Shown piece by piece: positions 1 through 64,000 of a stretch of DNA of 64,000 bases. The position numbers and the translations under genes were made by a program. Numbering within the stretch: the stretch's first letter is position 1; each line of letters starts with the position of its first letter. The notes below the pieces were generated by a model. That model made no database searches and was not told the origin of the DNA. It saw nothing but the letters and a program-made list of their open reading frames with translations. Source of the DNA: an uncultured Bacteroidia bacterium (GTDB taxonomy: Bacteria; Bacteroidota; Bacteroidia; Bacteroidales; UBA932); NCBI GenBank assembly GCA_902789245.1, contig CADAND010000003.1, positions 62,001 through 126,000 of the forward strand, in the 5' to 3' direction.

Positions 1-1738
1 CGCGCGTGGAATCGAAGTCGAAAGGCTTGTACATCGCGCCGTAGAGGTCCGTGACCCCGTCGGCCGCCTTGACCTTGAAGCGCTCCGGCATCTTGTAGCC
101 GGCGGCAAACAGCAGGCTCAGGTCGGCCTTGTCGAGAAGCTTGCGCTTGCCGTCGCGCCCGATCAGCCAGGCCTCGGGGGCGTAGTCCACGCGGGAGCAG
201 TTGGCCACCAGATAGCGGCCGTCGTCGCTGGCCGTGGCCTCCACGTTCATGTCATCCATGTCCAGCTGGCGGATGGGTCCGCCCGCGAGGGAGACGCGCC
301 AGGTGTGCATCTGGTAAGGATTCTCGTCCTTGTTCACGCCGCAGGCGGAGAAGAGCACGTAGCCCTCCTTCTCGTTCACCGCCAGGATGTCCTCGACGTG
401 GTAGGCGCCTTCGGTGAGGTTGCGCACCAGGGTGCCGTCCGCATTATAGAGATAGAGGTTGGCCCAGCCGTTGCGCTCGGACCACCAGAGGAATTGCTTT
501 CCGCCGCCCAGCAGGTGGATCTGCCGGTCCTCGATGTAGGTATTCATGCGCTCGGAGACGAGGGTGCGGGTGGAGTCGGAGGCCAGGTCCACGCGGCACA
601 CGTCCATGCGGTGCAGGTCGCGGGAGCCGCGGACCAGGTAGAAGCCGTCGTTGTCGCCCAGCCACACGCGGGAGCGGTACTTGTCATAGGTCTCGCGGAA
701 TTTGCGCGGACGCGTGGAGACGTCGAAGGTCTGGTCCTTGAAGGCGTTGACCTGATAACGCTTGCTGCTCCCGTCGGGCATGGAGAAGACGTAGAGCTCC
801 TCCGAGGGGCCCGGTTCGCCGGGCATCTGGTATTTGTAGGTCTCGAGGGTGGGGCGCGGCTGGCTTAGGGCGTTGATCACCCAGAGGTCCTTGATCTTAC
901 GCATATCGGTCTTGACCGCGGCGAAGTGCTTGCCGTCCGGCGACCAGACGATCCCGCGCGCCATCACGCGGCGGGTGGTGTCGGTCTCCGTGTCGCCGGA
1001 ATAATTATCCACCCCGAAGCCCCACTGGCGCACGCCGTCTGAGGTGAGGCGGTGCTCCACGAGCGTGGAGTCCTTCTCGTCTTCCACGGCCTTGGCGAGG
1101 TTCTCGCGGTCCATCCAGAAGAGGTTGGAATTCTTGACGTACACGCCGGTCTGCCCGTCCGGCGAAATGCTGGCCCAGGCCGGGTACTCGCGCTTCTCGG
1201 GCTTGTACTCGGAGAGTTTGCCCGTGGCGAGCTCATACTGGAAATGCCAGACCTTCTTGGTCATCGGGGGCTTCTGGGGGCCCTTCGGCGTCTTGTCGCC
1301 ATCCTTCTTCGCACGCTCTGCGCGCTTCTGCGCCAGCGTGTCGGGCACCTCCTGCGTGCCCTTGATGTCGAAGCGCAGGTACTTGTCGTCCTTGAGCTTC
1401 ATGCCCTCGATCGGGAGGTGCTGCGCATCGAAGGGGTCGCGCGTGATGGCGGTGATCTCCATCGCGAGCTTCTCCATGTCGAAGGCCTGCGTCCTGCTGC
1501 CCGTCTCGGGATCCACGATCCAGTACTGCGTGCCCGCGGGGGTCTTCCACGCGTACCAGAACTTGTCCGAGTCGCGGAACCAGTTCGGGCTCAGCTCGGT
1601 GGAGAAAACCATTTGGGAGATGCGCTTGGCGGAAAACTGCGAAGCGAGGTCGTAGTTGGGCCGCTGCTTCGGGGCGTCGGCACCCTGTGCAGAGACGCCG
1701 GCCAGGGCGGCCAGCAGAAGGATAAGTATCCGTTTCAT
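1..1738 (-). CDS. S9-family (DPP IV-like) serine peptidase, C-terminal part outside the window
   Basis: The gene starts at 1738 with a signal peptide (MKRILILLLAALAGVSAQ) and stays open to the window edge, giving about 579 residues. The visible part matches the N-terminal beta-propeller of dipeptidyl-peptidase IV/prolyl oligopeptidase enzymes, with repeated Trp/Asp strands such as SPDGKHFAAVKTD, and LASDSTRTLVSE. The catalytic alpha/beta-hydrolase domain with its Ser-Asp-His triad lies beyond base 1 and cannot be checked. Family members are secreted or periplasmic and remove dipeptides from peptides. A near-consensus -7 box lies 24 nt upstream and is divergent from the neighbouring plug-domain gene. 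The family call rests on recalled similarity to the propeller. Confidence 0.85.
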   Translation of the reverse strand, partial: MKRILILLLAALAGVSAQGADAPKQRPNYDLASQFSAKRISQMVFSTELSPNWFRDSDKFWYAWKTPAGTQYWIVDPETGSRTQAFDMEKLAMEITAITRDPFDAQHLPIEGMKLKDDKYLRFDIKGTQEVPDTLAQKRAERAKKDGDKTPKGPQKPPMTKKVWHFQYELATGKLSEYKPEKREYPAWASISPDGQTGVYVKNSNLFWMDRENLAKAVEDEKDSTLVEHRLTSDGVRQWGFGVDNYSGDTETDTTRRVMARGIVWSPDGKHFAAVKTDMRKIKDLWVINALSQPRPTLETYKYQMPGEPGPSEELYVFSMPDGSSKRYQVNAFKDQTFDVSTRPRKFRETYDKYRSRVWLGDNDGFYLVRGSRDLHRMDVCRVDLASDSTRTLVSERMNTYIEDRQIHLLGGGKQFLWWSERNGWANLYLYNADGTLVRNLTEGAYHVEDILAVNEKEGYVLFSACGVNKDENPYQMHTWRVSLAGGPIRQLDMDDMNVEATASDDGRYLVANCSRVDYAPEAWLIGRDGKRKLLDKADLSLLFAAGYKMPERFKVKAADGVTDLYGAMYKPFDFDSTR

Positions 1739-1762
1739 ATAATTGAACCTTTATTGAGCAGG

Positions 1763-1770
1763 TAAAGATA
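1763..1770 (-). promoter_or_regulatory. Probable -7 box of the S9 peptidase gene
   Basis: The minus strand reads TATCTTTA, seven of eight positions of the Bacteroidota -7 consensus TAnnTTTG. It lies 24 nt before the start codon at 1738 and 11 nt from the oppositely oriented box of the next gene. Confidence 0.5.
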
Positions 1771-1781
1771 CGAAAAAATGC

Positions 1782-1789
1782 TATCTTTG
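1782..1789 (+). promoter_or_regulatory. -7 box TATCTTTG of the plug-domain gene
   Basis: A perfect TAnnTTTG ends 7 nt before the ATG at 1797. Transcription should start about 4-7 nt after the box, so the mRNA would be leaderless or have only a few leader bases. Confidence 0.7.
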
Positions 1790-1796
1790 CTTCGTT

Positions 1797-2255
1797 ATGA
1801 AGAAGGCCATATTATTTATCACCGCCTGCATTTTCCTTTGCGGCGTTGCGGGTGCCCAGGAGAAAGTCCGGAACCCGAAAGACAAGACGCAGTACAACTC
1901 CGTGTTCGATCTCTTGCGCGCCGAGCCCGGCGTAATCGTAAGCCCAGGCGGCGGCAATGGCGACATGCCCAAGATTCTCATTCGGGGCGTCTCCACGAAC
2001 AGCGACCAGACCCAGCCTCTCTTCGTCGTGGACGGCATCATTACCGACAATGTGACCTATCTTCGTCCGGAGGACATTTATTCTGTCGAAGTGCTCAAGG
2101 ACGGCACGGCAGGAATCTATGGCGTCCAGGGCCAGAACGGCGTGATCATGTTCCGCACCAAGAGCATGGTCGAGGCGGAGCAGCGCGCCGCCGAGCAGGC
2201 CAAGGCGGAGCGGAAAGCCGCCCGCGAGGCCAGGCGCAACAGCCGGCGGAAATAG
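1797..2255 (+). CDS. Free-standing TonB-receptor plug-domain protein
   Basis: This is a 152-residue protein with a signal peptide ending near residue 20 (CGVAGAQ). The body (about 25-130) is a TonB-dependent receptor plug domain, with the usual IRGVSTNS, PLFVVDGII, SVEVLKDGTAGIYGVQG and GVIMFRTK motifs. It then ends in a charged Ala/Arg/Lys-rich tail. There is no CarboxypepD_reg-like domain before the plug and no beta-barrel after it, whereas a SusC protein has about 1,000 residues. It therefore cannot be a transporter by itself. A periplasmic role, for example binding a barrel or a TonB-type protein, is only inference. It converges with the regulator gene, with 3 nt between stop codons. Confidence 0.8.
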   Translation: MKKAILFITACIFLCGVAGAQEKVRNPKDKTQYNSVFDLLRAEPGVIVSPGGGNGDMPKILIRGVSTNSDQTQPLFVVDGIITDNVTYLRPEDIYSVEVLKDGTAGIYGVQGQNGVIMFRTKSMVEAEQRAAEQAKAERKAAREARRNSRRK

Positions 2256-2258
2256 CGT

Positions 2259-5189
2259 CTAGTCCTCCGACTCCTGGCTCTTCCGATGCAGGTCGGAAGG
2301 GGTGGCGTCGAATTCTTTGGTGAAGCACCTCGTAAAATACTTCGGATCATTGAATCCGACCTCGTAGGCAATCTCGGATATGTTCATGTCCGTGTTCGTG
2401 CCGTTGCAGATCATTTCCTTGGCGACATTCAGGCGGTAGGTCCGGATGAACTGAGCGATGGACAGCCCAAGCGTATTCTGGATCTTTTCGTTCAGCAGGC
2501 TGCGGCTCATGCCCATTGCCTCCGCCAGCCCGTGCACGTCAAGGTCCGGGTCCTTGTATTTTTTCTGGATGGCGTCCAGCAGCAGGGTGTAGAATTCCGT
2601 CTCGCGATTGGACAGCGTGCCGGCCAGCAGGGTGTTGTGGCTGGCGATCATCTCGTTTTGCCGCTGCAGCAGCGCATTCTGTTCGGAGAGTTCCTCCGCC
2701 TTTCGCTCCAGTTCTTCCTTCTGCTCCTTCAGCTCTTTGGTCTGCCGGTCCACTTCCTGCTGCAGCTGGTCCTTTTTCTTGCTGATGGACTTGGTGTCCC
2801 AAAGGATGAACAGGTAGGTCAGCAGGCCGAGAAGCAGCACGGCCAGCAGGCGGAACCACCAGCGCTTGTACAGGGCAGGCTTGATCTGCAGGGTTATTTC
2901 ATCCTGGGACAGTACGTTCCCTTCCTTGTCGACAGCGCGCACCTGAACCTTGTTTTTCCCGCCCGGGATGTGCCCGAACCTGAAATATGAAGAGTTGCCG
3001 AAGATGGGGGACCACTCCTTGTCCATCGGCAGCACGCGGCTTTCATACGTGATATCCGAACGCCTGGAGTAAGAAAGGTCGGAGAATTTCAGAAAGAAGT
3101 CATTGTCATTTTCGTTTTTGTAGACGACGTCGGAGAGCGCGAGCGGGTGAAACTCCCCCCGCGCGTAGTACCCCGTGATGGCGATGTCCGGCTTGTTCCC
3201 GTATTCTTTCCGGACGTAGCCGGAGCGCAGGATGCTCAGGCCTTCCTTCTGGCCGAGATAGATGTTGCCGCTTTTCCCTTTTGCCAGGCTGTTCTCGCAG
3301 AAGGCCATGGACTTGAGTCCGTCCTGGATGCCGTAGCGTGCCACTTCTCCGACCTGGGTGTCGATGCAGGAGAGTCCGTTCTCCGTCGTGATCCACAGGT
3401 TGACGCCGTCGAGGAGCAGGCCCTGGACCTGGTTGTCCGCCAGACCTTCCTTTTCCGAATAGACCGTGATTTCGGAGGCATCCGAGAGGTAGTCGTCCAC
3501 CCGGTACACGCCCCGCCCGTATGCGCCGGCCCAGAGGGTGTCTCCGTCCGTCACGAGGGACAGACAGGACGGGAATCCCTTGATCAGCCGGGTGTCCCGG
3601 GTCTGGAGGTCGATGATGTTGAGCCCTTCCATGCCGCTCACCAGCAGCTTGTCCTCTGTGATGTGCGCCGAGAAACAGGAACTCACGCGGGCGTGGAAGC
3701 GGCTGAAGGTTGCATTGCGCAAATCGTAGAAATACAGCCCGTTATGTGCCGTGATCCAGATGTAGTCATTGATCTTGTCATAGCAGATCCCGAGAATGAT
3801 GTCGATGCTTCTCGCCGTGTCGGACATGTTCCCTTCCGGGCTGCGCAGGATATCGGGAGCGGACGGGTCGATGTAATTCAGTCTTCCCGTCACGGAGCCT
3901 GTCCAGATCCGGCCCCGGCCGTCTTCGCAGAAGGTCGTTATGGCGGAGTCCGTGTTGTAGTTGCGGAAGATCCCGTTGTCTGTCTGCCGGAGGATGCCGT
4001 ATCCCGTCGCCGCGAGCCAGAGCACGTTCCGGCTGTCGATGAACAGGGCCCGGATCGGTGTGTTGCTGGGAATGATGGACGATGTGGTCTCGATGCGCGA
4101 AAAGTTGATGATCTGCAGCGGTTTCTTCTGGATGACGGCCAGGCCCTCCGCCTCGAGCCCGACCCAGATCTGCCGTCCCCGGGTGGCGAGGCCGCGCACC
4201 ATATCTCCCGGCAGGAGGCGGTTCCCGTACGCATTGGGTTGTGATCCGTATGTGGTGAAAGTCTGGTCCGTCACGTTGTAGATGCAGACTCCGCCCAGTG
4301 TCCCGATGATGATCTCACCTTCGGCGGTGGCGTACAGGCCGGTGATCTCGTCGTTCGGGATGGATCCCGGGTCCGAGCCGGAATGGAGATAGCAAATATG
4401 GTTGCCCGTGGAGAGGTTGACCCGGTACAGGCCCTTGCTCGTGCCGATCCAGGCCTCATTCCCTGCGCGCAACAGGGCCGTGGTCTTGTTGTCCTCGCCG
4501 ATATTCAAGTCCGGCAGGATTTCGGACATGCAAAGCCCTCTTCCCTCAATGAACCTGACCTTGGAGAGTTGTCCGTTGACGGCCACCCACACGGAGCCGT
4601 CGCCATCCACATCGCAGGGGTTGGGCATGAGGTTGACGTTGGAGACCTTGCACTGCAGGGAGTCGATTTGCACGCTTTCCCCCTCGTCGGTGATGGACAC
4701 CCGGTAGAGCATATCCTCGGCCGTAAACCACAGGTTCCCCCTGGCGTCCCGGTTCATGTTCACCGGGGAATGTGTGTGGCGCCAGGTTTTGGACATGCCG
4801 GGCAGTTCATCGATCAAGGTGAGCGATTTCAGGTCAATCACGTTCAGTTCGCCCGCGCACGGGACCCATAGTCTGCCGAAATCGTCCTCGCAGCAGAGGT
4901 TGACAAAGTCGCTGTGGAAGCCTGGATTCGTTTTGGACGAGAAGCGGATGAAGGAATCTCCATCGTAGCGGACCAGACCCCCGCCGAAAGTGCTGATCCA
5001 GGCAAATCCCTTGCTGTCGAAATAGATACCATTGACATCCTGGTCCGGGAGTCCATTCTCACGGGTCAACCGGTTGATGACGAAATAGTCGTCTGCGCCC
5101 GTCTGGGCGGGGCTTATTTCAGGAGATATTACCAGGCAGAGAAAAACTGCCAAAATAAAATCCACCCTTTTCAGAAGTTTGTCCACCAT
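2259..5189 (-). CDS. Membrane-tethered AraC-family regulator with reg_prop propeller (HTCS-like, no kinase)
   Basis: This 976-residue protein has a signal peptide, a long series of reg_prop (two-component-regulator propeller) repeats such as GLPDQDVNGIYFDSKGFAWI, a Y_Y_Y domain (about 680-745) and one membrane helix (about 776-797, FRLLAVLLLGLLTYLFIL). A coiled coil rich in Lys/Glu/Gln (about 803-860) follows, and a C-terminal AraC HTH (about 870-976, with ISEIAYEVGFNDPKYFTRCF). Hybrid two-component regulators of Bacteroides have a histidine kinase and receiver between the membrane helix and the HTH. Neither is present here. It is divergent from susC and probably senses a glycan fragment in the periplasm, switching on the susCD-GH43 operon from the membrane. 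Confidence 0.88.
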   Translation of the reverse strand: MVDKLLKRVDFILAVFLCLVISPEISPAQTGADDYFVINRLTRENGLPDQDVNGIYFDSKGFAWISTFGGGLVRYDGDSFIRFSSKTNPGFHSDFVNLCCEDDFGRLWVPCAGELNVIDLKSLTLIDELPGMSKTWRHTHSPVNMNRDARGNLWFTAEDMLYRVSITDEGESVQIDSLQCKVSNVNLMPNPCDVDGDGSVWVAVNGQLSKVRFIEGRGLCMSEILPDLNIGEDNKTTALLRAGNEAWIGTSKGLYRVNLSTGNHICYLHSGSDPGSIPNDEITGLYATAEGEIIIGTLGGVCIYNVTDQTFTTYGSQPNAYGNRLLPGDMVRGLATRGRQIWVGLEAEGLAVIQKKPLQIINFSRIETTSSIIPSNTPIRALFIDSRNVLWLAATGYGILRQTDNGIFRNYNTDSAITTFCEDGRGRIWTGSVTGRLNYIDPSAPDILRSPEGNMSDTARSIDIILGICYDKINDYIWITAHNGLYFYDLRNATFSRFHARVSSCFSAHITEDKLLVSGMEGLNIIDLQTRDTRLIKGFPSCLSLVTDGDTLWAGAYGRGVYRVDDYLSDASEITVYSEKEGLADNQVQGLLLDGVNLWITTENGLSCIDTQVGEVARYGIQDGLKSMAFCENSLAKGKSGNIYLGQKEGLSILRSGYVRKEYGNKPDIAITGYYARGEFHPLALSDVVYKNENDNDFFLKFSDLSYSRRSDITYESRVLPMDKEWSPIFGNSSYFRFGHIPGGKNKVQVRAVDKEGNVLSQDEITLQIKPALYKRWWFRLLAVLLLGLLTYLFILWDTKSISKKKDQLQQEVDRQTKELKEQKEELERKAEELSEQNALLQRQNEMIASHNTLLAGTLSNRETEFYTLLLDAIQKKYKDPDLDVHGLAEAMGMSRSLLNEKIQNTLGLSIAQFIRTYRLNVAKEMICNGTNTDMNISEIAYEVGFNDPKYFTRCFTKEFDATPSDLHRKSQESED

Positions 5190-5227
5190 TTTAAAATTTT
5201 ATCCACATTTCCGGGTGTAAAGTTATA

Positions 5228-5235
5228 TAATTTTG
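5228..5235 (+). promoter_or_regulatory. -7 box TAATTTTG of the susC operon
   Basis: A consensus TAnnTTTG lies 82 nt before the susC start, within the 128-nt divergent region shared with the regulator gene. That leaves an A/T-rich leader of about 75 nt. No TTTG -33 element is obvious, as expected for an activator-dependent promoter. Confidence 0.6.
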
Positions 5236-5317
5236 CGAAAAACCCGGAGCCATCGTAAAATAGCTGATACTATTTTCCTCATAATTACTACTTCATCATT
5301 AACTAAAACTCAAAAAA

Positions 5318-8300
5318 ATGTTGAAAAAAAAGCTGCAAATTGCAAAAAGCATCGTTTTGATGCTCTGCGCTTTGTTCGTGAGTCTGGGCGCCAATGCCCA
5401 GAACCGCAGCATTAGCGGCAAGATCGTCGACACGTCCGGACAACCGGTCATCGGCGCTGCCGTCACGGTGGTCGGTAACACCAGCATCGGTGCTGCGACG
5501 GACCTGGACGGTAACTTCACGCTGAGTGTTCCCGCTGGATCCAGCATCTCCATCGAGAGCATCGGCTACAAGGCCCAGACTTTCGTGGTCGGCAACCAGA
5601 GTGTCTTCAACGTCACGCTGGAGGACGATACCGAAATGCTCGAGGAGACCGTGGTCATCGGTTATGGTGTCCAGCGTAAGAGCGACGTCACGGGCGCAAT
5701 CGCATCCGTGAAGGAGTCCGACCTGGAGAACCGCACCGCGACCGACGTCGCCCAGGCCCTGCAGGGTAAGGCTGCCGGTGTTCAGATCGTGAACGCTTCC
5801 GGTGCCCCGGGTTCCGCCTCCTCCATCCAGATTCGTGGTTATTCCTCGAACTCCAGAACCACCCCGCTTATGATCGTGGACGGTCTGAAGGTCAACGACA
5901 TCAGCTACCTGGATCCGGAGTCCATTGCCTCCATTGAGATCCTCAAGGATGCCGCCTCTGCAGCTATTTACGGTGTCGAGGCCGGTAACGGTGTCGTTCT
6001 CGTCACCACGAAGTCCGGCCAGAAGGGTTCCGGCCGTGTCTTCTATAACTTCCAGCACACGATTCAGAATATCGCGCACCTGCCTGATATGATGAACGCG
6101 CGCGACTACATGGACTATCTGGTTCTTTCCGGTGCTGCGACGCAGGATCAGATCCAGTACGACGGCAAGACCGACACCAAGTGGACGGACTATATGCTCG
6201 AGACTGGTCACCAGCAGCGTCACACCCTCGGCTTCGAGGGCGGAAACGATCGCGCCAAATTCTACGCCTCCCTCGCGTACACGGATAATAATGGTATCAT
6301 CAAGGGCGACAAGGATATCTTCAAGCGCCTGGTCGGCCAGATCAACGCCGAGTACAAGATCAAGGATTGGCTGACCGTTGGTGTCAACACCACCATCGAC
6401 CGCAGCGTCCGTCGCGCGGTTTCCGAGAGCTCCACGACTTCCGAGTCTGTCATGGGCGCCATGTTCGTCGGTGATCCTACCACCCCGTGGACCTATGATG
6501 ACAACGCCATTCCGGCTCACGTCAAGCTTTTGATGAACGACACGCTTCCGCGTGATCCTGATGGCCATCTCTATGGCATTTCCGTCTTCAACGAGACCAG
6601 CTACATCTGGCATCCGCAGGCCATTCTTGACCGCCAGGACACTGAGACCCAGAGCTTCCGCGTGCGCGGTACCGCTTTCCTCAACCTGACCCCGATCAAG
6701 GGCCTGGTCATCACCTCCCGCTTCGGCTTCCAGGGTGGCTACAGCCACACCAACACCTACAACCATGAGGTGTACATCAGCGCGAAGACCAACCAGTCCA
6801 TGTCGATCAGCGGTTCCACCAACGATCGTCTCTACTATCAGTGGGAAAACTTCGCCAACTACACCAAGGCTTTCGGCAAGCATGAGCTTACCGCGATGGC
6901 CGGTATGTCCTACCAGCAGACCAACACGGACAACCTCCGTGCTACGGCCTACCAGCTGACCATGGACGTTCCTAACTTCCGCTACCTGGACAACGCCGTC
7001 AACACGGCCACTATGTCCGTCGGTGGCCAGCCGGAAGTCCGCGCCAACATGTCCTACTTCGGCCGTCTTGGTTACTCTTATGACAACCGTTACTTCATCC
7101 AGGCCAACTTCCGCGCCGATGCCTACGACAGCTCCAAGCTCGACAAGAATCATCGCTGGGGTTACTTCCCCTCCGTCTCCGCGGGCTGGACGATCAGCAA
7201 CGAGCCGTTCATGCAGAGCGTCAAGTCTGCGCTGAGCCTCAACTTCCTCAAGCTGCGTGCTTCCTGGGGTGTGAACGGTAACGTCAACGCCCTCGGCGAG
7301 TATCAGTACGCTTCCTCCCTGGAGAGCAACAAGAACTACGGTTACAACCTGGATGGCAGCCAGTTCCTGGTGGGCATCCGTCCTTCCAAGGTCCTCCCGA
7401 ACCCGAGCATCAAGTGGGAGACCTCCCGTCAGGTGGACCTCGGTCTCGACCTGCGCATGTTCAAGAACCGACTCACCTTCTCCGTGGACTGGTACAACAA
7501 GAACACGCATGACCTGCTGACCCGCACCACGGCTCCCGGCAACACCGGTGCCGAGTATGTGTACGTCAACGCCGGTCTCGTGAACAACCACGGTACCGAG
7601 TTCGAACTCGGTTGGAAAGACACCATCGGTGACTTCAGCTACGGCATCGACGCCAACCTCTCCACGGTCCACAACAAGGTCGTGAAGGGCACCTCCGCCG
7701 ACCGCGTCCCGGGCCAGAAGATCTGGAGCTCCTACGACGTGACCTACTTCGAGGAAGGCTACCCGCTGTGGTACCTCCGCACCTTCATGGTGGATCATGT
7801 CGACCAGGCCACCGGCGCCGCTGTTTACAAGGACTTTGACAACGACGGCGAGATCACCGCTGACGACCGTGACTTTGCCGGTAGCGGTATCCCTGACTTC
7901 ACCTACGGTCTGACGATCAACCTGGCTTACAAGGGATTCGACTTCCTCGTGCTGGGTGCCGGTTCCCAGGGCGCTGAACTGCTCTACGCCGTGACCCGTG
8001 CCGACGCTCTGCAGCAGAACACGCTCCGCACCTTCTATGCCGACGCCTGGAAGAACGCTTCCTCCACCGGCTACAAGTATCCGAAGCCGGATGTGAACGA
8101 CAAGTTCTACCGCACCTCCAACATGCGCGTCTACGACGCTTCCTTCTTCAAGATCAAGCAGATTCAGCTCGGTTACACCCTGCCTCGCAACCTCACCAAG
8201 AAGATTGCGATCAGCTCTCTCCGTGCCTATGTCTCCCTGGATGACTGGTTCACCTTCACGAAGTATCCCGGTCTGGATCCGGAGACGAGCCACGCCGGCT

Positions 8301-8383
8301 CTTCCGCCAGCGGCCTGGGTGTCGACTATGGTTCCTACCCGATCTCCAAGAAATTGGTCTTTGGCGTGAATGTATCCTTCTAA
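5318..8383 (+). CDS. susC: SusC/RagA-family TonB-dependent outer-membrane transporter
   Basis: The protein has 1,021 residues, the usual length. In order it has a signal peptide (cut near SLGANAQ), a CarboxypepD_reg-like domain (about 28-110, ISGKIVDTSGQPVIGA), a TonB-box-like stretch (EETVVIGYG), a plug domain (about 115-225, IRGYSSNS, MIVDGLKV, SIEILKDAASAAIYG) and a long beta-barrel ending in the terminal aromatic residue expected for outer-membrane insertion (FGVNVSF). With SusD it would import oligosaccharides using TonB energy. susD follows after 12 nt. Paralogues are numerous in this phylum, so the symbol denotes the family and not the starch system itself. Confidence 0.97.
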   Translation: MLKKKLQIAKSIVLMLCALFVSLGANAQNRSISGKIVDTSGQPVIGAAVTVVGNTSIGAATDLDGNFTLSVPAGSSISIESIGYKAQTFVVGNQSVFNVTLEDDTEMLEETVVIGYGVQRKSDVTGAIASVKESDLENRTATDVAQALQGKAAGVQIVNASGAPGSASSIQIRGYSSNSRTTPLMIVDGLKVNDISYLDPESIASIEILKDAASAAIYGVEAGNGVVLVTTKSGQKGSGRVFYNFQHTIQNIAHLPDMMNARDYMDYLVLSGAATQDQIQYDGKTDTKWTDYMLETGHQQRHTLGFEGGNDRAKFYASLAYTDNNGIIKGDKDIFKRLVGQINAEYKIKDWLTVGVNTTIDRSVRRAVSESSTTSESVMGAMFVGDPTTPWTYDDNAIPAHVKLLMNDTLPRDPDGHLYGISVFNETSYIWHPQAILDRQDTETQSFRVRGTAFLNLTPIKGLVITSRFGFQGGYSHTNTYNHEVYISAKTNQSMSISGSTNDRLYYQWENFANYTKAFGKHELTAMAGMSYQQTNTDNLRATAYQLTMDVPNFRYLDNAVNTATMSVGGQPEVRANMSYFGRLGYSYDNRYFIQANFRADAYDSSKLDKNHRWGYFPSVSAGWTISNEPFMQSVKSALSLNFLKLRASWGVNGNVNALGEYQYASSLESNKNYGYNLDGSQFLVGIRPSKVLPNPSIKWETSRQVDLGLDLRMFKNRLTFSVDWYNKNTHDLLTRTTAPGNTGAEYVYVNAGLVNNHGTEFELGWKDTIGDFSYGIDANLSTVHNKVVKGTSADRVPGQKIWSSYDVTYFEEGYPLWYLRTFMVDHVDQATGAAVYKDFDNDGEITADDRDFAGSGIPDFTYGLTINLAYKGFDFLVLGAGSQGAELLYAVTRADALQQNTLRTFYADAWKNASSTGYKYPKPDVNDKFYRTSNMRVYDASFFKIKQIQLGYTLPRNLTKKIAISSLRAYVSLDDWFTFTKYPGLDPETSHAGSSASGLGVDYGSYPISKKLVFGVNVSF

Positions 8384-8395
8384 AACCGCACAGTT

Positions 8396-10030
8396 ATGAA
8401 AAGAATATATATCGCTTTGTCTCTCGCAGCGCTCTTGCTGACGCTCGGCGCCTGCCAGAAGAACCTCGATATTCCTCAGAAGAGCGTTCTTTCCACTGAG
8501 GATTTCTACGCGAACGCTACCGCTGAAGATGCGGAAGCCCTGATCGGCAGCGTCTACCATCTGTATTGGGGCGGCCGCGACGTGACCTGCGTCAACGGCA
8601 TCGAGAAGATCATGTTCCTGAACGCCCTCGATGACGACCACTATCCTGGTGGCGGTTCCTTCACCGACAACGCCAACAACTTCCAGGATGCCGGCAACTA
8701 CAACGTTACCTCTGCCGACGCCGCTCCGAAGATTATGTACAAGGGCGTGTACAGCGTCATCTATCACTGCAACCTGATCCTTGAGAAGATCCCCGAGTCC
8801 AACGACGCCCGCATCGCCCGCGTCAAGGCCGAGGCCAACTTCCTCCGCGCCCTGGCGATGTTCGACGCCGTCCGCTGGTGGGGTACCCCGCCGCTTGCGG
8901 ATCACCTTCTCTCCCAGGATGAGTACTACCAGTCCAACACGCCGACCGACGAATCCATCAAGTGGATTCTCGCCCAGATGAAGGAAGCTGCCGAGCAGCT
9001 GCCCGCCATCAGCGGCAAGGGCCAGCAGGCGAAGTTCGGTGCCCGTATCTCCAAGCACGCGGCCCTCGCTTATCGTGGCAAGGTGGGTCTCTGGTATGGC
9101 CAGAAGTTCAACGATCAGGCCATCCTGAAAGAGGCGGCCGCTGACCTCAAGACGGTCATCGATTCCGGTCTCTACGGCCTGGTCTCCGATATGTTCCTCA
9201 TTGAGCGCCAGGCTGGCGACTTCTGCGAGGAGTACCTCTTCGAGCACAATTCCGGCGACAATGACGGTTTCCCCGGCGATCCGAACAATGACCTCCGTCA
9301 CACGTGGACCGGCTGGCCGAGCAGCATTGCGCTTCCGAGCTGCTTCTTCGGCGGCTGGGGCTGGAACGCTGTGTCCAAGGATTTCGGCGAGTTCCTGGCA
9401 GAACACGAAGGTGGCGTCGACATGCCGCGCTTCAAGTCCACGATCCACACCTACGAGCAGGTTCTCGACATGGACTATGCCGCTGGCGTGACGCCCGGTG
9501 TCAAGTCGGTCGTTTACCACAATGCCGGTTACTTCACCTTCCGTGGCTGCGGATTCCTTCCCGAAGCTTACGAAGGAACGAGCCCGCCTTTCTGGAAGTG
9601 GTACAAGGCCAACACCCCGATGCTCCGCTATGCGGAAGTGCTCCTCCTCTACGCCGAGGCGAAGTTCCTTCTCGACAAGGATGCCGACGGCACTGGCCTG
9701 AAGGCTCTCAACGAGGTACGTGAGCGCGCCCAGCTTGCGCCTGTCGCCGCCCTGACCTACCAGATCATCAAGGACGAGCGTCGTGCTGAGCTCTTCTGTG
9801 AGCAGGAGCGCTACTTCGACCTGGTTCGCTGGGGTGACGCCCCGACCGTGCTGGCGAACAAGGGTAAGACCTACTACAAGTTCTACGGTTACAAGGCCGG
9901 CACCACCGACTGGAATGTGGAAGCGGTGCCCGGTTCCGGCAAGGGCTGGCAGGACAAGTACAACCTCCTCCCGTTCCCGTTCGAGCAGACGACTGCCAAC
10001 CCGAACCTGAAGCAGAACCCCGGCTGGTGA
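8396..10030 (+). CDS. susD: SusD/RagB-family glycan-binding outer-membrane lipoprotein
   Basis: This is a 544-residue lipoprotein with lipobox LTLGAC (Cys about residue 20). The helical TPR-like SusD fold is indicated by the N-terminal ILEKIPES...RVKAEANFLRALAMFDAVRWWG region and the C-terminal SusD/RagB block LRYAEVLLLYAEAKF...LNEVRERAQL...IIKDERRAELFCEQERYFDLVRWG. It forms the lid of the SusC barrel and captures the glycan at the cell surface. Its position 12 nt after susC fits one operon. The substrate cannot be deduced, although the downstream GH43-like protein suggests an arabinose- or xylose-containing polymer. Confidence 0.96.
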   Translation: MKRIYIALSLAALLLTLGACQKNLDIPQKSVLSTEDFYANATAEDAEALIGSVYHLYWGGRDVTCVNGIEKIMFLNALDDDHYPGGGSFTDNANNFQDAGNYNVTSADAAPKIMYKGVYSVIYHCNLILEKIPESNDARIARVKAEANFLRALAMFDAVRWWGTPPLADHLLSQDEYYQSNTPTDESIKWILAQMKEAAEQLPAISGKGQQAKFGARISKHAALAYRGKVGLWYGQKFNDQAILKEAAADLKTVIDSGLYGLVSDMFLIERQAGDFCEEYLFEHNSGDNDGFPGDPNNDLRHTWTGWPSSIALPSCFFGGWGWNAVSKDFGEFLAEHEGGVDMPRFKSTIHTYEQVLDMDYAAGVTPGVKSVVYHNAGYFTFRGCGFLPEAYEGTSPPFWKWYKANTPMLRYAEVLLLYAEAKFLLDKDADGTGLKALNEVRERAQLAPVAALTYQIIKDERRAELFCEQERYFDLVRWGDAPTVLANKGKTYYKFYGYKAGTTDWNVEAVPGSGKGWQDKYNLLPFPFEQTTANPNLKQNPGW

Positions 10031-10048
10031 TACTAAAAAGAAAAGTAT

Positions 10049-10056
10049 TATATTTG
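10049..10056 (+). promoter_or_regulatory. -7 box TATATTTG just before the GH43-like gene
   Basis: A perfect TAnnTTTG ends 4 nt before the ATG at 10061, in the 30-nt gap after susD. If active, it would give the GH43-like gene its own leaderless transcript in addition to read-through from susC. No TTTG was found at the usual distance. Confidence 0.45.
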
Positions 10057-10060
10057 TCGA

Positions 10061-11224
10061 ATGAAAATCAATGTATTAACCTCCTTTGCCCTCGCCGCGA
10101 CAATGCTCGCGGCGTGCGGCACCAACGCCCCGGCTCCGACCGTGACCGAACCGGTCAAGATCGAACCCGGTGAGCAGGCTCCGCTGGCCGACCCCGGCCA
10201 GAAGAATTTCGGCGGCTCCGCCATTGTCAACCGTGACACGACCGGCATGGCCGAGCGTATGCGTCGCATGCGTGAAGAGCAGAACCGCATCCGCACCGTG
10301 CACTTCAACGATCTGTCGATGAGCGATCCGTTCATCTACCCGGATCCGGAGACGAAGACCTACTACCTGACCAGCTCCGGCGGCCGTCAGTACCGCAGCA
10401 AGGACCTCGTTATGTGGGAGGGCCCGTACAATGTGGTCGACCTGAGTGGCACCTGGTGCGAGAAGGCTGGCTTTGCCGCCGCCGCCGAGATCCACAAGAT
10501 CGGAGACTACTATTACTACGCTGGTACCTGGAGCGACCACAGCGACCTCATCCAGCAGGTCCCGCGTCGTTACAATGTGCCTCACAACCAGACTTATCTG
10601 CTCCGTTCCGAGAGCCCGGAAGGCCCGTTCGTGCCCTTCTCCGTCACGCCTGGCTATGACTACCAGCCGCACGAGTGGGACTGCATCGACGGTACCCTTT
10701 ACGAGGAGGACGGTCACATCTACATGATCTTCGTCCACGAGTGGACCCAGATCATCGACGGTACGATGGACTACATCGAGCTGTCCCAGGATCTGACCCA
10801 CACCATCTCCCCTTGGCCTGTCACGATGTTCCGTGCTTCCGAGGCTCCTTCCTGCGGCGAAATGAACGGTCTGGGTGAAGCCACCTTCGGCCTCAAGATG
10901 CCGGGTTGGGTGACCGACGGTCCTCAGATGTTCCGCACGAAGACCGGCCGCCTGGGTATGTTCTGGTCCACTTGGGGCAAGGAGCGTTACCTCCAGGAAG
11001 TTTGCTACTCCGAGTCCGGCACCATCGCCGGTCCGTGGGTGCAGGAACCGGAACCGTTCCTCGGAAACAACTCCGGTCACGGTATGCTGTTCCGTACCTT
11101 CGACGGCGAGCTCCGCTATGTGGTGCACCATGTCGAGGGTAACGGTCCCCGCAAGCCGCAGTACTGGACGGTCGACGACTCCGGCGACAAGCTCAAGCTC
11201 GGCAAGCAGATTATCCTGAAATAA
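10061..11224 (+). CDS. GH43-like five-bladed beta-propeller lipoprotein
   Basis: This 387-residue lipoprotein has lipobox MLAAC. The domain (about 85-385) shows GH43/GH32-superfamily propeller features: a first-blade SMSDPFIYPDPETKTYYLTSS with the candidate catalytic-base Asp, WDCIDGTLYEEDGHIYMIF with a second Asp, VTDGPQMFRTKTGRLGMFWS, and a late SGHGMLFRTFDGELRYVVHH with its conserved His. In classical GH43 enzymes the general acid sits in a (T/S)EGP motif. Here the motif is TDGP, a form I associate with some Bacteroidota members. It probably trims side chains from the imported or surface glycan; the substrate is not predictable. It is the last gene of the susCD locus. Confidence 0.8.
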   Translation: MKINVLTSFALAATMLAACGTNAPAPTVTEPVKIEPGEQAPLADPGQKNFGGSAIVNRDTTGMAERMRRMREEQNRIRTVHFNDLSMSDPFIYPDPETKTYYLTSSGGRQYRSKDLVMWEGPYNVVDLSGTWCEKAGFAAAAEIHKIGDYYYYAGTWSDHSDLIQQVPRRYNVPHNQTYLLRSESPEGPFVPFSVTPGYDYQPHEWDCIDGTLYEEDGHIYMIFVHEWTQIIDGTMDYIELSQDLTHTISPWPVTMFRASEAPSCGEMNGLGEATFGLKMPGWVTDGPQMFRTKTGRLGMFWSTWGKERYLQEVCYSESGTIAGPWVQEPEPFLGNNSGHGMLFRTFDGELRYVVHHVEGNGPRKPQYWTVDDSGDKLKLGKQIILK

Positions 11225-11265
11225 TCGAAAGTATTTGGTTAAATAAATAGGTTCGAATTGTGGAG

Positions 11266-11295
11266 ACAGGAGGCATCCGTGAGGGTGCCTCCTGT
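11266..11295 (+). terminator. Strong hairpin after the GH43-like gene
   Basis: A perfect 10-bp stem (ACAGGAGGCA / TGCCTCCTGT) with a 10-nt loop lies 42 nt after the stop codon. No U-run follows, so it may be a 3'-end stabilising or rho-assisted structure and not a classical intrinsic terminator. Confidence 0.6.
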
Positions 11296-11308
11296 TGCCA
11301 TTAATTAC

Positions 11309-11351
11309 CGGGGGCCTAATCCCCCGGACCCCCTGCGTCGCGTTGCTCCGA
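11309..11351 (+). repeat. Repeat family III, copy 1
   Basis: The element reads GGGGGCCTAATCCCCCGGAC, then CCCCTGCGTCGCGTTGCTCC. Two related copies lie at 25116-25158 and 60580-60622, all on the same strand and all intergenic. The common core is a G-run/C-run dyad, a C-run, then GTCGCTGCGCTCCGA. Confidence 0.65.
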
Positions 11352-11387
11352 CCTACCCTCATCCGTCATTCGTCGGCCCCTTCCCGT

Positions 11388-11415
11388 CATTCGCCGGCCC
11401 CGACCGGCGAATCTC
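11388..11415 (+). repeat. REP-like palindrome TTCGCCGG/CCGGCGAA, copy 1
   Basis: The palindrome has arms TTCGCCGG and CCGGCGAA, preceded by CA and followed by TCTC. A degenerate half copy (GTCATTCGTCGGCCCC) lies just upstream at 11366-11381. Full copies occur at 21399-21422 and 32411-32438, each next to the 104-nt element. Confidence 0.75.
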
Positions 11416-11420
11416 ACACT

Positions 11421-11600
11421 GCCAGGGGCACCAGAGGCTATTTTTGCCCCGCGCAACGCAATATATTGTTCGCCAGGGGCAAATTCGTGCTATTTTGCCC
11501 CTGGGAGGATGCTGCCGGGCACAAAATGGGGTGCTGGTGTGCCCGGGAAACGAAATAAAGGCGTCCCGGGAACAAATAAGGCTGTTTTTGTGCCCGGCCA
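11421..11600. repeat. Array of four related hairpins
   Basis: Four imperfect inverted repeats follow one another at about 42-51-nt spacing. Stems are 11425-11430/11445-11450 (GGGGCA), 11473-11483/11494-11504 (CCAGGGGCAAA, perfect 11 bp), 11515-11523/11538-11546 (CCGGGCACA, perfect 9 bp) and 11566-11576/11587-11597 (CCGGGAACAAA, one mismatch). Loops share a G-GCT core. The arms differ between units but stay paired, so structure is conserved over sequence. No coding capacity is apparent. Confidence 0.7.
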
Positions 11601-11623
11601 GGACCCATTTCCGTCCGGTGCTT

Positions 11624-11808
11624 CCGGCAGAGTCGGCAGGGCTTCGACTGTCCAAGCAAAAAAATGCTTGTCCAGCCGCACCCTGCCGCCTAATCTGCCT
11701 CCAGCACCTGCGGCAGCCGCTCCCCACGCACGGCCCTCGCACACCCCCCGACAGCACAGGCAAACGGGCGCGGGCTCTCGCACATCCTCCCCGCCGGCTG
11801 CCGCAAAC
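11624..11808 (-). repeat. 185-nt structured element (family II), copy 1, inverted
   Basis: Read on the minus strand, this 185-nt stretch aligns along its whole length with 14188-14372. It starts GTTTGCGGCAGCCGG, includes GTCGGGGG, then CGGCAGGGT and a hairpin with a T-only loop (CAAGCA-T6-TGCTTG). Arms differ between the copies while base pairing is kept. The region from 11225 to 11949 has no credible gene; it consists of the repeats listed here. Confidence 0.75.
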
Positions 11809-11949
11809 AAAAAAGAGTATCACACCCTCGCGGGAATGATGCTCTCCATAGTTTGCATAAAAAGATAATGACTTTCTCTTGAAATACAAGAAATACCGCC
11901 ACCCCGTTGAAGAGATGGCGGCTATTTCATGGTCGAACGGCCCGACAGG

Positions 11950-13254
11950 TCAGAATGCGAGGACGGCGCGGACGTACCAGGGATCGCTCGTGAATCCGAA
12001 AGACGCTGTGGTTTCGGTGAAATCCACGCGGGCGCCTTCCGTACAGATATAGCGATTAGACATCAGTGTGCCTCCTGCGTTGTTCAACGCCGACTGAAGA
12101 CCGCTGCAGTCGATTGAACCGCTGGGAGAATCGGTGTATGTCCAGCTGCTGCCGCATCCGATGAAAAGATACTGCCAGTCCTTGCGCGACGGCAATCTCC
12201 AGGTGCCGCCCGGAACGGCCGTCTTTCCGGCACAAGTTGTCGTAGCCTCACTCAAATCCATTTTCGCCTTGTTACTCTCGTCATTCAGTGCGACGGCAAC
12301 GCCATGCGTGCAGTCCGATTCAGTTCCCACATAGCCGATCATGGCCACGCCGGAGGTGCCGAAGGCCGTTGCTATGTCTGCATTCGGATAGATGTTCCCG
12401 TCGGCACCGATCAACTGGCCGATATCACCCGCCACGGCGTTTTCGATGGCTGCCGACGTCAGGGCGAGACCGGTGGAGGTGTATGTCTTGCCGGAAGCCA
12501 GCGAGACGCTCGCCGCCGTCTTGCGATAGACGCCCGTGGCGGTCTTGGCCGTGACGCTGACGGGCTGGGCATTGATGATGTCGCCGTACATGGCCACATA
12601 GATGTTGCTCAGCGACGTGGGGGTGACGATGTACGTCATGCTGTTGACGGGGAAGTCGATGGCGAGCTTCGTGACGGCGCTGGTGATGTCTTCCGTGCCG
12701 TCGGTGAACGAGAACTTCCAGATGCTCATGGCGGGCATCATCGTCACGTCAGGCAGGGTGACGACCGAATCGAAGACGAACATCGTCTCCGTGCCGGAGA
12801 TGGCGGCGAAGTTGGCTTTGATGTCGTCCAGCGTGCCTGTCTGGTCGTTGGCGGGATCCTTCAGGTCGTTGAAGAAGTTGGCGGGGTAGCCGAAGGTGAT
12901 GCTACCGCCATTCTTCGGGTTGGTCAGCGTCAGCGTGATCGTGGCGGCCTTCGTTGTGGGATCGACGGCGGTTACCGTTGCCGTAGTCTCTTCCGGGGCA
13001 TCGCCGATGTTGGTGTACAGCACCCAGATCTGGTCGCCCACCTCCCATGCTGCGCTGATGGAGCCGTCTCCGTTGTCAGTCATCGTGCTGCGGGTCTCGA
13101 CCCCGCCCTTCGGCGAGAGCGTCGTGGTCAGCGTATAGGTATGGGCCTGCGGTGTAGGCGTAAGCTTGTCTTTGTTCGAGCAGGCCAACAAGGTGGCAAC
13201 CGTCAGTGCGAGGGCCGCCATCCCAATGATATGATCCATTGTTTTCATCGTCAT
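11950..13254 (-). CDS. Fimbrillin-like lipoprotein with C-terminal FISUMP-type domain
   Basis: The protein has 434 residues, or 432 if the start is the ATG at 13248, which gives a cleaner signal peptide. The lipobox is ATLLAC. The N-terminal half (about 35-290) resembles Bacteroidales fimbrillin-like (FimB/Mfa2/FimA-type) beta-sandwich proteins: ETRSTMTDNGDGSISAAWEV, DQIWVLYT, and a final SGKTYTSTGLAL. The C-terminal part (about 295-434) resembles the FISUMP/DUF1566 C-type-lectin-like module: GDIGQLIGADGNIYP, AMIGYVG, PGGTWRLPSRKDWQYL, WYVRAVLAF. It should be surface exposed and may serve as a fimbrial or adhesin-like subunit. Its upstream partner is a 45-residue peptide gene on the same strand. 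Confidence 0.75.
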   Translation of the reverse strand: MTMKTMDHIIGMAALALTVATLLACSNKDKLTPTPQAHTYTLTTTLSPKGGVETRSTMTDNGDGSISAAWEVGDQIWVLYTNIGDAPEETTATVTAVDPTTKAATITLTLTNPKNGGSITFGYPANFFNDLKDPANDQTGTLDDIKANFAAISGTETMFVFDSVVTLPDVTMMPAMSIWKFSFTDGTEDITSAVTKLAIDFPVNSMTYIVTPTSLSNIYVAMYGDIINAQPVSVTAKTATGVYRKTAASVSLASGKTYTSTGLALTSAAIENAVAGDIGQLIGADGNIYPNADIATAFGTSGVAMIGYVGTESDCTHGVAVALNDESNKAKMDLSEATTTCAGKTAVPGGTWRLPSRKDWQYLFIGCGSSWTYTDSPSGSIDCSGLQSALNNAGGTLMSNRYICTEGARVDFTETTASFGFTSDPWYVRAVLAF

Positions 13255-13267
13255 GTCATTTTAGGGG

Positions 13268-13405
13268 TTAAGGATTAAACGGATCACCGCCGCCGGGATA
13301 ACCGGGCATTCCGGGCACGTCGCCGCTGGCACAGATGAGGCCTTCGGACTTGACATAGATGACCTCGATGGTCGGGCCCACATAAGGCTTTTTGTTATCT
13401 TCCAT
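13268..13405 (-). CDS. 45-residue Gly/Pro-rich peptide with a CASG motif
   Basis: The short reading frame starts at ATG 13405 and stops at 13268, 13 nt before the fimbrillin-like gene. The product starts MEDNKKPYVGPTIEVIYVKS, then has EGLICASGDVPG and a Gly/Pro-rich tail ending GGGDPFNP. I recall small Bacteroidales proteins with the same plan (charged start, P-x-(I/V)-E-V core, one Cys followed by Ala-Ser-Gly, Gly/Pro tail) next to surface lipoproteins, but know of no function. There is no signal peptide. The tight co-directional spacing and the recognisable plan argue that it is real. Confidence 0.6.
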   Translation of the reverse strand: MEDNKKPYVGPTIEVIYVKSEGLICASGDVPGMPGYPGGGDPFNP

Positions 13406-13437
13406 ATAGTAATGCACTAAGTTCTATTCTAACAATT

Positions 13438-13445
13438 CGAATATA
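13438..13445 (-). promoter_or_regulatory. Possible -7 box TATATTCG of the peptide/fimbrillin operon
   Basis: Seven of eight consensus positions match, with C in place of the last T, 32 nt before the peptide start. No -33 element is visible. Confidence 0.35.
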
Positions 13446-13542
13446 CGCATAATTCCTAATCATTTGTCCATTCTGCGTCTACAAATTGTCCTGTGAGAGT
13501 CAAAATTTTTTCGTATTTTTACGATGTAATACACTGGAACTA

Positions 13543-13842
13543 ATGAGGTATAGTTATTCTAATACCATTGTTTATAACAATTTCCCCTGGCCGTCTCTTA
13601 ATGCAGCACAGGAGATATAAATAAAGCATTCAGCTCAGGCTATTCTGGATGCGCGGGCATTATATCCTGGCAGCACATTGTCGGATTTATACGATGAACT
13701 CGCTATGCCAGCAGAGCTTCGGAAAGCCCACCGGGCCAACGACGCTGCCGTGATGGAGGCCTATGGATTCCGCAAAGATATGACGGAAGCGGAGATCGTT
13801 GCGGAGCTGTTCAAGATGTACCAGAAACTAACGGCCCAATAG
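13543..13842 (+). pseudogene. Decayed C-terminal end of an MmeI-like DNA methyltransferase
   Basis: The frame reads YSNTIVYNNFPWPSLNAAQE, an in-frame TAA at 13618-13620, then AQAILDARALYPGSTLSDLY...MPAELRKAHRANDAAVMEAYGF...EIVAELFKMYQKLTAQ and TAG. This is the typical C-terminus of large class I SAM-dependent DNA methyltransferases of the MmeI/YeeA type (COG1002), enzymes of about 900 residues or more. The catalytic N-terminal part is absent upstream and the remainder is interrupted by a stop, so no activity is possible. It marks a lost restriction-modification or defence gene in this island. Confidence 0.75.
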
Positions 13843-13843
13843 T

Positions 13844-14149
13844 ATGGCGGAAGGCAAAATACCTCGGTCCGAACTCGAGGCCTTGGCCAGACAAGCCTAT
13901 GACTGGCTGAAAAAGCGTCGGAGTAAGCGGGAGATTTCCGTCTTCGAAGTCTTGATGAAGATCAAGGGGTACAAATGGGGAGACAAAGAGCTTAAAGAGC
14001 TGAAGGATGAGGATTTGTTCTTTTTTGAGGACACGCTTCTCGAGATGATCGAGGAAGAGAATGAATATGTAGCTGATTTCTCAGCATACGAAAACCAATG
14101 TGTAGGCATGCCCTACAGCATCCCGTTTGTCTTCCGGAAGAAAGCCTGA
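13844..14149 (+). CDS. Small charged protein of unknown function (101 aa)
   Basis: The ATG lies 1 nt after the stop codon of the methyltransferase remnant, so the two were probably co-transcribed. The 101-residue product is highly charged and helical in appearance (LARQAYDWLKKRRSKREISV, then GDKELKELKDEDLFFFEDTL and LEMIEEENEYVADFSAYEN), without signal peptide or membrane segment. I do not recognise a family. Its frame is intact although its upstream neighbour is destroyed. It may have been an accessory protein of the lost methyltransferase, or it may now be an orphan. Base composition is lower in GC than the flanking core genes. Confidence 0.6.
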   Translation: MAEGKIPRSELEALARQAYDWLKKRRSKREISVFEVLMKIKGYKWGDKELKELKDEDLFFFEDTLLEMIEEENEYVADFSAYENQCVGMPYSIPFVFRKKA

Positions 14150-14187
14150 GGCTTCGATCATCCTTCCCGGATAGCACGGCCGCTGCC

Positions 14188-14372
14188 GTTTTGCGTCAGC
14201 CGGTGGGGGAGGCGTGCGGGGGCCTGTGGACGTTTACCTGCGCCGTCGGGGGCCGCGGGGAGCGTGGGCGGGAACGGCTGACGCGGGCCTTCGGAGCCGG
14301 TTAGAGCGGCAGGGTGGCGGCGTGCAAGCATTTTTTTTGCTTGCACGCCGGCAGCCCTGTCGATCCCGGCGG
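14188..14372 (+). repeat. 185-nt structured element (family II), copy 2
   Basis: This is the direct-strand partner of 11624-11808. It contains a perfect 12-bp hairpin at 14319-14330/14338-14349 (GGCGTGCAAGCA / TGCTTGCACGCC) with a loop of seven T, extended by imperfect pairing to CAGGG/CCCTG. The rest of 14150-14555 holds degenerate hairpins (for example GGACACCT at 14419-14426 with AGGTGTCC at 14465-14472) that recall the array at 11421-11600, and no gene. Confidence 0.75.
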
Positions 14373-14556
14373 AGAAGGATAGGTGTACAGAAAATCTCCA
14401 TTCTGCGCAGTTTTTTTTGGACACCTCCCCCTGGTTTTTGCCGAAATGCGGTGTCTTGGCCGACAGGTGTCCACTTTTATTGCACCAGAGGCCGATTTTG
14501 TGGATACTTGTCTCTGCTGGGCATGCAGGACAGCTGTAGGGGTATCATAAACGAAG

Positions 14557-14582
14557 AAAGCCAGTCGAAATCGACTGGCTTT
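14557..14582 (-). terminator. Hairpin terminator of tRNA-Gly
   Basis: A 12-bp perfect stem (AAAGCCAGTCGA / TCGACTGGCTTT) starts 3 nt beyond the tRNA 3' end. Its own U-rich arm is followed by CTTCG on the minus strand; the plus strand has the longer T-run. Confidence 0.75.
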
Positions 14583-14585
14583 TTC

Positions 14586-14661
14586 TGGAGCGGAAAACGG
14601 GGCTCGGACCCGCGACCTCAACCTTGGCAAGGTTGCGCTCTACCAACTGAGCTATTTCCGC
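14586..14661 (-). tRNA. tRNA-Gly (GCC)
   Basis: On the minus strand the 76-nt sequence folds as a standard tRNA: acceptor GCGGAAA/TTTCCGC, D arm GCTC...GAGC, anticodon arm CAACC-TTGCCAA-GGTTG with anticodon GCC, and T arm GCGGG-TCCGAGC-CCCGT. The CCA end is encoded (14586-14588). It is the boundary between the accessory island and core genes, a position often used as an integration site, although no attachment-site duplication was found. Confidence 0.95.
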
Positions 14662-14689
14662 AAAACCCTATTGCTTAGCGTTGGGATTG

Positions 14690-14697
14690 CAAAGATA
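14690..14697 (-). promoter_or_regulatory. tRNA-Gly promoter with CARYCC discriminator
   Basis: The minus strand reads TTTG (14717-14720), 19 nt, TATCTTTG, then CAATCCC. The same arrangement occurs at the rpsL, rplC and tRNA-Leu promoters. Confidence 0.75.
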
Positions 14698-14751
14698 GAC
14701 ACATTTTTTGAATCGCCAAAATTTTTTTACGTTTTTTCGCATGCGTTTTTG

Positions 14752-14782
14752 CTGACAATTTGTCAGTGGCTCAACATTTGAG
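14752..14782. promoter_or_regulatory. Two adjacent palindromes before clpB, possible operators
   Basis: CTGACAATTTGTCAG (14752-14766, 7+1+7, perfect) is followed after 3 nt by CTCAACATTTGAG (14770-14782, 5+3+5, perfect). Both lie 40-70 nt upstream of the clpB start in an otherwise A/T-rich leader. They are candidates for a heat- or stress-responsive repressor site. No consensus -7 box was seen here apart from TACGTTTT at 14728-14735. Confidence 0.45.
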
Positions 14783-14822
14783 CGCTGTCCTCCCAGACCC
14801 TCTAATGGGCCGACGATAAAAT

Positions 14823-16877
14823 ATGGAGAACAGCAAGTACGAATTCTTAAGCAAGTACGCCGTGGACCTCAATGAGGCTGCGGCTAAAGGAAAGCTCGAC
14901 CCGGTCATCGGCCGCGACGAGGAAATCCGTCGCGTGCTGCAGATCCTGAGTCGAAGGACCAAGAACAACCCGATCCTGGTCGGCGAACCGGGTGTCGGCA
15001 AGACCGCCATCTCGGAAGGAATTGCCACCAAGATCGTCAACGGGCAGGTGCCCGAGAACCTCAAGAGCCGCAAGGTCTTCTCCCTGGACATGGGCGCGCT
15101 GATCGCAGGCGCCAAGTACCAGGGCGAGTTCGAGGAGCGTCTCAAAGGCGTCGTCAAGGAAGTCGTGGACAGCGACGGAGAGATCATCCTTTTCATCGAC
15201 GAGATCCACACGCTGGTGGGCGCAGGCCGCTCGTCCGGCGCCATGGACGCCTCCAACATCCTGAAGCCGGCGCTCGCGCGCGGCGAGCTGCGCACCATCG
15301 GCTCGACCACCTTGGACGAGTACCAGAAATATTTCGAGCAGGACAAGGCCCTGGAGCGCCGTTTCCAGAAAGTCATGGTGGACGAGCCCTCGCCCGCCGA
15401 GAGCATCGCCATCCTGCGTGGCCTGAAGGAGAAATACGAGAACCATCACCGCGTGAGCATCGAGGACGACGCGCTCATCGCCGCCGTCAACCTCAGCCAC
15501 CGCTACATCAACAACCGATTCCTGCCGGACAAGGCCATTGACCTCGTGGACGAGGCAGCCTCGAAGCTGCGTCTGGAGATGAACTCCGTCCCGGAGCCGA
15601 TCGACGTGCTGGACAGCAAGATCCGCCAGCTGCAGATCGAGAAGGAGGCCGTCAAGCGCGAGGGTGTGACCCTCAAGTCGGAGAAGATCGACGAAGAGCT
15701 CAAGGCCGCGAAGGCCGAGCGCGACGCCCTGGCTGCCCGCTGGAACGACGAGAAGAGCATCGTCACGGAGCTGAACAACACGCGCCAGCAGATTGAGGAC
15801 TACAAGCGCGAGGCCTCCATCGCCGAGCGCAGCGGCGACTACGGCCGCGTGGCCGAGATCCGCTACGGCAAGCTCGCCGAGGCGCAGAAGCGCATCGAGG
15901 AACTCTCCGCCAGGCAGGCCGCCATCAAGGACCCGATCATCACGGAGGCCGTCACGCCCGAGGACATCGCCGAGGTCGTGGCCCGCTGGACCGGCATCCC
16001 GGTGGCCCGGATGATGGAGAGTGAGAAAGAGAAGCTCCTGCGCATGGAGAGCGAGCTGCACAAGCGCGTCGTCGGCCAGGACAAGGCCATCGCGGCCGTG
16101 TCCGACGCCGTGCGCCGCAGCCGCGCCGGCCTGTCCAACGAGCACCGGCCCATCGGCTCCTTCCTCTTCCTGGGCACCACGGGCGTGGGCAAGACCGAGC
16201 TCGCGAAGGCGCTCGCGGAGTTCCTCTTCAACGACGAGTCCATGATGACGCGTATCGACATGAGCGAGTACCAGGAGAGCCATACCGTCAGCCGCCTGAT
16301 CGGCGCGCCCCCGGGATACGTCGGCTACGACGAAGGCGGTCAGCTGACCGAAGCCGTGCGGCGCAAACCCTACTCCGTGGTCCTGCTGGACGAGATCGAG
16401 AAGGCGCACCCGGACGTGTTCAACATCCTGCTCCAGGTCCTGGACGACGGCCGTCTGACCGACAACAAGGGCCGGACGGTGGACTTCAAGAACACCATCC
16501 TGATCATGACCTCCAACCTCAAGGAGGAAGAGCTGCGCCTGCGCATGCGGCCTGAGTTCCTGAACCGTATCGATGAGATCGTGGTCTTCGACGCACTGAC
16601 CCCGGACGACATCCGCCAGATCGTGCGCATCCAGATGGAGATCCTGCGCAGGAAACTCGAAGACGAGAATGTGGCCCTCAGCTTCACCCAGGCCTTCGAG
16701 GACGACATGGTGGAGAACGGTTACGATCCGGTCTACGGAGCCCGTCCCGTCAAGCGGCTGATCCAGCGCGAGCTGGTGAACCGGCTCGCCCGCGAGATCC
16801 TGGAGGGCAAGGTCCACAAGGATTCCGCCATCGAGGTAGACTGTGTCGACGGACAGACGGTCCTGCGGAATAGGTAA
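14823..16877 (+). CDS. clpB: ClpB-type AAA+ disaggregase lacking the N domain
   Basis: The protein has 684 residues against about 860 for typical ClpB. It starts directly at NBD1 ([20 protein letters not shown]; Walker A GEPGVGKT at 54-61), keeps a coiled-coil M domain (about 270-385), which distinguishes ClpB from ClpA/C, and NBD2 ([28 protein letters not shown], Walker [13 protein letters not shown]). The roughly 150-residue Clp_N domain is missing, and no remnant is seen upstream. A segment of about 25 residues usually found between TSN and [10 protein letters not shown] in NBD2 is also absent ([20 protein letters not shown]). It would work with DnaK in protein disaggregation. The ATG at 14823 is the first in frame after the palindromic leader. 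Confidence 0.9.
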
Positions 16878-16917
16878 AATAAAAGGAGGTGCAGATTCCT
16901 GCACCTCCTTTTATTTT
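16876..16917. terminator. Bidirectional terminator between clpB and secG
   Basis: A perfect 19-bp stem (AAAATAAAAGGAGGTGCAG and its complement) has a 4-nt loop. The A/T-rich ends give a U-tract on both strands, serving convergent clpB and the secG operon. Confidence 0.92.
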
Positions 16918-16931
16918 GCGTCGCGCTCGGA

Positions 16932-17267
16932 TTACTCCGTCGGAGCGTCCTGCTGGATCGGGGCGGACGGGAACTCGGGCTGGGCGTCCGTAGCCACGTT
17001 CTCAATCTGGTCGGTCACATCGATCGCGGTACCGTTGGTTCCGGTGGTGAAGGTGGAGACGATGGACACGGCGAGGATGAAAGTGACAAGGCCCCAGGTG
17101 ATCTTCTCGAGGGCGTCGGCTGTCTGGCGGACACCGAAAGTCTGGTTGCCGGCCACGAAGTTGCTGGCCAGACCCTCACCCTTGCCATTCTGGAGCAGCA
17201 CCACGATGATGAGCAGGAAGGCGGCGATGACGATCAGCACAGTCAGGATAACAAACAATGCGTTCAT
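16932..17267 (-). CDS. secG: Preprotein translocase subunit SecG
   Basis: The protein has 111 residues with two membrane helices (about 4-23, VILTVLIVIAAFLLIIVVLL, and about 58-75, WGLVTFILAVSIVSTF). The conserved stretch between them, LLQNGKGEGLASNFV, is characteristic of SecG. The acidic, Pro-rich C-terminal tail is typical of this phylum. SecG assists SecYE; secY is at 51918. It is the last gene of the lptE-TPR-secG group, starting 2 nt after the TPR gene. Confidence 0.93.
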   Translation of the reverse strand: MNALFVILTVLIVIAAFLLIIVVLLQNGKGEGLASNFVAGNQTFGVRQTADALEKITWGLVTFILAVSIVSTFTTGTNGTAIDVTDQIENVATDAQPEFPSAPIQQDAPTE

Positions 17268-17269
17268 AT

Positions 17270-17851
17270 TCAGTTCTCTTTTTTGTTTATTTCGTCAATA
17301 AGGGCTGCAAAGTAAACACTTTTTTCCGGATATCGCAAACTTAGTTGCGAATAAATGTCGATCGCTTCCTGCGTATAGCCCTGTTCGAGGTAGATGCCGG
17401 CGAGCGTTTCGGTGAGCAGCGGCTCCTCGTCCGGCTCGGCCTTCTCTTCGACATATCCCTCTTCGCGGGCCTTGGCGGCGAACTGCGAGAAGATGCTGTC
17501 GCCCTCCTTGCGGGCCGCTTCGTATTGGTCCTGGGAGAAATAGTCCCCGCCCACGACCACGACCCGGGGCGCCGGGGCGTCGGTCGTCGGCTCCGGGATA
17601 AAGCTGTCCACGATCCGGCGGACGTCCTTGTCGGAGAGGTCCGTCTCCCGGCCTGTCCGGAGCAGCGGCGTGACGGCCTTGCGCTCGCACAGGTGCAGCG
17701 CCGTCTCGGCGACCTGGCTGTCCGAGAGCGCGCCGGCTTCAGCCATGCGGCGGCACAGTTCCATCCGGGCACCCGCGTACCAGGGGTACACGGAGATGAT
17801 GCTGGAGAGCTCCTCCAGCGGAATGTCATGCATGTCAGTCTGGTTTACCAT
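17270..17851 (-). CDS. TPR-like protein of the lptE-secG cluster
   Basis: This 193-residue soluble protein has a helical N-terminal part (LEELSSIISVYPWYAGARME) and a C-terminal tetratricopeptide-type repeat (LAGIYLEQGYTQEAIDIYSQ, LSLRYPEKSVYFAALI). No signal peptide is seen. The same gene sits between lptE and secG in many Bacteroidales, but I know of no demonstrated function. Its start overlaps the end of lptE by 7 nt, which indicates translational coupling. Confidence 0.8.
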   Translation of the reverse strand: MVNQTDMHDIPLEELSSIISVYPWYAGARMELCRRMAEAGALSDSQVAETALHLCERKAVTPLLRTGRETDLSDKDVRRIVDSFIPEPTTDAPAPRVVVVGGDYFSQDQYEAARKEGDSIFSQFAAKAREEGYVEEKAEPDEEPLLTETLAGIYLEQGYTQEAIDIYSQLSLRYPEKSVYFAALIDEINKKEN

Positions 17852-18354
17852 TGGGCGACGGAAGCGTTGAAGATGTCTTCGATGAGTTTATCTATGATTT
17901 CGGCGCAGAGCGAGGATTCCACGGAGTCCAGGGAATTGTTGGAGTCGTAGTCCGCATAGGCGGAGAAGGTCTTGCCCTCGAAATCGTCTTCGGGATACTT
18001 TCGGTTGGTGAAGGTGACGCGGACGGAAACGGTCAGGCGGTTCTGCGTGGCGATTTCCTCGGCAGAGACGGATGCGGGACGGACATCGTAGCCCGTGATC
18101 TCGCCGCTGATCTCCAGATCGCCGTCCTGCTCCACCTGCTCCAGTCGGGTCATCCGGCGGAAGCGGGTGCGCAGGGCCTCGGTGAGCTCGTCGCTCAGCG
18201 TCGGGTTGACCTTCTCCGCGCGGTACTCGAAGTAATTGATGGCGATGGTCTCGACATCGTTCTGGATGGAGGTGCCGGAGAAGGAATAGATGCCGCAGGC
18301 GCTGAGGAGCAGCGCGGCGGCCAGGATCGGGAGTATGCGTGTCAGGAGTCTCAT
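17845..18354 (-). CDS. lptE: LptE-like lipopolysaccharide-assembly lipoprotein
   Basis: The ATG at 18354 overlaps the stop of the upstream regulator (ATGA), and gives a 169-residue lipoprotein with lipobox ALLLSAC followed by GIYSFSGTSI. A longer frame to 18378 would put extra charged residues before the signal peptide and is less likely. The pattern of Bacteroidota LptE is visible (IAINYFEYRAEKVNPTLSDE, LTEALRTRFRRMTRLEQV, LEISGEITGYDVRP). LptE plugs the LptD barrel that places LPS in the outer leaflet. Confidence 0.88.
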   Translation of the reverse strand: MRLLTRILPILAAALLLSACGIYSFSGTSIQNDVETIAINYFEYRAEKVNPTLSDELTEALRTRFRRMTRLEQVEQDGDLEISGEITGYDVRPASVSAEEIATQNRLTVSVRVTFTNRKYPEDDFEGKTFSAYADYDSNNSLDSVESSLCAEIIDKLIEDIFNASVAQW

Positions 18355-19562
18355 GCCTTTTTCCCGTTGTTTTTCCATTCCGCCAGTTTGCGGTAAATCG
18401 TACGTTCCGAGACGCCCAGCTCCGCGGCGGCGGCCTTGACCTTGCCGCCGTGCTTGGCGAGGGCCCGCTCGATGAGCTCGTCGCCCATCTTGCGGATGGA
18501 GATGCCCTCCGGGGCGGTTTCCGGCTCGAGAAGCTGCTCCTCGGGCTCGTCGGGGGCCATTTCCACGTAGTGCGGCAGCCCCGCGGGCATCGCGGGTTGC
18601 GCGCCGCCGCCCGCCTGGACCATCTCCTTGAGGCGGTCCACTTCCTGCTTGAGGTCGAGGATGGCCTTGACGATCATCTGCTTGTCGCTGTCGGGCATGC
18701 TCCCGGCGGGCTGGGGCCCGGTGGTCGCGGGCAGCATGGAGTCTTTCTCGTCCGGGAGGTAGCGCATCAGGGCCGCAGGGCCCAGCTCGATGCGCTCGGA
18801 GCCCGGGGTGACGGGGCGCGACTCGAGGGCGGTCACCGTCTCCGCGACGTTCTTGAGCTGGCGGATGTTGCCCGGCCAGCGGTAGGCGGTCAGCAGGGAG
18901 ATGGCGTCGTGGCTGAGGCTGACCTTGCAGAGGTTGTAACGCTCGGAGAAGTCCGAGGTGAACTTGCGGAACAGCAGGTAGATATCGTCTTTGTTGCGCT
19001 CGCGCAGGGCGGGCATCTGGATCTGAATGCCGGTCAGGCGGTAGTAGAGGTCCTCGCGGAACTTGCCCGTGGCCACGGCGTAGGCCAGGTTCACGTTGGT
19101 GGCGGCGATGACGCGCACGTCGGTCTTCTCCACCTTGGAGGAGCCGACTTTCATGAACTCGCCGTTCTGCAGGACGCGCAGCAGCAGGGCCTGGGTCTCG
19201 CGCGGCAGCTCGCCGATCTCGTCGAGAAAGAGGGTCCCGCCGTTGGCCTCCTCGAAGTAGCCCTTCCGCTCGCCGATGGCGCCCGTGAAGGCTCCCTTCT
19301 CGTGGCCGAACAGCTCGGCGTTGATGGTGCCCTCGGGGATGGCGCCGCAGTTCACGGCAAGGTATTTGCCCGTCTTGCGGCGGCTGAACTGGTGAATGAT
19401 CTGGGGAATGTTCTCCTTGCCCACGCCGCTCTCGCCCGTGATCAGGACCGTGAGGTCCGTAGGGGCCACGGCCACGGCCGTCTCCAGCGCGCGGTTCAGC
19501 CCGGCGTCGTTCCCGATGATGTCGAATTTATTTTTGATCCTTTGGAGGTCTTGCATTTCCAT
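18351..19562 (-). CDS. Sigma54-interacting AAA+ transcription activator
   Basis: Taken from ATG 19562, the protein has 403 residues: Walker A GESGVGKE (43-50), the sigma54-contacting GAFTGA loop (90-95), Walker B GGTLFLDEIGELP, the R-finger region FREDLYYRL, and a C-terminal Fis-type HTH (AAAELGVSERTIYRKLAEW). There is no receiver or other N-terminal sensory domain, so control must be by partner proteins or by level. A start at 19571 would lie inside the -7 box and is excluded. Upstream of lptE is its usual place in Bacteroidales, suggesting envelope regulation. Confidence 0.93.
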   Translation of the reverse strand: MEMQDLQRIKNKFDIIGNDAGLNRALETAVAVAPTDLTVLITGESGVGKENIPQIIHQFSRRKTGKYLAVNCGAIPEGTINAELFGHEKGAFTGAIGERKGYFEEANGGTLFLDEIGELPRETQALLLRVLQNGEFMKVGSSKVEKTDVRVIAATNVNLAYAVATGKFREDLYYRLTGIQIQMPALRERNKDDIYLLFRKFTSDFSERYNLCKVSLSHDAISLLTAYRWPGNIRQLKNVAETVTALESRPVTPGSERIELGPAALMRYLPDEKDSMLPATTGPQPAGSMPDSDKQMIVKAILDLKQEVDRLKEMVQAGGGAQPAMPAGLPHYVEMAPDEPEEQLLEPETAPEGISIRKMGDELIERALAKHGGKVKAAAAELGVSERTIYRKLAEWKNNGKKA

Positions 19563-19568
19563 AGAGAG

Positions 19569-19576
19569 CAAAGTTA
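19569..19576 (-). promoter_or_regulatory. -7 box TAACTTTG of the sigma54-activator operon
   Basis: The box ends 6 nt before the ATG at 19562, so the transcript should be nearly leaderless. It is divergent from the next box, with 12 nt between them. Confidence 0.65.
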
Positions 19577-19588
19577 AGGATTATTTTT

Positions 19589-19596
19589 TATATTTG
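19589..19596 (+). promoter_or_regulatory. -7 box TATATTTG of the OmpA-like lipoprotein gene
   Basis: A perfect match, 41 nt before the start codon at 19638. Confidence 0.7.
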
Positions 19597-19637
19597 TGAA
19601 CCGAACAACGTCAAGTACAATAAAACCGTATCTGAAA

Positions 19638-21287
19638 ATGAAGAATATCTTTAAAATTTTCCTCCTGGGCGCCGCAGTCGTCGCGGCTGCCGCATGCTCC
19701 AAATCCCGCGCCGAGCAGATGAAGCTGGCCGAGAACGTCCAGATCCAGTGCAATCCGGAAGTCCTGGCGCTCGTGGGCGAGCAGATTCCCGTGGACCTGA
19801 CCGTCATCTACCCGGACGGCTACTTCCATCCGAAGGCCATCCTGGAAGTCACGCCCGTGCTCGTGTACGGCGGTGGAAAGGAGCAGAAGGGCCCGACCTT
19901 CGTCTATCAGGGCGAGAAGGTCCTGGACAATTTCAAGGTGGTCTACAAGACCGGCGGCAGCGTCAGCGAGCACTTCGCCTTCAAGTATGACGAGGGCGTC
20001 GGGCAGGCTTACCTCGAGCTGCGCGGCGTGGCCCGCTTCAAGGACAAGGAGATCGTCATCCCGGCCGTGAAGGTCGCGGACGGCACGATCGTGACCCAGC
20101 GGCTCGCCGAGACCGAAGGGTACTACAGCTACAAGAAAGACAACTACCAGGCCGTGCTCCACGAGCAGACGGAAGGCCAGGTGATGTACGACTACAACTC
20201 CTCGACCATCAAGAACAGCGAGCTCCGCTCCCAGTCGATCAAGGAGTTGCAGGCCGCCCTCGCCGCCATCGAGGCCGACCCGCGCTACACGGTCACGGGC
20301 ACGAGCGTCGTGGCCTATGCCTCCCCGGAAGGCGGCCAGGCCTACAACGCCAAACTCTCCGACCAGCGTGCGGCTTCCGCCGAGAAGGCCTGGAGCAAGG
20401 TCACCGGCGAGAAGAACGCCCCGGACAACCTGGAGATCCGCAGCATCGGTCAGGACTGGGAAGGCTTCCGCGAGGCCATCGCCAAGTCCGACATCCAGGA
20501 CAAGGACCTGATCCTGCGCGTGTTGTCGATGTACAGCGACCCCGCCGTGCGCGAGAGCGAGATCAAGAACATGTCCAAGGTCTATACGGAGATCAACAAG
20601 AACGTCTTCCCGGAGCTGCGCCGCGCCCGTTTCATCGCAGATCTGGATTACCGGAATTTCTCGGATGAGGAGTTGGTCGAGCTGTCCCGCCAGGCCGTGG
20701 ACGTGCTGGATGAGGAGGGCCTGCTCCGCGTGGCTTCCATCACCAGCGACGCTGCCCGCAAGGCAGAGCTCTACAACAAGGCCGTGAGCAAGTTCGACTC
20801 CGACCGCGCCCGCTTCAACCTGGCCGTGATGGCGCTCAACGAAGAGCGTCCGGATGCCGCCGCCCGCCAGCTGGACGGCATCAAGGCCCAGGATGCCGAC
20901 GTGCTGAACGCCCGCGGCGTCGTGGAGCTGCAGCGCGGCGACCGCAAGGCGGCCGCTGACTGGTTCCGCAAGGCCGGCACCGCCGAGTCCAAGGCCAACC
21001 TCGGCCTGATCGATCTCATGGAAGGCCGTTACGAGTCCGCTGCGAAGCAGCTGGCCGGCAGCAAGGGTGTGAACGGCGCCATCGCCAGCCTGCTGGCCGG
21101 CAACCTGGCCGAGGCCGAGGCCCGCGTCACCTGCAAGTGCGGCCACGCCGAGTACGTGCGTGCCGTCATCGCCGCCCGCAAGGGCGATGCTGACGGCGTC
21201 AAGGCGCACCTGGCCAATGTGGAAGCGAAGGACAAGAAGCTCTACGAGAAGTCCCGCACGGACATCGAATTTGCCAAATACCGGTAA
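19638..21287 (+). CDS. OmpA-like lipoprotein with TPR-like C-terminal half
   Basis: From the ATG at 19638 the protein has 549 residues, starting with a lipoprotein signal (LGAAVVAAAAC). An upstream ATG at 19596 overlaps the -7 box and is rejected. Residues about 175-300 resemble an OmpA-type peptidoglycan-associated module (VMYDYNSSTIKNSEL, VVAYASPEGGQAYNAKLSDQ, RAASAEKAW). The C-terminal half consists of helical TPR-like repeats (ALNEERPDAAARQLDGIKAQ, RGVVELQRGDRKAAADWFRK). It is probably an outer-membrane lipoprotein bound to peptidoglycan or forming a scaffold. It is a single-gene unit followed by repeat DNA. Confidence 0.8.
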   Translation: MKNIFKIFLLGAAVVAAAACSKSRAEQMKLAENVQIQCNPEVLALVGEQIPVDLTVIYPDGYFHPKAILEVTPVLVYGGGKEQKGPTFVYQGEKVLDNFKVVYKTGGSVSEHFAFKYDEGVGQAYLELRGVARFKDKEIVIPAVKVADGTIVTQRLAETEGYYSYKKDNYQAVLHEQTEGQVMYDYNSSTIKNSELRSQSIKELQAALAAIEADPRYTVTGTSVVAYASPEGGQAYNAKLSDQRAASAEKAWSKVTGEKNAPDNLEIRSIGQDWEGFREAIAKSDIQDKDLILRVLSMYSDPAVRESEIKNMSKVYTEINKNVFPELRRARFIADLDYRNFSDEELVELSRQAVDVLDEEGLLRVASITSDAARKAELYNKAVSKFDSDRARFNLAVMALNEERPDAAARQLDGIKAQDADVLNARGVVELQRGDRKAAADWFRKAGTAESKANLGLIDLMEGRYESAAKQLAGSKGVNGAIASLLAGNLAEAEARVTCKCGHAEYVRAVIAARKGDADGVKAHLANVEAKDKKLYEKSRTDIEFAKYR

Positions 21288-21292
21288 TCTCC

Positions 21293-21396
21293 GGGCTTGC
21301 TTTACCCCCGCGGGCGGACGAAAATTATTTTTCGTGTGGTTGCTCGAAAAACCATTTTCCGCTCCGCCCTCCGCAACGCCGACGCGCGGCAAGCCC
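21293..21396 (+). repeat. 104-nt palindromic element (family I), copy 1
   Basis: The element begins GGGCTTGC and ends GCAAGCCC. Inside, GGGCGGA and an A/T-rich arm (GAAAATTATTTTTCG) pair with CGAAAAACCATTTTC and TCCGCCC around a 10-nt loop, giving a stem of about 24 bp with two mismatches. An inverted second copy lies at 32447-32550. It contains no reading frame that could encode a transposase. Confidence 0.8.
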
Positions 21397-21398
21397 GT

Positions 21399-21422
21399 CA
21401 TTCGCCGGCTCTGACCGGCGAA
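21399..21422 (+). repeat. REP-like palindrome TTCGCCGG/CCGGCGAA, copy 2
   Basis: It directly adjoins the GCAAGCCC end of the 104-nt element. The same two units adjoin in the same order in the copy at 32411-32550. Confidence 0.75.
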
Positions 21423-21463
21423 ACTGTTTTAAGCCAATATTTTGCGTTTTACGGATTTTTCCG

Positions 21464-21471
21464 TATATTTG
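21464..21471 (+). promoter_or_regulatory. Promoter of the rpsL-rpsG-fusA-rpsJ operon
   Basis: TTTG (21441-21444), 19 nt, TATATTTG, then CAGCCCCC. The C-rich stretch lies between the -7 box and the expected start, where it would act as a GC-rich discriminator. Confidence 0.85.
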
Positions 21472-21472
21472 C

Positions 21473-21497
21473 AGCCCCCAAAAACTGGGGGCTTTTT
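21473..21497 (+). terminator. Terminator-like hairpin at the very 5' end of the rpsL leader
   Basis: AGCCCCC / GGGGGCT with a 7-nt A-rich loop is followed by TTTTT. It has the form of an intrinsic terminator but lies only 2-26 nt after the -7 box, so it is either a leader hairpin or attenuator, or part of the upstream unit's 3' end. Confidence 0.6.
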
Positions 21498-21522
21498 ATA
21501 ATTTATTTATTAACAATCATTT

Positions 21523-21894
21523 ATGCCAACAATTCAACAATTGGTTCGCAAAGGACGCGAGGTTATCGAGGTCAAGTCGAAATCTCGTGCGTTGGATGCT
21601 TGTCCTCAGAAGCGTGGCGTATGCCTGAGAGTCTATACGACGACTCCCAAGAAGCCGAACTCCGCTATGCGTAAGGTCGCGCGTGTACGTCTCACGAATT
21701 CTAAAGAGGTCAATGCCTACATTCCGGGCGAGGGACACAACCTGCAGGAGCACTCCATCGTGCTCGTGCGCGGTGGCCGTGTCAAGGACCTCCCTGGTGT
21801 ACGTTACCACATCCTCCGCGGTGCTTTGGATACTGCCGGCGTGGAAGGACGGACCCAGTCCCGTTCGCTCTACGGCGCCAAGAGGCCGAAGTAA
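21523..21894 (+). CDS. rpsL: 30S ribosomal protein S12
   Basis: The 123-residue protein is of normal length. Typical S12 stretches are [32 protein letters not shown] with the decoding-centre KKPNSAMRK loop, and [16 protein letters not shown]. The lysines of both loops are wild type, so no streptomycin-resistance substitution is evident at the common positions ([13 protein letters not shown]). It is the first gene of the str operon after a 45-50-nt leader. Confidence 0.98.
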
Positions 21895-21931
21895 TTGCCG
21901 AAGGATGGTTTAATTTTAATTTTTCACTACA

Positions 21932-22408
21932 ATGAGAAAAGCAAAGCCTAAGAAGAGGATTCTACTTCCTGATCCCAAGTTCCACGACACGCAGGTCACC
22001 CGCTTCGTGAACAACCTGATGTTGCAGGGGAAGAAGAGTATCGCGTATTCTATTTTTTACGATGCCATTGACATGGTAGGCGAGAAGATGAAAGATTCTG
22101 ACAAGGCTCCTCTGGATATTTGGAGGAAGGCGCTCGAGAACGTGACCCCGCAGATTGAGGTCAAGTCCCGCCGTATCGGCGGCGCCAACTTCCAGGTGCC
22201 TACCGAGTTGCGCCCTGAGCGGAAGGTTTCTCTCTCGATGAAGAATATGATCTCCTTCGCCCGTAAACGCTCCGGCCGCTCGATGGCTGAAAAACTCTGT
22301 GCCGAGATTATCGCAGCTTACAACAACGAAGGCGGCGCCTTCAAGCGGAAAGAAGACATGCACAAGATGGCCGAGGCCAACAAGGCCTTCGCCCACTTCC
22401 GCTTTTAA
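21932..22408 (+). CDS. rpsG: 30S ribosomal protein S7
   Basis: The 158-residue protein starts [20 protein letters not shown] and contains [20 protein letters not shown] and [20 protein letters not shown], typical of S7, which nucleates assembly of the 30S head. It lies 37 nt after rpsL in the same operon. Confidence 0.98.
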
Positions 22409-22433
22409 TTGATTTTTGGTTTAAGTTTGTTAG

Positions 22434-24551
22434 ATGGCTAAGAGAGATCTCAAGTACACGAGGAACATCGGCATCATGGCGCACATCGATGCCGGCAAGA
22501 CCACCACGTCCGAGCGCATCCTCTACTACACCGGTAAGACCCACAAGATTGGTGAGGTCCACGAAGGTGCGGCTACGATGGACTGGATGGTGCAGGAGCA
22601 GGAGCGTGGTATCACCATCACTTCTGCCGCCACCACCGCGTTCTGGCACTACAACGGGGACACGTATCAGATCAACCTGATCGATACTCCGGGCCACGTT
22701 GACTTCACCGTGGAGGTCGAACGTTCCCTCCGTGTTTTGGACGGTACTGTCGCTACGTTCTGCGCCGTGGGGCGGGTTCAGCCCCAGTCCGAGACGGTTT
22801 GGCGCCAGGCGGACAAGTACCATGTGCCGAAGATTGCCTATGTGAACAAGATGGACCGCGTCGGTGCTGACTTCCTCGCCTGTGTCGAGGAAATCAAGAC
22901 CAAGCTCGGTGCCACTGCTGTTCCGATCTGCCTCCCGATTGGTTCGGAGGAGAATTTCCAAGGTATTGTTGACCTGATTGCCCGCAAAGCGATCGTTTAC
23001 CGCCCCGGCGAGGAGCTGGTGAACTACGACGTCCAGGATGTCCCCGCGGACATGCAGGACATCGTCGCTTTCTGGCGCGACAAGCTGATTGAATCCGCCG
23101 CCGAGTGCGACGACGCCCTGATGGACAAGTACTTCGAGGCGCCGGAGTCCATTACGGAGGAGGAAATCATCGCCGCGCTCCGCAAGGGTACTATCGCCAT
23201 GCAGATTGTTCCTGCATGCTGCGGCTCTTCGTTCAAGAACAAGGGTGTCCAGTTCCTGCTGGACGCCGTGATGCGTTACCTCCCGTCCCCGCTGGACATC
23301 GGCGAGACGAAGGCGACGAACCTCGCGAACGACAAGGAAGTTATGCTGAAGCCCCAGGCGACCGAGCCGTTCTGCGGTCTTGTCTTCAAGATTGCGACCG
23401 ACCCGTTCGTGGGACGTCTGGCTTACATCCGCGTCTATTCCGGACACCTGGATGCCGGTTCCTACGTGCTCAACTCCCGTTCCGGGAAGAAGGAGCGCGT
23501 GGCCCGTCTCTACCAGATGCACTCCAACCACCAGAATCCGATTGAATTCGTGGAGGCCGGAGACATCTGCGCGGCGGTCGGCTTCAAGGATCTCCGTACC
23601 GGCGACACGATTTGCGCCGAGGATCACCGCTACTCCCTGGAGTCCATGGAATTCCCCGATCCTGTGATCGGTATCGCCGTGGAGCCCAAGACGCAGAAAG
23701 ACCTCGACAAGCTGGGCGTTGCGCTCGGCAAGCTCGCCGAGGAGGATCCTACCTTTACCGTCAAGTCTGACGCCGACACAGGCCAGACCGTCATCAGCGG
23801 TATGGGTGAGCTCCACCTCGACATCATCGTGGACCGTCTGCGCCGTGAGTTCGGCGTCGAGATCAACCAGGGTGCTCCGCAGGTCAACTACAAAGAGGCG
23901 ATCACCACGTCTATCCAGCACCGTGAGGTGTTCAAGAAGCAGACGGGTGGCCGTGGTAAGTTTGCTGACATTATCGTTGAAATCGGTCCCGCCGACGAAG
24001 GCGTGCAGGGCCTCCAGTTCGATAATCAGGTCAAGGGCGGCAACGTGCCGAAGGAATTCGTCCCCTGCGTACAGAAGGGCTTCGAATCCGCAATGGCGAA
24101 CGGCGTCCTGGCCGGTTACGAGGTGCCTTCCCTGAAGGTCACCCTCCTGGACGGCTCCTTCCACCCGGTGGACTCCGATCAGCTCTCCTTCGAGCTGGCC
24201 GCACGTATGGCGTTCCGTCACGCTTGTCCGAAGTGCAAGCCTGTCATCCTGGAGCCCATCATGAACCTCGAGGTCGTGACCCCGGAGGACTACATGGGCG
24301 ACATCGTGGGCGACCTGAACCGTCGCCGCGGACAGATTGTCGCGATGGACTCGACGACCAACGGCGCCCGCATCGTGAAGGCCTTCGTGCCTCTCTCCGA
24401 GCAGTTCGGCTACGTCACCGTGCTCCGCACCCTGTCTTCAGGCCGTGCCACCAGCACGATGTCGTTCGACCACTACGCCGAGGTCCCGGCCGCCATGGCC
24501 AAGGACATCGTGGAGAAGAGCGGCTATCATGTGCCGTCTGACGACGAATAG
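22434..24551 (+). CDS. fusA: Translation elongation factor G
   Basis: The 705-residue GTPase has the G1 motif AHIDAGKTT, switch [11 protein letters not shown]4 NKMD, and domains II-V in usual order. The ending ([20 protein letters not shown]) matches canonical EF-G. It moves tRNA and mRNA through the ribosome. The usual tuf gene does not follow; rpsJ comes directly after, as in other Bacteroidota. Confidence 0.98.
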
Positions 24552-24577
24552 TATTGAAATGAAAAAATGCTTTTGAT

Positions 24578-24883
24578 ATGAGCCAGAAAATTAGAATCAA
24601 ACTCAAGTCTTTCGACCACATGCTCGTGGACAAGTCCGCGGCCAAGATCGTCGAGACCGTGAAGTCTACCGGCGCTAAGGTGAATGGCCCCATTCCCCTT
24701 CCCACCAACAAGAAGATCTTCACCGTGAACCGCTCCACCTTCGTGAACAAGAAGGCCCGCGAGCAGTTCGAGCTCGACTCCTACCGCCGGCTTCTTGACA
24801 TCGAGGAGTCCAACGCCAAGACCGTGGACGCCCTGATGAAGCTTGAGCTCCCCTCCGGTGTGGAGGTCGAGATCAAGGTCTGA
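24578..24883 (+). CDS. rpsJ: 30S ribosomal protein S10
   Basis: The 101-residue S10 ([40 protein letters not shown]) also belongs to the NusG antitermination complex. In most bacteria, including other Bacteroidota, rplC follows at once. Here transcription meets a hairpin and a tRNA gene, and rplC is 7.8 kb further on. rpsJ is thus cut off from the rest of its operon but stays with fusA. Confidence 0.98.
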
Positions 24884-24912
24884 GCCTGATCGGCATACAG
24901 AGTAACGAACAT

Positions 24913-24942
24913 GCAGGGCCGTCCCGGATAGGGCGGTCCTGC
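24913..24942 (+). terminator. Hairpin between rpsJ and the tRNA
   Basis: GCAGGgCCGtCCC and its near complement GGGcGGtCCTGC form a stem of about 12 bp with a 5-nt loop, 30 nt after rpsJ. There is no clear U-tract. It may end the str operon or mark processing of a joint mRNA-tRNA transcript, since no promoter is seen before the tRNA. Confidence 0.55.
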
Positions 24943-24946
24943 ATTC

Positions 24947-25021
24947 GGTCCCTTAGCTCAGTTGGTTAGCAGCAGCTGACTCATAATCAGCGGGTCGCAG
25001 GTTCAAGTCCTGCAGGGACCA
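24947..25021 (+). tRNA. tRNA with anticodon CAU (Met or Ile2), odd D arm
   Basis: Acceptor GGTCCCT/AGGGACC, anticodon arm GCTGA-CTCATAA-TCAGC and T arm GCAGG-TTCAAGT-CCTGC are regular. The D arm reads GCTC-AGTTGGTTA-GCAGC where GAGC is expected, so it has one extra base and a bulged or broken stem. CCA is not encoded. Whether it is elongator Met or lysidine-type Ile cannot be decided by eye. The 3' half can also pair with downstream DNA (see the next feature). Confidence 0.85.
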
Positions 25022-25086
25022 CGACGCAAAGAAAGCGCCCGCCAGCCGGCGGGCGCTTTCGCGTCGGGTCCCGCAGGACTTGAACC
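25000..25086 (+). repeat. Long fold-back joining the tRNA 3' half to an inverted partial copy
   Basis: GGTTCAAGTCCTGC (25000-25013), GGGACC and GACGC pair with GCGTC, GGGTCCC and GCAGGACTTGAACC (25073-25086), with only short bulges. In the middle sits a perfect 13-bp hairpin (25031-25060, GAAAGCGCCCGCC / GGCGGGCGCTTTC) that looks like the terminator. Part of the tRNA is thus duplicated in inverted form downstream. Confidence 0.8.
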
Positions 25087-25115
25087 CGTCGGCGCTGCGC
25101 GCCTCCTTGATCCAT

Positions 25116-25158
25116 TGGGGGAGGGATCCCCCAAACCCCCTCGGTCGCTGCGCTCCGA
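25116..25158 (+). repeat. Repeat family III, copy 2
   Basis: GGGGGAGGGATCCCCC, AAACCCCCT, then CGGTCGCTGCGCTCCGA. It is in the same orientation as the copies at 11309 and 60580. Confidence 0.65.
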
Positions 25159-25177
25159 ATACCATCATTCCTCTAGT

Positions 25178-25203
25178 CATTCCGGGCTTGACCCGGAATC
25201 TCC
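25178..25203 (+). repeat. REP-like palindrome ATTCCGGG/CCCGGAAT, copy 1
   Basis: Arms ATTCCGGG and CCCGGAAT enclose CTTGA. An identical core lies at 40438-40462. The 24884-25351 interval otherwise contains the tRNA, the fold-back and family III, and no gene. Confidence 0.75.
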
Positions 25204-25324
25204 AAACCCTGTCTCCCACCCACAGGACGGGATTCCGGAACAGAACAGGCCCCAAAACAGACACAGAAACGCAAAAACGCGATTCTGTATCAATATATCC
25301 CGTATTATTGTTCCCGAATTTCCG

Positions 25325-25332
25325 TATATTCG
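25325..25332 (+). promoter_or_regulatory. Probable -7 box TATATTCG of the 98-aa gene
   Basis: Seven of eight positions match TAnnTTTG, 19 nt before the start codon at 25352. The variant T-to-C position is the same as at 13438, 60369 and 63758. Confidence 0.45.
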
Positions 25333-25351
25333 CAGTATAAACAGAAACGAT

Positions 25352-25648
25352 ATGCTGTCAGAGCAGATAGACCTGATGATGGAACAACTCCCGAAGGTGC
25401 GCGAGGCGGTCGAGGTCCTGAAGGAGGTGATCGAGACGGACGTCCGTTCGGTGCCGGATTTCGACAGTTCGGTACTGCCGGACATGTTTGATGCCATCGA
25501 GGCTGATATCAATATACTCAACGTCGCATTGCCCCTGGACCGCCAGGATGATTATGCCGGGTATGAGGACGAAGTGGACGAGGGACGGACCCTGGTCTCC
25601 CGGGCGGAGTCGCTGCTCTCCACCGCACGTAAGAAATACTCTCTCTGA
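25352..25648 (+). CDS. Small acidic helical protein, unknown function (98 aa)
   Basis: The chosen ATG at 25352 follows a probable promoter. Longer frames run back into repeat DNA and are rejected. The 98-residue product (MLSEQIDLMMEQLPKVREAV, EVLKEVIETDVRSVPDFDSS, LVSRAESLLSTARKKYSL) is acidic and probably all-helical, without signal peptide or membrane segment. I do not recognise a family. A 54-residue membrane peptide gene follows after 9 nt, so the two are probably one operon. Confidence 0.6.
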   Translation: MLSEQIDLMMEQLPKVREAVEVLKEVIETDVRSVPDFDSSVLPDMFDAIEADINILNVALPLDRQDDYAGYEDEVDEGRTLVSRAESLLSTARKKYSL

Positions 25649-25657
25649 TCTTTTAGT

Positions 25658-25822
25658 ATGAATAAGCGACAAAAACTGCAAGTATCACTGGGAATCGTGT
25701 TCGCAGTCCTTTTCGTCATATGGATATTCCTCCCGTGCCCGTGGTATTCCAGAATCCTTGGCCTGACATCCAATGCTTTGGGCTTTCTGAGCATGGTCGT
25801 ATCTTACCGGGCCGAAGGCTAA
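25658..25822 (+). CDS. 54-residue single-pass membrane peptide
   Basis: The frame from ATG 25658 to TAA 25820-25822 encodes MNKRQKLQVSLGIVFAVLFV, then IWIFLPCPWYSRILGLTSNA and LGFLSMVVSYRAEG. The first 10 residues are basic, residues about 8-25 form a strong membrane helix, and a second hydrophobic stretch covers 34-49. No family is recognised. Close spacing after the 98-aa gene supports co-expression. Confidence 0.5.
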   Translation: MNKRQKLQVSLGIVFAVLFVIWIFLPCPWYSRILGLTSNALGFLSMVVSYRAEG

Positions 25823-25888
25823 GGTAGAGAACTGTTTACACCATTCCAAAAGCGTCCTGACGGGAACGTACCTTTTGTCGTTTTCTGC

Positions 25889-25918
25889 TTTGGATTTATG
25901 AGATTTTTCCTATATTTG
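25889..25918 (+). promoter_or_regulatory. Complete -33/-7 promoter of the bactofilin gene
   Basis: TTTG (25889-25892), 18 nt, TATATTTG (25911-25918), 32 nt before the start codon. Confidence 0.8.
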
Positions 25919-25950
25919 TCTGCGCGAATAGCAACCAATGTCCAAAAAAT

Positions 25951-26379
25951 ATGAGTGAGAATACCAACTCCGCTATCATTTCCGAAGGAATGACCGTCAC
26001 CAGAGGTTCCATTACCAACAAGAATGGACTGACCATTTTCGGCAAGGTCCTTCGGGGAAGCGTCACCTCCCTGTCCGAGGTGGTAATCGAGGAGAACGGC
26101 GTCCTGGAGGGCAAACTGCTCGCCAGGTCTTTTGATGTCAAGGGCAAGTTCTCCGGCACTGCCATCGTCCGTGGGACGGTCACCCTGCGCAAAGGTTGCT
26201 TCGTCAAGGGAGCCATCGACTGCGGTTCCATCATCATCGAGGAGGGTGCGGTCATTTCCGATTCCACACACACCCTTGGCGAGAAGTTGATTCTCGACAA
26301 GCTCAGGGCCGACAAGGCCTATTGCGAACTGGAGAAGACCGGAAGCCGGGTCTCCGAGCCCTCGGTTTCCAAGCAATAA
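25951..26379 (+). CDS. Bactofilin family polymer-forming protein
   Basis: This 142-residue protein has a central right-handed beta-helix of the bactofilin (DUF583) type: repeated short strands such as VTRGSITNKNGLTIFGKVLR, VVIEENGVLEGKLLARSFDV and AIVRGTVTLRKGCFVKGAID. Short polar ends lie at both sides. Bactofilins self-assemble without nucleotides into filaments that organise cell shape or envelope enzymes. No M23 peptidase partner is next to it here. It has its own promoter and is monocistronic. Confidence 0.85.
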   Translation: MSENTNSAIISEGMTVTRGSITNKNGLTIFGKVLRGSVTSLSEVVIEENGVLEGKLLARSFDVKGKFSGTAIVRGTVTLRKGCFVKGAIDCGSIIIEEGAVISDSTHTLGEKLILDKLRADKAYCELEKTGSRVSEPSVSKQ

Positions 26380-26411
26380 TCTCGACAATCATTAAACAGA
26401 GTATTCAAAGG

Positions 26412-26439
26412 TACCGACGGGCTTGAAAGCTGGCCGGTA
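26412..26439 (+). terminator. Imperfect hairpin after the bactofilin gene
   Basis: TACCG and CGGTA close an imperfect stem followed by TTCTTTG, 32 nt after the stop codon. Confidence 0.4.
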
Positions 26440-26500
26440 TTCTTTGTGTATGATTGTTTGCTAATTTGTTAAGATATGGGAAAATCGAAAAGATTATTCC

Positions 26501-26508
26501 TAAATTTG
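26501..26508 (+). promoter_or_regulatory. -7 box TAAATTTG of the porin gene
   Basis: The box ends 7 nt before the ATG at 26516, which predicts a nearly leaderless transcript. Confidence 0.6.
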
Positions 26509-26515
26509 CACAGTT

Positions 26516-27565
26516 ATGCACCTAAAACTAACCCAACCACTATTCTTGATCCTATTGTTTTTTCCGGGGGTCCTTTCCGCACAGCAGTCTGTGAAGGAAT
26601 GGTTTTCGCATCCGGCCCTGTCGGCCGCCGCGATGATCTCCGAGAAATACACGCCGCAGGACGGCTCGTTCAAAACTTCCACGATTACCATGTTGCGGGC
26701 TTGCTTTGGCACCGAGAAGGACCCGTTCAAAGTCACGTTGATTTTTGATATCCCCACGACCCGTTTCCTGACGCTGGAGGCGCATTGGCAGCCGCTTCCG
26801 CAGATCGGTGTCCGTGTCGGTCTGCAGAAGATGCTGTTCATGACGGAGACCACGTACGCGCCATACATGCTCGGCATGGTCGGTTTTTCCCAGGCGGCGT
26901 CTTATCTGGGCGGTTATTCCAACGACATAACGGGGATCAGCTCGCGCAGCCGCGATGTCGGCATCGTGCTGCAGGGTTCCTTTTTCCCGACAGGGCATGG
27001 CGTTCCGCGCCTGAGCTATGCCTTCGGCGTGTTCAACGGCAACGGCAACAACCTCATCGACAACAACAGAGCCAAGGATATTCATGGCCGTCTGATTTTC
27101 TCGCCCGTGAAGGGCCTGCGGATTTCGGCGGGCTTCATGTCGGGATATTATTCGCCGGTGGGGGAGCGTCGGCCGGACAGCCATCACCATACCGACGAGG
27201 ACCTGGCTTGCCGTCACCGCATCACCGGCGGCGTCTGGTACGAGAGCCAGAAATGGTTCTTCCGGAGCGAGAATGTCTATGGCGTGACGGACGGTCTGCG
27301 CAGCGACGGCGTGATGGCCATGGCGGGCTGGATTTTCAAGCCCAGGCTGCAGCTGGCCGCGCGCGTGGACCACTTCCAGCGCAACCTGTCAGACCCGCTC
27401 AGCGGCAGCACCAAGGCGGATCTCTGCTTCACGCACCGCCTGACGGACGACGGCACTATTTTCTACTCGATCCAGTACGGCCACACCTTCTACTCGGATC
27501 CGAACGTCAAGGGCCTTGACGCCATCATCCTCTGCCTGAGCATCGCGTTCCTTCGCACGCTTTAG
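26516..27565 (+). CDS. Outer-membrane porin-like beta-barrel
   Basis: The 349-residue protein has a signal peptide (cut after GVLSAQ) and a series of amphipathic strands with alternating hydrophobic residues (TITMLRACFGTEKDPFKVTL, RHRITGGVWYESQKWFFRSE, GDGVMAMAGWIFKPRLQLAA-like). It resembles phosphate-selective porin O/P-type barrels of Bacteroidota (SPVKGLRISAGFMSGYYS, LSYAFGVFNGNGNNLIDNNR). It ends SIAFLRTL and not in a clear terminal Phe. The conduit specificity cannot be read from sequence. It is a single gene with its own promoter and terminator. Confidence 0.75.
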   Translation: MHLKLTQPLFLILLFFPGVLSAQQSVKEWFSHPALSAAAMISEKYTPQDGSFKTSTITMLRACFGTEKDPFKVTLIFDIPTTRFLTLEAHWQPLPQIGVRVGLQKMLFMTETTYAPYMLGMVGFSQAASYLGGYSNDITGISSRSRDVGIVLQGSFFPTGHGVPRLSYAFGVFNGNGNNLIDNNRAKDIHGRLIFSPVKGLRISAGFMSGYYSPVGERRPDSHHHTDEDLACRHRITGGVWYESQKWFFRSENVYGVTDGLRSDGVMAMAGWIFKPRLQLAARVDHFQRNLSDPLSGSTKADLCFTHRLTDDGTIFYSIQYGHTFYSDPNVKGLDAIILCLSIAFLRTL

Positions 27566-27590
27566 CCGGCTGCATTCCAAGATTGTTACC

Positions 27591-27629
27591 GTACCGCCGG
27601 GCCTGGAGCCTGGCGGTACGTTTTTTTTG
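27591..27629 (+). terminator. Intrinsic terminator of the porin gene
   Basis: GTACCGCC / GGCGGTAC, with further GC pairs near the loop, is followed by GTTTTTTTT. Confidence 0.9.
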
Positions 27630-27630
27630 C

Positions 27631-27638
27631 TATCTTTG
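27631..27638 (+). promoter_or_regulatory. -7 box TATCTTTG of the cdaA-mutS2-yraN-manC operon
   Basis: It lies 31 nt before cdaA and 2 nt beyond the T-run of the preceding terminator. Confidence 0.75.
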
Positions 27639-27669
27639 TGAGTGTGCTTGCACCTTAACCCGATAGGCA

Positions 27670-28455
27670 ATGCTGGATTTTTTGAATTTCTCCTGGATAG
27701 ATATCCTTGACATCCTGATGGTCGCCCTGATCATCTTCCTGATTTTCAGGTGGATCCGCGGGTCGACCGCCATCAATATCTTCATTGCCATCATCATCGT
27801 GCTGCTCGTCCGCGTGGTCGCGGAGGCCGTTGGCATGAAGATGATCTCCTCCCTGCTCGGCACCGTCATCGACATGGGCGCCGTGGCGCTGGTCGTGATC
27901 TTCCAGCCGGAGATCCGCCGCTTCCTGAGTTCGCTGGGCCGCAAGGCCGAGACGACGCTCCAGCAGCCGGGTTTCCTGCAGTGGCTCTTCCCCTCCTGGC
28001 AGAGCGGCCAGGTGGACGTGAAGGCCCTGCGCGAAATCACGGAGGCCGTCCGCGAGATGGCGGCGCAGAAGGAAGGCGCGCTCATCCTCATCCTCCACAA
28101 GAACTCGCTGGACGACATCGTCGCCACCGGCGACGTGGTGGACGCCGAGATCAGCCGCCGCCTGATCATGAACATCTTCTTTAAGAATTCCCCCCTGCAC
28201 GACGGCGCGATGGTCATCGCGAACAACCGCATCGCCGCGGCCCGGTGCACCCTTCCGATCACGGAGCGCACCGACCTGCCGGCCCGCTACGGCATGCGCC
28301 ACAAGGCCGCCCTCGGCATTTCCGAGCAGTGCGACGCCGATGTGATCGTCGTCAGCGAGGAAACGGGAGGCATCTCGCTCGTCCGCGGCGGGCAGATTAC
28401 GCCCATCGAATCCATCAATGCCCTGAACCTGCTGCTCGGAGAGAAGACGGAATGA
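27670..28455 (+). CDS. cdaA: Diadenylate cyclase CdaA (c-di-AMP synthase)
   Basis: The 261-residue membrane enzyme has three N-terminal helices (about 10-75) and a DAC domain (about 80-255). It condenses two ATP into c-di-AMP, which controls potassium and osmotic homeostasis. The DGA motif is present (178-180, LHDGAMVI). The second motif, usually RHR, reads RHK here (210-212, YGMRHKAALGISE), a conservative change in the ATP-phosphate-binding Arg/Lys. Its stop overlaps the mutS2 start (ATGA), so the two are translationally coupled. Confidence 0.93.
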   Translation: MLDFLNFSWIDILDILMVALIIFLIFRWIRGSTAINIFIAIIIVLLVRVVAEAVGMKMISSLLGTVIDMGAVALVVIFQPEIRRFLSSLGRKAETTLQQPGFLQWLFPSWQSGQVDVKALREITEAVREMAAQKEGALILILHKNSLDDIVATGDVVDAEISRRLIMNIFFKNSPLHDGAMVIANNRIAAARCTLPITERTDLPARYGMRHKAALGISEQCDADVIVVSEETGGISLVRGGQITPIESINALNLLLGEKTE

Positions 28456-30917
28456 CCCACACCCGACTGGAAAGCAAACTCGGTTTCGACAAGATCCGCA
28501 AGATGATTGCCGACCGCTGCCTGACGGATTACGCCGCCGGGCGCGTGGCCGAGGAGAGCTTTTCCACGGACCCGGACATCATCCGGCAGCGGCTCGCGCT
28601 GACCGACGAGATGCGCCTGGTGCTGATGTTCGAGGAGAACTTCCCGACCACGGGCTACATCGACGCCATTCCCTTCCTGTCGGCCCTGGAGCGTGACGGC
28701 TCCTGTATCGATGTGCTCTCCCTGGGCAAGCTCAAGACCGTGACCGACACGATCCGTCGCGTCCTGCACTTCTTCGGCAGCATCAAGAGCGGGATCTACC
28801 CGCAGCTCGAGCGGCTGGCCTCGCCGGTCCGCTCCTTCCCCGAGGTGCAGCGGCGCATCGAATCCATCCTCGACAAATACGGCGACATTAAGGACTCCGC
28901 CTCCGATCATCTCTTCGAGATCCGTCGCGACCTCCGCAACAAAGAGGCCGCCATCTCCAAGCGGGCCGGAGCCATCCTGCGCCAGGCGCAGGAGGAGGGG
29001 GTCGTGGACGCCGACGCGGACGTGACCATCCGCGACGGGAAATACCTTATCCCGGTGGGCACTTCCGCCAAGCGCAAGCTGCCCGGCTTCGTGCACGACG
29101 TGTCCGCCTCCGGCAAGACCGCCTTCATCGAGCCCGCCGAGATCATCGAGCTGGAGAACGACATCGCGGAGCTCCACTTCGAGGAGGAGCGCGAGATCCG
29201 CAAGATCCTGCTTGAGTTCACCGACTTCCTGCGTCCCTATCTGCCCGACCTTTTGGGCGGTGCCGCCTTCATCGGCGAGCTGGACTTCCTGATGGCCAAG
29301 GCGCAGACGGCGCTCGACTTCGTGGCCGGCATGCCTGTCGTCTCGGACGATGGCAGCCTGTCGCTGCGCAAGGCGCGCCACCCGCTGTTGGAGAAGGCGC
29401 TCGCGCGCGAAGGGCGCAGCATCGTGCCGCTCACCGTCACGCTGAGCCCGCAGAAGCGCATCCTGCTGATTTCCGGCCCCAACGCCGGCGGCAAGTCCGT
29501 CTGCCTGAAGACGGTCGGACTGCTCCAGTATATGTTCCAGTGGGGCATGCTCATCCCCACATCCGAGAGCTCCGAGCTTCCGGTCTTCGACCGCATTGCC
29601 GTGAGCATCGGCGACGACCAGAACCTCGAGGACGACTTGAGTACCTACAGTTCCTTCCTCGCGGACATGCGCGATATGCTCGCCGACGCTGACGAGCACA
29701 CGCTCGTGCTCATCGACGAATTCGGCTCCGGCACGGAGCCTGCGGCCGGCGGCGCCATTGCCGAGGCGATCCTCGCCGAGCTCGACCGTCGCGGCGTGCG
29801 GGGAGTGATCACCACGCATTACACCAACCTCAAGCTTTACGCCGCGGGCGCCGACACGCACGTGGTCAACGGCGCCATGCTCTACGACGCCGCAAAGATC
29901 GCCCCGATGTTCCAGCTGGAGATCGGCCTGCCCGGCAACTCCTTCGCTTTCGAGCTCGCGCGCAAGATGCGCCTCCCGGAGAGCATCGTCAAGGACGCGG
30001 AGACGCGCGCCGGCGAGGAGTTCGTCGGCATCGAGCGCAACCTCCGCAAGATCGCCCGCAACCGCCGGGCGCTGGACGAGAAGCTCCAGAAGATCAAGCA
30101 TACCGACAAGGCCCTCGAGGGCATCACCGAGCGCTATGAGAAGGAGCTCGAGGACATCCGCCAGCAGAAGAAGGCCATCCTCGACGAGGCCCGGCAGGAA
30201 GCCGAGCAGATCGTCCGGGGCGCCGGCAAGCAGGTCGAGAAGACCATCCGCGACATCAAGGAGGCCCAGGCCGAGAAGGAGCAGACCAAGGCCGCGCGCC
30301 AGGAGCTCCAGGGCTTCCTGGGTGCGCTCCAGGAGCGCAAATCCAACGAAAAGAAAAAGCGGGACGAGTACATCGACCGCAAGCTCGAGCAGCTCAAGAA
30401 GCGCAAGAAGGGCGGCCCGGCCGCCGCGGCGCCCGAGCCTGCCCGCAGCGAGTCGCTCAAGGTGGGCGAGAAGGTCCGCATCAAGGACAACGGCCTCGTG
30501 GGAGAGGTCGCCAAGATCAGCAGCAAGTCCGTGACCGTGATCGTCGGCAACATCACGAGTACCATGGTTCCCACGCGTGTGGAACGCATATCCTCGAACG
30601 AATTCCGCGAAGCGTCCCGCAAGGCCTTCGCCCCCGTGCAGCAGCGGGTGGACAGCGCCATCACCGAGCGCAAGCTCTCCTTCAAGCCGGAGCTGGACGT
30701 CCGCGGCGAGCGCCTCGCCGACGCCCTTGACATCGTCACCCATTTCATCGACGACGCCGTCATGCTCGGCGTCGGCTCCGTGCGCATCATCCACGGCAAA
30801 GGAACCGGCGTGCTGCGCGAAGAGATCCAGAAATACCTCCGGACCATCCCCGGGCTGTCCGTCAGCGACGAAGACGTGCGGACGGGCGGCACTGGCGTAA
30901 CCGTCGTCAAGCTATGA
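28452..30917 (+). CDS. mutS2: Endonuclease MutS2
   Basis: Taken from the ATG that overlaps the cdaA stop, the protein has 821 residues. It shows the MutS core and clamp, Walker A GPNAGGKS, LIDEFGSGTEP with Walker B, a long charged coiled coil (about 520-660), a KOW-like segment (VGEKVRIKDNGLVGEVAKIS) and a C-terminal Smr nuclease domain (LDVRGERLADAL, IHGKGTGVLREEI). MutS2 acts on branched DNA and, in other bacteria, on collided ribosomes. It has no mismatch-recognition N domain, as expected for the family. Confidence 0.95.
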   Translation: MTHTRLESKLGFDKIRKMIADRCLTDYAAGRVAEESFSTDPDIIRQRLALTDEMRLVLMFEENFPTTGYIDAIPFLSALERDGSCIDVLSLGKLKTVTDTIRRVLHFFGSIKSGIYPQLERLASPVRSFPEVQRRIESILDKYGDIKDSASDHLFEIRRDLRNKEAAISKRAGAILRQAQEEGVVDADADVTIRDGKYLIPVGTSAKRKLPGFVHDVSASGKTAFIEPAEIIELENDIAELHFEEEREIRKILLEFTDFLRPYLPDLLGGAAFIGELDFLMAKAQTALDFVAGMPVVSDDGSLSLRKARHPLLEKALAREGRSIVPLTVTLSPQKRILLISGPNAGGKSVCLKTVGLLQYMFQWGMLIPTSESSELPVFDRIAVSIGDDQNLEDDLSTYSSFLADMRDMLADADEHTLVLIDEFGSGTEPAAGGAIAEAILAELDRRGVRGVITTHYTNLKLYAAGADTHVVNGAMLYDAAKIAPMFQLEIGLPGNSFAFELARKMRLPESIVKDAETRAGEEFVGIERNLRKIARNRRALDEKLQKIKHTDKALEGITERYEKELEDIRQQKKAILDEARQEAEQIVRGAGKQVEKTIRDIKEAQAEKEQTKAARQELQGFLGALQERKSNEKKKRDEYIDRKLEQLKKRKKGGPAAAAPEPARSESLKVGEKVRIKDNGLVGEVAKISSKSVTVIVGNITSTMVPTRVERISSNEFREASRKAFAPVQQRVDSAITERKLSFKPELDVRGERLADALDIVTHFIDDAVMLGVGSVRIIHGKGTGVLREEIQKYLRTIPGLSVSDEDVRTGGTGVTVVKL

Positions 30918-31303
30918 AAACGGACCGGACCGTCGTCGGCCGCAAGGGAGAAGAGGAGGCCAGCCGTTACCTCGCCCGTCTCGGGCACAGGATCCTGGCG
31001 CGCAACTGGCGCGGCGGCCACCTCGAGCTGGACATCATCACCCTGCTGGGCAGCGAACTCCACTTCGTGGAAGTGAAGAGCCGCGTGGCGCCCGTCATGG
31101 CCGAGCCGGAGCGCAACGTCGGCCGCACCAAACAGCGGCGCATGGTCGCCGCCGCCCAGGCCTTCCTGCACGGTGACGACCGGAAAGACCTGCCCGCCGA
31201 CCTGGAAATCTTTTTTGACGTGATGTCGGTGGTTTTCTACGGGACGGGCGCAGAATTTGATATAGAGTATTACCCCAAAGCTTTTGTACCACTTTATGCT
31301 TAA
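30914..31303 (+). CDS. UPF0102 (YraN) family nuclease-like protein
   Basis: The 129-residue protein has the restriction-endonuclease-like core of UPF0102: GRKGEEEASRYLARLGHRIL, ARNWRGGHLELDII with the E/D pair, and LHFVEVKSR with the ExK motif. Function in the cell is not established. The start overlaps the mutS2 stop (ATGA), and manC begins within its end. Confidence 0.9.
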   Translation: MKTDRTVVGRKGEEEASRYLARLGHRILARNWRGGHLELDIITLLGSELHFVEVKSRVAPVMAEPERNVGRTKQRRMVAAAQAFLHGDDRKDLPADLEIFFDVMSVVFYGTGAEFDIEYYPKAFVPLYA

Positions 31304-32387
31304 TAACCATTACTATTGTATAATCATGGCCGGCGGCATCGGATCCCGCTTCTGGCCCATCAGCCGCACCGACCAGCCCAAGCAGTTCCTCGATTTCAGC
31401 ATCCAGGGCCGCTCCTTCCTGCGCCGCACCTACGACCGCATGAAGGTCGTCATCCCCGAGGAAAACATCATCGTGGTGAGCCTGGAGCGCTACCGGGACC
31501 AGGTCCGCGCGCACCTGCCGGAGCTCCCCGAGCAGAACCTGCTGCTGGAACCCTACAACCGCAACACCGCTCCCTGTATCGCCTTCGCCACCTACACGAT
31601 CCTGCAGCGCGATCCGGACGCCGTCACCGTCGTGACGCCTTCCGACCATGCCATCGCGCACCATGACGTGTTCAACAAGACCCTGCTCGATGCGCTCTCC
31701 TATGCGGCCGGCAGCGATGCGCTCATCACCCTGGGAGTCGTTCCCTCGCGTGCGGATTCCAATTTCGGCTACATCCAGATGGCCGGCAAGTCCAAGAATG
31801 GCAGCCCGGTCAAGGTCAAGACTTTCACCGAGAAGCCCGATCCGGAGCTCGCCCGCGTCTTCGTGGAGACGAACGAGTTCCTGTGGAATTCCGGTATCTT
31901 CGTCTGGCGTGCGGACGCCATCCGGCAGGCGCTGGAGAAGTATGCTCCCGAGATCACCAGCCTCTGGACCGGCTGGCCCGAGGTGTACGGCACTGCCGGG
32001 CAGCAGGCCTTCGTGGACCGCATCTACACGGACATGCCCCGCATTTCCATCGACTACGCCGTGATGGAGAAAACGGACAACGCCTGGGTCTATCCCGCGG
32101 AATTCCGCTGGGCCGATATCGGGAACTGGGAGTCCCTCTATGAGTACCTCGCCTACCACGACGAACACGGCAACGCGCTGAACCGCACCGCCCGCCGGCT
32201 GCTCGTGGACAGTTCCGACAACATCGTCTATTCCACCCGCGACGACAAGCTCCTGGCCATCCGCGGGATGGAGGACTTCATCGTCATCGACACCGAGGAC
32301 GTGCTGATGATTTGCCCGCGCGACGAGAAGAAGCTCAAGGAATTCCTTTCCCGGCTCGCCATGCCCGAATATGAGGAGTACCGCTAG
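31296..32387 (+). CDS. manC: Mannose-1-phosphate guanylyltransferase
   Basis: The ATG at 31296 overlaps the yraN stop by 8 nt and gives 363 residues. A slightly longer start at 31284 is possible. The nucleotidyltransferase signature IIMAGGIGSRFWPISRTDQP is followed by VVTPSDHAI, FTEKPD and WNSGIFVWRADAI, typical of the ManC/GMP domain. There is no C-terminal phosphomannose-isomerase domain. It makes GDP-mannose from GTP and mannose-1-phosphate for glycan and fucose synthesis. It is the last gene of the operon. Confidence 0.94.
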   Translation: MLNNHYYCIIMAGGIGSRFWPISRTDQPKQFLDFSIQGRSFLRRTYDRMKVVIPEENIIVVSLERYRDQVRAHLPELPEQNLLLEPYNRNTAPCIAFATYTILQRDPDAVTVVTPSDHAIAHHDVFNKTLLDALSYAAGSDALITLGVVPSRADSNFGYIQMAGKSKNGSPVKVKTFTEKPDPELARVFVETNEFLWNSGIFVWRADAIRQALEKYAPEITSLWTGWPEVYGTAGQQAFVDRIYTDMPRISIDYAVMEKTDNAWVYPAEFRWADIGNWESLYEYLAYHDEHGNALNRTARRLLVDSSDNIVYSTRDDKLLAIRGMEDFIVIDTEDVLMICPRDEKKLKEFLSRLAMPEYEEYR

Positions 32388-32410
32388 CTATTCCGCACAT
32401 ACAACTATGT

Positions 32411-32438
32411 CATTCGCCGGCCCTGGACCGGCGAATCT
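32411..32438 (-). repeat. REP-like palindrome TTCGCCGG/CCGGCGAA, copy 3
   Basis: It is attached to the 104-nt element as at 21399, only in the opposite orientation. Confidence 0.75.
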
Positions 32439-32446
32439 CTTTTTCT

Positions 32447-32550
32447 GGGCTTGCCGCGCGTTGGCGTTGCGGAGGGCGGAGCAGAAATTGTTTTTTCGAG
32501 CAACCGCACGAAAAAACAATTTCTGTCCGCCCGCGGGGGAAAGGCAAGCC
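32447..32550 (-). repeat. 104-nt palindromic element (family I), copy 2, inverted
   Basis: Read on the minus strand it matches 21293-21396 at about nine of ten positions. It ends GCAAGCCC, has the same internal stem, and in this copy the A/T-rich arms (CAGAAATTGTTTTTTCG and complement) pair perfectly for 17 bp. It lies between manC and the rplC promoter, a breakpoint of the ribosomal operon. Confidence 0.8.
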
Positions 32551-32585
32551 TTCGTTCCGGCAAAGAAAAGATTGGAAATCAACTA

Positions 32586-32616
32586 TTTGTAATTTGAGAA
32601 ATTTGTTGTATCTTTG
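32586..32616 (+). promoter_or_regulatory. Promoter of the rplC-rpsC operon
   Basis: TTTG (32586-32589), 19 nt, TATCTTTG (32609-32616), then CAGCCCGC. It has the same form as the rpsL and tRNA promoters, 60 nt before rplC. Confidence 0.85.
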
Positions 32617-32676
32617 CAGCCCGCTAAAATGCGCGGAAACTTATAAAGTATTTATAAACAATTAATTAACAAACCA

Positions 32677-33303
32677 ATGCCTGGATTAATTGGAAAGAAA
32701 ATCGGAATGACTTCCGTTTTCGGTGCCGACGGTAAGAATATACCGTGCACCGTTATCGAGGCTGGTCCGTGCGTCGTTACGCAGCTGCGTACTCTTGAAA
32801 AAGATGGCTATGAGGCCGTGCAGCTTGCCTATGGCGAAACCACCGAAAAGCACACCAGCGCGCCCCTGATGGGGCACTTCAAGAAGGCAGGTGTCACCCC
32901 CAAGCGCAAGCTGGTCGAGTTCAAGGCCGACTTCGAGGGTGAGCTGGCCCTCGGCACCACGTTCACCGTGGCCGACATCTTCACCGAGGATGTCAAGTAC
33001 GTGGACGTGATTGGTACCTCCAAAGGTAAGGGTTTCCAGGGTGTTGTGCACCGTCATCACTTCGCCGGCGTCGGCGGACAGACCCACGGCCAGCACAACC
33101 GTCTGCGTCACCCCGGTTCCATGGGTGCATCGTCCTGGCCGTCCCGCGTCCTTCCCGGAATGCGTATGGCCGGTCACATGGGCAACGAGCGCGTGAAGGT
33201 CGAGAACCTCGAAGTGCTCAAAGTGCTCCCTGAGAACAATCTTCTCGTTGTCAAGGGCTCCGTCCCCGGGGCCAAGGGTTCTTATGTAATTGTGGAGGCT
33301 TAG
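32677..33303 (+). CDS. rplC: 50S ribosomal protein L3
   Basis: The 208-residue L3 begins [20 protein letters not shown] and includes the conserved loop [20 protein letters not shown] that reaches the peptidyl-transferase centre. It is the first gene of this operon fragment; rpsJ, its normal upstream neighbour, is 7.8 kb away. Confidence 0.97.
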
Positions 33304-33307
33304 TGCT

Positions 33308-33937
33308 ATGGAATTAGAAGTTTTGAAAATTGACGGCTCCAAGTCCGGCAAGAAAGTGACGCTCGAACAGAACGTCTTCGGCATTGAGCCCAACGACCAC
33401 GCCGTTTATCTCGACGTCGTCCAGTATCTCGCCAACCAGCGTCACGGCAACGCCAAGACCAAGGATCGCAGCGAGAACTCGCACAGCACCAAGAAGCTCG
33501 GTCGCCAGAAGGGCGGCGGTGGCGCACGCCACGGCTCCCTCAAGTCGAACATCTTCGTCGGCGGTGGCCGCGTGTTCGGTCCCGTTCCGCGTTTCTATCA
33601 TAACAAGTTGAACAAGAAGGTCAAGGCCCTTGCCCGCAAGTCCGCGCTGACCTACAAGGCCCAGGAGAATGCCATCATTATCCTCGAGCCGTTCACGATG
33701 GATGCACCCAAGACCAAGGAGCTCCTCGCGATCAACGCCGCCATCAAGGCCGGCGACCGCAAGGTTCTCTACGTGCTTCCGCAGAATTCCACCAATATCT
33801 TTCTTTCATCCCGCAACCTTCCGCAGGTGAACGTCCTCTCCGTTGACGAGATCAACACCTACGCCATCATGAACGCCAATACCCTGGTGCTCTTCGACGG
33901 CGTGCAGGACATCCTGGCCGAGCGGAACATGCGCTAA
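33308..33937 (+). CDS. rplD: 50S ribosomal protein L4
   Basis: The ATG at 33308 gives 209 residues (MELEVLKIDGSKSGKKVTLE). The exit-tunnel loop RSENSHSTKKLGRQKGGGGA is typical of L4. An upstream in-frame ATG at 33290 would overlap rplC and is not preferred. L4 often also represses its own operon; no matching leader structure could be identified here. Confidence 0.97.
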   Translation: MELEVLKIDGSKSGKKVTLEQNVFGIEPNDHAVYLDVVQYLANQRHGNAKTKDRSENSHSTKKLGRQKGGGGARHGSLKSNIFVGGGRVFGPVPRFYHNKLNKKVKALARKSALTYKAQENAIIILEPFTMDAPKTKELLAINAAIKAGDRKVLYVLPQNSTNIFLSSRNLPQVNVLSVDEINTYAIMNANTLVLFDGVQDILAERNMR

Positions 33938-33949
33938 AAGTACACGAAG

Positions 33950-34240
33950 ATGGGAATTATCATTAAGCCAATCGTTACTGAGAAGCTGACGGATCAGGGC
34001 GAAAAGTTGAACCGTTACGGTTTTATCGTCGATGGTAAAGCCAACAAGCTTCAGATCAAGGACGCCGTGGAGAAGATGTACAACGTCTCCGTGGCAGATG
34101 TCAATACGGTGAACTATCACGGCAAGCGCAAGAGCCGCTACACCAAGGCGGGTCTGCTCCGCGGCCGGATGAATCACTTCAAGAAGGCGTACATCACCCT
34201 CGCCGGTGATGACAAGATTGATTTCTACGCTAATATTTAA
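33950..34240 (+). CDS. rplW: 50S ribosomal protein L23
   Basis: The 96-residue protein starts [20 protein letters not shown] and contains the family pattern [21 protein letters not shown]23 sits at the tunnel exit and docks trigger factor and SRP. It is 12 nt after rplD. Confidence 0.97.
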
Positions 34241-34254
34241 GGGAGGAACAGACA

Positions 34255-35079
34255 ATGGCAGTTAGAAAATTCAAACCGGTTACTCCCGGTCAAAGGAACA
34301 AAGTGATCAGCACCTTCGAGGAGATCACTGCGAAGAAACCCCAGAAATCATTGTGTGAGCCTCTCAAGAGCTCCGGCGGTCGTAACAACACCGGTCAGAT
34401 GACCGTGCGTTACATCGGTGGCGGTCACAAGAGAATGTACCGTATCATCGACTTCCGCCGCGCCAAGGACGAGTGCACCGCCACGGTTCTGACCATCGAG
34501 TATGATCCGAACCGCAGCGCCCGCATCGCCCTGGTTCAGTATGAAGACGGAGAGAAGAGATACATCATCGCTCCGAAAGGACTCAAGGTGGGTCAGGTAA
34601 TCGCCTCCGGCAGCGGCGTCGCTCCGGAAGTCGGCAACTGCCTCCCGCTCAGCGAAATTCCTGTTGGTACCCTCGTGCACTGCATCGAACTTCGTCCCGG
34701 TCAGGGCGCCGCAATGGCCCGTTCCGCCGGTACGTTCGCGCAGCTCGCCGCCCGCGAAGGCTCCCACGCCGTGCTCCGTCTGCCCTCCGGCGAGACCCGC
34801 ATGGTGCTCGTGTCCTGCCGCGCCACCGTCGGTGAGGTTTCCAACACCGACCACAATCTGGAGAGCCACGGCAAGGCCGGCCGTCGTCGCTGGCTGGGCA
34901 AGCGCCCGCACAACCGTGGTGTTGTGATGAACCCGCACGATCACCCGATGGGTGGTGGTGAAGGCCGCGCTTCCGGTGGACACCCGCGTTCCCGTAAGGG
35001 TCTCCCTGCAAAGGGCTACAAGACGCGTAATCCGAAGGCCGCTTCCAACAAGTTCATCATCGAGAGAAGAAAGAAATAA
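34255..35079 (+). CDS. rplB: 50S ribosomal protein L2
   Basis: The 274-residue L2 has the characteristic [20 protein letters not shown] start region and the C-terminal [20 protein letters not shown] segment with the invariant His near the peptidyl-transferase centre. It lies 14 nt after rplW with an AGGGAGGAAC purine-rich leader. Confidence 0.98.
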
Positions 35080-35100
35080 CAGGAATTAACTTTTGAGATT

Positions 35101-35373
35101 ATGAGTCGTTCTTTAAGAAAAGGTCCCTATATCCAGGAAGCCCTGGAGAAGAGAGTTCTTGCTATGAATGATGGTAGCAAGAAGAAGGAAGTGGTCAAGA
35201 CCTGGTCCCGTGCCAGCATGATCTCTCCTGACTTTATCGGCCATACGATCGCCGTTCACAACGGGAACAAGTTCATCCCTGTGTACGTCACCGAGCAGAT
35301 GGTCGGCCACAAGCTGGGCGAGTTCGCCCCTACCCGCAACTTTAGAGGTCATTCAGGTAACAATAAGAAGTAA
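35101..35373 (+). CDS. rpsS: 30S ribosomal protein S19
   Basis: The 90-residue protein starts [20 protein letters not shown] and ends [18 protein letters not shown], both typical of S19 in the head of the small subunit. Confidence 0.97.
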
Positions 35374-35378
35374 TCATT

Positions 35379-35795
35379 ATGGGAAAGCGTAAAAGACTTA
35401 TGGCCGAGCGCCTCAAGGAGGCGAAGAAGGTTACAGCTGTTGCCAAGCTGAATGACGTCCCCACCTCTCCCCGCAAGATGCGTCTGGTGGCCGACACCGT
35501 CCGTGGTGTTGAGGTCAACCGCGCTCTCGACCTGCTCAAGTTCAGCAAGCGTGAGGCCTCCGTGCGTCTGGAGAAGCTGATCCGCAGCGCCGTCGCCAAC
35601 TGGGAAGCCAAGAACCCGGAGCAGAGCAAGGAACTGGACAACGGCAACGTTTATGTCAAGACCATCATGGTTGACGAAGGCCGTACGCTGAAGCGCATCC
35701 GCCCGTGCCCGCAGGGCCGTGCCGGTCGCATCCGCAAGCGTTCCAACCATGTCACGGTCATCCTCGATGTCAAACAACCAGTGGAGAATAAGTAA
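35379..35795 (+). CDS. rplV: 50S ribosomal protein L22
   Basis: The 138-residue L22 shows [20 protein letters not shown], and the tunnel beta-hairpin [20 protein letters not shown]. It follows rpsS after 5 nt and precedes rpsC by 2 nt. Confidence 0.97.
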
Positions 35796-35797
35796 TT

Positions 35798-36559
35798 ATG
35801 GGACAGAAAACTAATCCTATCAGCAACAGAATCGGTATCACCCGTGGTTGGGACTCTAACTGGTGTGGTGGTAACTACGCGGAGAAGATCGCTGAGGACT
35901 TCGAGATCCGCAAGTATCTCGGCAACCGTCTGGCCAAGGCCAGCCTCAGCCGCATCGTTATCGAGCGTACCCTCAAGCTCATCACGGTCACGATCTACGC
36001 GGCCCGTCCCGGTTTCATCATCGGCAAGGGCGGCACTGAGGTCGACAAACTCAAGGAAGAGCTCAAGAAGGTCACCAAGAAGGATGTCCAGATTAACATC
36101 TACGAAGTGAAGCGCCCCGAGGTGGACGCCAACATCGTGGCTGACAGCATCGCCCGTCAGATCGAGGGCCGTGTGTCCTATCGCCGCGCCATCAAGATGG
36201 CCATCGCCAACACGATGCGCGTCGGTGCCGAAGGCATCAAGGTCCAGATCGCCGGTCGTGTCGGCGGCGCCGAAATGGCTCGCAGCGAAATGTTCAAGGA
36301 AGGCCGTACGCCGCTCCATACGTTCCGCGCCGACATCGACTACGCCCTCGCGGTGGCCAACACCAAGGTGGGTACCCTCGGTATCAAGGTGTGGATCTGC
36401 AATGGTGAGCGCTATGGCAAGCAGGATCTGACTCCTGCCGCCCTCGCTGCCGCCAATGCGCAGGCTACCGGCCAGAACCGTGGCGGTGGCCGCGGTGGCG
36501 ACCGTCGTCCCCGCCGGGATGGCGACCGTGACCGTCGTCCGCGTCGCGACAACAAGTAA
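35798..36559 (+). CDS. rpsC: 30S ribosomal protein S3 with Arg/Gly-rich tail
   Basis: The 253-residue S3 has the KH-2 domain ([20 protein letters not shown]) and the C-terminal mRNA-entry domain. The last 30 or so residues form an RGG-like tail ([19 protein letters not shown]). It is the final gene of this fragment. In other bacteria rplP and rpmC follow directly, but here they are 10.3 kb downstream. Confidence 0.97.
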
Positions 36560-36585
36560 TTAATTGAGATTAATCAATTTATTGC

Positions 36586-36593
36586 TATATTTG
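36586..36593 (+). promoter_or_regulatory. -7 box TATATTTG of the thioredoxin-lipoprotein/uvrC/pnuC operon
   Basis: A perfect box 27 nt after rpsC. It is followed at once by a strong hairpin, and the first gene starts 62 nt later. Confidence 0.65.
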
Positions 36594-36623
36594 ATGCCGG
36601 TTCCGGGATTCGGAACCGGCATC
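36593..36623 (+). terminator. Perfect 12-bp hairpin overlapping the new promoter
   Basis: GATGCCGGTTCC / GGAACCGGCATC with a 7-nt loop is followed by TTTAG. It probably ends the rpsC transcript, and the same hairpin would then be the very 5' end of the next mRNA. Confidence 0.65.
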
Positions 36624-36655
36624 TTTAGTAGTGTATTATAATAAATGAGAAAAAG

Positions 36656-37534
36656 ATGAAGAAATTCGTTATGATCGCAGCGGCGGCGCTGGTGGCGCTC
36701 GCCGGTTGCAAGCAGCCGACCAGCGAGGAAGTGCTGGACGGCTTCCGTGCAGACCTTCAGGCCCTGGAGGAAGAATATAACGCGTCCGCCACGAAAATCA
36801 GCGAGGACGCCACGCTCGACGATGCGCAGAAGGCTGGGAAAATCGGCGACCTGCAGGATGAGATCATCGGCAAGATGGCCGACGCCGGCCGCACGCTGCT
36901 GAACAAGTATTACGCCGACACGCTGGTGGCTCCCGCCGTGCTGAGCGAGGTCGTCTATTACCTCGATGACAACGAGCTGAGCGCCATCTTCGCCAAGATG
37001 CCGGAGAATGTCAAGTCCGACAAGTTCGTCGCCCGTACGATCGAGAGTACCACCGCCCGCCTGGGCACGGCCGTGGGCAAGAAGTTCACGGATTTCACCG
37101 TGGATCACGTGGCCGGCGTGGACAAGGACGGCAATCCGATCTACGAGAAGAAGAGCCTCTCCGACTTCGTCGGTAAGGGGAAAGTGATGCTCGTGGACTT
37201 CTGGTCCCCCTGGTGCCCGCCCTGCAAGGCCGAGATCCCCAATATCAAGGACGTCTGGGAGAAGTACCATGGCGATGACTTCGACGTGCTGAGCGTCGCT
37301 GTCTGGGAGGAGAGCCGCAAGATGGACTGGCACAACACCATCGACACGGCGGCCGTCTACGGCATGAAGTGGCTGCAGCTCAACAACGGCCACCAGGAGC
37401 CCGCTTCCCTCTACGGCATTGACGGCATTCCGCACATGATCCTCTTCGACAAGGACGGCACCATCCTCAAGCGCGGCGATGACCTGCGCGGGGCCGCGAC
37501 GGAGAAAGCCGTCGCCGAAGTCCTTGGACGTTAG
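36656..37534 (+). CDS. TlpA/ResA-type thioredoxin-like lipoprotein
   Basis: The 292-residue protein starts with a lipoprotein signal (ALVALAGC). A helical N-terminal region (about 20-135) comes before a thioredoxin fold (about 140-290) with the active site WCPPC (WSPWCPPCKAEIPNIK) and the cis-Pro segment GIDGIPHMIL. Such periplasmic proteins reduce or isomerise disulfides in envelope proteins. The N-terminal DUF4369-like region is common in this phylum. It is the first gene of an operon with uvrC and pnuC, although no functional link is apparent. Confidence 0.88.
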   Translation: MKKFVMIAAAALVALAGCKQPTSEEVLDGFRADLQALEEEYNASATKISEDATLDDAQKAGKIGDLQDEIIGKMADAGRTLLNKYYADTLVAPAVLSEVVYYLDDNELSAIFAKMPENVKSDKFVARTIESTTARLGTAVGKKFTDFTVDHVAGVDKDGNPIYEKKSLSDFVGKGKVMLVDFWSPWCPPCKAEIPNIKDVWEKYHGDDFDVLSVAVWEESRKMDWHNTIDTAAVYGMKWLQLNNGHQEPASLYGIDGIPHMILFDKDGTILKRGDDLRGAATEKAVAEVLGR

Positions 37535-39317
37535 GGAGAAAATATCTCTTTTACCGCATTCCCCGGGTGTCTATCGATATTATGACGCCGCGGGGAATGT
37601 GATCTATGTAGGCAAGGCCAAGGACCTGGCCAAGCGTGTCGCGCAGTATTTCGTGGACCCGGAACGGCTCACGGTCAAGACGCGCCTGCTGGTGTCGAGG
37701 ATTGCGGACCTGCAGTACTCCGTGGTGGACACGGAGGCGGACGCGCTGCTGCTGGAGAACAACCTCATCAAGCAGTACAAGCCGCGCTACAACATCCTGC
37801 TCAAGGACTCCAAGACCTATCCCTGGATCTGCGTGACCGCGGACGAATTCCCCAAGGTGTTCCTGACGCGGCGCGTGGTGAAGAACGGATCCCGCTACTA
37901 CGGGCCCTACAGCTCGGTCATGCATGCCCGGGCGCTGCTGGAGTTCTTCCGCGAGACCTATCCGCTCCGCTCCTGCAATCTCAAGATCAACTCCGACGCC
38001 ATTCTGCGCGGCAAGTTCCGCCCCTGCCTCGACTTCCATATCGGACGTTGCAAAGGCTGTTGCATCGGGGCTGTGTCCCGCGAGGAGTACGGCGGCTGGA
38101 TCGACGAGATCGAGCGCCAGCTCTCCGGCGGGGTGAACGGCATCATCCGGGACTACAAGGCGCGGATGACGGCCGCTGCGGACGCGCTCGACTTCGAGTC
38201 CGCGCAGCTTTACAAACAGCGCATCGATGTCCTGCAGCAGCATTACGCCAAGAGCATCATCACGGCGGCCGGCGACCGGGACGTGGACGTCTTCGCCCTC
38301 GAGGTCGACGGGGCCGAGGCCTTCGGCAGCTTCCTGCGCATCCGCGGCGGCGCCATCATCCAGTCGCTGAACCTCGGTTTCAAGATGAATATCGAGGAGG
38401 ACCGCGCGGCGGTGCTGAGCGAGTTCATCGCCGAGATCGCCTCCAAGTTCGGCTCGCTCCGGGGCGAGGTCATCGTCCCCTTCCTGCCCGATGTGGAGCT
38501 GGAAGGCGTCGAGTTCCGCATCCCCGTGCGCGGCGACAAGCTGGCACTGCTGGAGCTCGGCGCCAAGAATGCCCGGGAGTACCGGGCCAATTCGCTCAAA
38601 CAGCGCGAGCACACCAATCCCGACGAGTACCGCGCCGCGGTGCTCGAGGAGCTGCGCAAGGCCCTCGGGATGAAGGTCCCGCCCGTGCACATGGAGTGCT
38701 TCGACAATTCCAACATCCAGGGCACGAACCCCGTGGCTTCGTGCGTGGTGTTCCGCAATGCGGAGCCTTCCAAGAAGGATTACCGCAAATTCAAGATCAA
38801 GACCGTGGTGGGCGCGAACGACTACGCCTCCATGAAGGAGGTCGTGAACCGCCGCTACGCGCGCATGCTGGAAGAAGCTCCCGACGACCTGCCGCAGCTG
38901 GTGGTGATCGACGGCGGCAAGGGCCAGCTCGATTTCGCCTACCAGGCGCTCTGTGAGCTGGGTATCCAGGACCGCCTGACGGTCGTGGGTCTGGCGAAGC
39001 GCCTCGAAGAGGTGATCCGGGTGGGGGACCCGTATCCCCTGTTCCTTGACCGCAATTCTCAGGCCCTCAAGGTGTTGCAGCGCATCCGCGACGAAGCGCA
39101 CCGTTTCGGCATCACTTTCCATCGCTCGCTGCGCAGCAAGGCGGCCATCCAGTCGGCGCTTCGTGCCATCCCGGGTGTGGGAGAGCAGACGGAGCAGCGC
39201 CTGCTGATGCACTTCGGCAGCGTGGCCCGCATCGCGGCCGCTCCGGAGGCGGACCTGGCCGCGCTGGTGGGGCCCGCCCTGGCAAAACGTATCCATGAAC
39301 AACTCAACCATGAATAA
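37524..39317 (+). CDS. uvrC: Excinuclease ABC subunit C
   Basis: The protein has a GIY-YIG nuclease (GVYRYYDAAGNVIYVGKAKD), a Cys cluster (CRPCLDFHIGRCKGCC-like), a UVR motif, an RNase-H-like nuclease domain (HMECFDNSNIQGTNPVASCV, VIDGGKGQLD) and C-terminal HhH motifs (AIPGVGEQTEQRLLMHFGSV). It incises DNA on both sides of a lesion. No ATG lies at a fitting place: TTG at 37524 (597 residues) overlaps the upstream gene by 11 nt and fits the family start; an ATG at 37479 would overlap by 56 nt. Confidence 0.94.
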   Translation: MDVREKISLLPHSPGVYRYYDAAGNVIYVGKAKDLAKRVAQYFVDPERLTVKTRLLVSRIADLQYSVVDTEADALLLENNLIKQYKPRYNILLKDSKTYPWICVTADEFPKVFLTRRVVKNGSRYYGPYSSVMHARALLEFFRETYPLRSCNLKINSDAILRGKFRPCLDFHIGRCKGCCIGAVSREEYGGWIDEIERQLSGGVNGIIRDYKARMTAAADALDFESAQLYKQRIDVLQQHYAKSIITAAGDRDVDVFALEVDGAEAFGSFLRIRGGAIIQSLNLGFKMNIEEDRAAVLSEFIAEIASKFGSLRGEVIVPFLPDVELEGVEFRIPVRGDKLALLELGAKNAREYRANSLKQREHTNPDEYRAAVLEELRKALGMKVPPVHMECFDNSNIQGTNPVASCVVFRNAEPSKKDYRKFKIKTVVGANDYASMKEVVNRRYARMLEEAPDDLPQLVVIDGGKGQLDFAYQALCELGIQDRLTVVGLAKRLEEVIRVGDPYPLFLDRNSQALKVLQRIRDEAHRFGITFHRSLRSKAAIQSALRAIPGVGEQTEQRLLMHFGSVARIAAAPEADLAALVGPALAKRIHEQLNHE

Positions 39318-40053
39318 ATCCGATCTTTTCAACAAAATCTTCAACGCCTTCATCCTGATTGGGATGGCAGTCGTGACGATCCTGGTGACCGGAATCAAGC
39401 TGCAGGGGGCGGAAAGCGGACGGGCGCTGCTCATCATTGCGGCTGTCGGATCCCTGGCCGGTGTGCTGGCCAACGTCCTGTCGGCCAACGGCCGCATCCT
39501 CACTTTCCTGTTCGGTCTCATCGACGTGACGGTCTATGGCGCCATGTGCCTGGCGGGAGCCAAATACGGCAACGCCGCGCTGCACCTGCTCTACTTCCTG
39601 CCGATGCAGGTCATCGGCTTCGTGCAGTGGAAGAAGCGGGGCGCAGGCGAGGGGAAGCAGGTCCACGCCCGTCGGCTGGACGGCCGGAAATGGCTGCTGT
39701 ACGGGTCCATCTTCCTGGTCGGCCTGGTGATTGCCTATTTCGTCCTTTGTGCCCTGGACAAGACGGAAGCGGCCGGAGTGGTGCGCTGGCTGGTCCTGAC
39801 GGACGCCCTGTCGATGATGTGCAATGTCCTGGGACAGTACCTCATGTCCACGGCCTACATGGAGCAGTGGCTCTTCTGGATCGGGGTCAACATCGCTTCC
39901 GTCGTGATGTGGGTGCTGACGCTCCGGCAGACCCCTGATTCGTCATATGCGCTCATCTATGTTGTGAAATACAGCTTTTATTTGTTAAACTCGCTCAATG
40001 GCCTGCGTATCTGGCTGGCCCTCAGCAAGGAGGGGGGAAGTTTGGAAAATTGA
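39295..40053 (+). CDS. pnuC: PnuC-family nicotinamide riboside transporter
   Basis: The 252-residue membrane protein has about seven helices. The pattern fits PnuC: a conserved substrate-binding region LLYFLPMQVIGFVQWKKRG and LSMMCNVLGQYLMSTAYMEQ with WLFWIGVNIASVVMW. Such transporters take up NAD precursors by facilitated diffusion. The start overlaps the end of uvrC by 23 nt; an alternative ATG at 39310 is equally possible. No kinase or NAD-linked partner gene is nearby. Confidence 0.88.
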   Translation: MNNSTMNKSDLFNKIFNAFILIGMAVVTILVTGIKLQGAESGRALLIIAAVGSLAGVLANVLSANGRILTFLFGLIDVTVYGAMCLAGAKYGNAALHLLYFLPMQVIGFVQWKKRGAGEGKQVHARRLDGRKWLLYGSIFLVGLVIAYFVLCALDKTEAAGVVRWLVLTDALSMMCNVLGQYLMSTAYMEQWLFWIGVNIASVVMWVLTLRQTPDSSYALIYVVKYSFYLLNSLNGLRIWLALSKEGGSLEN

Positions 40054-40072
40054 ATTTTTTTCCGTTACTTTG
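40041..40072 (+). promoter_or_regulatory. Probable acpP promoter
   Basis: TTTG (40041-40044), 20 nt, TTACTTTG (40065-40072, seven of eight positions), then a leader of about 50 nt to acpP. The -33 element lies in the last codons of pnuC. Confidence 0.5.
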
Positions 40073-40128
40073 TCCCCGATATTATGATACGAAAGTACTA
40101 ACAAAAACCTTTATATCTTATTAACATC

Positions 40129-40371
40129 ATGGAATACGCAGAAATCGTAGAAAAAGTGAAAGCGATCATCGTCGACAAGCTCGGCGTGGAGCCTTCCGAG
40201 GTGACCGAGACCGCTAATTTCACCAATGATCTGGGCGCTGACTCCCTTGACACCGTGGAGCTTCTTATGGAGTTCGAGAAGGTGTTCGGCATCAAGATTC
40301 CCGATGAGGAGACCAGCACGATCGCCACGGTCAAGGACGCTTGCGACAAAGTCGCCGAGAAACTTGCCTAA
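40129..40371 (+). CDS. acpP: Acyl carrier protein
   Basis: The 80-residue acidic protein carries the phosphopantetheine attachment site [15 protein letters not shown] (Ser in DSLD). It carries acyl chains in fatty-acid synthesis. In many Bacteroidota acpP is followed directly by fabF; here a terminator follows and fabF is not in the window. Confidence 0.96.
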
Positions 40372-40394
40372 TCCGGTTTGAAGATCCGAAAACA

Positions 40395-40426
40395 AAACCG
40401 ACCTGCATCCGCAGGCCGGTTTCTTT
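40395..40426 (+). terminator. Intrinsic terminator of acpP
   Basis: AAACCGaCCTGC / GCAGGcCGGTTT with a 4-nt loop is followed by CTTTTT. Confidence 0.9.
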
Positions 40427-40437
40427 TTCTATATAGT

Positions 40438-40462
40438 CATTCCGGGCTTGACCCGGAATCTC
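40438..40462 (+). repeat. REP-like palindrome ATTCCGGG/CCCGGAAT, copy 2
   Basis: Same core as 25178-25203. Its last bases overlap the stop codon of the convergent DUF4270 gene. Confidence 0.75.
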
Positions 40463-42110
40463 AGTTCTCCTGGTTCGGCAGCGCGAAGACCAGCTTCAGC
40501 GTCGGGGCGGAGTTGGACTCCGGTCCGTTCAGCGCGGCGCGGTAGAAGCGGTCGGTATCCAGCTTGATGCTCTTGGACGTGGAGGTGTGGGATACGCTGG
40601 CCTGCTGGGCCATCATGGCGTAGGTCAGGTAGTTGTTGTAGTAGCTGCCGTATCCGCCGTACCCGCCGCCATAGCCGCCGTATCCACCGTAACCGTATCC
40701 GCCGTACATGCCGTTATAGTAGCTGGAGTAGGCGAGGTAGTTGAGCATTTCCTGCTGCTCTTTGCTTGCGGTGCTGACCGTGGTCACGGTCTCCTGGGCC
40801 ATGACGAGCAGCCAGATGTCGTAGTTGCCGGAGAGCAGATTCTTGGTTGAGCTCTTGTCGGTGGCGCTCTCGTCAACCTTGAGGATTTCCTGCATGTGGT
40901 AGGTGATGTCCGGGGCGTAGCGCATCAGCGACCGGTCCACGTCGCCCTGGTTCTCGTTGCTGGAGCTGGAGTCGGTCAGGCCCATGTAGGCTGTGGACTC
41001 GTCGTTGACGAGCCGGCAGGTGGGCGAGAGCCGGTAGGGCCAGTAGGACATATCCTTGTAGTCCTCCGGGAAGACGAAGGGGAAGATCAGCGAAGCCTTG
41101 TTGATGACGGCGTCCTTGGGATTGCCGCCCACCTCAATGATGGCCTTTTCCACCTGATGCTTCAGGCTCAGGGCGGAGATGACGGGCTTGAGTCCGCCGC
41201 CGCCCTCGATGGTGATTTCCCGTTGCGCGTCGCCTGCCCGGTCGCGGGTTTCCTGGCCGGTGTGGTTGAGGGCATACTGCGGGAATGTGCCGGTGTAGGC
41301 CTCGAACAGGGAATCAAGCGGGAAGAAGTCGGCCGCGCCGTACCAGAAGAGTACCGTCGTGTCCTTGCGGATGCCGTCGAACTCTGCGGAATAGTTCAGG
41401 GTGGCGACATTGCCCATGATGTACCCGTAGTCTTTGTCGTAGGCCATCTGGACGTCCAGCATGTCGATGCGGCCGCCGTCCTCGTGCGGGATTTCGGTCT
41501 CCATGTAGATGCCCGGGAACTTGGCGAGATAGGTCTCGATATCCTTGAGGTCGTCCTGGGTGATCTGGAGGTATTTCTTGCCGAATTCTTCGGTGAATTC
41601 AAAAGTCAGGGAATCGGTGCCGTTGATGACCGGCGTTCCTTTGGCGATGCGCTTGGTGCTGTGCTGGATAGGACGGTTGATGTCGTAATCGACCTCCGGA
41701 TCCAGCGCGTGCTCCAGGGCGTACACGTTTACGCGCTGCAGGATATTCTCCTGCGTGGGGTCGAGGAAGCTGGTGGTGTCGCACGCGGCGGCAAAGCGGA
41801 AGCGCTTGAAGACCGGGTTCTTGCCCATGTCGAGCTTGTCCTGGAACAGCGGAATGAGCGTCACGGCGCTGGAGCGGGTGGTCAGGCCGTACTCCGGCTC
41901 GCGGATGGCGCCGATGGTGATGCGGGCGTCGGAGTAGCCGGACAGGTTGTCCGCCATCTTCGTGGTGATGCCCTCGAGGGGGACCTCCACCGTGTGGAAG
42001 GTGTAGGTCTCCACGGTGGGAACGAGATTCCCGCCGAGGGTGCTGTCGGTTTCTATGCAGGAGTAGCAGCAGAACAGGACTGCCGCCAGCGCAAGGAGTC
42101 TGGTTTTCAT
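40461..42110 (-). CDS. DUF4270 lipoprotein with Gly/Tyr-rich tract
   Basis: Taken from ATG 42110, the protein has 549 residues, with lipobox FCCYSC followed by IETDSTLGGNLVP, the standard start of Bacteroidota DUF4270 proteins. Function is unknown; they are secreted and beta-rich. Residues about 460-493 form a low-complexity run built of GGY/GYG (MYGGYGYGGYGGYGGG, GGYGSYYNNY), unlike the rest of the protein. The gene follows the GT5-N gene after 1 nt, an arrangement seen in many Bacteroidales. Confidence 0.88.
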   Translation of the reverse strand: MKTRLLALAAVLFCCYSCIETDSTLGGNLVPTVETYTFHTVEVPLEGITTKMADNLSGYSDARITIGAIREPEYGLTTRSSAVTLIPLFQDKLDMGKNPVFKRFRFAAACDTTSFLDPTQENILQRVNVYALEHALDPEVDYDINRPIQHSTKRIAKGTPVINGTDSLTFEFTEEFGKKYLQITQDDLKDIETYLAKFPGIYMETEIPHEDGGRIDMLDVQMAYDKDYGYIMGNVATLNYSAEFDGIRKDTTVLFWYGAADFFPLDSLFEAYTGTFPQYALNHTGQETRDRAGDAQREITIEGGGGLKPVISALSLKHQVEKAIIEVGGNPKDAVINKASLIFPFVFPEDYKDMSYWPYRLSPTCRLVNDESTAYMGLTDSSSSNENQGDVDRSLMRYAPDITYHMQEILKVDESATDKSSTKNLLSGNYDIWLLVMAQETVTTVSTASKEQQEMLNYLAYSSYYNGMYGGYGYGGYGGYGGGYGGYGSYYNNYLTYAMMAQQASVSHTSTSKSIKLDTDRFYRAALNGPESNSAPTLKLVFALPNQEN

Positions 42111-42111
42111 C

Positions 42112-42930
42112 TTAAAGTTCATCGTAAAAACTGCAGTACGAATCGATGTAGCTGCCATCCTCCATGGCCTTGCGGTCGTAGGGAAGGATCGGGAGTCCGA
42201 GCGACTTGCAGTGGTTCACAATCTCCGGCTCGACCTTGTCCGCGGCGAGGATGACGCCATCGGCGTACTGGACGGCCAATTTAGCAAGATTTATGCCAGT
42301 GGGGTCCTCGAGAAGCGACACGTCTTCGTGGGTGAGACCGCCGAAGCAGGCCTTCTCCGCGAAGGCCGGATGGAACGGCTCTTTCGGAGTGTCGTCATAG
42401 ACCGACAGGACAATCTTGCTGGAGGAGAAAATGGGATCGTCTTTATAAGCTTTCTTGAGATAGGCGGGGAGGAGGTGGGAGATCCAGCCCTGGCAGTGGA
42501 TGACATCCGGCGCCCAGCGCAGCTTCTTGACCGTCTCGAGCACGCCGCGCGCGAAGAAGATGGTCCGCTCGTCATTGTCCTCGAAGGCCTTGCCGGAGGC
42601 GTCGCAGAAGGGCTGCTTGCGGCGGAAGTAGTCTTCGTTGTCGATGAAGTAAACCTGGATGCGCGCGGAGGAGATGGAGGCGACCTTGATGATCAGCGGC
42701 CGGTCCACTTCCGCGATGATGATATTCATGCCCGACAGGCGGATGACTTCGTGGAGCTGGTTCTTGCGCTCGTTGATGCAGCCGTAACGCGGCATGAATG
42801 AGCGGATTTCGCGCTTGCGCTCCTGCGTGCCCTGCGGGAGGTACCGTCCGACATGTGCGATATCAGACTCCGGAAGATACGGATAGATCTCCGAGTTGAC
42901 GAAAAGGATTTTCTGCTTAATATCGCTCAT
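42112..42930 (-). CDS. Stand-alone GT5 (glycogen/starch synthase) N-terminal domain protein
   Basis: The ATG at 42930 gives 272 residues (MSDIKQKILFVNSEIYPYLP). It matches the N-terminal Rossmann domain of GT5 glycogen synthase (ESDIAHVGRYLPQGTQERKR, MPRYGCINERKNQLHEVIRL, WAPDVIHCQGWISHLLPAYL). The C-terminal half with the nucleotide-sugar site is absent, so synthase activity is doubtful; the usual KxGGL motif is not present at the N-terminus. I recall this short form as conserved across Bacteroidota. A GTG at 42936 lies in the -7 box and is not used. Confidence 0.85.
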   Translation of the reverse strand: MSDIKQKILFVNSEIYPYLPESDIAHVGRYLPQGTQERKREIRSFMPRYGCINERKNQLHEVIRLSGMNIIIAEVDRPLIIKVASISSARIQVYFIDNEDYFRRKQPFCDASGKAFEDNDERTIFFARGVLETVKKLRWAPDVIHCQGWISHLLPAYLKKAYKDDPIFSSSKIVLSVYDDTPKEPFHPAFAEKACFGGLTHEDVSLLEDPTGINLAKLAVQYADGVILAADKVEPEIVNHCKSLGLPILPYDRKAMEDGSYIDSYCSFYDEL

Positions 42931-42935
42931 ATCCA

Positions 42936-42943
42936 CAAAGATA
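42936..42943 (-). promoter_or_regulatory. -7 box TATCTTTG of the GT5-N/DUF4270 operon
   Basis: It ends 5 nt before the ATG at 42930 and so predicts a nearly leaderless mRNA. It is divergent from the ftsX promoter. Confidence 0.65.
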
Positions 42944-42974
42944 AGAATTTTTTTCCAATTATATGTCTTTTCAT

Positions 42975-42982
42975 TATCTTTG
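42975..42982 (+). promoter_or_regulatory. -7 box TATCTTTG of the ftsX operon
   Basis: A perfect box, 19 nt before ftsX, in the divergent gap with the GT5-N gene. Confidence 0.7.
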
Positions 42983-43001
42983 AGGTCTAAATTGGTGGAA
43001 T

Positions 43002-43880
43002 ATGGCCCGACAGGAGAAAAAGATGTTGCGGAAGCGTATCGTGAATGCTTACCTCTCCAGCGTGATCAGCATCAGCCTTGTGCTCCTGCTGACCGGGGTT
43101 GCCGCCCTGCTCGTGATCAATGCGAGCGGCGTGACGAAATACCTCAAAGAAAACATGCGCATCTCGGTCCTGCTGCGGGACGACGCCACCGAAAAGCAGG
43201 CTCGCGAGTGGGCCGGGGCGCAGGACGCCCAGCCCTATGTCCACTCCACGCGTGTCATCACGCGCGAAGAAGGCGCCGAGGAGCTGAAGCAGATGCTGGG
43301 CGAGGATTTCCTGGACGTCTTCGAGACCTCTCCCGTTCCCCTCTCGGTCGACGTGACGCTGAATGCGGACTATGTCCAGAAAGACAGCCTGGCGCGCGTG
43401 ACCAAGGCCCTGGCCGTCTCTCCGCTCGTGGACGAGGTGGTGGCGCAGCAGACGATGGTGGAGGCGCTGACGACCAACCTGACGCGCATTTCCATCGTGC
43501 TGGGCGTGTTCATCCTGCTGCTGCTGTTCATCTCGTTTGTCCTCATCAACAATACCGTGCGCGTGAGTGTGTTCGCGCGCCGTTTCACGATCCACACGAT
43601 GAAGCTGGTCGGGGCCACCCGCGGTTTCATCCGCGCTCCCTTCGTGCGGGCGGCGGTGCTGCAGGGGCTGGTCTCCTCGGTGCTGGCCGCAGGCATGCTC
43701 TGGGCTCTGCTGGCCGCTCTGCGCCGCTCCTTCCCGGAGCTGGCCTCCATCGTGGACCTGCGGCAGGTACTGGTCGTCTGCGGCATTGTTGTTGCGTGTG
43801 GCATCCTGCTTTGCGTGATTTCCACCTGGATGGTGGTGAACCGGCTGGTCGCCACGTCCAAGGATGACCTATATTATTGA
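43002..43880 (+). CDS. ftsX: Cell-division protein FtsX
   Basis: The 292-residue protein has an N-terminal membrane helix (about 18-40), a periplasmic domain, and three C-terminal helices (about 165-190, 215-245, 255-280) in the ABC-permease FtsX fold (VSVFARRFTIHTMKLVGATR, FIRAPFVRAAVLQGLVSSVL). With the ATPase FtsE it controls septal peptidoglycan hydrolases. ftsE is not in the window. It heads an operon with DUF3098, uppP and lpxH, all envelope genes. Confidence 0.92.
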   Translation: MARQEKKMLRKRIVNAYLSSVISISLVLLLTGVAALLVINASGVTKYLKENMRISVLLRDDATEKQAREWAGAQDAQPYVHSTRVITREEGAEELKQMLGEDFLDVFETSPVPLSVDVTLNADYVQKDSLARVTKALAVSPLVDEVVAQQTMVEALTTNLTRISIVLGVFILLLLFISFVLINNTVRVSVFARRFTIHTMKLVGATRGFIRAPFVRAAVLQGLVSSVLAAGMLWALLAALRRSFPELASIVDLRQVLVVCGIVVACGILLCVISTWMVVNRLVATSKDDLYY

Positions 43881-43883
43881 GAA

Positions 43884-44120
43884 ATGGAAAAAAAAGATAA
43901 GATGGCCCTCAATGCGAAAGGGCTGAAACTGATGCTCGCGGGCCTGATTGTGATGGTGGCCGGCTACATCCTGATGATGGGTGGCGGGTCGGATGATCCG
44001 CAGGTCTTCAACGAGGCCATGTTCAATTTCCGGCGGCTTGTGGCCGCCCCCGTGGTGATCGTTGCGGGCATTGTCGTGGAAGTGGTCGCCCTCGTGGGCG
44101 CGTACAGGAAAAAGCAGTAA
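43884..44120 (+). CDS. DUF3098 small membrane protein
   Basis: The 78-residue protein has two membrane helices (about 14-32, LKLMLAGLIVMVAGYILMMG, and 52-72, APVVIVAGIVVEVVALVGAY) and a short conserved loop (DPQVFNEAMFNFRRL). It lies between ftsX (3 nt) and uppP (6 nt), as in other Bacteroidales. The function is unknown; the context suggests the cell envelope or division. Confidence 0.88.
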   Translation: MEKKDKMALNAKGLKLMLAGLIVMVAGYILMMGGGSDDPQVFNEAMFNFRRLVAAPVVIVAGIVVEVVALVGAYRKKQ

Positions 44121-44126
44121 ACGGGT

Positions 44127-44930
44127 ATGGAGTGGTTTGAAGCCTTGATTCTCGGCCTGGTCCAGGGCCTGACCGAGTTCCTTCCGGTGAGCAGCAGCGG
44201 CCACCTGGCCATTGGCAAGGCCCTGCTGGGCGTGGAGCCCTCGGGGGACCTGATCTTCGAGGTCGCGGTCCATGCCGCTACGGTCCTTGCGACCATCGTC
44301 GTCTTCCGGAAAGAGATCTGGAAGCTGCTCTGCGGCCTGTTCAAGTTCAAGTATAACGATGAGACGGACTATATCGCCAAGATTGTCGTGTCGATGATCC
44401 CGGTGTTCGTGGTCGGCATGTTCTTCAAGGACCAGGTGGAGGCCGCCTTCAATTCGATGCGGGTGGTGGGCGTGTGCCTGCTGGTCACGGCTCTGCTTCT
44501 GACCTTGTCCGACTGGCTTTCCGTACGCGTGCATGCGGCTGTGAAGGAGAGCCGCAACGGCATCAATTTCTGGCAAGCCTTCGTCGTGGGCCTCGGCCAG
44601 GCCTGTGCGGTGCTGCCCGGTCTGTCCCGTTCCGGCACGACCATCTCGACCGGCCTGCTGAGCGGCGTGAAGCGTGAGAGCATGGCGCAATTCTCCTTCC
44701 TGATGGTGCTGGTGCCCATTCTCGGGGAGACGTTCCTGGACGTGGTCGACGGCGACATGGCCGCCTCCGCAGTCGGGGCGCTGCCCCTGCTGATCGGCTT
44801 CGTGGCCGCCTTCTTCTCAGGCCTCTTTGCCTGCCGGGTGATGATCGCCCTGGTGCGCAGGGCGCAGCTCAAGTGGTTCGGCCTCTATTGCGCGCTGGCC
44901 GGTCTGTTGGTCCTGATCTTCCTGGCCTGA
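44127..44930 (+). CDS. uppP: Undecaprenyl-diphosphatase UppP (BacA)
   Basis: The 267-residue polytopic enzyme has both catalytic regions: GLVQGLTEFLPVSSSGHLAI near the N-terminus and LPGLSRSGTTISTGLLSGVK in the middle. It recycles undecaprenyl pyrophosphate, the lipid carrier for wall and O-antigen synthesis, and confers bacitracin tolerance when abundant. Its TGA stop shares a base with the next ATG (TGATG). Confidence 0.96.
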   Translation: MEWFEALILGLVQGLTEFLPVSSSGHLAIGKALLGVEPSGDLIFEVAVHAATVLATIVVFRKEIWKLLCGLFKFKYNDETDYIAKIVVSMIPVFVVGMFFKDQVEAAFNSMRVVGVCLLVTALLLTLSDWLSVRVHAAVKESRNGINFWQAFVVGLGQACAVLPGLSRSGTTISTGLLSGVKRESMAQFSFLMVLVPILGETFLDVVDGDMAASAVGALPLLIGFVAAFFSGLFACRVMIALVRRAQLKWFGLYCALAGLLVLIFLA

Positions 44931-45682
44931 TGGCGGAGCGGGACCTTATATATTTCGTGGCCGACGTCCACCTGGGCCGTCAGGCGGAGAACCGGGCGGA
45001 GGTGGAGGAGCGTTTCCTTGCTTTCTTGAAGGGCCTGCCTGCGGCGTCGATGTCCCGGCTGTATCTGCTGGGCGACATCTGGGACTTCTGGTACGAGTAC
45101 CACGACGTGGTGCCGCGAGAGGGATTCCGCGTGGTGGCGGAGCTGGTCCGCCTGATGGACGAGGGCGTGGAGGTGTGGTTCTGCCCCGGCAACCATGACA
45201 TCTGGACCTTTTCCTTCTTCAAGGACCTGGGGATCCATTATTTCGAGCAGCCGCTCTTCGTGCGGCTGGGCGACAAGGATTTCTGCCTGGGCCACGGCGA
45301 CCTGCTGGGCGGCGCGACGCGGGGCTATTCGTTCCTGATCAAGGTTTTCCACAACCACTTCCTCCAGCGGCTCTTCGCGGCGATTCATCCGACGCTGGCC
45401 TTCCGCTGGGCGCGCGCCTGGTCCGGGTCCAGCCGGAAGAAGCATCCGTACCACAAGTTCCGTGGGGAGGAAGAGTTTCTGTATCAGTTCGCTGCCGGTG
45501 CGGAGCAGGAGCGCCACGTGGACTATTTCGTGTTCGGCCACTACCACGATTCCGTGGACATGACGCTCCCCGGGGGCGCGAGGCTGATTGTGCTGAAGGA
45601 CTGGTCGCAGGGGGGAATGCCCTGCGCGGTCTTTAACGGTTCTTCTTTCGAACTTCGCTCTCCAGCGTCTCCCGCTGAATGA
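44930..45682 (+). CDS. lpxH: UDP-2,3-diacylglucosamine pyrophosphatase (LpxH-like)
   Basis: The 250-residue calcineurin-like phosphoesterase has all metal-binding motifs: FVADVHLG, LLGDIWDFWYEY, CPGNHDIW, LGHGDLLGG and FGHYHDSVDM. In LPS synthesis LpxH converts UDP-2,3-diacylglucosamine to lipid X. The start shares one base with the uppP stop. The final 50 nt overlap the convergent DUF4294 gene tail to tail, which is unusual. Confidence 0.92.
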   Translation: MAERDLIYFVADVHLGRQAENRAEVEERFLAFLKGLPAASMSRLYLLGDIWDFWYEYHDVVPREGFRVVAELVRLMDEGVEVWFCPGNHDIWTFSFFKDLGIHYFEQPLFVRLGDKDFCLGHGDLLGGATRGYSFLIKVFHNHFLQRLFAAIHPTLAFRWARAWSGSSRKKHPYHKFRGEEEFLYQFAAGAEQERHVDYFVFGHYHDSVDMTLPGGARLIVLKDWSQGGMPCAVFNGSSFELRSPASPAE

Positions 45683-46373
45683 CGGTTTTGGCGGGACGCT
45701 CCATGAAGATGGAGTAGTAGAAGGCGTCCCACTGCCCGGAGTCCCAGATTTTGCATAGCTCTTCGATCTTGGCGTCTTCGCCCTTGGTGGGGTCGTAGCG
45801 CGTCTTGAGGTTCTGGGAGAAGAGCTTGGCTACGAGCTGCCAGAAGTTGGCGGTCAAGCCGTTTTCGTAGGTCTTGATGATGGTGTACGCGCTCATCCCG
45901 CATTCGCGGTCGATCAGGCGCATCATGACCAGTCCCTGTGTCACCGTCATGTGGCGGATGTCCTGCTCGAAGAGGCGGAAGAGCTCTTTTTCGACGTCGT
46001 TGATGTAACGGGTGCGTTCGGAGCGCCTGGTCGCGTCGGCGGCGATGGTGCTGTCCACCTGGGCAATCATTTTCCGGCCCACAAGGGCGTAGGGATAGAC
46101 TTTGTTGAAGTTGTAGACCAGCTTGTAGTACTTGCGCCAGTCGCCATCCCGCATCCTTCTTCCCTTCGGGAAAATCCACACCGGGTCGAGGGTTTCCATG
46201 AAGACGGTGTCGCCCTTCTCGTCCAGCTCGAAGTACATCGGCGTGCCGGTCACGGGCCGGCGCGACTGCTGCCGGGCCTCACGCAGGGTCTCCCGCGCGG
46301 TCTCGGACTGTGCCCGCGCCGGCAGCGCGGCCGCCGCCAGCAGCAGAATCAGTATGAATCCCTTGTACTTCAT
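45633..46373 (-). CDS. DUF4294 exported protein
   Basis: The ATG at 46373 gives 246 residues; a longer frame to 46391 would run through the -7 box. A signal peptide (cut near ALPARAQ) precedes a DUF4294 domain (about 65-205: VYPYALVGRKMIAQVDSTIA, LVMMRLIDRECGMSAYTIIK, NGLTANFWQLVAKLFSQNLK). The family is restricted to Bacteroidota and has no known role. It overlaps lpxH convergently by 50 nt, so the two 3' ends would form antisense RNA. Confidence 0.85.
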   Translation of the reverse strand: MKYKGFILILLLAAAALPARAQSETARETLREARQQSRRPVTGTPMYFELDEKGDTVFMETLDPVWIFPKGRRMRDGDWRKYYKLVYNFNKVYPYALVGRKMIAQVDSTIAADATRRSERTRYINDVEKELFRLFEQDIRHMTVTQGLVMMRLIDRECGMSAYTIIKTYENGLTANFWQLVAKLFSQNLKTRYDPTKGEDAKIEELCKIWDSGQWDAFYYSIFMERPAKTVIQRETLESEVRKKNR

Positions 46374-46379
46374 TGTCCG

Positions 46380-46387
46380 CAAAGTTA
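46380..46387 (-). promoter_or_regulatory. -7 box TAACTTTG of the DUF4294 gene
   Basis: It ends 6 nt before the ATG at 46373, predicting a nearly leaderless transcript and fixing the start codon. Confidence 0.65.
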
Positions 46388-46399
46388 GCAAAAATCCCG

Positions 46400-46640
46400 C
46401 CAGCCACGCCCCGTCCGCAAGCCGTTGTGGGCTGTTTGCCGGATACCTGCGACTCTCGGCAGGGGCCCGCGTGCGCAGACGCTATCCCGCAGCGCGACAG
46501 GCAGTGCTGCCGGCAAACCCGTGGCCGCCCGTGGCCTCGTGAACGGGAGGGGCCCGCGCCGCAAGGCGTGGGAGGGATGAGCGAAGCGAAGGTTTGCGGC
46601 AGCAGCTGCCTGCGCGCAAGGGGCGTTGCGAAGGGGCGGT
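46400..46640. repeat. GC-rich intergenic region with inverted repeats, no gene
   Basis: GTTTGCCGG (46434-46442) and CCGGCAAAC (46510-46518) are perfect inverted arms about 76 nt apart. Further GC-rich dyads fill the rest (for example GGGGCCCGCG twice), and GTTTGCGGCAGC near 46590 recalls the start of the 185-nt element. Reading frames through it have no credible protein. It lies directly upstream of the rplP promoter, the second ribosomal-operon breakpoint. Confidence 0.6.
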
Positions 46641-46781
46641 TGACCGCGGTCGAAAATGTGCGAAAAAAGTTTTCGACAGAGTTTGTAAGTGATTGAAGAA
46701 TGTGGAGTTGACCTACGAGATTTTGTGTCGAAAAAGTTTGAAATATTTTGCAAAACATGATGCTAATTCAATATTTTTTAC

Positions 46782-46789
46782 TAAATTTG
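46782..46789 (+). promoter_or_regulatory. Promoter of the rplP-rplQ operon
   Basis: TAAATTTG is followed by CAGTCCCA, the same discriminator as at rpsL, rplC and two tRNAs. No TTTG is present 19 nt upstream, unlike the others. The leader to rplP is about 80 nt. Confidence 0.75.
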
Positions 46790-46872
46790 CAGTCCCAAAA
46801 ACTGGCCTCTAACCGCGTAAGAAGCTGATTTTGAGGATTTTAAGCGATAATTATTTTAAAAGTAATACTGAG

Positions 46873-47292
46873 ATGTTACAACCTAAGAGAACAAAGTTTA
46901 GAAGGGAACAGAAGAACCGCATGAAGGGCAACGCCCAGCGCGGCAACCAGCTCGCGTTCGGTTCCTTCGGTATCAAGACCCTTGAGAATTGCTGGCTGAC
47001 CGCCCAGCAGATCGAAGCTGCCCGTCAGGCTATCTCCCGTCGGATGAACCGTGAGGGTCAGATCTGGATCCGTGTCTTCCCTGTGAAGCCGATCACCAAG
47101 AAGCCGCTCGATACCCGTATGGGTAAAGGTAAGGGCGATCCGTACGCATTCGTCGCTCCGATCACCCCGGGCCGCATCATCTTCGAAGCCGAGGGCGTTT
47201 CCCTCGAGACCGCCAAAGAGGCCATGCGCCTTGGCGCCAACAAGCTCCCGATCGCGACCAAGTTCGTCGTCCGCCGGGATTATGTCGAATAA
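46873..47292 (+). CDS. rplP: 50S ribosomal protein L16
   Basis: The start at 46873 ([20 protein letters not shown]) gives the normal 139 residues; a longer frame to 46831 adds unrelated residues. L16 contacts the A-site tRNA ([34 protein letters not shown]). It is now the first gene of the second half of the operon. Confidence 0.97.
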
Positions 47293-47309
47293 TTAATGGA
47301 GAAAGAGTA

Positions 47310-47504
47310 ATGAAAGCAGCTGAAGCACGCGAAATGTCTGTAGCAGACCTGCGCGACCGCATCCAGATCGAGAAGAGCAATCTCGACACCATGAAAATCA
47401 ATCACGCGATTTCTCCGTTGGAGGACACTTCCAAAATCAGTAAGACCAGAAGGGATATCGCCCTCATGATCACGATCCTTGCTGAGAAAGAAAAACAGAA
47501 TTAA
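47310..47504 (+). CDS. rpmC: 50S ribosomal protein L29
   Basis: The 64-residue helical protein ([40 protein letters not shown]) is the tunnel-exit protein L29, 17 nt after rplP. Confidence 0.95.
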
Positions 47505-47515
47505 ATCAGACAATC

Positions 47516-47770
47516 ATGGAAAGAAATCTTCGTAAGGAAAGAATCGGAGTGGTGGTCAGCAACAAGATGGATAAGACCATCATCGTTGCCGTTGAAATTA
47601 AAGAGAAACATCCCTTGTACGGTAAGTTCGTCAAGAAGACCACCAAGTTCGTTGCCCAGGACGACAAGAATGAGTGCGGTGAGGGTGATACCGTCCGCAT
47701 CATGGAGACCCGTCCGCTGAGCAAGACCAAGAACTGGAGATTAGTTGAAATCATCGAAAAAGCAAAATAG
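47516..47770 (+). CDS. rpsQ: 30S ribosomal protein S17
   Basis: The 84-residue OB-fold protein has the S17 pattern [20 protein letters not shown] and [20 protein letters not shown]. Confidence 0.97.
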
Positions 47771-47776
47771 TACACT

Positions 47777-48142
47777 ATGATACAGCAGGAAACACGTTTA
47801 CAGGTGGCCGACAACAGCGGTGCAAAGGAAGTCCTCTGCATCCGCGTCCTTGGCGGTACCCACCATCGTTATGCGACTGTCGGCGACACGATCGTCGTCG
47901 CCATCAAGAGCGCTATCCCTGGCTCTGACGCCAAGAAGGGCACCGTTTCGCGCGCTGTCGTGGTTCGCACGAAGAAAGAGATCCGTCGCGCCGACGGTTC
48001 CTATATCCGTTTCGACGACAACGCCTGCGTCCTTCTGAACAATGCAGGCGAACTCCGCGGCACCCGTATTTTCGGCCCTGTGGCCCGCGAGCTCCGCGAG
48101 AACTTCATGAAGATCGTTTCACTGGCACCGGAGGTCCTTTAA
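47777..48142 (+). CDS. rplN: 50S ribosomal protein L14
   Basis: The 121-residue protein begins [20 protein letters not shown] and ends [20 protein letters not shown], as in L14. It is 6 nt after rpsQ. Confidence 0.98.
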
Positions 48143-48154
48143 TTAATAAGCATT

Positions 48155-48472
48155 ATGAAAAAGTTACATATTAAGAAAGGCGACACCGTGTATGTAAATG
48201 CCGGTAACGACAAAGGGAAGACCGGTAAGGTGCTTTCCGTCGATCCGCAGGCCGATCGCGCCGTGGTCGAAGGCGTCAATATGGTGAGCAAGCACACCAA
48301 GCCGAATTCCAAGCAGCCTCAGGGCGGCATCGTCAAGCAGGAGGCTCCCATTCACATTTCCAATCTCAATCTTCTTGACCCCAAGACGAACACCCCGACC
48401 CGCGTGGGTTACCGGATGGACGGCGACAAGAAGGTCCGTTACGCTAAAAAATCTGGGGAGGAGATCAAGTAA
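48155..48472 (+). CDS. rplX: 50S ribosomal protein L24
   Basis: The 105-residue KOW-domain protein ([40 protein letters not shown]) initiates large-subunit assembly. Confidence 0.97.
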
Positions 48473-48474
48473 TT

Positions 48475-49074
48475 ATGGCTACCAAGAAAAAAGCACCCGT
48501 AGAGGCCGCCGCGGCGCCCGCAGGATATGTGCCTGCCCTCAAGAAGGTCTACAAAGAGGAAATCGTGGAGAAGCTGACCAAGCAGTTCTCCTATACCACC
48601 CCGATGCAGGTTCCCCGTCTGCTCAAGATCACCATCAACGAGGGTGTCGGTGACGCCACCCAGGACAAGAAGATCGTTGAGGAGGCTGCTGAGGAGCTTT
48701 CCATCATCACTGGCCAGAAGGCCATCATCACGATGTCCAAGAAGGACGTCTCCAACTTCAAGCTCCGTCGCGGCATGCCGATCGGCACCAAGGTGACCCT
48801 TCGCGATGTCAAGATGTACGAGTTCCTTGAGAAGCTCATCCGCGTCGCCCTGCCGCGTATCCGCGACTTCAACGGCGTGGCCGAGAACATGGACGGCCAG
48901 GGCAACTACACCCTCGGCCTCAAGGAGCAGATCATCTTCCCGGAGATCGATATCGACAAGAACCCGCGCATCCACGGCCTGGAGATCACCTTCGTGACCA
49001 CTGCCCGTACCGATGAGGAGTGCCACGCGCTGCTCGCTGCGTTCGGTGTGCCTTTCAAGAAACATAACAAATAA
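48475..49074 (+). CDS. rplE: 50S ribosomal protein L5 with N-terminal extension
   Basis: The 199-residue L5 ([60 protein letters not shown]) binds 5S rRNA. About 17 extra residues at the N-terminus ([17 protein letters not shown]) are low-complexity Lys/Ala/Pro and are not part of the usual protein. The ATG is 2 nt after rplX, and no better internal start codon follows. Confidence 0.97.
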
Positions 49075-49080
49075 GATACT

Positions 49081-49350
49081 ATGGCAAAAGAATCAATGAA
49101 AGCCCGCGAAGTAAAACGCGCGAAAATGGTTGCTAAGTATGCTGAGAAGAGAAAGGCCCTCAAAGAGGCCGGCGATTGGGCTGCCCTTGACAAGCTCCCC
49201 AAGAACTCTTCTTCCGTCCGCCTTCACAACCGCTGCTCCCTGACGGGTCGTCCGAAGGGCTACATGCGTGTGTTCGGCATCAGCCGTATCCAGTTCCGCG
49301 AGATGGCCAGCAATGGTCTCATCCCGGGTGTCAAGAAGGCAAGTTGGTAA
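49081..49350 (+). CDS. rpsN: 30S ribosomal protein S14 (zinc-free type)
   Basis: The 89-residue long form lacks the CxxC zinc motifs ([40 protein letters not shown]), so it is the C-minus type. Confidence 0.97.
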
Positions 49351-49371
49351 TAAATAAAAGTAAGAAACAAT

Positions 49372-49767
49372 ATGACTGATCCGATCGCAGATTATCTCAC
49401 CAGGATCCGCAACGCCTATATGGCCGGCAAGAAGGTCGTGGAGATTCCTTCCTCCAAGATGAAGGTCGCCATCACCCAGATCCTGTGCGAGAAGGGCTAT
49501 ATCCTCAGCTACAAGGTGGTTGAGGGCAACCCTTTCAATACCATCAAAATCGCTCTGAAGTACCACCCGCAGACCAAGATGGCCGCCATCAAGAAGATTG
49601 AGCGCGTGTCCACCCCGGGTCTCCGTCAGTACACGGGTGTCGACGATATGCCGCGCGTCCTGAACGGCCTCGGCATCGCCATCCTGTCCACCCCGAAGGG
49701 CGTCATCACCGACAAGGAAGCCAAGGAGCTTGGCGTCGGCGGTGAGGTTATTTGCTACGTTTATTAA
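49372..49767 (+). CDS. rpsH: 30S ribosomal protein S8
   Basis: The 131-residue S8 (MTDPIADYLTRIRNAYMAGK, LGIAILSTPKGVITDKEAKE, VGGEVICYVY) is complete. In other bacteria S8 represses the spc genes at the rplE leader; no matching helix was worked out here. Confidence 0.97.
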   Translation: MTDPIADYLTRIRNAYMAGKKVVEIPSSKMKVAITQILCEKGYILSYKVVEGNPFNTIKIALKYHPQTKMAAIKKIERVSTPGLRQYTGVDDMPRVLNGLGIAILSTPKGVITDKEAKELGVGGEVICYVY

Positions 49768-49786
49768 TCTCTAAAGTAATAGATAA

Positions 49787-50347
49787 ATGTCACGAATTGG
49801 TAAATTGCCTGTAAGCCTTCCGTCCGGCGTGAGCGTCGAGCTCCTTCCCGGCAACGTGCTGAAGGTTAAAGGACCTCACGGTGAGATGTGCCAGAAGATT
49901 GATCCGGACATCAAGGTCACTGTTGAGGACAATCAGATCAAGTTCGAGCGTCCGACCGACCAGCCTCGTCACCGCTCCATGCACGGTCTCTACCGCGCCC
50001 TGGTGCACAACATGGTCGTCGGCGTGTCCGAGCAGTTCACTACCCAGCAGGAACTGGTGGGTGTCGGTTACCGTGTGGCCGCTGCCGGCCAGCTGCTGAC
50101 CTTCTCCCTCGGTTATTCCCATGAAATCCAGCTGATGCTTCCGAAGGAAGTCACCGCCGAGGTGCCCGACGTCAAGAAGGGCGAGAACCCTCGCCTCGTG
50201 CTGAAGAGCTGCGACAAGCAGCTGCTCGGCCAGGTGGCTGCCAAGATCCGTTCTTTCCGCAAGCCTGAACCGTACAAGGGCAAGGGTATTAAGTTCGTTG
50301 GCGAGACGCTTCGCCGTAAGGCCGGTAAGACCGCCGCAGCTAAATAA
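49787..50347 (+). CDS. rplF: 50S ribosomal protein L6
   Basis: The 186-residue protein (MSRIGKLPVSLPSGVSVELL, and the C-terminal EPYKGKGIKFVGETLRRKAG) is typical L6 near the factor-binding site. Confidence 0.98.
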   Translation: MSRIGKLPVSLPSGVSVELLPGNVLKVKGPHGEMCQKIDPDIKVTVEDNQIKFERPTDQPRHRSMHGLYRALVHNMVVGVSEQFTTQQELVGVGYRVAAAGQLLTFSLGYSHEIQLMLPKEVTAEVPDVKKGENPRLVLKSCDKQLLGQVAAKIRSFRKPEPYKGKGIKFVGETLRRKAGKTAAAK

Positions 50348-50362
50348 TAGGAGGATAGAATT

Positions 50363-50725
50363 ATGGCACTTAGTAGAATTGAAAGAAGAAGAAGGATTCA
50401 CTTCCGTATACGCAAGCACGTCAACGGCACTGCTGAGAAGCCTCGCATGGTGGTTTTCCGCAGCAACAAGCAGATCTACGTGCAGGTGGTCGACGACGAG
50501 CAGGGCAAGACGCTTTGCGCCGCCGCTTCCAACGACAAGGAGCTTGCCGCACAGTGCAAGGGCAAGAACGGCATTGAAGCTGCTGCCGTGGTCGGCAAGG
50601 CCATCGCGGAGCGCTGCAAGGCGAAAGGTATCACCGCGATCTGCTTCGATCGTGGCGGCTACCTCTTCCACGGTAGAGTTAAAAGTTTGGCAGATGCTGC
50701 CCGTGAAGGCGGCCTCGTATTCTAA
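50363..50725 (+). CDS. rplR: 50S ribosomal protein L18
   Basis: The 120-residue protein ([48 protein letters not shown]) is the 5S rRNA-binding L18, with a GGAGGA motif in its leader. Confidence 0.97.
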
Positions 50726-50736
50726 GAGTTAAGACT

Positions 50737-51255
50737 ATGGCAAATACTAATGTTAAGAGAGTAAAGACGTCTGACCTTGAGCTCAAGGACAGACTGGTCG
50801 CCATCCAGCGCGTCACCAAGGTGACCAAGGGTGGTCGTCACTTCCGCTTCGCTGCCATCGTCGTCGTCGGTGACGAGAACGGTGTCGTAGGCTATGGTCT
50901 TGGCAAAGCGAACGAAGTCACTGCCGCGATCGCGAAGGGTGTGGAAGATGCGAAGAAGAATCTGGTGAAGATTCCCGTCATCAACACCACCATCCCGCAC
51001 GAGCAGGAGGCGAAATTCGGTGGTTCCCGCGTGTTCATGAAGCCCGCAGCGCCCGGTACCGGTGTCAAGGCCGGTGGTGCTATGCGTGCTGTCTTCGAGT
51101 CCGTCGGTGTGCAGAACGTGCTGGCGAAGTCCAAGGGTTCTTCCAACCCTCACAACCTCGTCAAGGCGACTGTCCTGGCCCTCACCCAGATGCGCGATGC
51201 TTACACCGTGGCCGGTCTTCGCGGCGTTGCTATGAATAAGGTTTTCAACGGCTAG
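50737..51255 (+). CDS. rpsE: 30S ribosomal protein S5
   Basis: The 172-residue S5 has the dsRNA-binding-like N domain ([20 protein letters not shown]) and the C-terminal domain ending [11 protein letters not shown]. It helps to hold the mRNA entry site and decoding accuracy. Confidence 0.98.
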
Positions 51256-51267
51256 GAGGACACGACT

Positions 51268-51450
51268 ATGGCAAAGTACAAAATTACCCAGATTATCAGC
51301 AGCAACGGAGAGACCCGTCGCCAGAAGGACAACCTTCGTTGCCTCGGCATCCGCGGCATGCACAAGACCGTGGAGGTGGAGAAGACCCCGATTACCGAGG
51401 GTCAGGTCGCCAAGATCGCCCATCTCTGCAAAGTTGAAGTTATTGACTAA
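51268..51450 (+). CDS. rpmD: 50S ribosomal protein L30
   Basis: The 60-residue protein (MAKYKITQIISSNGETRRQK, LGIRGMHKTVEVEKTPITEG) matches L30. It is preceded by an AGGAGG ribosome-binding site, uncommon in this phylum. Confidence 0.96.
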   Translation: MAKYKITQIISSNGETRRQKDNLRCLGIRGMHKTVEVEKTPITEGQVAKIAHLCKVEVID

Positions 51451-51465
51451 AGGAGGACCTGAGAG

Positions 51466-51915
51466 ATGAAACTTAATAATTTGACACCTGCTGCGGGTTC
51501 TACCCATACCAGCAAGAGAGTCGGTCGCGGTCAGGGTTCCGGTAAGGGTGGCACCGCCACCCGCGGTACCAAGGGTGCCCAGGCCCGCGCCGGTTACGAG
51601 CACAAGATCGGTTTCGAAGGCGGCCAGATGCCGCTGCAGCGCCGTCTGCCGAAGTTCGGCTTCAAGAACCCGACCCGCGTCGAGTACAAGGCCATCAATG
51701 TCTCTGACATCGAGGCTCTTGCCGCCGCTACCGGGCTCCAGGAGCTGGGCCTCGCCGAGATCGTCGCCGCCGGCCTCGCCGGCAAGAACGATCTGGTGAA
51801 GGTGCTTGGCAATGGAGAAATCAAGGCTGCCGCCACGGTGACCGCCAACGCTTTCTCCAAGTCCGCTATCGCCAAAATCGAGGCTGCCGGTGGTAAGGCG
51901 GTCGTAATCGAATAG
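51466..51915 (+). CDS. rplO: 50S ribosomal protein L15
   Basis: The 149-residue protein begins MKLNNLTPAAGSTHTSKRVG and has the glycine-rich KRVGRGQGSGKGGTATRGTK segment that threads into 23S rRNA. secY follows after 2 nt. AAAGGAGGACC precedes the start. Confidence 0.97.
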   Translation: MKLNNLTPAAGSTHTSKRVGRGQGSGKGGTATRGTKGAQARAGYEHKIGFEGGQMPLQRRLPKFGFKNPTRVEYKAINVSDIEALAAATGLQELGLAEIVAAGLAGKNDLVKVLGNGEIKAAATVTANAFSKSAIAKIEAAGGKAVVIE

Positions 51916-51917
51916 TC

Positions 51918-53255
51918 ATGAAGAAGTTTATCGAGACCATCAAAAACATCTTCAAGATCGAGGAGCTCCGCAAGAGACTCGTCTACACGTTCCTGCTGAT
52001 CCTGGTTTACCGTTTCGGCTGCTTCGTGGTGCTTCCGGGCATTGACGCGTCCATGCTGGCCAACCTCCAGAGCAACACGCAGGAAGGCCTCGTCGGCCTC
52101 CTGAACATGTTCTCCGGCGGCGCCTTCGGTAACGCTTCGATCTTCGCGCTGGGTGTGATGCCGTACATCTCGGCATCCATCGTCATCCAGCTGCTGGGCG
52201 TCTTCGTCCCGTATTTCCGCAAACTCCAGATGGAGGGCGAGAGCGGGCGCAAGAAGATGAACCAGATGACGCGGTGGCTGACCATCCTCATCATCTGCAT
52301 CCAGGGCCCGGCCTACATGGCCGCCGTGCACAACCAGATTCCCGCTGCCGCTTTCGTGGCCGTGAATCAGCTCGGCTGGAGCAACTTTATGTTCAACCTC
52401 GTGTCCACCATCATCCTGATGGCCGGCTCGATGTTCGTGATGTGGCTCGGTGAGCGCATCACCGACCGTGGCATCGGCAACGGTATCTCCCTGATCATCA
52501 TGATCGGTATCGTCGCCCGTCTGCCTTACGCCCTGATGGCTGAGGTCCAGGAGAAGGTCGCGACCAACAACGGTGGTGTCATCCTCCTGATCGTGGAGTT
52601 CCTGCTCTGGTTCTTTGTGGTCGTGGCTGCGATCGCGCTGGTCCAGGCTGTCCGCCGCGTTCCTGTGCAGTACGCCAAGCGCGTGATCGGCAACAAGCAG
52701 TACGGCGGTGTCCGCCAGTACATCCCGTTGAAGATCAACGCTGCCGGCGTGATGCCTATCATCTTCGCCCAGGCCCTGATGCTCTTCCCGCTCATCTTCT
52801 CCCGCTGGGACGCTACGCGCGGACTCGCGGCGACGCTGGGCAACTACGAGGGTATCTGGTATAACATCATCTTCTTCATCCTGATCGTGATCTTCACGTA
52901 CTTCTACACGGCCGTCACCGTCAACCCGACGATGATGTCCGAGAGCATGAAGCGGGATGGAGGATTCATCCCCGGCGTGAAGCCCGGCAAGAAGACCGTG
53001 GAGTACCTGGACAGCATCATGTCCAAGGTGACCCTCCCGGGTTCCATCTTCCTCGGCTTCATCGCCATTCTCCCTGCCTTTGCGCGGTTTTTCGGTGTCA
53101 CCAACGCGTTTGCGAGCTTCTACGGCGGTACTTCGCTGCTGATCCTCGTGGGTGTGGTTCTCGACACGCTGCAGCAGGTGGAAAGTTATTTGCTGATGCG
53201 CCACTACGACGGTCTGATGAAGACCGGTCGTCTGAGCGGGCGCTCAGGTATGTAG
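51918..53255 (+). CDS. secY: Preprotein translocase subunit SecY
   Basis: The 445-residue protein has ten membrane helices with family motifs (LLNMFSGGAFGNASIFALGV, LGERITDRGIGNGISLIIMI, VPVQYAKRVIGNKQYGG-like loop). It is the channel of the Sec machinery, working with SecE and SecG. It lies in its usual spc-operon place between rplO and map. Confidence 0.98.
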   Translation: MKKFIETIKNIFKIEELRKRLVYTFLLILVYRFGCFVVLPGIDASMLANLQSNTQEGLVGLLNMFSGGAFGNASIFALGVMPYISASIVIQLLGVFVPYFRKLQMEGESGRKKMNQMTRWLTILIICIQGPAYMAAVHNQIPAAAFVAVNQLGWSNFMFNLVSTIILMAGSMFVMWLGERITDRGIGNGISLIIMIGIVARLPYALMAEVQEKVATNNGGVILLIVEFLLWFFVVVAAIALVQAVRRVPVQYAKRVIGNKQYGGVRQYIPLKINAAGVMPIIFAQALMLFPLIFSRWDATRGLAATLGNYEGIWYNIIFFILIVIFTYFYTAVTVNPTMMSESMKRDGGFIPGVKPGKKTVEYLDSIMSKVTLPGSIFLGFIAILPAFARFFGVTNAFASFYGGTSLLILVGVVLDTLQQVESYLLMRHYDGLMKTGRLSGRSGM

Positions 53256-53278
53256 TTCTTTGAATAAATTGAACGGTT

Positions 53279-54058
53279 GTGATCAAGCCTAAGACTGAAG
53301 AAGAAATCGAGCTGCTTCGCGAGAATGCCATCATCGTCTCGAAGACGCTGGCGGAAGTCGGTAAAGCGGTTGCCCCTGGTGTGACAACGAAAACGTTGAA
53401 TAAGGTGGCCGAGACTTTCATCCGCGACCACGGCGCGATTCCCAGCTTCCTTGGTTTCGAGGGCTTCCCGGCAGCCATCTGTGCCTCTGTCAACGATGTC
53501 GTGGTCCACGGTTTTCCGTCCGACTATGTCCTCAAGGAGGGCGACATCGTCAGTGCGGACATCGGCACGCTCTACAAGGGCTATAACGGCGACTCGTGCT
53601 ACACCTTCCCCGTCGGGGAGGTGTCGCCCGAGACCCGCAAGCTCCTGGACGTGACGAAGGCTTCGCTCTATAAGGGCATCGAGGCGGCTGTCGCGGGTGC
53701 GCGGATCGGAGATATCGGATACGCGGTGCAATCGTACGCTGAATCATTCGGTTTCTCCGTCGTCCGCGAACTCGAAGGACACGGAATCGGCCGGGAGATG
53801 CACGAGAATCCGGGAGTGCCCAACTACGGGCGTCCGGGTCGCGGCACCCACCTGGTGGACGGAATGGTCCTGTGTATTGAGCCGATGATCAACGCCGGCG
53901 GCAAGGCGGTCTATCTGGACAGAAACGGATGGGCCGTGCATACCGCCGACCACAAGAATTCGGCCCATTACGAGCTTACGGTTGTTGTCCGGAAAGGCCG
54001 GGCCGAGCAGCTCTCAACTTTCGATTTTATCGAGAAAGATGGCACGATTAAATTTTAA
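53279..54058 (+). CDS. map: Methionine aminopeptidase type I
   Basis: The start is GTG at 53279 (V/MIKPKTEEEIELLRENAIIV), giving 259 residues. Metal ligands are visible: Asp in ADIGTLYKGYNGDSC, His in LEGHGIGREMHENPGVPNYG and Glu in CIEPMINAGGKAVY. It removes N-terminal Met from new proteins. Confidence 0.96.
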   Translation: MIKPKTEEEIELLRENAIIVSKTLAEVGKAVAPGVTTKTLNKVAETFIRDHGAIPSFLGFEGFPAAICASVNDVVVHGFPSDYVLKEGDIVSADIGTLYKGYNGDSCYTFPVGEVSPETRKLLDVTKASLYKGIEAAVAGARIGDIGYAVQSYAESFGFSVVRELEGHGIGREMHENPGVPNYGRPGRGTHLVDGMVLCIEPMINAGGKAVYLDRNGWAVHTADHKNSAHYELTVVVRKGRAEQLSTFDFIEKDGTIKF

Positions 54059-54070
54059 AGTGATTTTTTA

Positions 54071-54289
54071 ATGTCCAAACAAGTAGCAATAGAACAAGAT
54101 GGAAAGGTTATCGAGACCCTTCCGAACGCGATGTTCAAAGTCGAGCTTGAGAACGGTCACGTCCTGCTCTGCAATATTTCGGGCAAGATGCGTATGAACT
54201 TTATCCATATTCTTCTTGGCGACAAGGTTAGAGTTGAGATTTCACCGTACGATTTAACCAAAGGCAGAATATCTTTCAGATACAAATAA
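54071..54289 (+). CDS. infA: Translation initiation factor IF-1
   Basis: The 72-residue OB-fold protein ([59 protein letters not shown]) is canonical IF-1. Confidence 0.98.
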
Positions 54290-54301
54290 AAACGCATAGA
54301 T

Positions 54302-54418
54302 ATGAAAGTCAAGACATCCATCAAGAAGCGCAGCGAAGATTGCAAGATCGTCAGACGCAAAGGCCGCCTGTACGTCATCTGCAAGAAGAACCCCAAGTTC
54401 AAGATGCGCCAAGGATAA
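54302..54418 (+). CDS. rpmJ: 50S ribosomal protein L36
   Basis: The 38-residue protein begins [20 protein letters not shown] and ends NPKFKMRQG. Zinc-binding L36 has Cys11, Cys14, Cys27 and a His near 32. Here only Cys14 and Cys27 remain (EDCK, YVICKK); Cys11 and His are lost. Zinc binding is thus unlikely. It lies 12 nt after infA, its usual place. Confidence 0.95.
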
Positions 54419-54450
54419 TCAATCAGTAACAAATTAAGTAAAGTATAATT

Positions 54451-54828
54451 ATGGCAAGAATCGCCGGTGTAGATTTACCGAACAACAAACAGGGAGAAAT
54501 AGGTCTGACCTATATCTTCGGTATCGGCCGCTCTTCCGCGAAGCGAATCCTCGAGAAGTGCGGAATCGATCCCACCATCAAAGTGGGCGACTGGAATGAT
54601 GACCAGATCGCCAAGATCCGTTCCGAGATCAATGAGGAGTACAAGATCGAGGGCGAGCTCCGCTCCTCCGTCCAGATGGACATCAAGCGCCTCATGGATA
54701 TCGGTTGCTATCGCGGAATCCGCCATCGTCTCGGACTTCCCGTCCGTGGCCAGAGCACCAAGAACAACGCCCGTACCCGCAAGGGTCGCAAGAAGACCGT
54801 TGCCAACAAGAAGAAGGCGACCAAGTAA
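54451..54828 (+). CDS. rpsM: 30S ribosomal protein S13
   Basis: The 125-residue protein ([60 protein letters not shown]) is typical S13. It opens the alpha-operon part. Confidence 0.98.
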
Positions 54829-54841
54829 AAACTGATGAATT

Positions 54842-55228
54842 ATGGCAAAGAAAACTACAACATCCAAGAGAGTTGTCAAGGTTGAAGCTTATGGCGAGGC
54901 CCATATTTCATCGACCTTCAACAACGTCATCGTGTCCCTGACCAACGCCCAGGGCCAGGTGATCAGCTGGGGCTCCGCCGGTAAGTGCGGCTTCAGAGGC
55001 TCCAAGAAGAACACCCCGTACGCTGCCCAGATGGCCGCCGAGGATGCCGCGAAGACGGCTTTCGACGCCGGTCTGCGTCGCGTCAAGTGCTACGTCAAAG
55101 GTCCGGGTTCCGGTCGTGAGTCCGCCATCCGTACCATCAACAACGCCGGTATCATCGTGACCGAGATCGTCGACGTCACCCCGATGCCGCACAACGGGTG
55201 CCGTCCTAAAGGCCGTCGTAAAGTTTAA
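54842..55228 (+). CDS. rpsK: 30S ribosomal protein S11
   Basis: The 128-residue protein ([56 protein letters not shown]) is canonical S11. Confidence 0.98.
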
Positions 55229-55247
55229 TTCTTAAAACAAGACTACT

Positions 55248-55850
55248 ATGGCAAGATATACAGGTCCCAGCACCAAGATCGCCCGTAAATTCGGCGAGCC
55301 GATTTTCGGCTCTGACAAGTATTTTGAGAAGCGCAACTATCCTCCGGGACAGCACGGCCTCGCCGCGAAGCGCAAGAAGTCCAAGGAATATGCTACCCAG
55401 CTGAAGGAGAAGCAGAAAGTCAAGTACATGTACGGTGTGCTCGAGCGTCAGTTCCACAACACCTACGAGAAGGCTTCCCGCATGGCCGGCCAGAAGGGTG
55501 AGAACCTCGTGATTCTCCTCGAGTCCCGTCTGGACAATATCGTGTACCGTCTCGGTATTGCCCCGACCCGCGCCGCCGCCCGTCAGCTCGTGTCCCACCA
55601 CCACATCACCCTGAACGGCAATGTGTGCAGCATCCCCTCCACCCAGGTGAAGGCCGGCGACACCGTGGCCGTCCGTGAGCGCTCCAAGAGCCTCGAGGTG
55701 ATCCAGAACAGCGTGGCCTCCGTGACCAAGTATGCCTGGCTGGACTTCGACACCAAGACCCTCAGTGGTAAGTTCCTCAACGTTCCGACCCGTGCGGAAA
55801 TCCCCGAGAACATCAACGAGCAGCTGATCGTCGACCTCTATTCCAAATAA
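55248..55850 (+). CDS. rpsD: 30S ribosomal protein S4
   Basis: The 200-residue protein has the S4 N domain ([20 protein letters not shown]) and the S4 RNA-binding domain ([40 protein letters not shown]). It starts 30S assembly. Confidence 0.98.
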
Positions 55851-55869
55851 TCCTTAACACCACTGTAAT

Positions 55870-56877
55870 ATGGCAATCTTAGCATTTCAGAAACCGGACA
55901 AGGTGATTATGCTCGAAAGCACCGACACTGTCGGCCGTTTCGAATTCCGGCCGCTCGAGCCGGGCTACGGCCAGACGATCGGTAACGCTCTTCGTCGCAT
56001 CTTGCTGGCCTCCCTGGAGGGGTTTGCTATCAGTCAGATCAAGATCTCCGGCGTGGACCAGGAGTTCCAGACCATCCCCGGCGTTATCGAGGGGATGCAG
56101 GACATCATCCTGAACCTCAAGCAGGTGCGTTTCCGCCGCATGGTCGAGACCGTGGATACTGAGACGGCAAACATCGTCATCAGCGGCAAGCAGGAGTTTA
56201 CGGCAGAAGATATCTCCAAAGGATTGTCTTCTTTCATGGTGTTGAATCCCGAATTGCACATCTGCTCGCTCGAGCCTTCCGTGAAGCTCGAAATCTCCCT
56301 CGTCATCACGAAGGGTCGTGGTTTCGTGCCCGCTGAGGAGCTCCGCGACGAGAACACGCCGATCGGTACCATTCCGGTCGATGCGATCTACACGCCGATC
56401 CGCAAGGTCAACTGGAGTGTGGAGAACTGGCGTGTCGAGCAGAAGACGGATTACGAGAAACTCAATCTTGAGATCGTGACGGACGGTTCGATTTCCCCGA
56501 ACGCTGCCCTTCACGAGGCGGCCAACATCCTGATCTACCACTTCAAGCTCTTTACCGACGACAAGAAGATGTCGCTGGAGAGCACGGTGGAGACCGACAG
56601 CAAGGAGCTGGACGAGGAGTCGCTGCACATGCGTCACCTCCTCCTGACCAAGCTCTCCGATGTGGGCCTGTCGGTGCGTGCTTTCAACTGCCTCAAGGCG
56701 GCTGAGATCGACACCTTCGCCGACCTCGTGTCCTATTCCCGTCCCGAGCTGATGAAGTTCCGCAACTTCGGCCGGAAGTCCCTCAACGAAATCGACCTCC
56801 TGGTCGAGAAGATGAAGCTTTCGTTCGGAATGGACGTCACCAAGTATAATATTGAACCCAAGAAAAAGACTGTATAA
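55870..56877 (+). CDS. rpoA: RNA polymerase alpha subunit
   Basis: The 335-residue subunit has the dimerisation/assembly N domain ([40 protein letters not shown]) and the C-terminal DNA-binding domain ([40 protein letters not shown]). It is 19 nt after rpsD and 2 nt before rplQ. Confidence 0.98.
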
Positions 56878-56879
56878 AG

Positions 56880-57449
56880 ATGAGACACAATAAAGCTATC
56901 AATCATCTTGGTCGTCAGGCTGGCCACCGCAAGGCGCTCCTCGCCAACATGGCCTGCTCCCTGATCCAGCACAAGCGCATCACCACCACCGTGGCGAAGG
57001 CCAAGGCCCTGAAGAGCTATATCGAGCCGCTTATCACCAAGTCCAAGGAGGATACGACCCACAGCCGTCGCGTTGTGTTCAGCTACCTCAAGGACAAGGA
57101 GGCTGTGACCGAACTGTTCCGCACCATCGCCCCGAAGATCGCCGATCGTCCGGGCGGATACACCCGCGTGCTGCACATCGGTTTCCGCCAGGGTGACGCC
57201 GCCGAGATGGCGCTGATCGAACTCGTTGACTTCAACGAGGCCGCTCTCGCCGCCGCTCCGAAGGCTGCTGCCAAGAAGACTACCCGCCGTAGCCGCGCCA
57301 AGAAAGCCGAGGCCGCTCCCGCTGAGGAAGCTCCCAAGGCGGAAGAGGTGAAGGCTGAGGCTCCCGCCGAGGAGCCGAAGGCTGAAGCCCCGAAGGCCAA
57401 GAAGGCTGCTCCCAAGGCCAAGAAGGCCGAAGAGCCGAAGGCGGAGTAA
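56880..57449 (+). CDS. rplQ: 50S ribosomal protein L17 with long low-complexity tail
   Basis: The first 125 or so residues are standard L17 ([40 protein letters not shown]). They are followed by about 60 residues of Lys/Ala/Glu/Pro repeats ([20 protein letters not shown]), giving 189 in total against about 120 in many bacteria. Such tails are known in Bacteroidota L17. It is the last gene of the operon, and its stop is 3 nt from that of the convergent aro fusion. Confidence 0.97.
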
Positions 57450-57452
57450 ATC

Positions 57453-59432
57453 CTAAAGCCTGAACCCGGGGAATGATTTCCCCACGCAAGCCTCATCGTC
57501 GATGACGATGGGGCTTTCTGTTCCCAGGGAGGCCACCTGCAGGGCCATCACCATGCGGTGGTCGTGACGCGAGGTGTATTCGCCGCCCTTGAGCAGTCGT
57601 CCGCCAAGCAGCCGGGCGGCGAGGGTCTCGCCCCAGACCACCAGCTCGTCGCCCTCGATGCGGGCTTCTACGCCCATCTGCAGGAGCATCTCGAGGATGG
57701 CTTCCGCGCGGTTGGACTCTTTGGTGGCCAGGCGTCCCACGCCTGCGATACGGCTCTCGCCTGCGCAGAAAGCGGCGAGTACGGCGATAATGGGGAAGAG
57801 GTCGGGCGCATTCGAAAGGTCCTGCTGGAAGGCTTCCAGCGGGGCTTTTCGTACGCAGACGGTGCCGCCCTCCAGCTGCGAGACCACGGCGCCCGCATCC
57901 ACAAGGATGTCGATGACGCTCAGGTCGGCCTGCAGGGAGGTGGTGTCCATTCCGACGAGTTCGGCCGAGCCAAAGACGGCGCCGGCCACGAGGAAGTTGG
58001 CGGCAGCGCTCCAGTCGCCTTCGATGTCGAAATCGGCGGCGCGGTAGTGCTGGCGGCCGCGTATCTTGAAGTTGATGCCGGTGCAGCCGGACCAGTCGTC
58101 CGCTTCCAGCATTTCGGCGTCGCCCTCCATTTCGCTCCGGGTCTGGATGCCGAAATGGCGCAGGACGTCGAGGGTGATGTACATGTACGGGATGCTCTTG
58201 GGCTCGCTGACGCGCAGCAGCGACTCCTTGTCGCACAGCGGCAGGGCCATCAACAGGCCGGAAATGAGCTGGGAGCCGCCTTTGCCGGGGACTTCGGCCG
58301 TGCCCGGGATGAGGTGTCCCTTGACGGTGGCGGGGATGAAGACTTCCTTCCCTTCGCGCTCCTGCGCGTTGGAGAGCAGCACGCCGAAGGCGGCCATGAT
58401 GTCCGCGGCGCCGCTGAGTGGCCGGCGGAGCAGGGTGCCGCGGCCGTTCACGGAGAAGTTTCCGTCGCCGACGGCGGCAAGCACCGGGATGGTCAGGCGC
58501 GTGAGCAGGCCGGATTCGCCGGTGTCCACGCTGCCGGGATGCAGCATGCCGCAGCGTGCACCGATGCCGGTGATGGTCAGATTTTCGCCGTTCTGCTCGA
58601 CCGTGGCGCCGAGGGCGCGGGCGAGCGAGAGTGCGGCCTCCGAGTCCCCGCAGGGGCTGTAGCCGCCCAGATGCGAGGTGCCTTCGGCCAGCGCCGCGGC
58701 TAGGATCGCCCGCTGGGCGAAGCTTTTCGACGCAGGCATGCGGCGGCCCTCCGCCCGGTAGGGCTTGCGGTCGCCGTATAGGGTGGCGTAGAGCTCCGCG
58801 AGCGGCCATTGGCCGGGAGCGGTGGCCTCTTCCGCGCCCAGCGCGGCAAAGGTGAACGGCGCCCCGCGGCGCAGGCACTGCAGGCGCGTATCGCGTCCCG
58901 CATCGCCCATGCCGAAGGCCACGAGCCGTCCCTGGAGCGAGTCCACGCCCTCCAGCACGAGGCTGTAGAGGGACTCGATCCGTGCGGCGTCTTCCGCCGT
59001 GTGGCAGGTGGTCACGACCTTGGCGATGTCGGCGCCGTAGCGGAAACAGCGTGCCAGGGCCATCTGCAGGACCTCCATGTCCGGCGTGCCTTCGAAATCG
59101 TGGAAGGAACGGATGATTTCCGTGCCGCTCTTGCGGCAGAGCTGCTGGAAATGCTTGCTCATCTGGGCCGGGGCCTCAATCTCGAGGTCGGCGAAGCGGG
59201 CGCCTGCCTCGATGGCCACGCGCATCCGACGCTCCGCCTCCTCGGGCGAGGGGCAGCCGTCGATGCGGCAGGTGGCGATGAGCGGTGTGTCGGACTCGCT
59301 GAAGAGTTCTTCAATCTGGTCGTCCGTGAGGTCGCAGCGGTCGAGGCGGATCTCCGCCATTTCGACCGCGGGGTCTTCGAGAATCGCGAGGATCTGCTCG
59401 AAGCTCTTATGCTGCAGGCTGGTGCAAATCAT
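57453..59432 (-). CDS. Fused 3-dehydroquinate dehydratase (type I) - EPSP synthase
   Basis: The 659-residue protein joins two shikimate enzymes. Residues 1-220 are a type I dehydroquinate dehydratase (AroD): MAEIRLDRCDLT, His111 in SFHDFEGTPD and the Schiff-base Lys138 in ADIAKVV. Residues about 228-659 are EPSP synthase (AroA): MPASKSFAQRA (Lys236), the SGLLTRL site, PDLFPIIAVLAAF, and the C-terminal SRHDHRMVMAL. The enzymes catalyse steps 3 and 6 of the pathway. No stop or start separates them. The start overlaps the end of aroB by 26 nt, so the genes are coupled. Confidence 0.93.
   Translation of the reverse strand: MICTSLQHKSFEQILAILEDPAVEMAEIRLDRCDLTDDQIEELFSESDTPLIATCRIDGCPSPEEAERRMRVAIEAGARFADLEIEAPAQMSKHFQQLCRKSGTEIIRSFHDFEGTPDMEVLQMALARCFRYGADIAKVVTTCHTAEDAARIESLYSLVLEGVDSLQGRLVAFGMGDAGRDTRLQCLRRGAPFTFAALGAEEATAPGQWPLAELYATLYGDRKPYRAEGRRMPASKSFAQRAILAAALAEGTSHLGGYSPCGDSEAALSLARALGATVEQNGENLTITGIGARCGMLHPGSVDTGESGLLTRLTIPVLAAVGDGNFSVNGRGTLLRRPLSGAADIMAAFGVLLSNAQEREGKEVFIPATVKGHLIPGTAEVPGKGGSQLISGLLMALPLCDKESLLRVSEPKSIPYMYITLDVLRHFGIQTRSEMEGDAEMLEADDWSGCTGINFKIRGRQHYRAADFDIEGDWSAAANFLVAGAVFGSAELVGMDTTSLQADLSVIDILVDAGAVVSQLEGGTVCVRKAPLEAFQQDLSNAPDLFPIIAVLAAFCAGESRIAGVGRLATKESNRAEAILEMLLQMGVEARIEGDELVVWGETLAARLLGGRLLKGGEYTSRHDHRMVMALQVASLGTESPIVIDDEACVGKSFPGFRL
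57488..57516 (+). terminator. Terminator of the ribosomal operon inside the aro fusion gene
   Basis: AAGCCTCATCGTC / GACGATGGGGCTT with a 3-nt loop (one T-G pair), followed by TCTGTT, lies 39 nt after the rplQ stop but within the coding 3' end of the convergent gene. Confidence 0.65.
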
Positions 59433-60360
59433 CCAGGTCTTTGATTATCACCTTGCCGATTTTCTTGATCAGGACAAAGTGGATGATGCCTTTCTCGGCT
59501 TTCTTGTCTTTCCAAAGGGCGGCTTCCAGTTCCGTTTCCGGGCAGGGGAGCTCCGTCGGGAGCCCGCAGGCCTGCAGGTCCTTGCGGATTTTCTCCGCGA
59601 GACCGGCCTTGCACAGGCCCAGGCGCTCGGACAGGAGGGCTGCCTGCACCATGCCCACGGCGACGGCCTCGCCGTGCGTCATCGGCTCGGCGGTTTCGTG
59701 CGTGTGCTGGTACCACTCGATGGCGTGGGCGTAGGTGTGTCCGAGGTTCAGGTAGCGACGGATATTCTCTTCGTAGGGATCCTGCTCCACGATCTTGCGT
59801 TTGACGGCAGCGGCCGCCTCGATGAGCGGCGCGAGCGCGGCGAAGTCGATTTTCGGCTCGGAGAGCACTTTGACGGCCTTCTCGTAATGGTCGCCCTTGT
59901 TGTCGATGATGAAGGTCTTGAGCATTTCGGCGGCGCCGGAGCGCAGCTCGCGCGCGGGGAGCGTCTGCAGGACCTCGGGCAGGATGCGGGTGTAGATGGG
60001 GAATTTCGTGACCCCGATCATGTTTTTGTAGCTGTCCAGGTTCACGCCCGTCTTGCCGCCCACGCCCGCGTCCACCTGGCTGAGCAGGGTGGTGGGGTAG
60101 TTGGCATAGCGCACACCGCGCTTGTAGATGCTGGCGGCGAAGCCCACCAGGTCGGTGGTCACGCCGCCGCCCACGGCCCAGACGATGGCGTCGCGGTTCG
60201 CGCCCTGCGCGAGCAGCCAGCGGCAGATGTCCAGCACGGTGTCCATCGTCTTGTGCGCTTCGTCGGCGGTGATGGCCAGCGACGGTCGCCCCTCGGCCAG
60301 TTTCAGCGCGAAAGGCTCGATGTTGCGGTCGTAGATGACGTAAATGCTCTTATTCTCCAT
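59407..60360 (-). CDS. aroB: 3-Dehydroquinate synthase
   Basis: The ATG at 60360 gives 317 residues, somewhat shorter than the usual 350 or so; longer frames read into a tRNA promoter region. NAD-binding VWAVGGGVTTDLVGFAASIY, the family signature PTTLLSQVDAGVGGKTGVNL, and the zinc ligands in LNLGHTYAHAIEW and MTHGEAVAVGM are all present. It makes 3-dehydroquinate, the substrate of the dehydratase half of the fused protein downstream, so aroB and the fusion supply steps 2, 3 and 6 of the shikimate pathway. Confidence 0.95.
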   Translation of the reverse strand: MENKSIYVIYDRNIEPFALKLAEGRPSLAITADEAHKTMDTVLDICRWLLAQGANRDAIVWAVGGGVTTDLVGFAASIYKRGVRYANYPTTLLSQVDAGVGGKTGVNLDSYKNMIGVTKFPIYTRILPEVLQTLPARELRSGAAEMLKTFIIDNKGDHYEKAVKVLSEPKIDFAALAPLIEAAAAVKRKIVEQDPYEENIRRYLNLGHTYAHAIEWYQHTHETAEPMTHGEAVAVGMVQAALLSERLGLCKAGLAEKIRKDLQACGLPTELPCPETELEAALWKDKKAEKGIIHFVLIKKIGKVIIKDLDDLHQPAA

Positions 60361-60368
60361 ACGGGAAG

Positions 60369-60376
60369 CGAAGATA
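60369..60376 (-). promoter_or_regulatory. -7 box TATCTTCG of aroB
   Basis: Seven of eight consensus positions match, ending 8 nt before the aroB start. Confidence 0.45.
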
Positions 60377-60385
60377 CGGCAAAAA

Positions 60386-60416
60386 TTTGATAAATCGCGT
60401 TTTTTAAATACCTTTG
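60386..60416 (+). promoter_or_regulatory. tRNA-Leu promoter with CARYCC discriminator
   Basis: TTTG (60386-60389), 19 nt, TACCTTTG (60409-60416), then CAGTCCCT, with the tRNA starting 12 nt after the box. Confidence 0.85.
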
Positions 60417-60428
60417 CAGTCCCTACCA

Positions 60429-60513
60429 GCCCTGATGGCGGAATTGGTAGACGCGCTGGACTCAAAATCCAGTGGCCTTTAAAGCCGTGCGGGTTCGATT
60501 CCCGCTTAGGGCA
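60429..60513 (+). tRNA. tRNA-Leu (CAA)
   Basis: The 85-nt class II tRNA has acceptor GCCCTGA/TTAGGGC, anticodon arm CTGGA-CTCAAAA-TCCAG with anticodon CAA, a long variable arm (TGGCCTTTAAAGCCGT) and T arm GCGGG-TTCGATT-CCCGC. CCA is not encoded. Confidence 0.96.
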
Positions 60514-60550
60514 CGCGAGCCCGGCCAGTCGGCCGGGCTTTCGCGTGCCC
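60509..60550 (+). terminator. Extended hairpin that includes the tRNA-Leu 3' end
   Basis: GGGCACGCGA and CCCGGCC pair with GGCCGGG and TCGCGTGCCC around AGTC. The first five bases belong to the tRNA acceptor strand and discriminator. The plan resembles the fold-back at the CAU tRNA. Confidence 0.75.
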
Positions 60551-60553
60551 CGG
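60522..60553 (+). repeat. 32-nt direct repeat, copy 1
   Basis: The stretch beginning CGGCCAGTCGGCCGGGCTTT recurs at 60626-60657 with one mismatch, 104 nt further on. Repeat family III lies between the two copies. Confidence 0.85.
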
Positions 60554-60579
60554 CGTCGCTGCGTTCCGCCTTTTATTCA

Positions 60580-60622
60580 TCGAGGGGCGTTCCCCTCGAG
60601 CTCCCCCGGTCGCTACGCTCCG
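60580..60622 (+). repeat. Repeat family III, copy 3
   Basis: CGAGGGGCGTTCCCCTCGAG, CTCCCCCGGTCGCTACGCTC, CGA. It lies between the two 32-nt direct repeats. The interval 60514-60823 contains no gene. Confidence 0.65.
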
Positions 60623-60625
60623 ATA

Positions 60626-60657
60626 CGGCCAGTCGGCCGGGCTTTCGCGCGCCCCGG
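60626..60657 (+). repeat. 32-nt direct repeat, copy 2
   Basis: This is the second copy of the tRNA-Leu terminator arm (one T-to-C change relative to 60522-60553). Confidence 0.85.
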
Positions 60658-60796
60658 GAAATGTCCAATAGACCGGTGTTGCTGATGCAAGAGGAAAGGC
60701 AAGGTTAAATGGTCGTTTTAGTGTATATTTACGCCGCAGGGTAAAAGAATATATCAGAAAGACCAAATTTTTATCGAAGAACTGTCCGTATTTACG

Positions 60797-60804
60797 TATC
60801 TTTG
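60797..60804 (+). promoter_or_regulatory. -7 box TATCTTTG of the deacetylase gene
   Basis: A perfect box, 19 nt before the ATG at 60824. Confidence 0.7.
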
Positions 60805-60823
60805 GAGAGAAAACATAACCAAG

Positions 60824-61516
60824 ATGAAAACATTAACCAAACTCTCCCTGATGATCTGCCTTTCCGCATTCGCGATGGCCTGCGCTCCCAAGGAGCCGGT
60901 CAAGTACCTCGCCCTGTCCTTTGATGACGGTCCCAACCTGACCACCGAATCGAAAATGCTCGACGTTCTGGCCAAGCACAAGGTGCCCGCTACCTTCTTC
61001 GTCATCGGCAAGAATATCACCGACAAGAGCGCCGAGAACATGAAGCGCGCCATCAAGCAGGGCTGCGAGATCGGCAACCACTCCTTCACCCACCCGATGA
61101 TGACCACGATGGACGAAGCCCAGGTCAAGGAGGAAATCGAGACCACCTCCGCCCTGATCGAGCAGATCACCGGGAAGCGTCCGGAGTTCTTCCGCCCGCC
61201 GTACATCAACGTCAAGCCGGAGATGTACGACTGGATCGACCTCACCTTCATCTGCGGCAAGGGCTGCCAGGACTGGGAAGCTTCGGTCGACAAGGAGTTC
61301 CGCCGCCAGGGCATCATCGACAACGCCGAGCCCGGCGCCATCTACCTCCTGCATGACTTTGAGGGCAACGAAGCCACCGTCGAGGCGCTCGACGAGGCCA
61401 TCCCCGTTCTTAAAGAGCAGGGCTACGTCTTCGTGACCGTGTCTGAGCTCTTCCAGAAGCTGAATTGCACCCCGGACGGCCACACGATGTACACCGTCGT
61501 CCCCGACGGCAGATAA
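60824..61516 (+). CDS. Polysaccharide deacetylase (CE4) lipoprotein
   Basis: The 230-residue lipoprotein (Cys20, FAMAC) has a NodB domain: motif 1 LSFDDGP with Asp34/Asp35, motif 2 HSFTHP with His86 and His90, motif 3 RPPY (124-127), and a late LLHDFEG that supplies the catalytic His. Metal-dependent removal of N- or O-acetyl groups from peptidoglycan, chitin-like glycans or xylan is the known family activity; the substrate here is unknown. It is monocistronic and converges with the next gene. Confidence 0.9.
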   Translation: MKTLTKLSLMICLSAFAMACAPKEPVKYLALSFDDGPNLTTESKMLDVLAKHKVPATFFVIGKNITDKSAENMKRAIKQGCEIGNHSFTHPMMTTMDEAQVKEEIETTSALIEQITGKRPEFFRPPYINVKPEMYDWIDLTFICGKGCQDWEASVDKEFRRQGIIDNAEPGAIYLLHDFEGNEATVEALDEAIPVLKEQGYVFVTVSELFQKLNCTPDGHTMYTVVPDGR

Positions 61517-61519
61517 GCG

Positions 61520-62065
61520 CTACTCTTTCGGGTGTAGCCGCTGATAGAACTTGACGCCGCGCACGAGCGCGTCGAAGTCGCTCTTCTGCATTTGCGCGGA
61601 GCGGCTGTAGGTGTCGCGCTGGACGGTGAATTCGAGCGACTTGGTCAGCAACGGCTTGCGGTACGTGACGCGGACCGGCTCCAGCTTCTCGTTCGGGAAG
61701 CCGATGGCCACGCACCCCGCCGTTTCCAGCCCCGTGCCGGGTTGCTCCTTGAACAGCGACTGGAGCTGCTGCATGCTCTCCAGCGCCTCGGCGACGGACT
61801 CGCCCAGCGGGATGAACAGCTCGGAGAGCGGATCGATGTAGGCCTGGATCACGTCGTCGCCAATGCCCAGGCGGCCGACGGTCAGGTAGTAATGGTTCGC
61901 GCCCTCCGCGGGCATATTGAAGACCTCCAGCGTCTCTATGGAGAAGCTGTCGATTTCTCGCTCGATTTGGACCAGCTCCAGCCGCTGGGGGATGTCCTGG
62001 GCGGAAGCGAGCACGGGAAGTGCCGCCAGGACCAGGAGGGTCAGGGATTTCCGGATAATGTTCAT
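61520..62065 (-). CDS. Exported protein of unknown function (181 aa)
   Basis: The protein has a signal peptide (cut near PVLASAQ) and no lipobox. The mature part (EIDSFSIETLEVFNMPAEGA, HYYLTVGRLGIGDDVIQAYI, IDPLSELFIPLGESVAEALE) has no family that I recognise. It starts 24 nt after the serine-hydrolase gene on the same strand, so they are probably co-transcribed. Confidence 0.7.
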   Translation of the reverse strand: MNIIRKSLTLLVLAALPVLASAQDIPQRLELVQIEREIDSFSIETLEVFNMPAEGANHYYLTVGRLGIGDDVIQAYIDPLSELFIPLGESVAEALESMQQLQSLFKEQPGTGLETAGCVAIGFPNEKLEPVRVTYRKPLLTKSLEFTVQRDTYSRSAQMQKSDFDALVRGVKFYQRLHPKE

Positions 62066-62089
62066 AATAATCTGTGTTTTAGTGTTGCG

Positions 62090-63670
62090 TTAATACGTGC
62101 TCTTGATCCGGGACGCCGTGAGGGTGATGTCGCGCGTGGCGGGCGCCGGGGCGGGGTTGCCCTGGAAGCGGCGCGGCTGCGGCGCGACGACGGTGACGGT
62201 CAGCTCGTCGCGGTCGGGCGAGAAGCTGAAGCGGAAGCGCTCCTGGCAGCCGTTGTTGAAGAGCGACAGGTAGTAGGCGCCCAGCTCGTCCGGCGTGGTC
62301 CAGGTGCACCAGCCGGCCGTGGTCATCGGCGTGGTATTCATCGAATTGGCATAGACCGTCCCGCCGAAGAGCAGGGTGCGGTCGGTGCTGCCCATGCGCC
62401 AGTCGTCCAGCCCGAAGGGGATGTTGTGGATGGCCTCGCCCGTCTCGAGCGTCAGGGTCATGTTGCCCTGCGCGTCGAAGCGGAAGGCGATGCCCGTCAG
62501 GCCGTAGGCGTTCTGGTGCATGCGGTAGCGCAGGGTGCGGGAGCGCTCGCCCGGGGCCTGTGATGCCTCCGGGAAGGGGTGCTGGAGCTCGTAGCCGGCG
62601 AGCTCCGCCTGCAGGTCGAAGCCCTTGTTGGGCTTGAGCTTCTTCGGGCTCATGCCCTCCAGCATATTGTAGATGAGCTGGTTGAATCCTGCCTCGTCGC
62701 CGATCTGGCCGTTCGAGGCGACCACCAGGTCGTACTCCGGGATCACCATGATCAGCTGGTTCTGCCCGCCGATGGCGCGGTAGGAGTTGTGGCGGCCCAT
62801 CCAGACCTGGTAGCCGTAGCCCTGGCCGCCGTCGTCCTTGTTGTTCTCCTCCTCGGAGAGCTCGGGACGCTGGAAGATGTGCGGCGTGGTCATCGCCTCC
62901 ACCCATTCGCGGTTGAGCAGCTGCCTGCCCTGCCAGACGCCTTTGTTTTTCAGGAAGATGCCGAACTTGGCGAGGTCGGAGGTCTTGCTGTGCATGCCGC
63001 CGTTGCCCATGTTGCGCCCGTCCAGGTCCATCTCCCACACCACGTCGCGGATGCCCAGCGGGTCCAGCAGGCGCGGCTTCAGGTATTCGTAGAGGGTGAG
63101 CCCCGTCACGCGGGTGATGATCTGCGAGAGCATGTGGGAGCAGGTGATATTATAGGCGAACGAGGTGCCCGGCTCATGGGCGTAGTCCATTGCGAGGAAG
63201 GAGCGCACCTGGTCGTCGCCGGAGCCCGGATATTGCGTGCGGGCGTGGCCGGCAGACATGGTGAGCAGGTGCTCGACCGTCAGGCGCTCCAGCTCCGGGG
63301 CGGTCTTCGCCGGCATCAGGTCCGGGAAGAAATCCTTGACGCGGTCGCTGACCTTCAGCAGGCCCTCCTGCACGGCGAAGCCCACTGCAGCGCCCGTGAA
63401 GGACTTGGTGGCGGAGTACATGGCGTGCGGGTACTGGGGCCCGTAGGGGCGCCACCAGTGCTCGGCCACGACCTTGTCGTGCCGGAGAATCATCAGGCCG
63501 TGGACTTCGTAGCCGCCCTCATCCAGGGCGCGGACGAAATCGGCGATGGCTTCGGAGCGGATGCCCTCCGCTTCGGGGGTGCTGCGCTGCAGGCCGTCGT
63601 CATAGGTCTGGGCGCTCAGCGTAAGGCCCAGCAGTGCGGCCAGGCAGCAGGTCAGGATGCGGGTATACAT
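62090..63670 (-). CDS. Serine beta-lactamase-like hydrolase (class C fold)
   Basis: The 526-residue exported protein has a beta-lactamase/transpeptidase-like domain (about 30-370). The nucleophile motif SxxK is present (MYSATKSFTGAAVGFAVQEG), and the Tyr motif lies in FAYNITCSHML. The third motif is not the usual KTG; GGQNQLIMV is the candidate region. A C-terminal beta-rich domain (about 385-526, YGLTGIAFRFDAQGNMTLTL) is added. Family members are esterases or peptidases more often than drug-inactivating lactamases, so antibiotic resistance should not be assumed. Confidence 0.87.
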   Translation of the reverse strand: MYTRILTCCLAALLGLTLSAQTYDDGLQRSTPEAEGIRSEAIADFVRALDEGGYEVHGLMILRHDKVVAEHWWRPYGPQYPHAMYSATKSFTGAAVGFAVQEGLLKVSDRVKDFFPDLMPAKTAPELERLTVEHLLTMSAGHARTQYPGSGDDQVRSFLAMDYAHEPGTSFAYNITCSHMLSQIITRVTGLTLYEYLKPRLLDPLGIRDVVWEMDLDGRNMGNGGMHSKTSDLAKFGIFLKNKGVWQGRQLLNREWVEAMTTPHIFQRPELSEEENNKDDGGQGYGYQVWMGRHNSYRAIGGQNQLIMVIPEYDLVVASNGQIGDEAGFNQLIYNMLEGMSPKKLKPNKGFDLQAELAGYELQHPFPEASQAPGERSRTLRYRMHQNAYGLTGIAFRFDAQGNMTLTLETGEAIHNIPFGLDDWRMGSTDRTLLFGGTVYANSMNTTPMTTAGWCTWTTPDELGAYYLSLFNNGCQERFRFSFSPDRDELTVTVVAPQPRRFQGNPAPAPATRDITLTASRIKSTY

Positions 63671-63695
63671 GGTCTTATTCAGTGTTACATTTATT

Positions 63696-63703
63696 CAAAG
63701 GTA
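63696..63703 (-). promoter_or_regulatory. -7 box TACCTTTG of the serine-hydrolase gene
   Basis: A perfect TAnnTTTG on the minus strand, 25 nt before the start at 63670. Confidence 0.65.
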
Positions 63704-63734
63704 GATTTTTTAAAACATTTTGACAAGAAGTTGT

Positions 63735-63765
63735 TTTGTTAATTGGTTGTTTCAACGTAATTTCG
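63735..63765 (+). promoter_or_regulatory. Probable promoter of the terminal lipoprotein gene
   Basis: TTTG (63735-63738), 19 nt, TAATTTCG (63758-63765, seven of eight positions), then a short leader. Confidence 0.5.
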
Positions 63766-63798
63766 TTGGACGAAATGAAACTATTTTTCTTTATGGAT

Positions 63799-64000
63799 AT
63801 GAAAAAGCTTTTCTCCCTGTCGCTGCTGCTGGCAGCCGCGCTCCTCGCCTCCTGCGCGGGGAACACCCAGGTTGGTGTGCTCACCAAGCCCACCCCCGCC
63901 ACCACCAACCTTCCCGGCCATGACTATCCGATGGTCAATCCCGACCTCAGCGTCGTTTTCCGCGTCGATTTCCCGGAAGCGAAGGCCGTCGCCGTGAACG
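63799..64000 (+). CDS. Start of a probable CE1-type esterase lipoprotein (truncated)
   Basis: About 67 residues are visible before the window ends. The lipoprotein signal is MKKLFSLSLLLAAALLASC. The mature part (LPGHDYPMVNPDLSVVFRVD, FPEAKAVAVN) resembles the N-terminal E-set/CBM48-like domain that precedes the alpha/beta-hydrolase in feruloyl- and enterochelin-esterase-like enzymes of Bacteroidota. The catalytic domain is out of view, so this is a family guess. In-frame ATGs at 63775 and 63793 are possible alternative starts. Confidence 0.65.
   Translation, partial: MKKLFSLSLLLAAALLASCAGNTQVGVLTKPTPATTNLPGHDYPMVNPDLSVVFRVDFPEAKAVAVN

Follow-up and report, generated by a model that had tools for sequence, protein, structure and literature searches.

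In the Bacteroidetes, the primary sigma factor (sigma-ABfr) reads promoters made of a -33 TTTG and a -7 TAnnTTTG box, and the consensus given in the accessible parts of two publications stops at TAnnTTTG or TANNTTTGY (PMC12632263, PMC6847099). Variants around TAnnTTTG with a possible regulatory meaning have been described as motifs SM1-SM3 of F. psychrophilum (PMC9723704). The element treated here, the tag, is a CA-N-Y-CCC extension of the -7 box, and neither the extension nor its gene specificity is found in the consensus as those accessible parts present it (PMC12632263, PMC6847099). We show here how the tag reads, which genes it precedes, that it keeps register with the -7 box and how far it is conserved.

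The rrn P1 and P2 promoters of E. coli are comparable in belonging to the stable-RNA class, in a GC-rich stretch between the -10 (here -7) box and the start, and in an A-rich upstream region. The Bacteroidia promoters differ in their -7 and -33 boxes, in a much tighter sequence conservation, in the inclusion of ribosomal protein promoters, in a ppGpp site 1 that is mostly not conserved, and in a divergent DksA-like protein. In the E. coli stretch TATTAT-GCACACCCC, which we take to be rrnB P2 and which presumably starts with C, CCC lies 7-9 bp past the hexamer, the same distance as in the tag. Eukaryotic 5' terminal oligopyrimidine (TOP) mRNAs start with C and pyrimidines, as the tagged transcripts would, and serve the translation machinery; the likeness is one of analogy only, since TOP is a signal for translation and the tag is found before tRNA and rRNA genes as well. 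The GTP-sensing rRNA promoters of Bacillus subtilis share a start letter common to growth-related promoters, which would permit control by the nucleotide pool, according to the accessible part of the source (PMC9304144); here the predicted start letter is C, not G, and the tag spans -4 to +3.

Five tagged promoters in the window

The window, the whole 64,000-nt stretch of DNA analyzed here, holds five TANNTTTGCARYCC sites, whereas 100 dinucleotide shuffles averaged 0.03 and never gave more than 1. They lie where the original prediction had placed them, at 14684-14697 on the minus strand and at 21464-21477, 32609-32622, 46782-46795 and 60409-60422 on the plus strand, and lead tRNA-Gly, rpsL, rplC, rplP and tRNA-Leu:

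14684-14720, minus strand: tagged promoter of tRNA-Gly(gcc); TTTG 14717-14720, N19, TATCTTTG 14690-14697, CAATCC 14684-14689
14586-14661, minus strand: tRNA-Gly(gcc)
21441-21477, plus strand: tagged promoter of rpsL; TTTG 21441-21444, N19, TATATTTG 21464-21471, CAGCCC 21472-21477
21523-21894, plus strand: rpsL (ribosomal protein S12; Pfam PF00164)
32586-32622, plus strand: tagged promoter of rplC; TTTG 32586-32589, N19, TATCTTTG 32609-32616, CAGCCC 32617-32622
32677-33303, plus strand: rplC (ribosomal protein L3; Pfam PF00297)
46782-46795, plus strand: tagged promoter of rplP; TAAATTTG followed by CAGTCC, without TTTG at N17-21
46873-47292, plus strand: rplP (ribosomal protein L16; Pfam PF00252), first gene of the downstream half of the S10 operon, which is split here
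60386-60422, plus strand: tagged promoter of tRNA-Leu(caa); TTTG 60386-60389, N19, TACCTTTG 60409-60416, CAGTCC 60417-60422
60429-60514, plus strand: tRNA-Leu(caa)

Boxes matching TANNTTTG number 28 in the window (10.4 expected), and CARYCC is missing from all 23 outside the tagged promoters, a larger set than the roughly fifteen on which its absence had been noted. The TTTG-N19 arrangement occurs, as described before, in four of the five tagged promoters, the exception being rplP.

Gene specificity and wording of the tag

In the 2.28-Mb genome CARYCC follows TAnnTTTG 30 times, compared with once for a reversed-pattern control; a further count of the tag gave 37 sites against 1 in the reversed control. 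The proposed specificity for tRNA, rRNA and ribosomal protein genes held across the genome: 27 of the 30 CARYCC sites lead tRNA, 16S rRNA or ribosomal protein genes, and one more leads yceD. Among 100 distinct promoters with -33 and -7 boxes, a subset of the 110 TTTG-N17-21-TANNTTTG promoters of the genome that includes some taken as neighbours of tagged sites, genes of this kind follow 26 of the 28 that have NNNYCC and 3 of the 72 that lack it (p = 2e-18); eight of the 72 have no scanned ORF and were counted as non-ribosomal (3/64 when they are excluded), and many of the other 64 lack a family match. The tag is also present on HU, a lipoprotein-like ORF, a glycosyltransferase and a few others, which counts against the gene-class rule, as does its absence from the L25, L31 and EF-P promoters. 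When tRNA/tmRNA genes were chosen without reference to a -7 box, 32 of 45 had TAnnTTTG within 75 nt, and these unselected promoters carry C at -4 in 31, A at -3 in 30, a pyrimidine at -1 in all 32, C at +1 in 30 and C at +2 in 27.

The local consensus is CANYCCC, and CARYCC is too narrow: as an exact unit it missed promoters of the same class that carry CATTCCC, CACTCCG, CCCTCCC or CGGTCCC. Every tagged promoter contains the -7 box TAnnTTTG, which is part of the search pattern, and the tag, which is not palindromic, keeps a constant register with it. The -33 element is found in most tagged promoters and is not universal (TTTG at N18-20 in 27/43, TTG in 31/43). The N19 spacing, noted earlier as rare among other promoters, is enriched in the tagged class without being peculiar to it (21/28 NNNYCC promoters versus 26/72 others, p = 7e-4), so that a bias is all that is left of strict spacing. 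G+C content over -4 to +3 is 0.70 in tagged and 0.52 in other promoters of this genome; GC-richness as the whole signal is ruled out here, since 20 of the 72 untagged promoters are equally GC-rich, with at least five G or C in seven positions.

The tag lies in the discriminator and start region, as originally proposed. In two relatives with mapped starts the box occupies -12 to -5 (PMC9723704) or is separated from the start by 4-5 nt (PMC6847099), according to the accessible parts of both papers, so that +1 would fall on the C's of the tag. Transcripts in this genus probably begin with C at the predicted start. The predicted +1 is G in 1/32 tRNA promoters here, 7/80 rpsL promoters and 9/54 tRNA boxes elsewhere.

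Conservation in the genus and in Bacteroidia

Enrichment of the motif was seen in 24 of 24 relatives from the genus. Some genomes of the genus have a split S10 operon, and all 15 of these that could be read carry a tagged promoter before rplP; in this natural experiment (15/15 versus 0/14), the tag is present wherever rplP is separated from rpsC. In genomes G057, G112 and G166, 47 of 48 tag sites were examined, and 15 at contig ends with no gene in reach were left out of the assignment; cmscan of seven of nine contig-end stretches gave no match. Viral contigs contain 44 stretches with TTTG-N19-TANNTTTG-CANTCCC; in 18 a tRNA follows within 300 nt, and in 11 of these it is a tRNA-Cys on near-identical contigs.

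Among the rpsL promoters of 80 named Bacteroidota, position -4 is C in all 80, +1 in 71 and +2 in 64; NNNYCC is found in 50 of them (5/115 other boxes) and is absent from 30. The suggestion of a phylum signature narrows: in genomes sampled across the phylum, the class Bacteroidia shows enrichment of the exact motif, and most genomes from other classes have counts close to the control. Several Bacteroidia families word their tRNA promoters CANYCGC, CANCGC or CACCACT. In four other genomes NNNYCC follows 7 of 62 tRNA promoter boxes, being absent in two genomes and rare in a third; common to these promoters are CA-N-Y and GC-richness (pooled G+C 0.60 versus 0.35 for other boxes, p = 8e-13). A C-start throughout the class is ruled out by the tRNA promoters of G052 (CACCACT/CACTCAC), G124 (CANYCGC) and G026 (CANCGC). 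The wording changes from family to family, with position and CA-N-Y preserved.

A discriminator that may couple ribosome synthesis to growth

We favor, as the fairly probable reading, a stable-RNA discriminator: it would extend the primary-sigma -7 box in a fixed manner, mark stable-RNA and ribosomal protein promoters in Bacteroidia, be decoded by RNA polymerase itself and couple these promoters to growth. The tag would be a promoter element, not a separate operator, with the genus form TAnnTTTG-C(-4)-A(-3)-N(-2)-Y(-1)-C(+1)-C(+2)-C(+3); other families usually keep CA-N-Y and continue with another, mostly GC-rich, combination. RNA polymerase itself may read the tag during promoter opening and start, where the GC-rich stretch and the C-rich start would shorten the life of the open complex and make initiation depend on the supply of nucleotides; promoters for ribosome building would then rise and fall together with growth. 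Growth-rate control by the tag is in this sense suggested by sequence. A bolder version, in which the rRNA, tRNA and ribosomal protein transcripts of the genus mostly start 5'-CCC and the level of CTP, not of ATP, GTP or RNA-polymerase-bound ppGpp, sets ribosome synthesis, would make the tag a bacterial counterpart of TOP, with start letters re-tuned in other families; we consider it unlikely.

The tag might instead be a strength element, which would optimize promoter opening or escape where expression is very high and have no regulation of its own. Genes of the tagged class are among the most expressed in bacteria, and in their promoters the stretch 25-45 nt ahead of the box is richer in A as well. 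However, the promoters of PEP carboxykinase, pyruvate oxidoreductase and acetate kinase lack the tag, although central-metabolism promoters are often strong in Bacteroidota, and it is also missing from several ribosomal protein or factor promoters of this genome (L25, L31 and EF-P); strength alone seems to us rather unlikely. For a dedicated DNA-binding factor or an alternative sigma that recognizes the tag one can cite the sharp gene-class specificity, but the tag is seen here only with the primary -7 box, in one register and without a palindrome, and its wording drifts while position and CA-N-Y stay, which makes such a factor very improbable. Least credible is a role at the RNA level, in which the 5' CCC would pair with a downstream GGG and the resulting stem would protect the RNA or attenuate it. 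A short stem does take in the first CCC (or CC) in rpsL, rplC, rpsF, rplM and one 16S leader, but none forms in rpmH, HU, rplS or yceD, the leaders of many tRNAs measure just a few nt, and processing removes those of tRNA and rRNA; across 14 leaders, 1.86 of the first three bases were paired on average versus 1.46 in shuffles, no convincing excess, and the hairpin idea was dropped.

A direct ppGpp/DksA route of the kind known from E. coli rrn P1, through the GC-rich discriminator and RNA-polymerase-bound ppGpp, fits the gene class, and the genome encodes three RelA_SpoT-family regions and one DksA-family protein, with the beta-prime residues N680 (site 2) and D622 (site 1) kept. In pairwise alignments for this one genome, the DksA-like protein is divergent, with L95F, K98N, R129V and one of four zinc cysteines (R91 and K139 align), and omega lacks the N-terminal MAR, which we take to be part of E. 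coli ppGpp site 1. In beta-prime, four of the five site-1 residues checked differ (R362N, R417K, K615T, I619Q), following the residue list in the accessible part of PMC7676912. As site 1 is mostly not conserved, this route is doubtful, and we rate it as quite improbable. Of the ppGpp-type discriminator first envisaged, gene class, position and GC-richness stand, and the E. coli route is the doubtful part.

Among the matches listed in our search of the open-access literature (supplements and most subscription papers lay outside its scope), we found no report of the tag, which we regard as provisionally new. A paper on strong promoters of F. hibernum reportedly includes an rplC promoter, and a B. 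thetaiotaomicron paper is said to treat a 16S promoter. Bacteroidia are abundant in the gut, and the open-access papers searched do not account for how they link ribosome production with growth. As a rule of sequence, the tag tells ribosome-building promoters, on the basis of DNA alone, from about 70 other primary-sigma promoters of the same genome, and it singles out a handful of bases for exchange in a laboratory strain. Its presence on most tRNA and rRNA and many ribosomal protein promoters probably lets the cell set ribosome production as one unit, and Bacteroidia may reach growth-rate control without the ppGpp site 1 of E. coli.

A tag behind the −7 box of translation-gene promoters

The original prediction named five promoters in the window, before tRNA-Gly, rpsL (S12), rplC (L3), rplP (L16) and tRNA-Leu, in which CARYCC directly follows the −7 box TAnnTTTG. 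All five sites were recovered (five matches; mean 0.03 and maximum one in 100 shuffles), and the tag is confined to them as proposed: the window holds 28 TANNTTTG boxes versus 10.4 expected, and none of the remaining 23 has CARYCC. The window covers positions 62001–126000 of contig C3 in a 2.28-Mb genome of 28 contigs, across which TANNTTTGCARYCC matches 30 sites, compared with one for a reversed-pattern control.

Genes behind the 30 TANNTTTGCARYCC sites
tRNA genes or tRNA-led units: 20
16S rRNA: 2
Ribosomal proteins: S12, L3, L16, S6, L19
YceD gene: 1
Others: a lipoprotein-like ORF and an SdhC-like membrane protein (by eye), neither with a Pfam match

The yceD gene is often cotranscribed with rpmF. 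A broader pattern, TANNTTTGNNNYCCC, has 37 sites (control, one), 31 of which lead tRNA, rRNA or ribosomal protein genes, with 23S rRNA, L34 and L13 newly added; the other six precede HU, the lipoprotein-like ORF, a glycosyltransferase, a CarbopepD_reg protein and two genes without a family match. CACTCCC is the tag before the HU-family DNA-binding protein (locus L039), and CAGTCC precedes an ORF that by eye looks like succinate dehydrogenase cytochrome b (L009).

TTTG-N17-21-TANNTTTG promoters number 110 in the genome and 15 in the reversed control, and 100 distinct ones were read independently of the tag. NNNYCC occurs in 28, of which 26 lead tRNA, rRNA or ribosomal protein genes, versus 3/72 of the others (Fisher p = 1.8e-18), which bears out the proposed enrichment before translation genes. 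The two exceptions lead HU and an ORF that matches no family; the three untagged promoters precede tRNA-Ala (CGTCCGC), L25 and L31 (CGCCCG). When the class is widened by EF-P, an EF-G-like GTPase, RimP, MnmA and an IleRS-type synthetase, the counts become 26/28 versus 8/72 (p = 8e-15).

Infernal finds 43 tRNAs in the genome. Among the 45 tRNA/tmRNA genes that ARAGORN detected on the stretches examined, picked independently of the tag, 32 have a −7 box within 75 nt. With the box counted as −12 to −5, these 32 show C at −4 (31), A at −3 (30), C or T at −1 (32) and C at +1 (30), +2 (27) and +3 (24), and 26 contain NNNYCC. Judged by what lies upstream, the other 13 genes appear to stand behind another tRNA or a protein gene, in an rRNA spacer, or farther from their box, which for tRNA-Pro(tgg) is 129 nt away. 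Two tagged promoters separated by 116 nt precede one 16S gene (L023), and a 23S gene located on a different contig piece (L282) has a tagged promoter of its own.

Promoter anatomy and predicted start

The class consensus in the genome is TA-(T/C)-(C/A)-TTTG-C-A-N-(T/C)-C-C-C-(A/T)-(A/T), whereas the profile of 71 other promoters is almost flat over −2 to +4. TTTG-N19, present in four of the five tagged window promoters, is indeed preferred by the tagged class (21/28 NNNYCC promoters genome-wide) but is not rare elsewhere, as had been supposed (26/72; p = 7e-4). Tagged promoters are richer in A 25–45 nt upstream of the box than the others, for which, unlike the tagged set, a −33 TTTG was required; in this the region resembles an UP element.

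In relatives, mapped starts place TAnnTTTG at −12 to −5 in F. psychrophilum (PMC9723704), and 4 or 5 nt separate box and start in 241/434 candidate boxes of F. johnsoniae (PMC6847099). If this distance is valid here, the predicted transcripts begin on the C's of the tag. Such a class would be unusual, since 45% of B. thetaiotaomicron starts are A and 41% are G (PMC7366714). In the rpsL leader (window 21474–21497), directly at the predicted start of the RNA, GCCCCC and GGGGGC make a perfect stem around a 7-nt loop, with five T's behind it, a hairpin that looks like a mini-terminator or attenuator.

Spread, wording and the split S10 operon

All 24 genus relatives have 15–36 tag sites each (controls 0–2), and 16 other Bacteroidales have 1–17 (controls 0–3), some no higher than control. 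Among 148 genomes sampled over the phylum, at least one TANNTTTGCANYCCC match occurs in 32/36 other members of the class, six with 13–21 (controls 0–1), and in 53/111 genomes of other classes, mostly with 0–2 and at most seven (controls 0–2). The motif is therefore narrower than the suggested phylum signature, being enriched in the class and close to control level in most genomes outside it. In three richer genomes (G057, G112, G166), 47 of 48 sites were read: 19 lead tRNAs, eight ribosomal protein genes (S10, L34, S16, S8, L31 and L11 by Pfam; L3 and S1 by eye, without a Pfam match), one metG and four unrelated genes, with 15 at contig ends left unassigned.

At 80 named rpsL loci (Bacteroides, Tannerella, Flavobacterium, Aquimarina, Hymenobacter, Chitinophaga and many MAGs), a box lies within 170 nt in every case. 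CARYCC follows it in 26/80 versus 1/115 other boxes of these loci, and NNNYCC in 50/80 versus 5/115. At the predicted +1, 71 have C, seven G, two T and none A. The seven with G (L201, L213, L217, L231, L242, L249, L260), from Parabacteroides, Muribaculaceae and allies, mostly continue with T's where the others read CC, which looks like a switch of the start letter.

tRNA promoters picked independently of the tag in four other genomes read mostly CANYCCC (G139), CANYCGC (G124), CANCGC and similar (G026), and CACCACT or CACTCAC (G052). NNNYCC is found in only 7/62 of these boxes, whereas CA-N-Y occurs in 42/62 versus 7/103 other boxes (p = 7e-17) and GC content over −4 to +3 is 0.60 versus 0.35 (p = 8e-13). 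Hence CCC represents the local form of a tag that is class-wide, and this lineage variation is the main limit on the finding.

The S10 operon of the window is interrupted between rpsC and rplP (36560–46872) by roughly 10 kb of unrelated genes, among them those for a thioredoxin-like protein, UvrC, an NMN transporter and FtsX. In all 15 readable genus loci, the study genome included (10 further genomes had no usable locus), rpsC is absent from the 1450 nt upstream of rplP and a CANYCC box starts 53–99 nt before it. Fourteen other Bacteroidales have rpsC 65–213 nt upstream, and in none of these 14 do the 250 nt before rplP contain an NNNYCC box, although one of them, G032, has a near-miss, CAACCT; one more genome had too little sequence. 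On the simplest reading of these arrangements, rplP would have gained its tagged promoter upon losing its operon.

On viral contigs (L375, L377, L386, L389, L403 and others), 18 of 44 pattern-holding stretches have a full tagged promoter within 300 nt before a tRNA, 11 of them tRNA-Cys on near-identical contigs. On viral contig L383, about 20 tRNA genes occur together with a GOLLD RNA and a permuted tmRNA match, and the tagged promoter is on the opposite strand from all of these.

RNA polymerase as the probable reader, and the place of ppGpp

RNA polymerase itself would be the favoured reader, because the tag keeps register with the box, marks rRNA, tRNA and mRNA promoters alike, leaves tRNA leaders just a few nt long and has no palindrome. 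E. coli rRNA promoters, with their GC-rich discriminator, are the nearest model (PMC9304144). In E. coli rrnB P2 (TATTAT-GCACACCCC), CCC is even equally far from the −10 hexamer.

The direct ppGpp route of that model is doubtful here. Only one DksA-family protein was found, and it has diverged: it shows L95F, K98N and R129V and retains one of four cysteines, along with R91 and K139. Omega lacks MAR, a part of ppGpp site 1. In β′, site 1 residues R362, R417, K615 and I619 are N, K, T and Q, with D622 and the site 2 residue N680 kept (residues as listed in PMC7676912). Since three RelA/SpoT-family matches exist, ppGpp may act indirectly, through nucleotide pools as described for Bacillus (PMC9304144). 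In the available text of the BtModulome study (PMC12596196), ppGpp is linked with an ECF sigma in B. thetaiotaomicron, and ribosomal promoters go unmentioned. The main rival to the proposed regulatory role of the tag is a role in promoter strength only.

We found no earlier report of the tag among the open-access papers surveyed. The tag thus stands as a real and strongly specific element that occurs widely in Bacteroidia, probably as a variant of the stable-RNA promoter discriminator, an element of a known kind.
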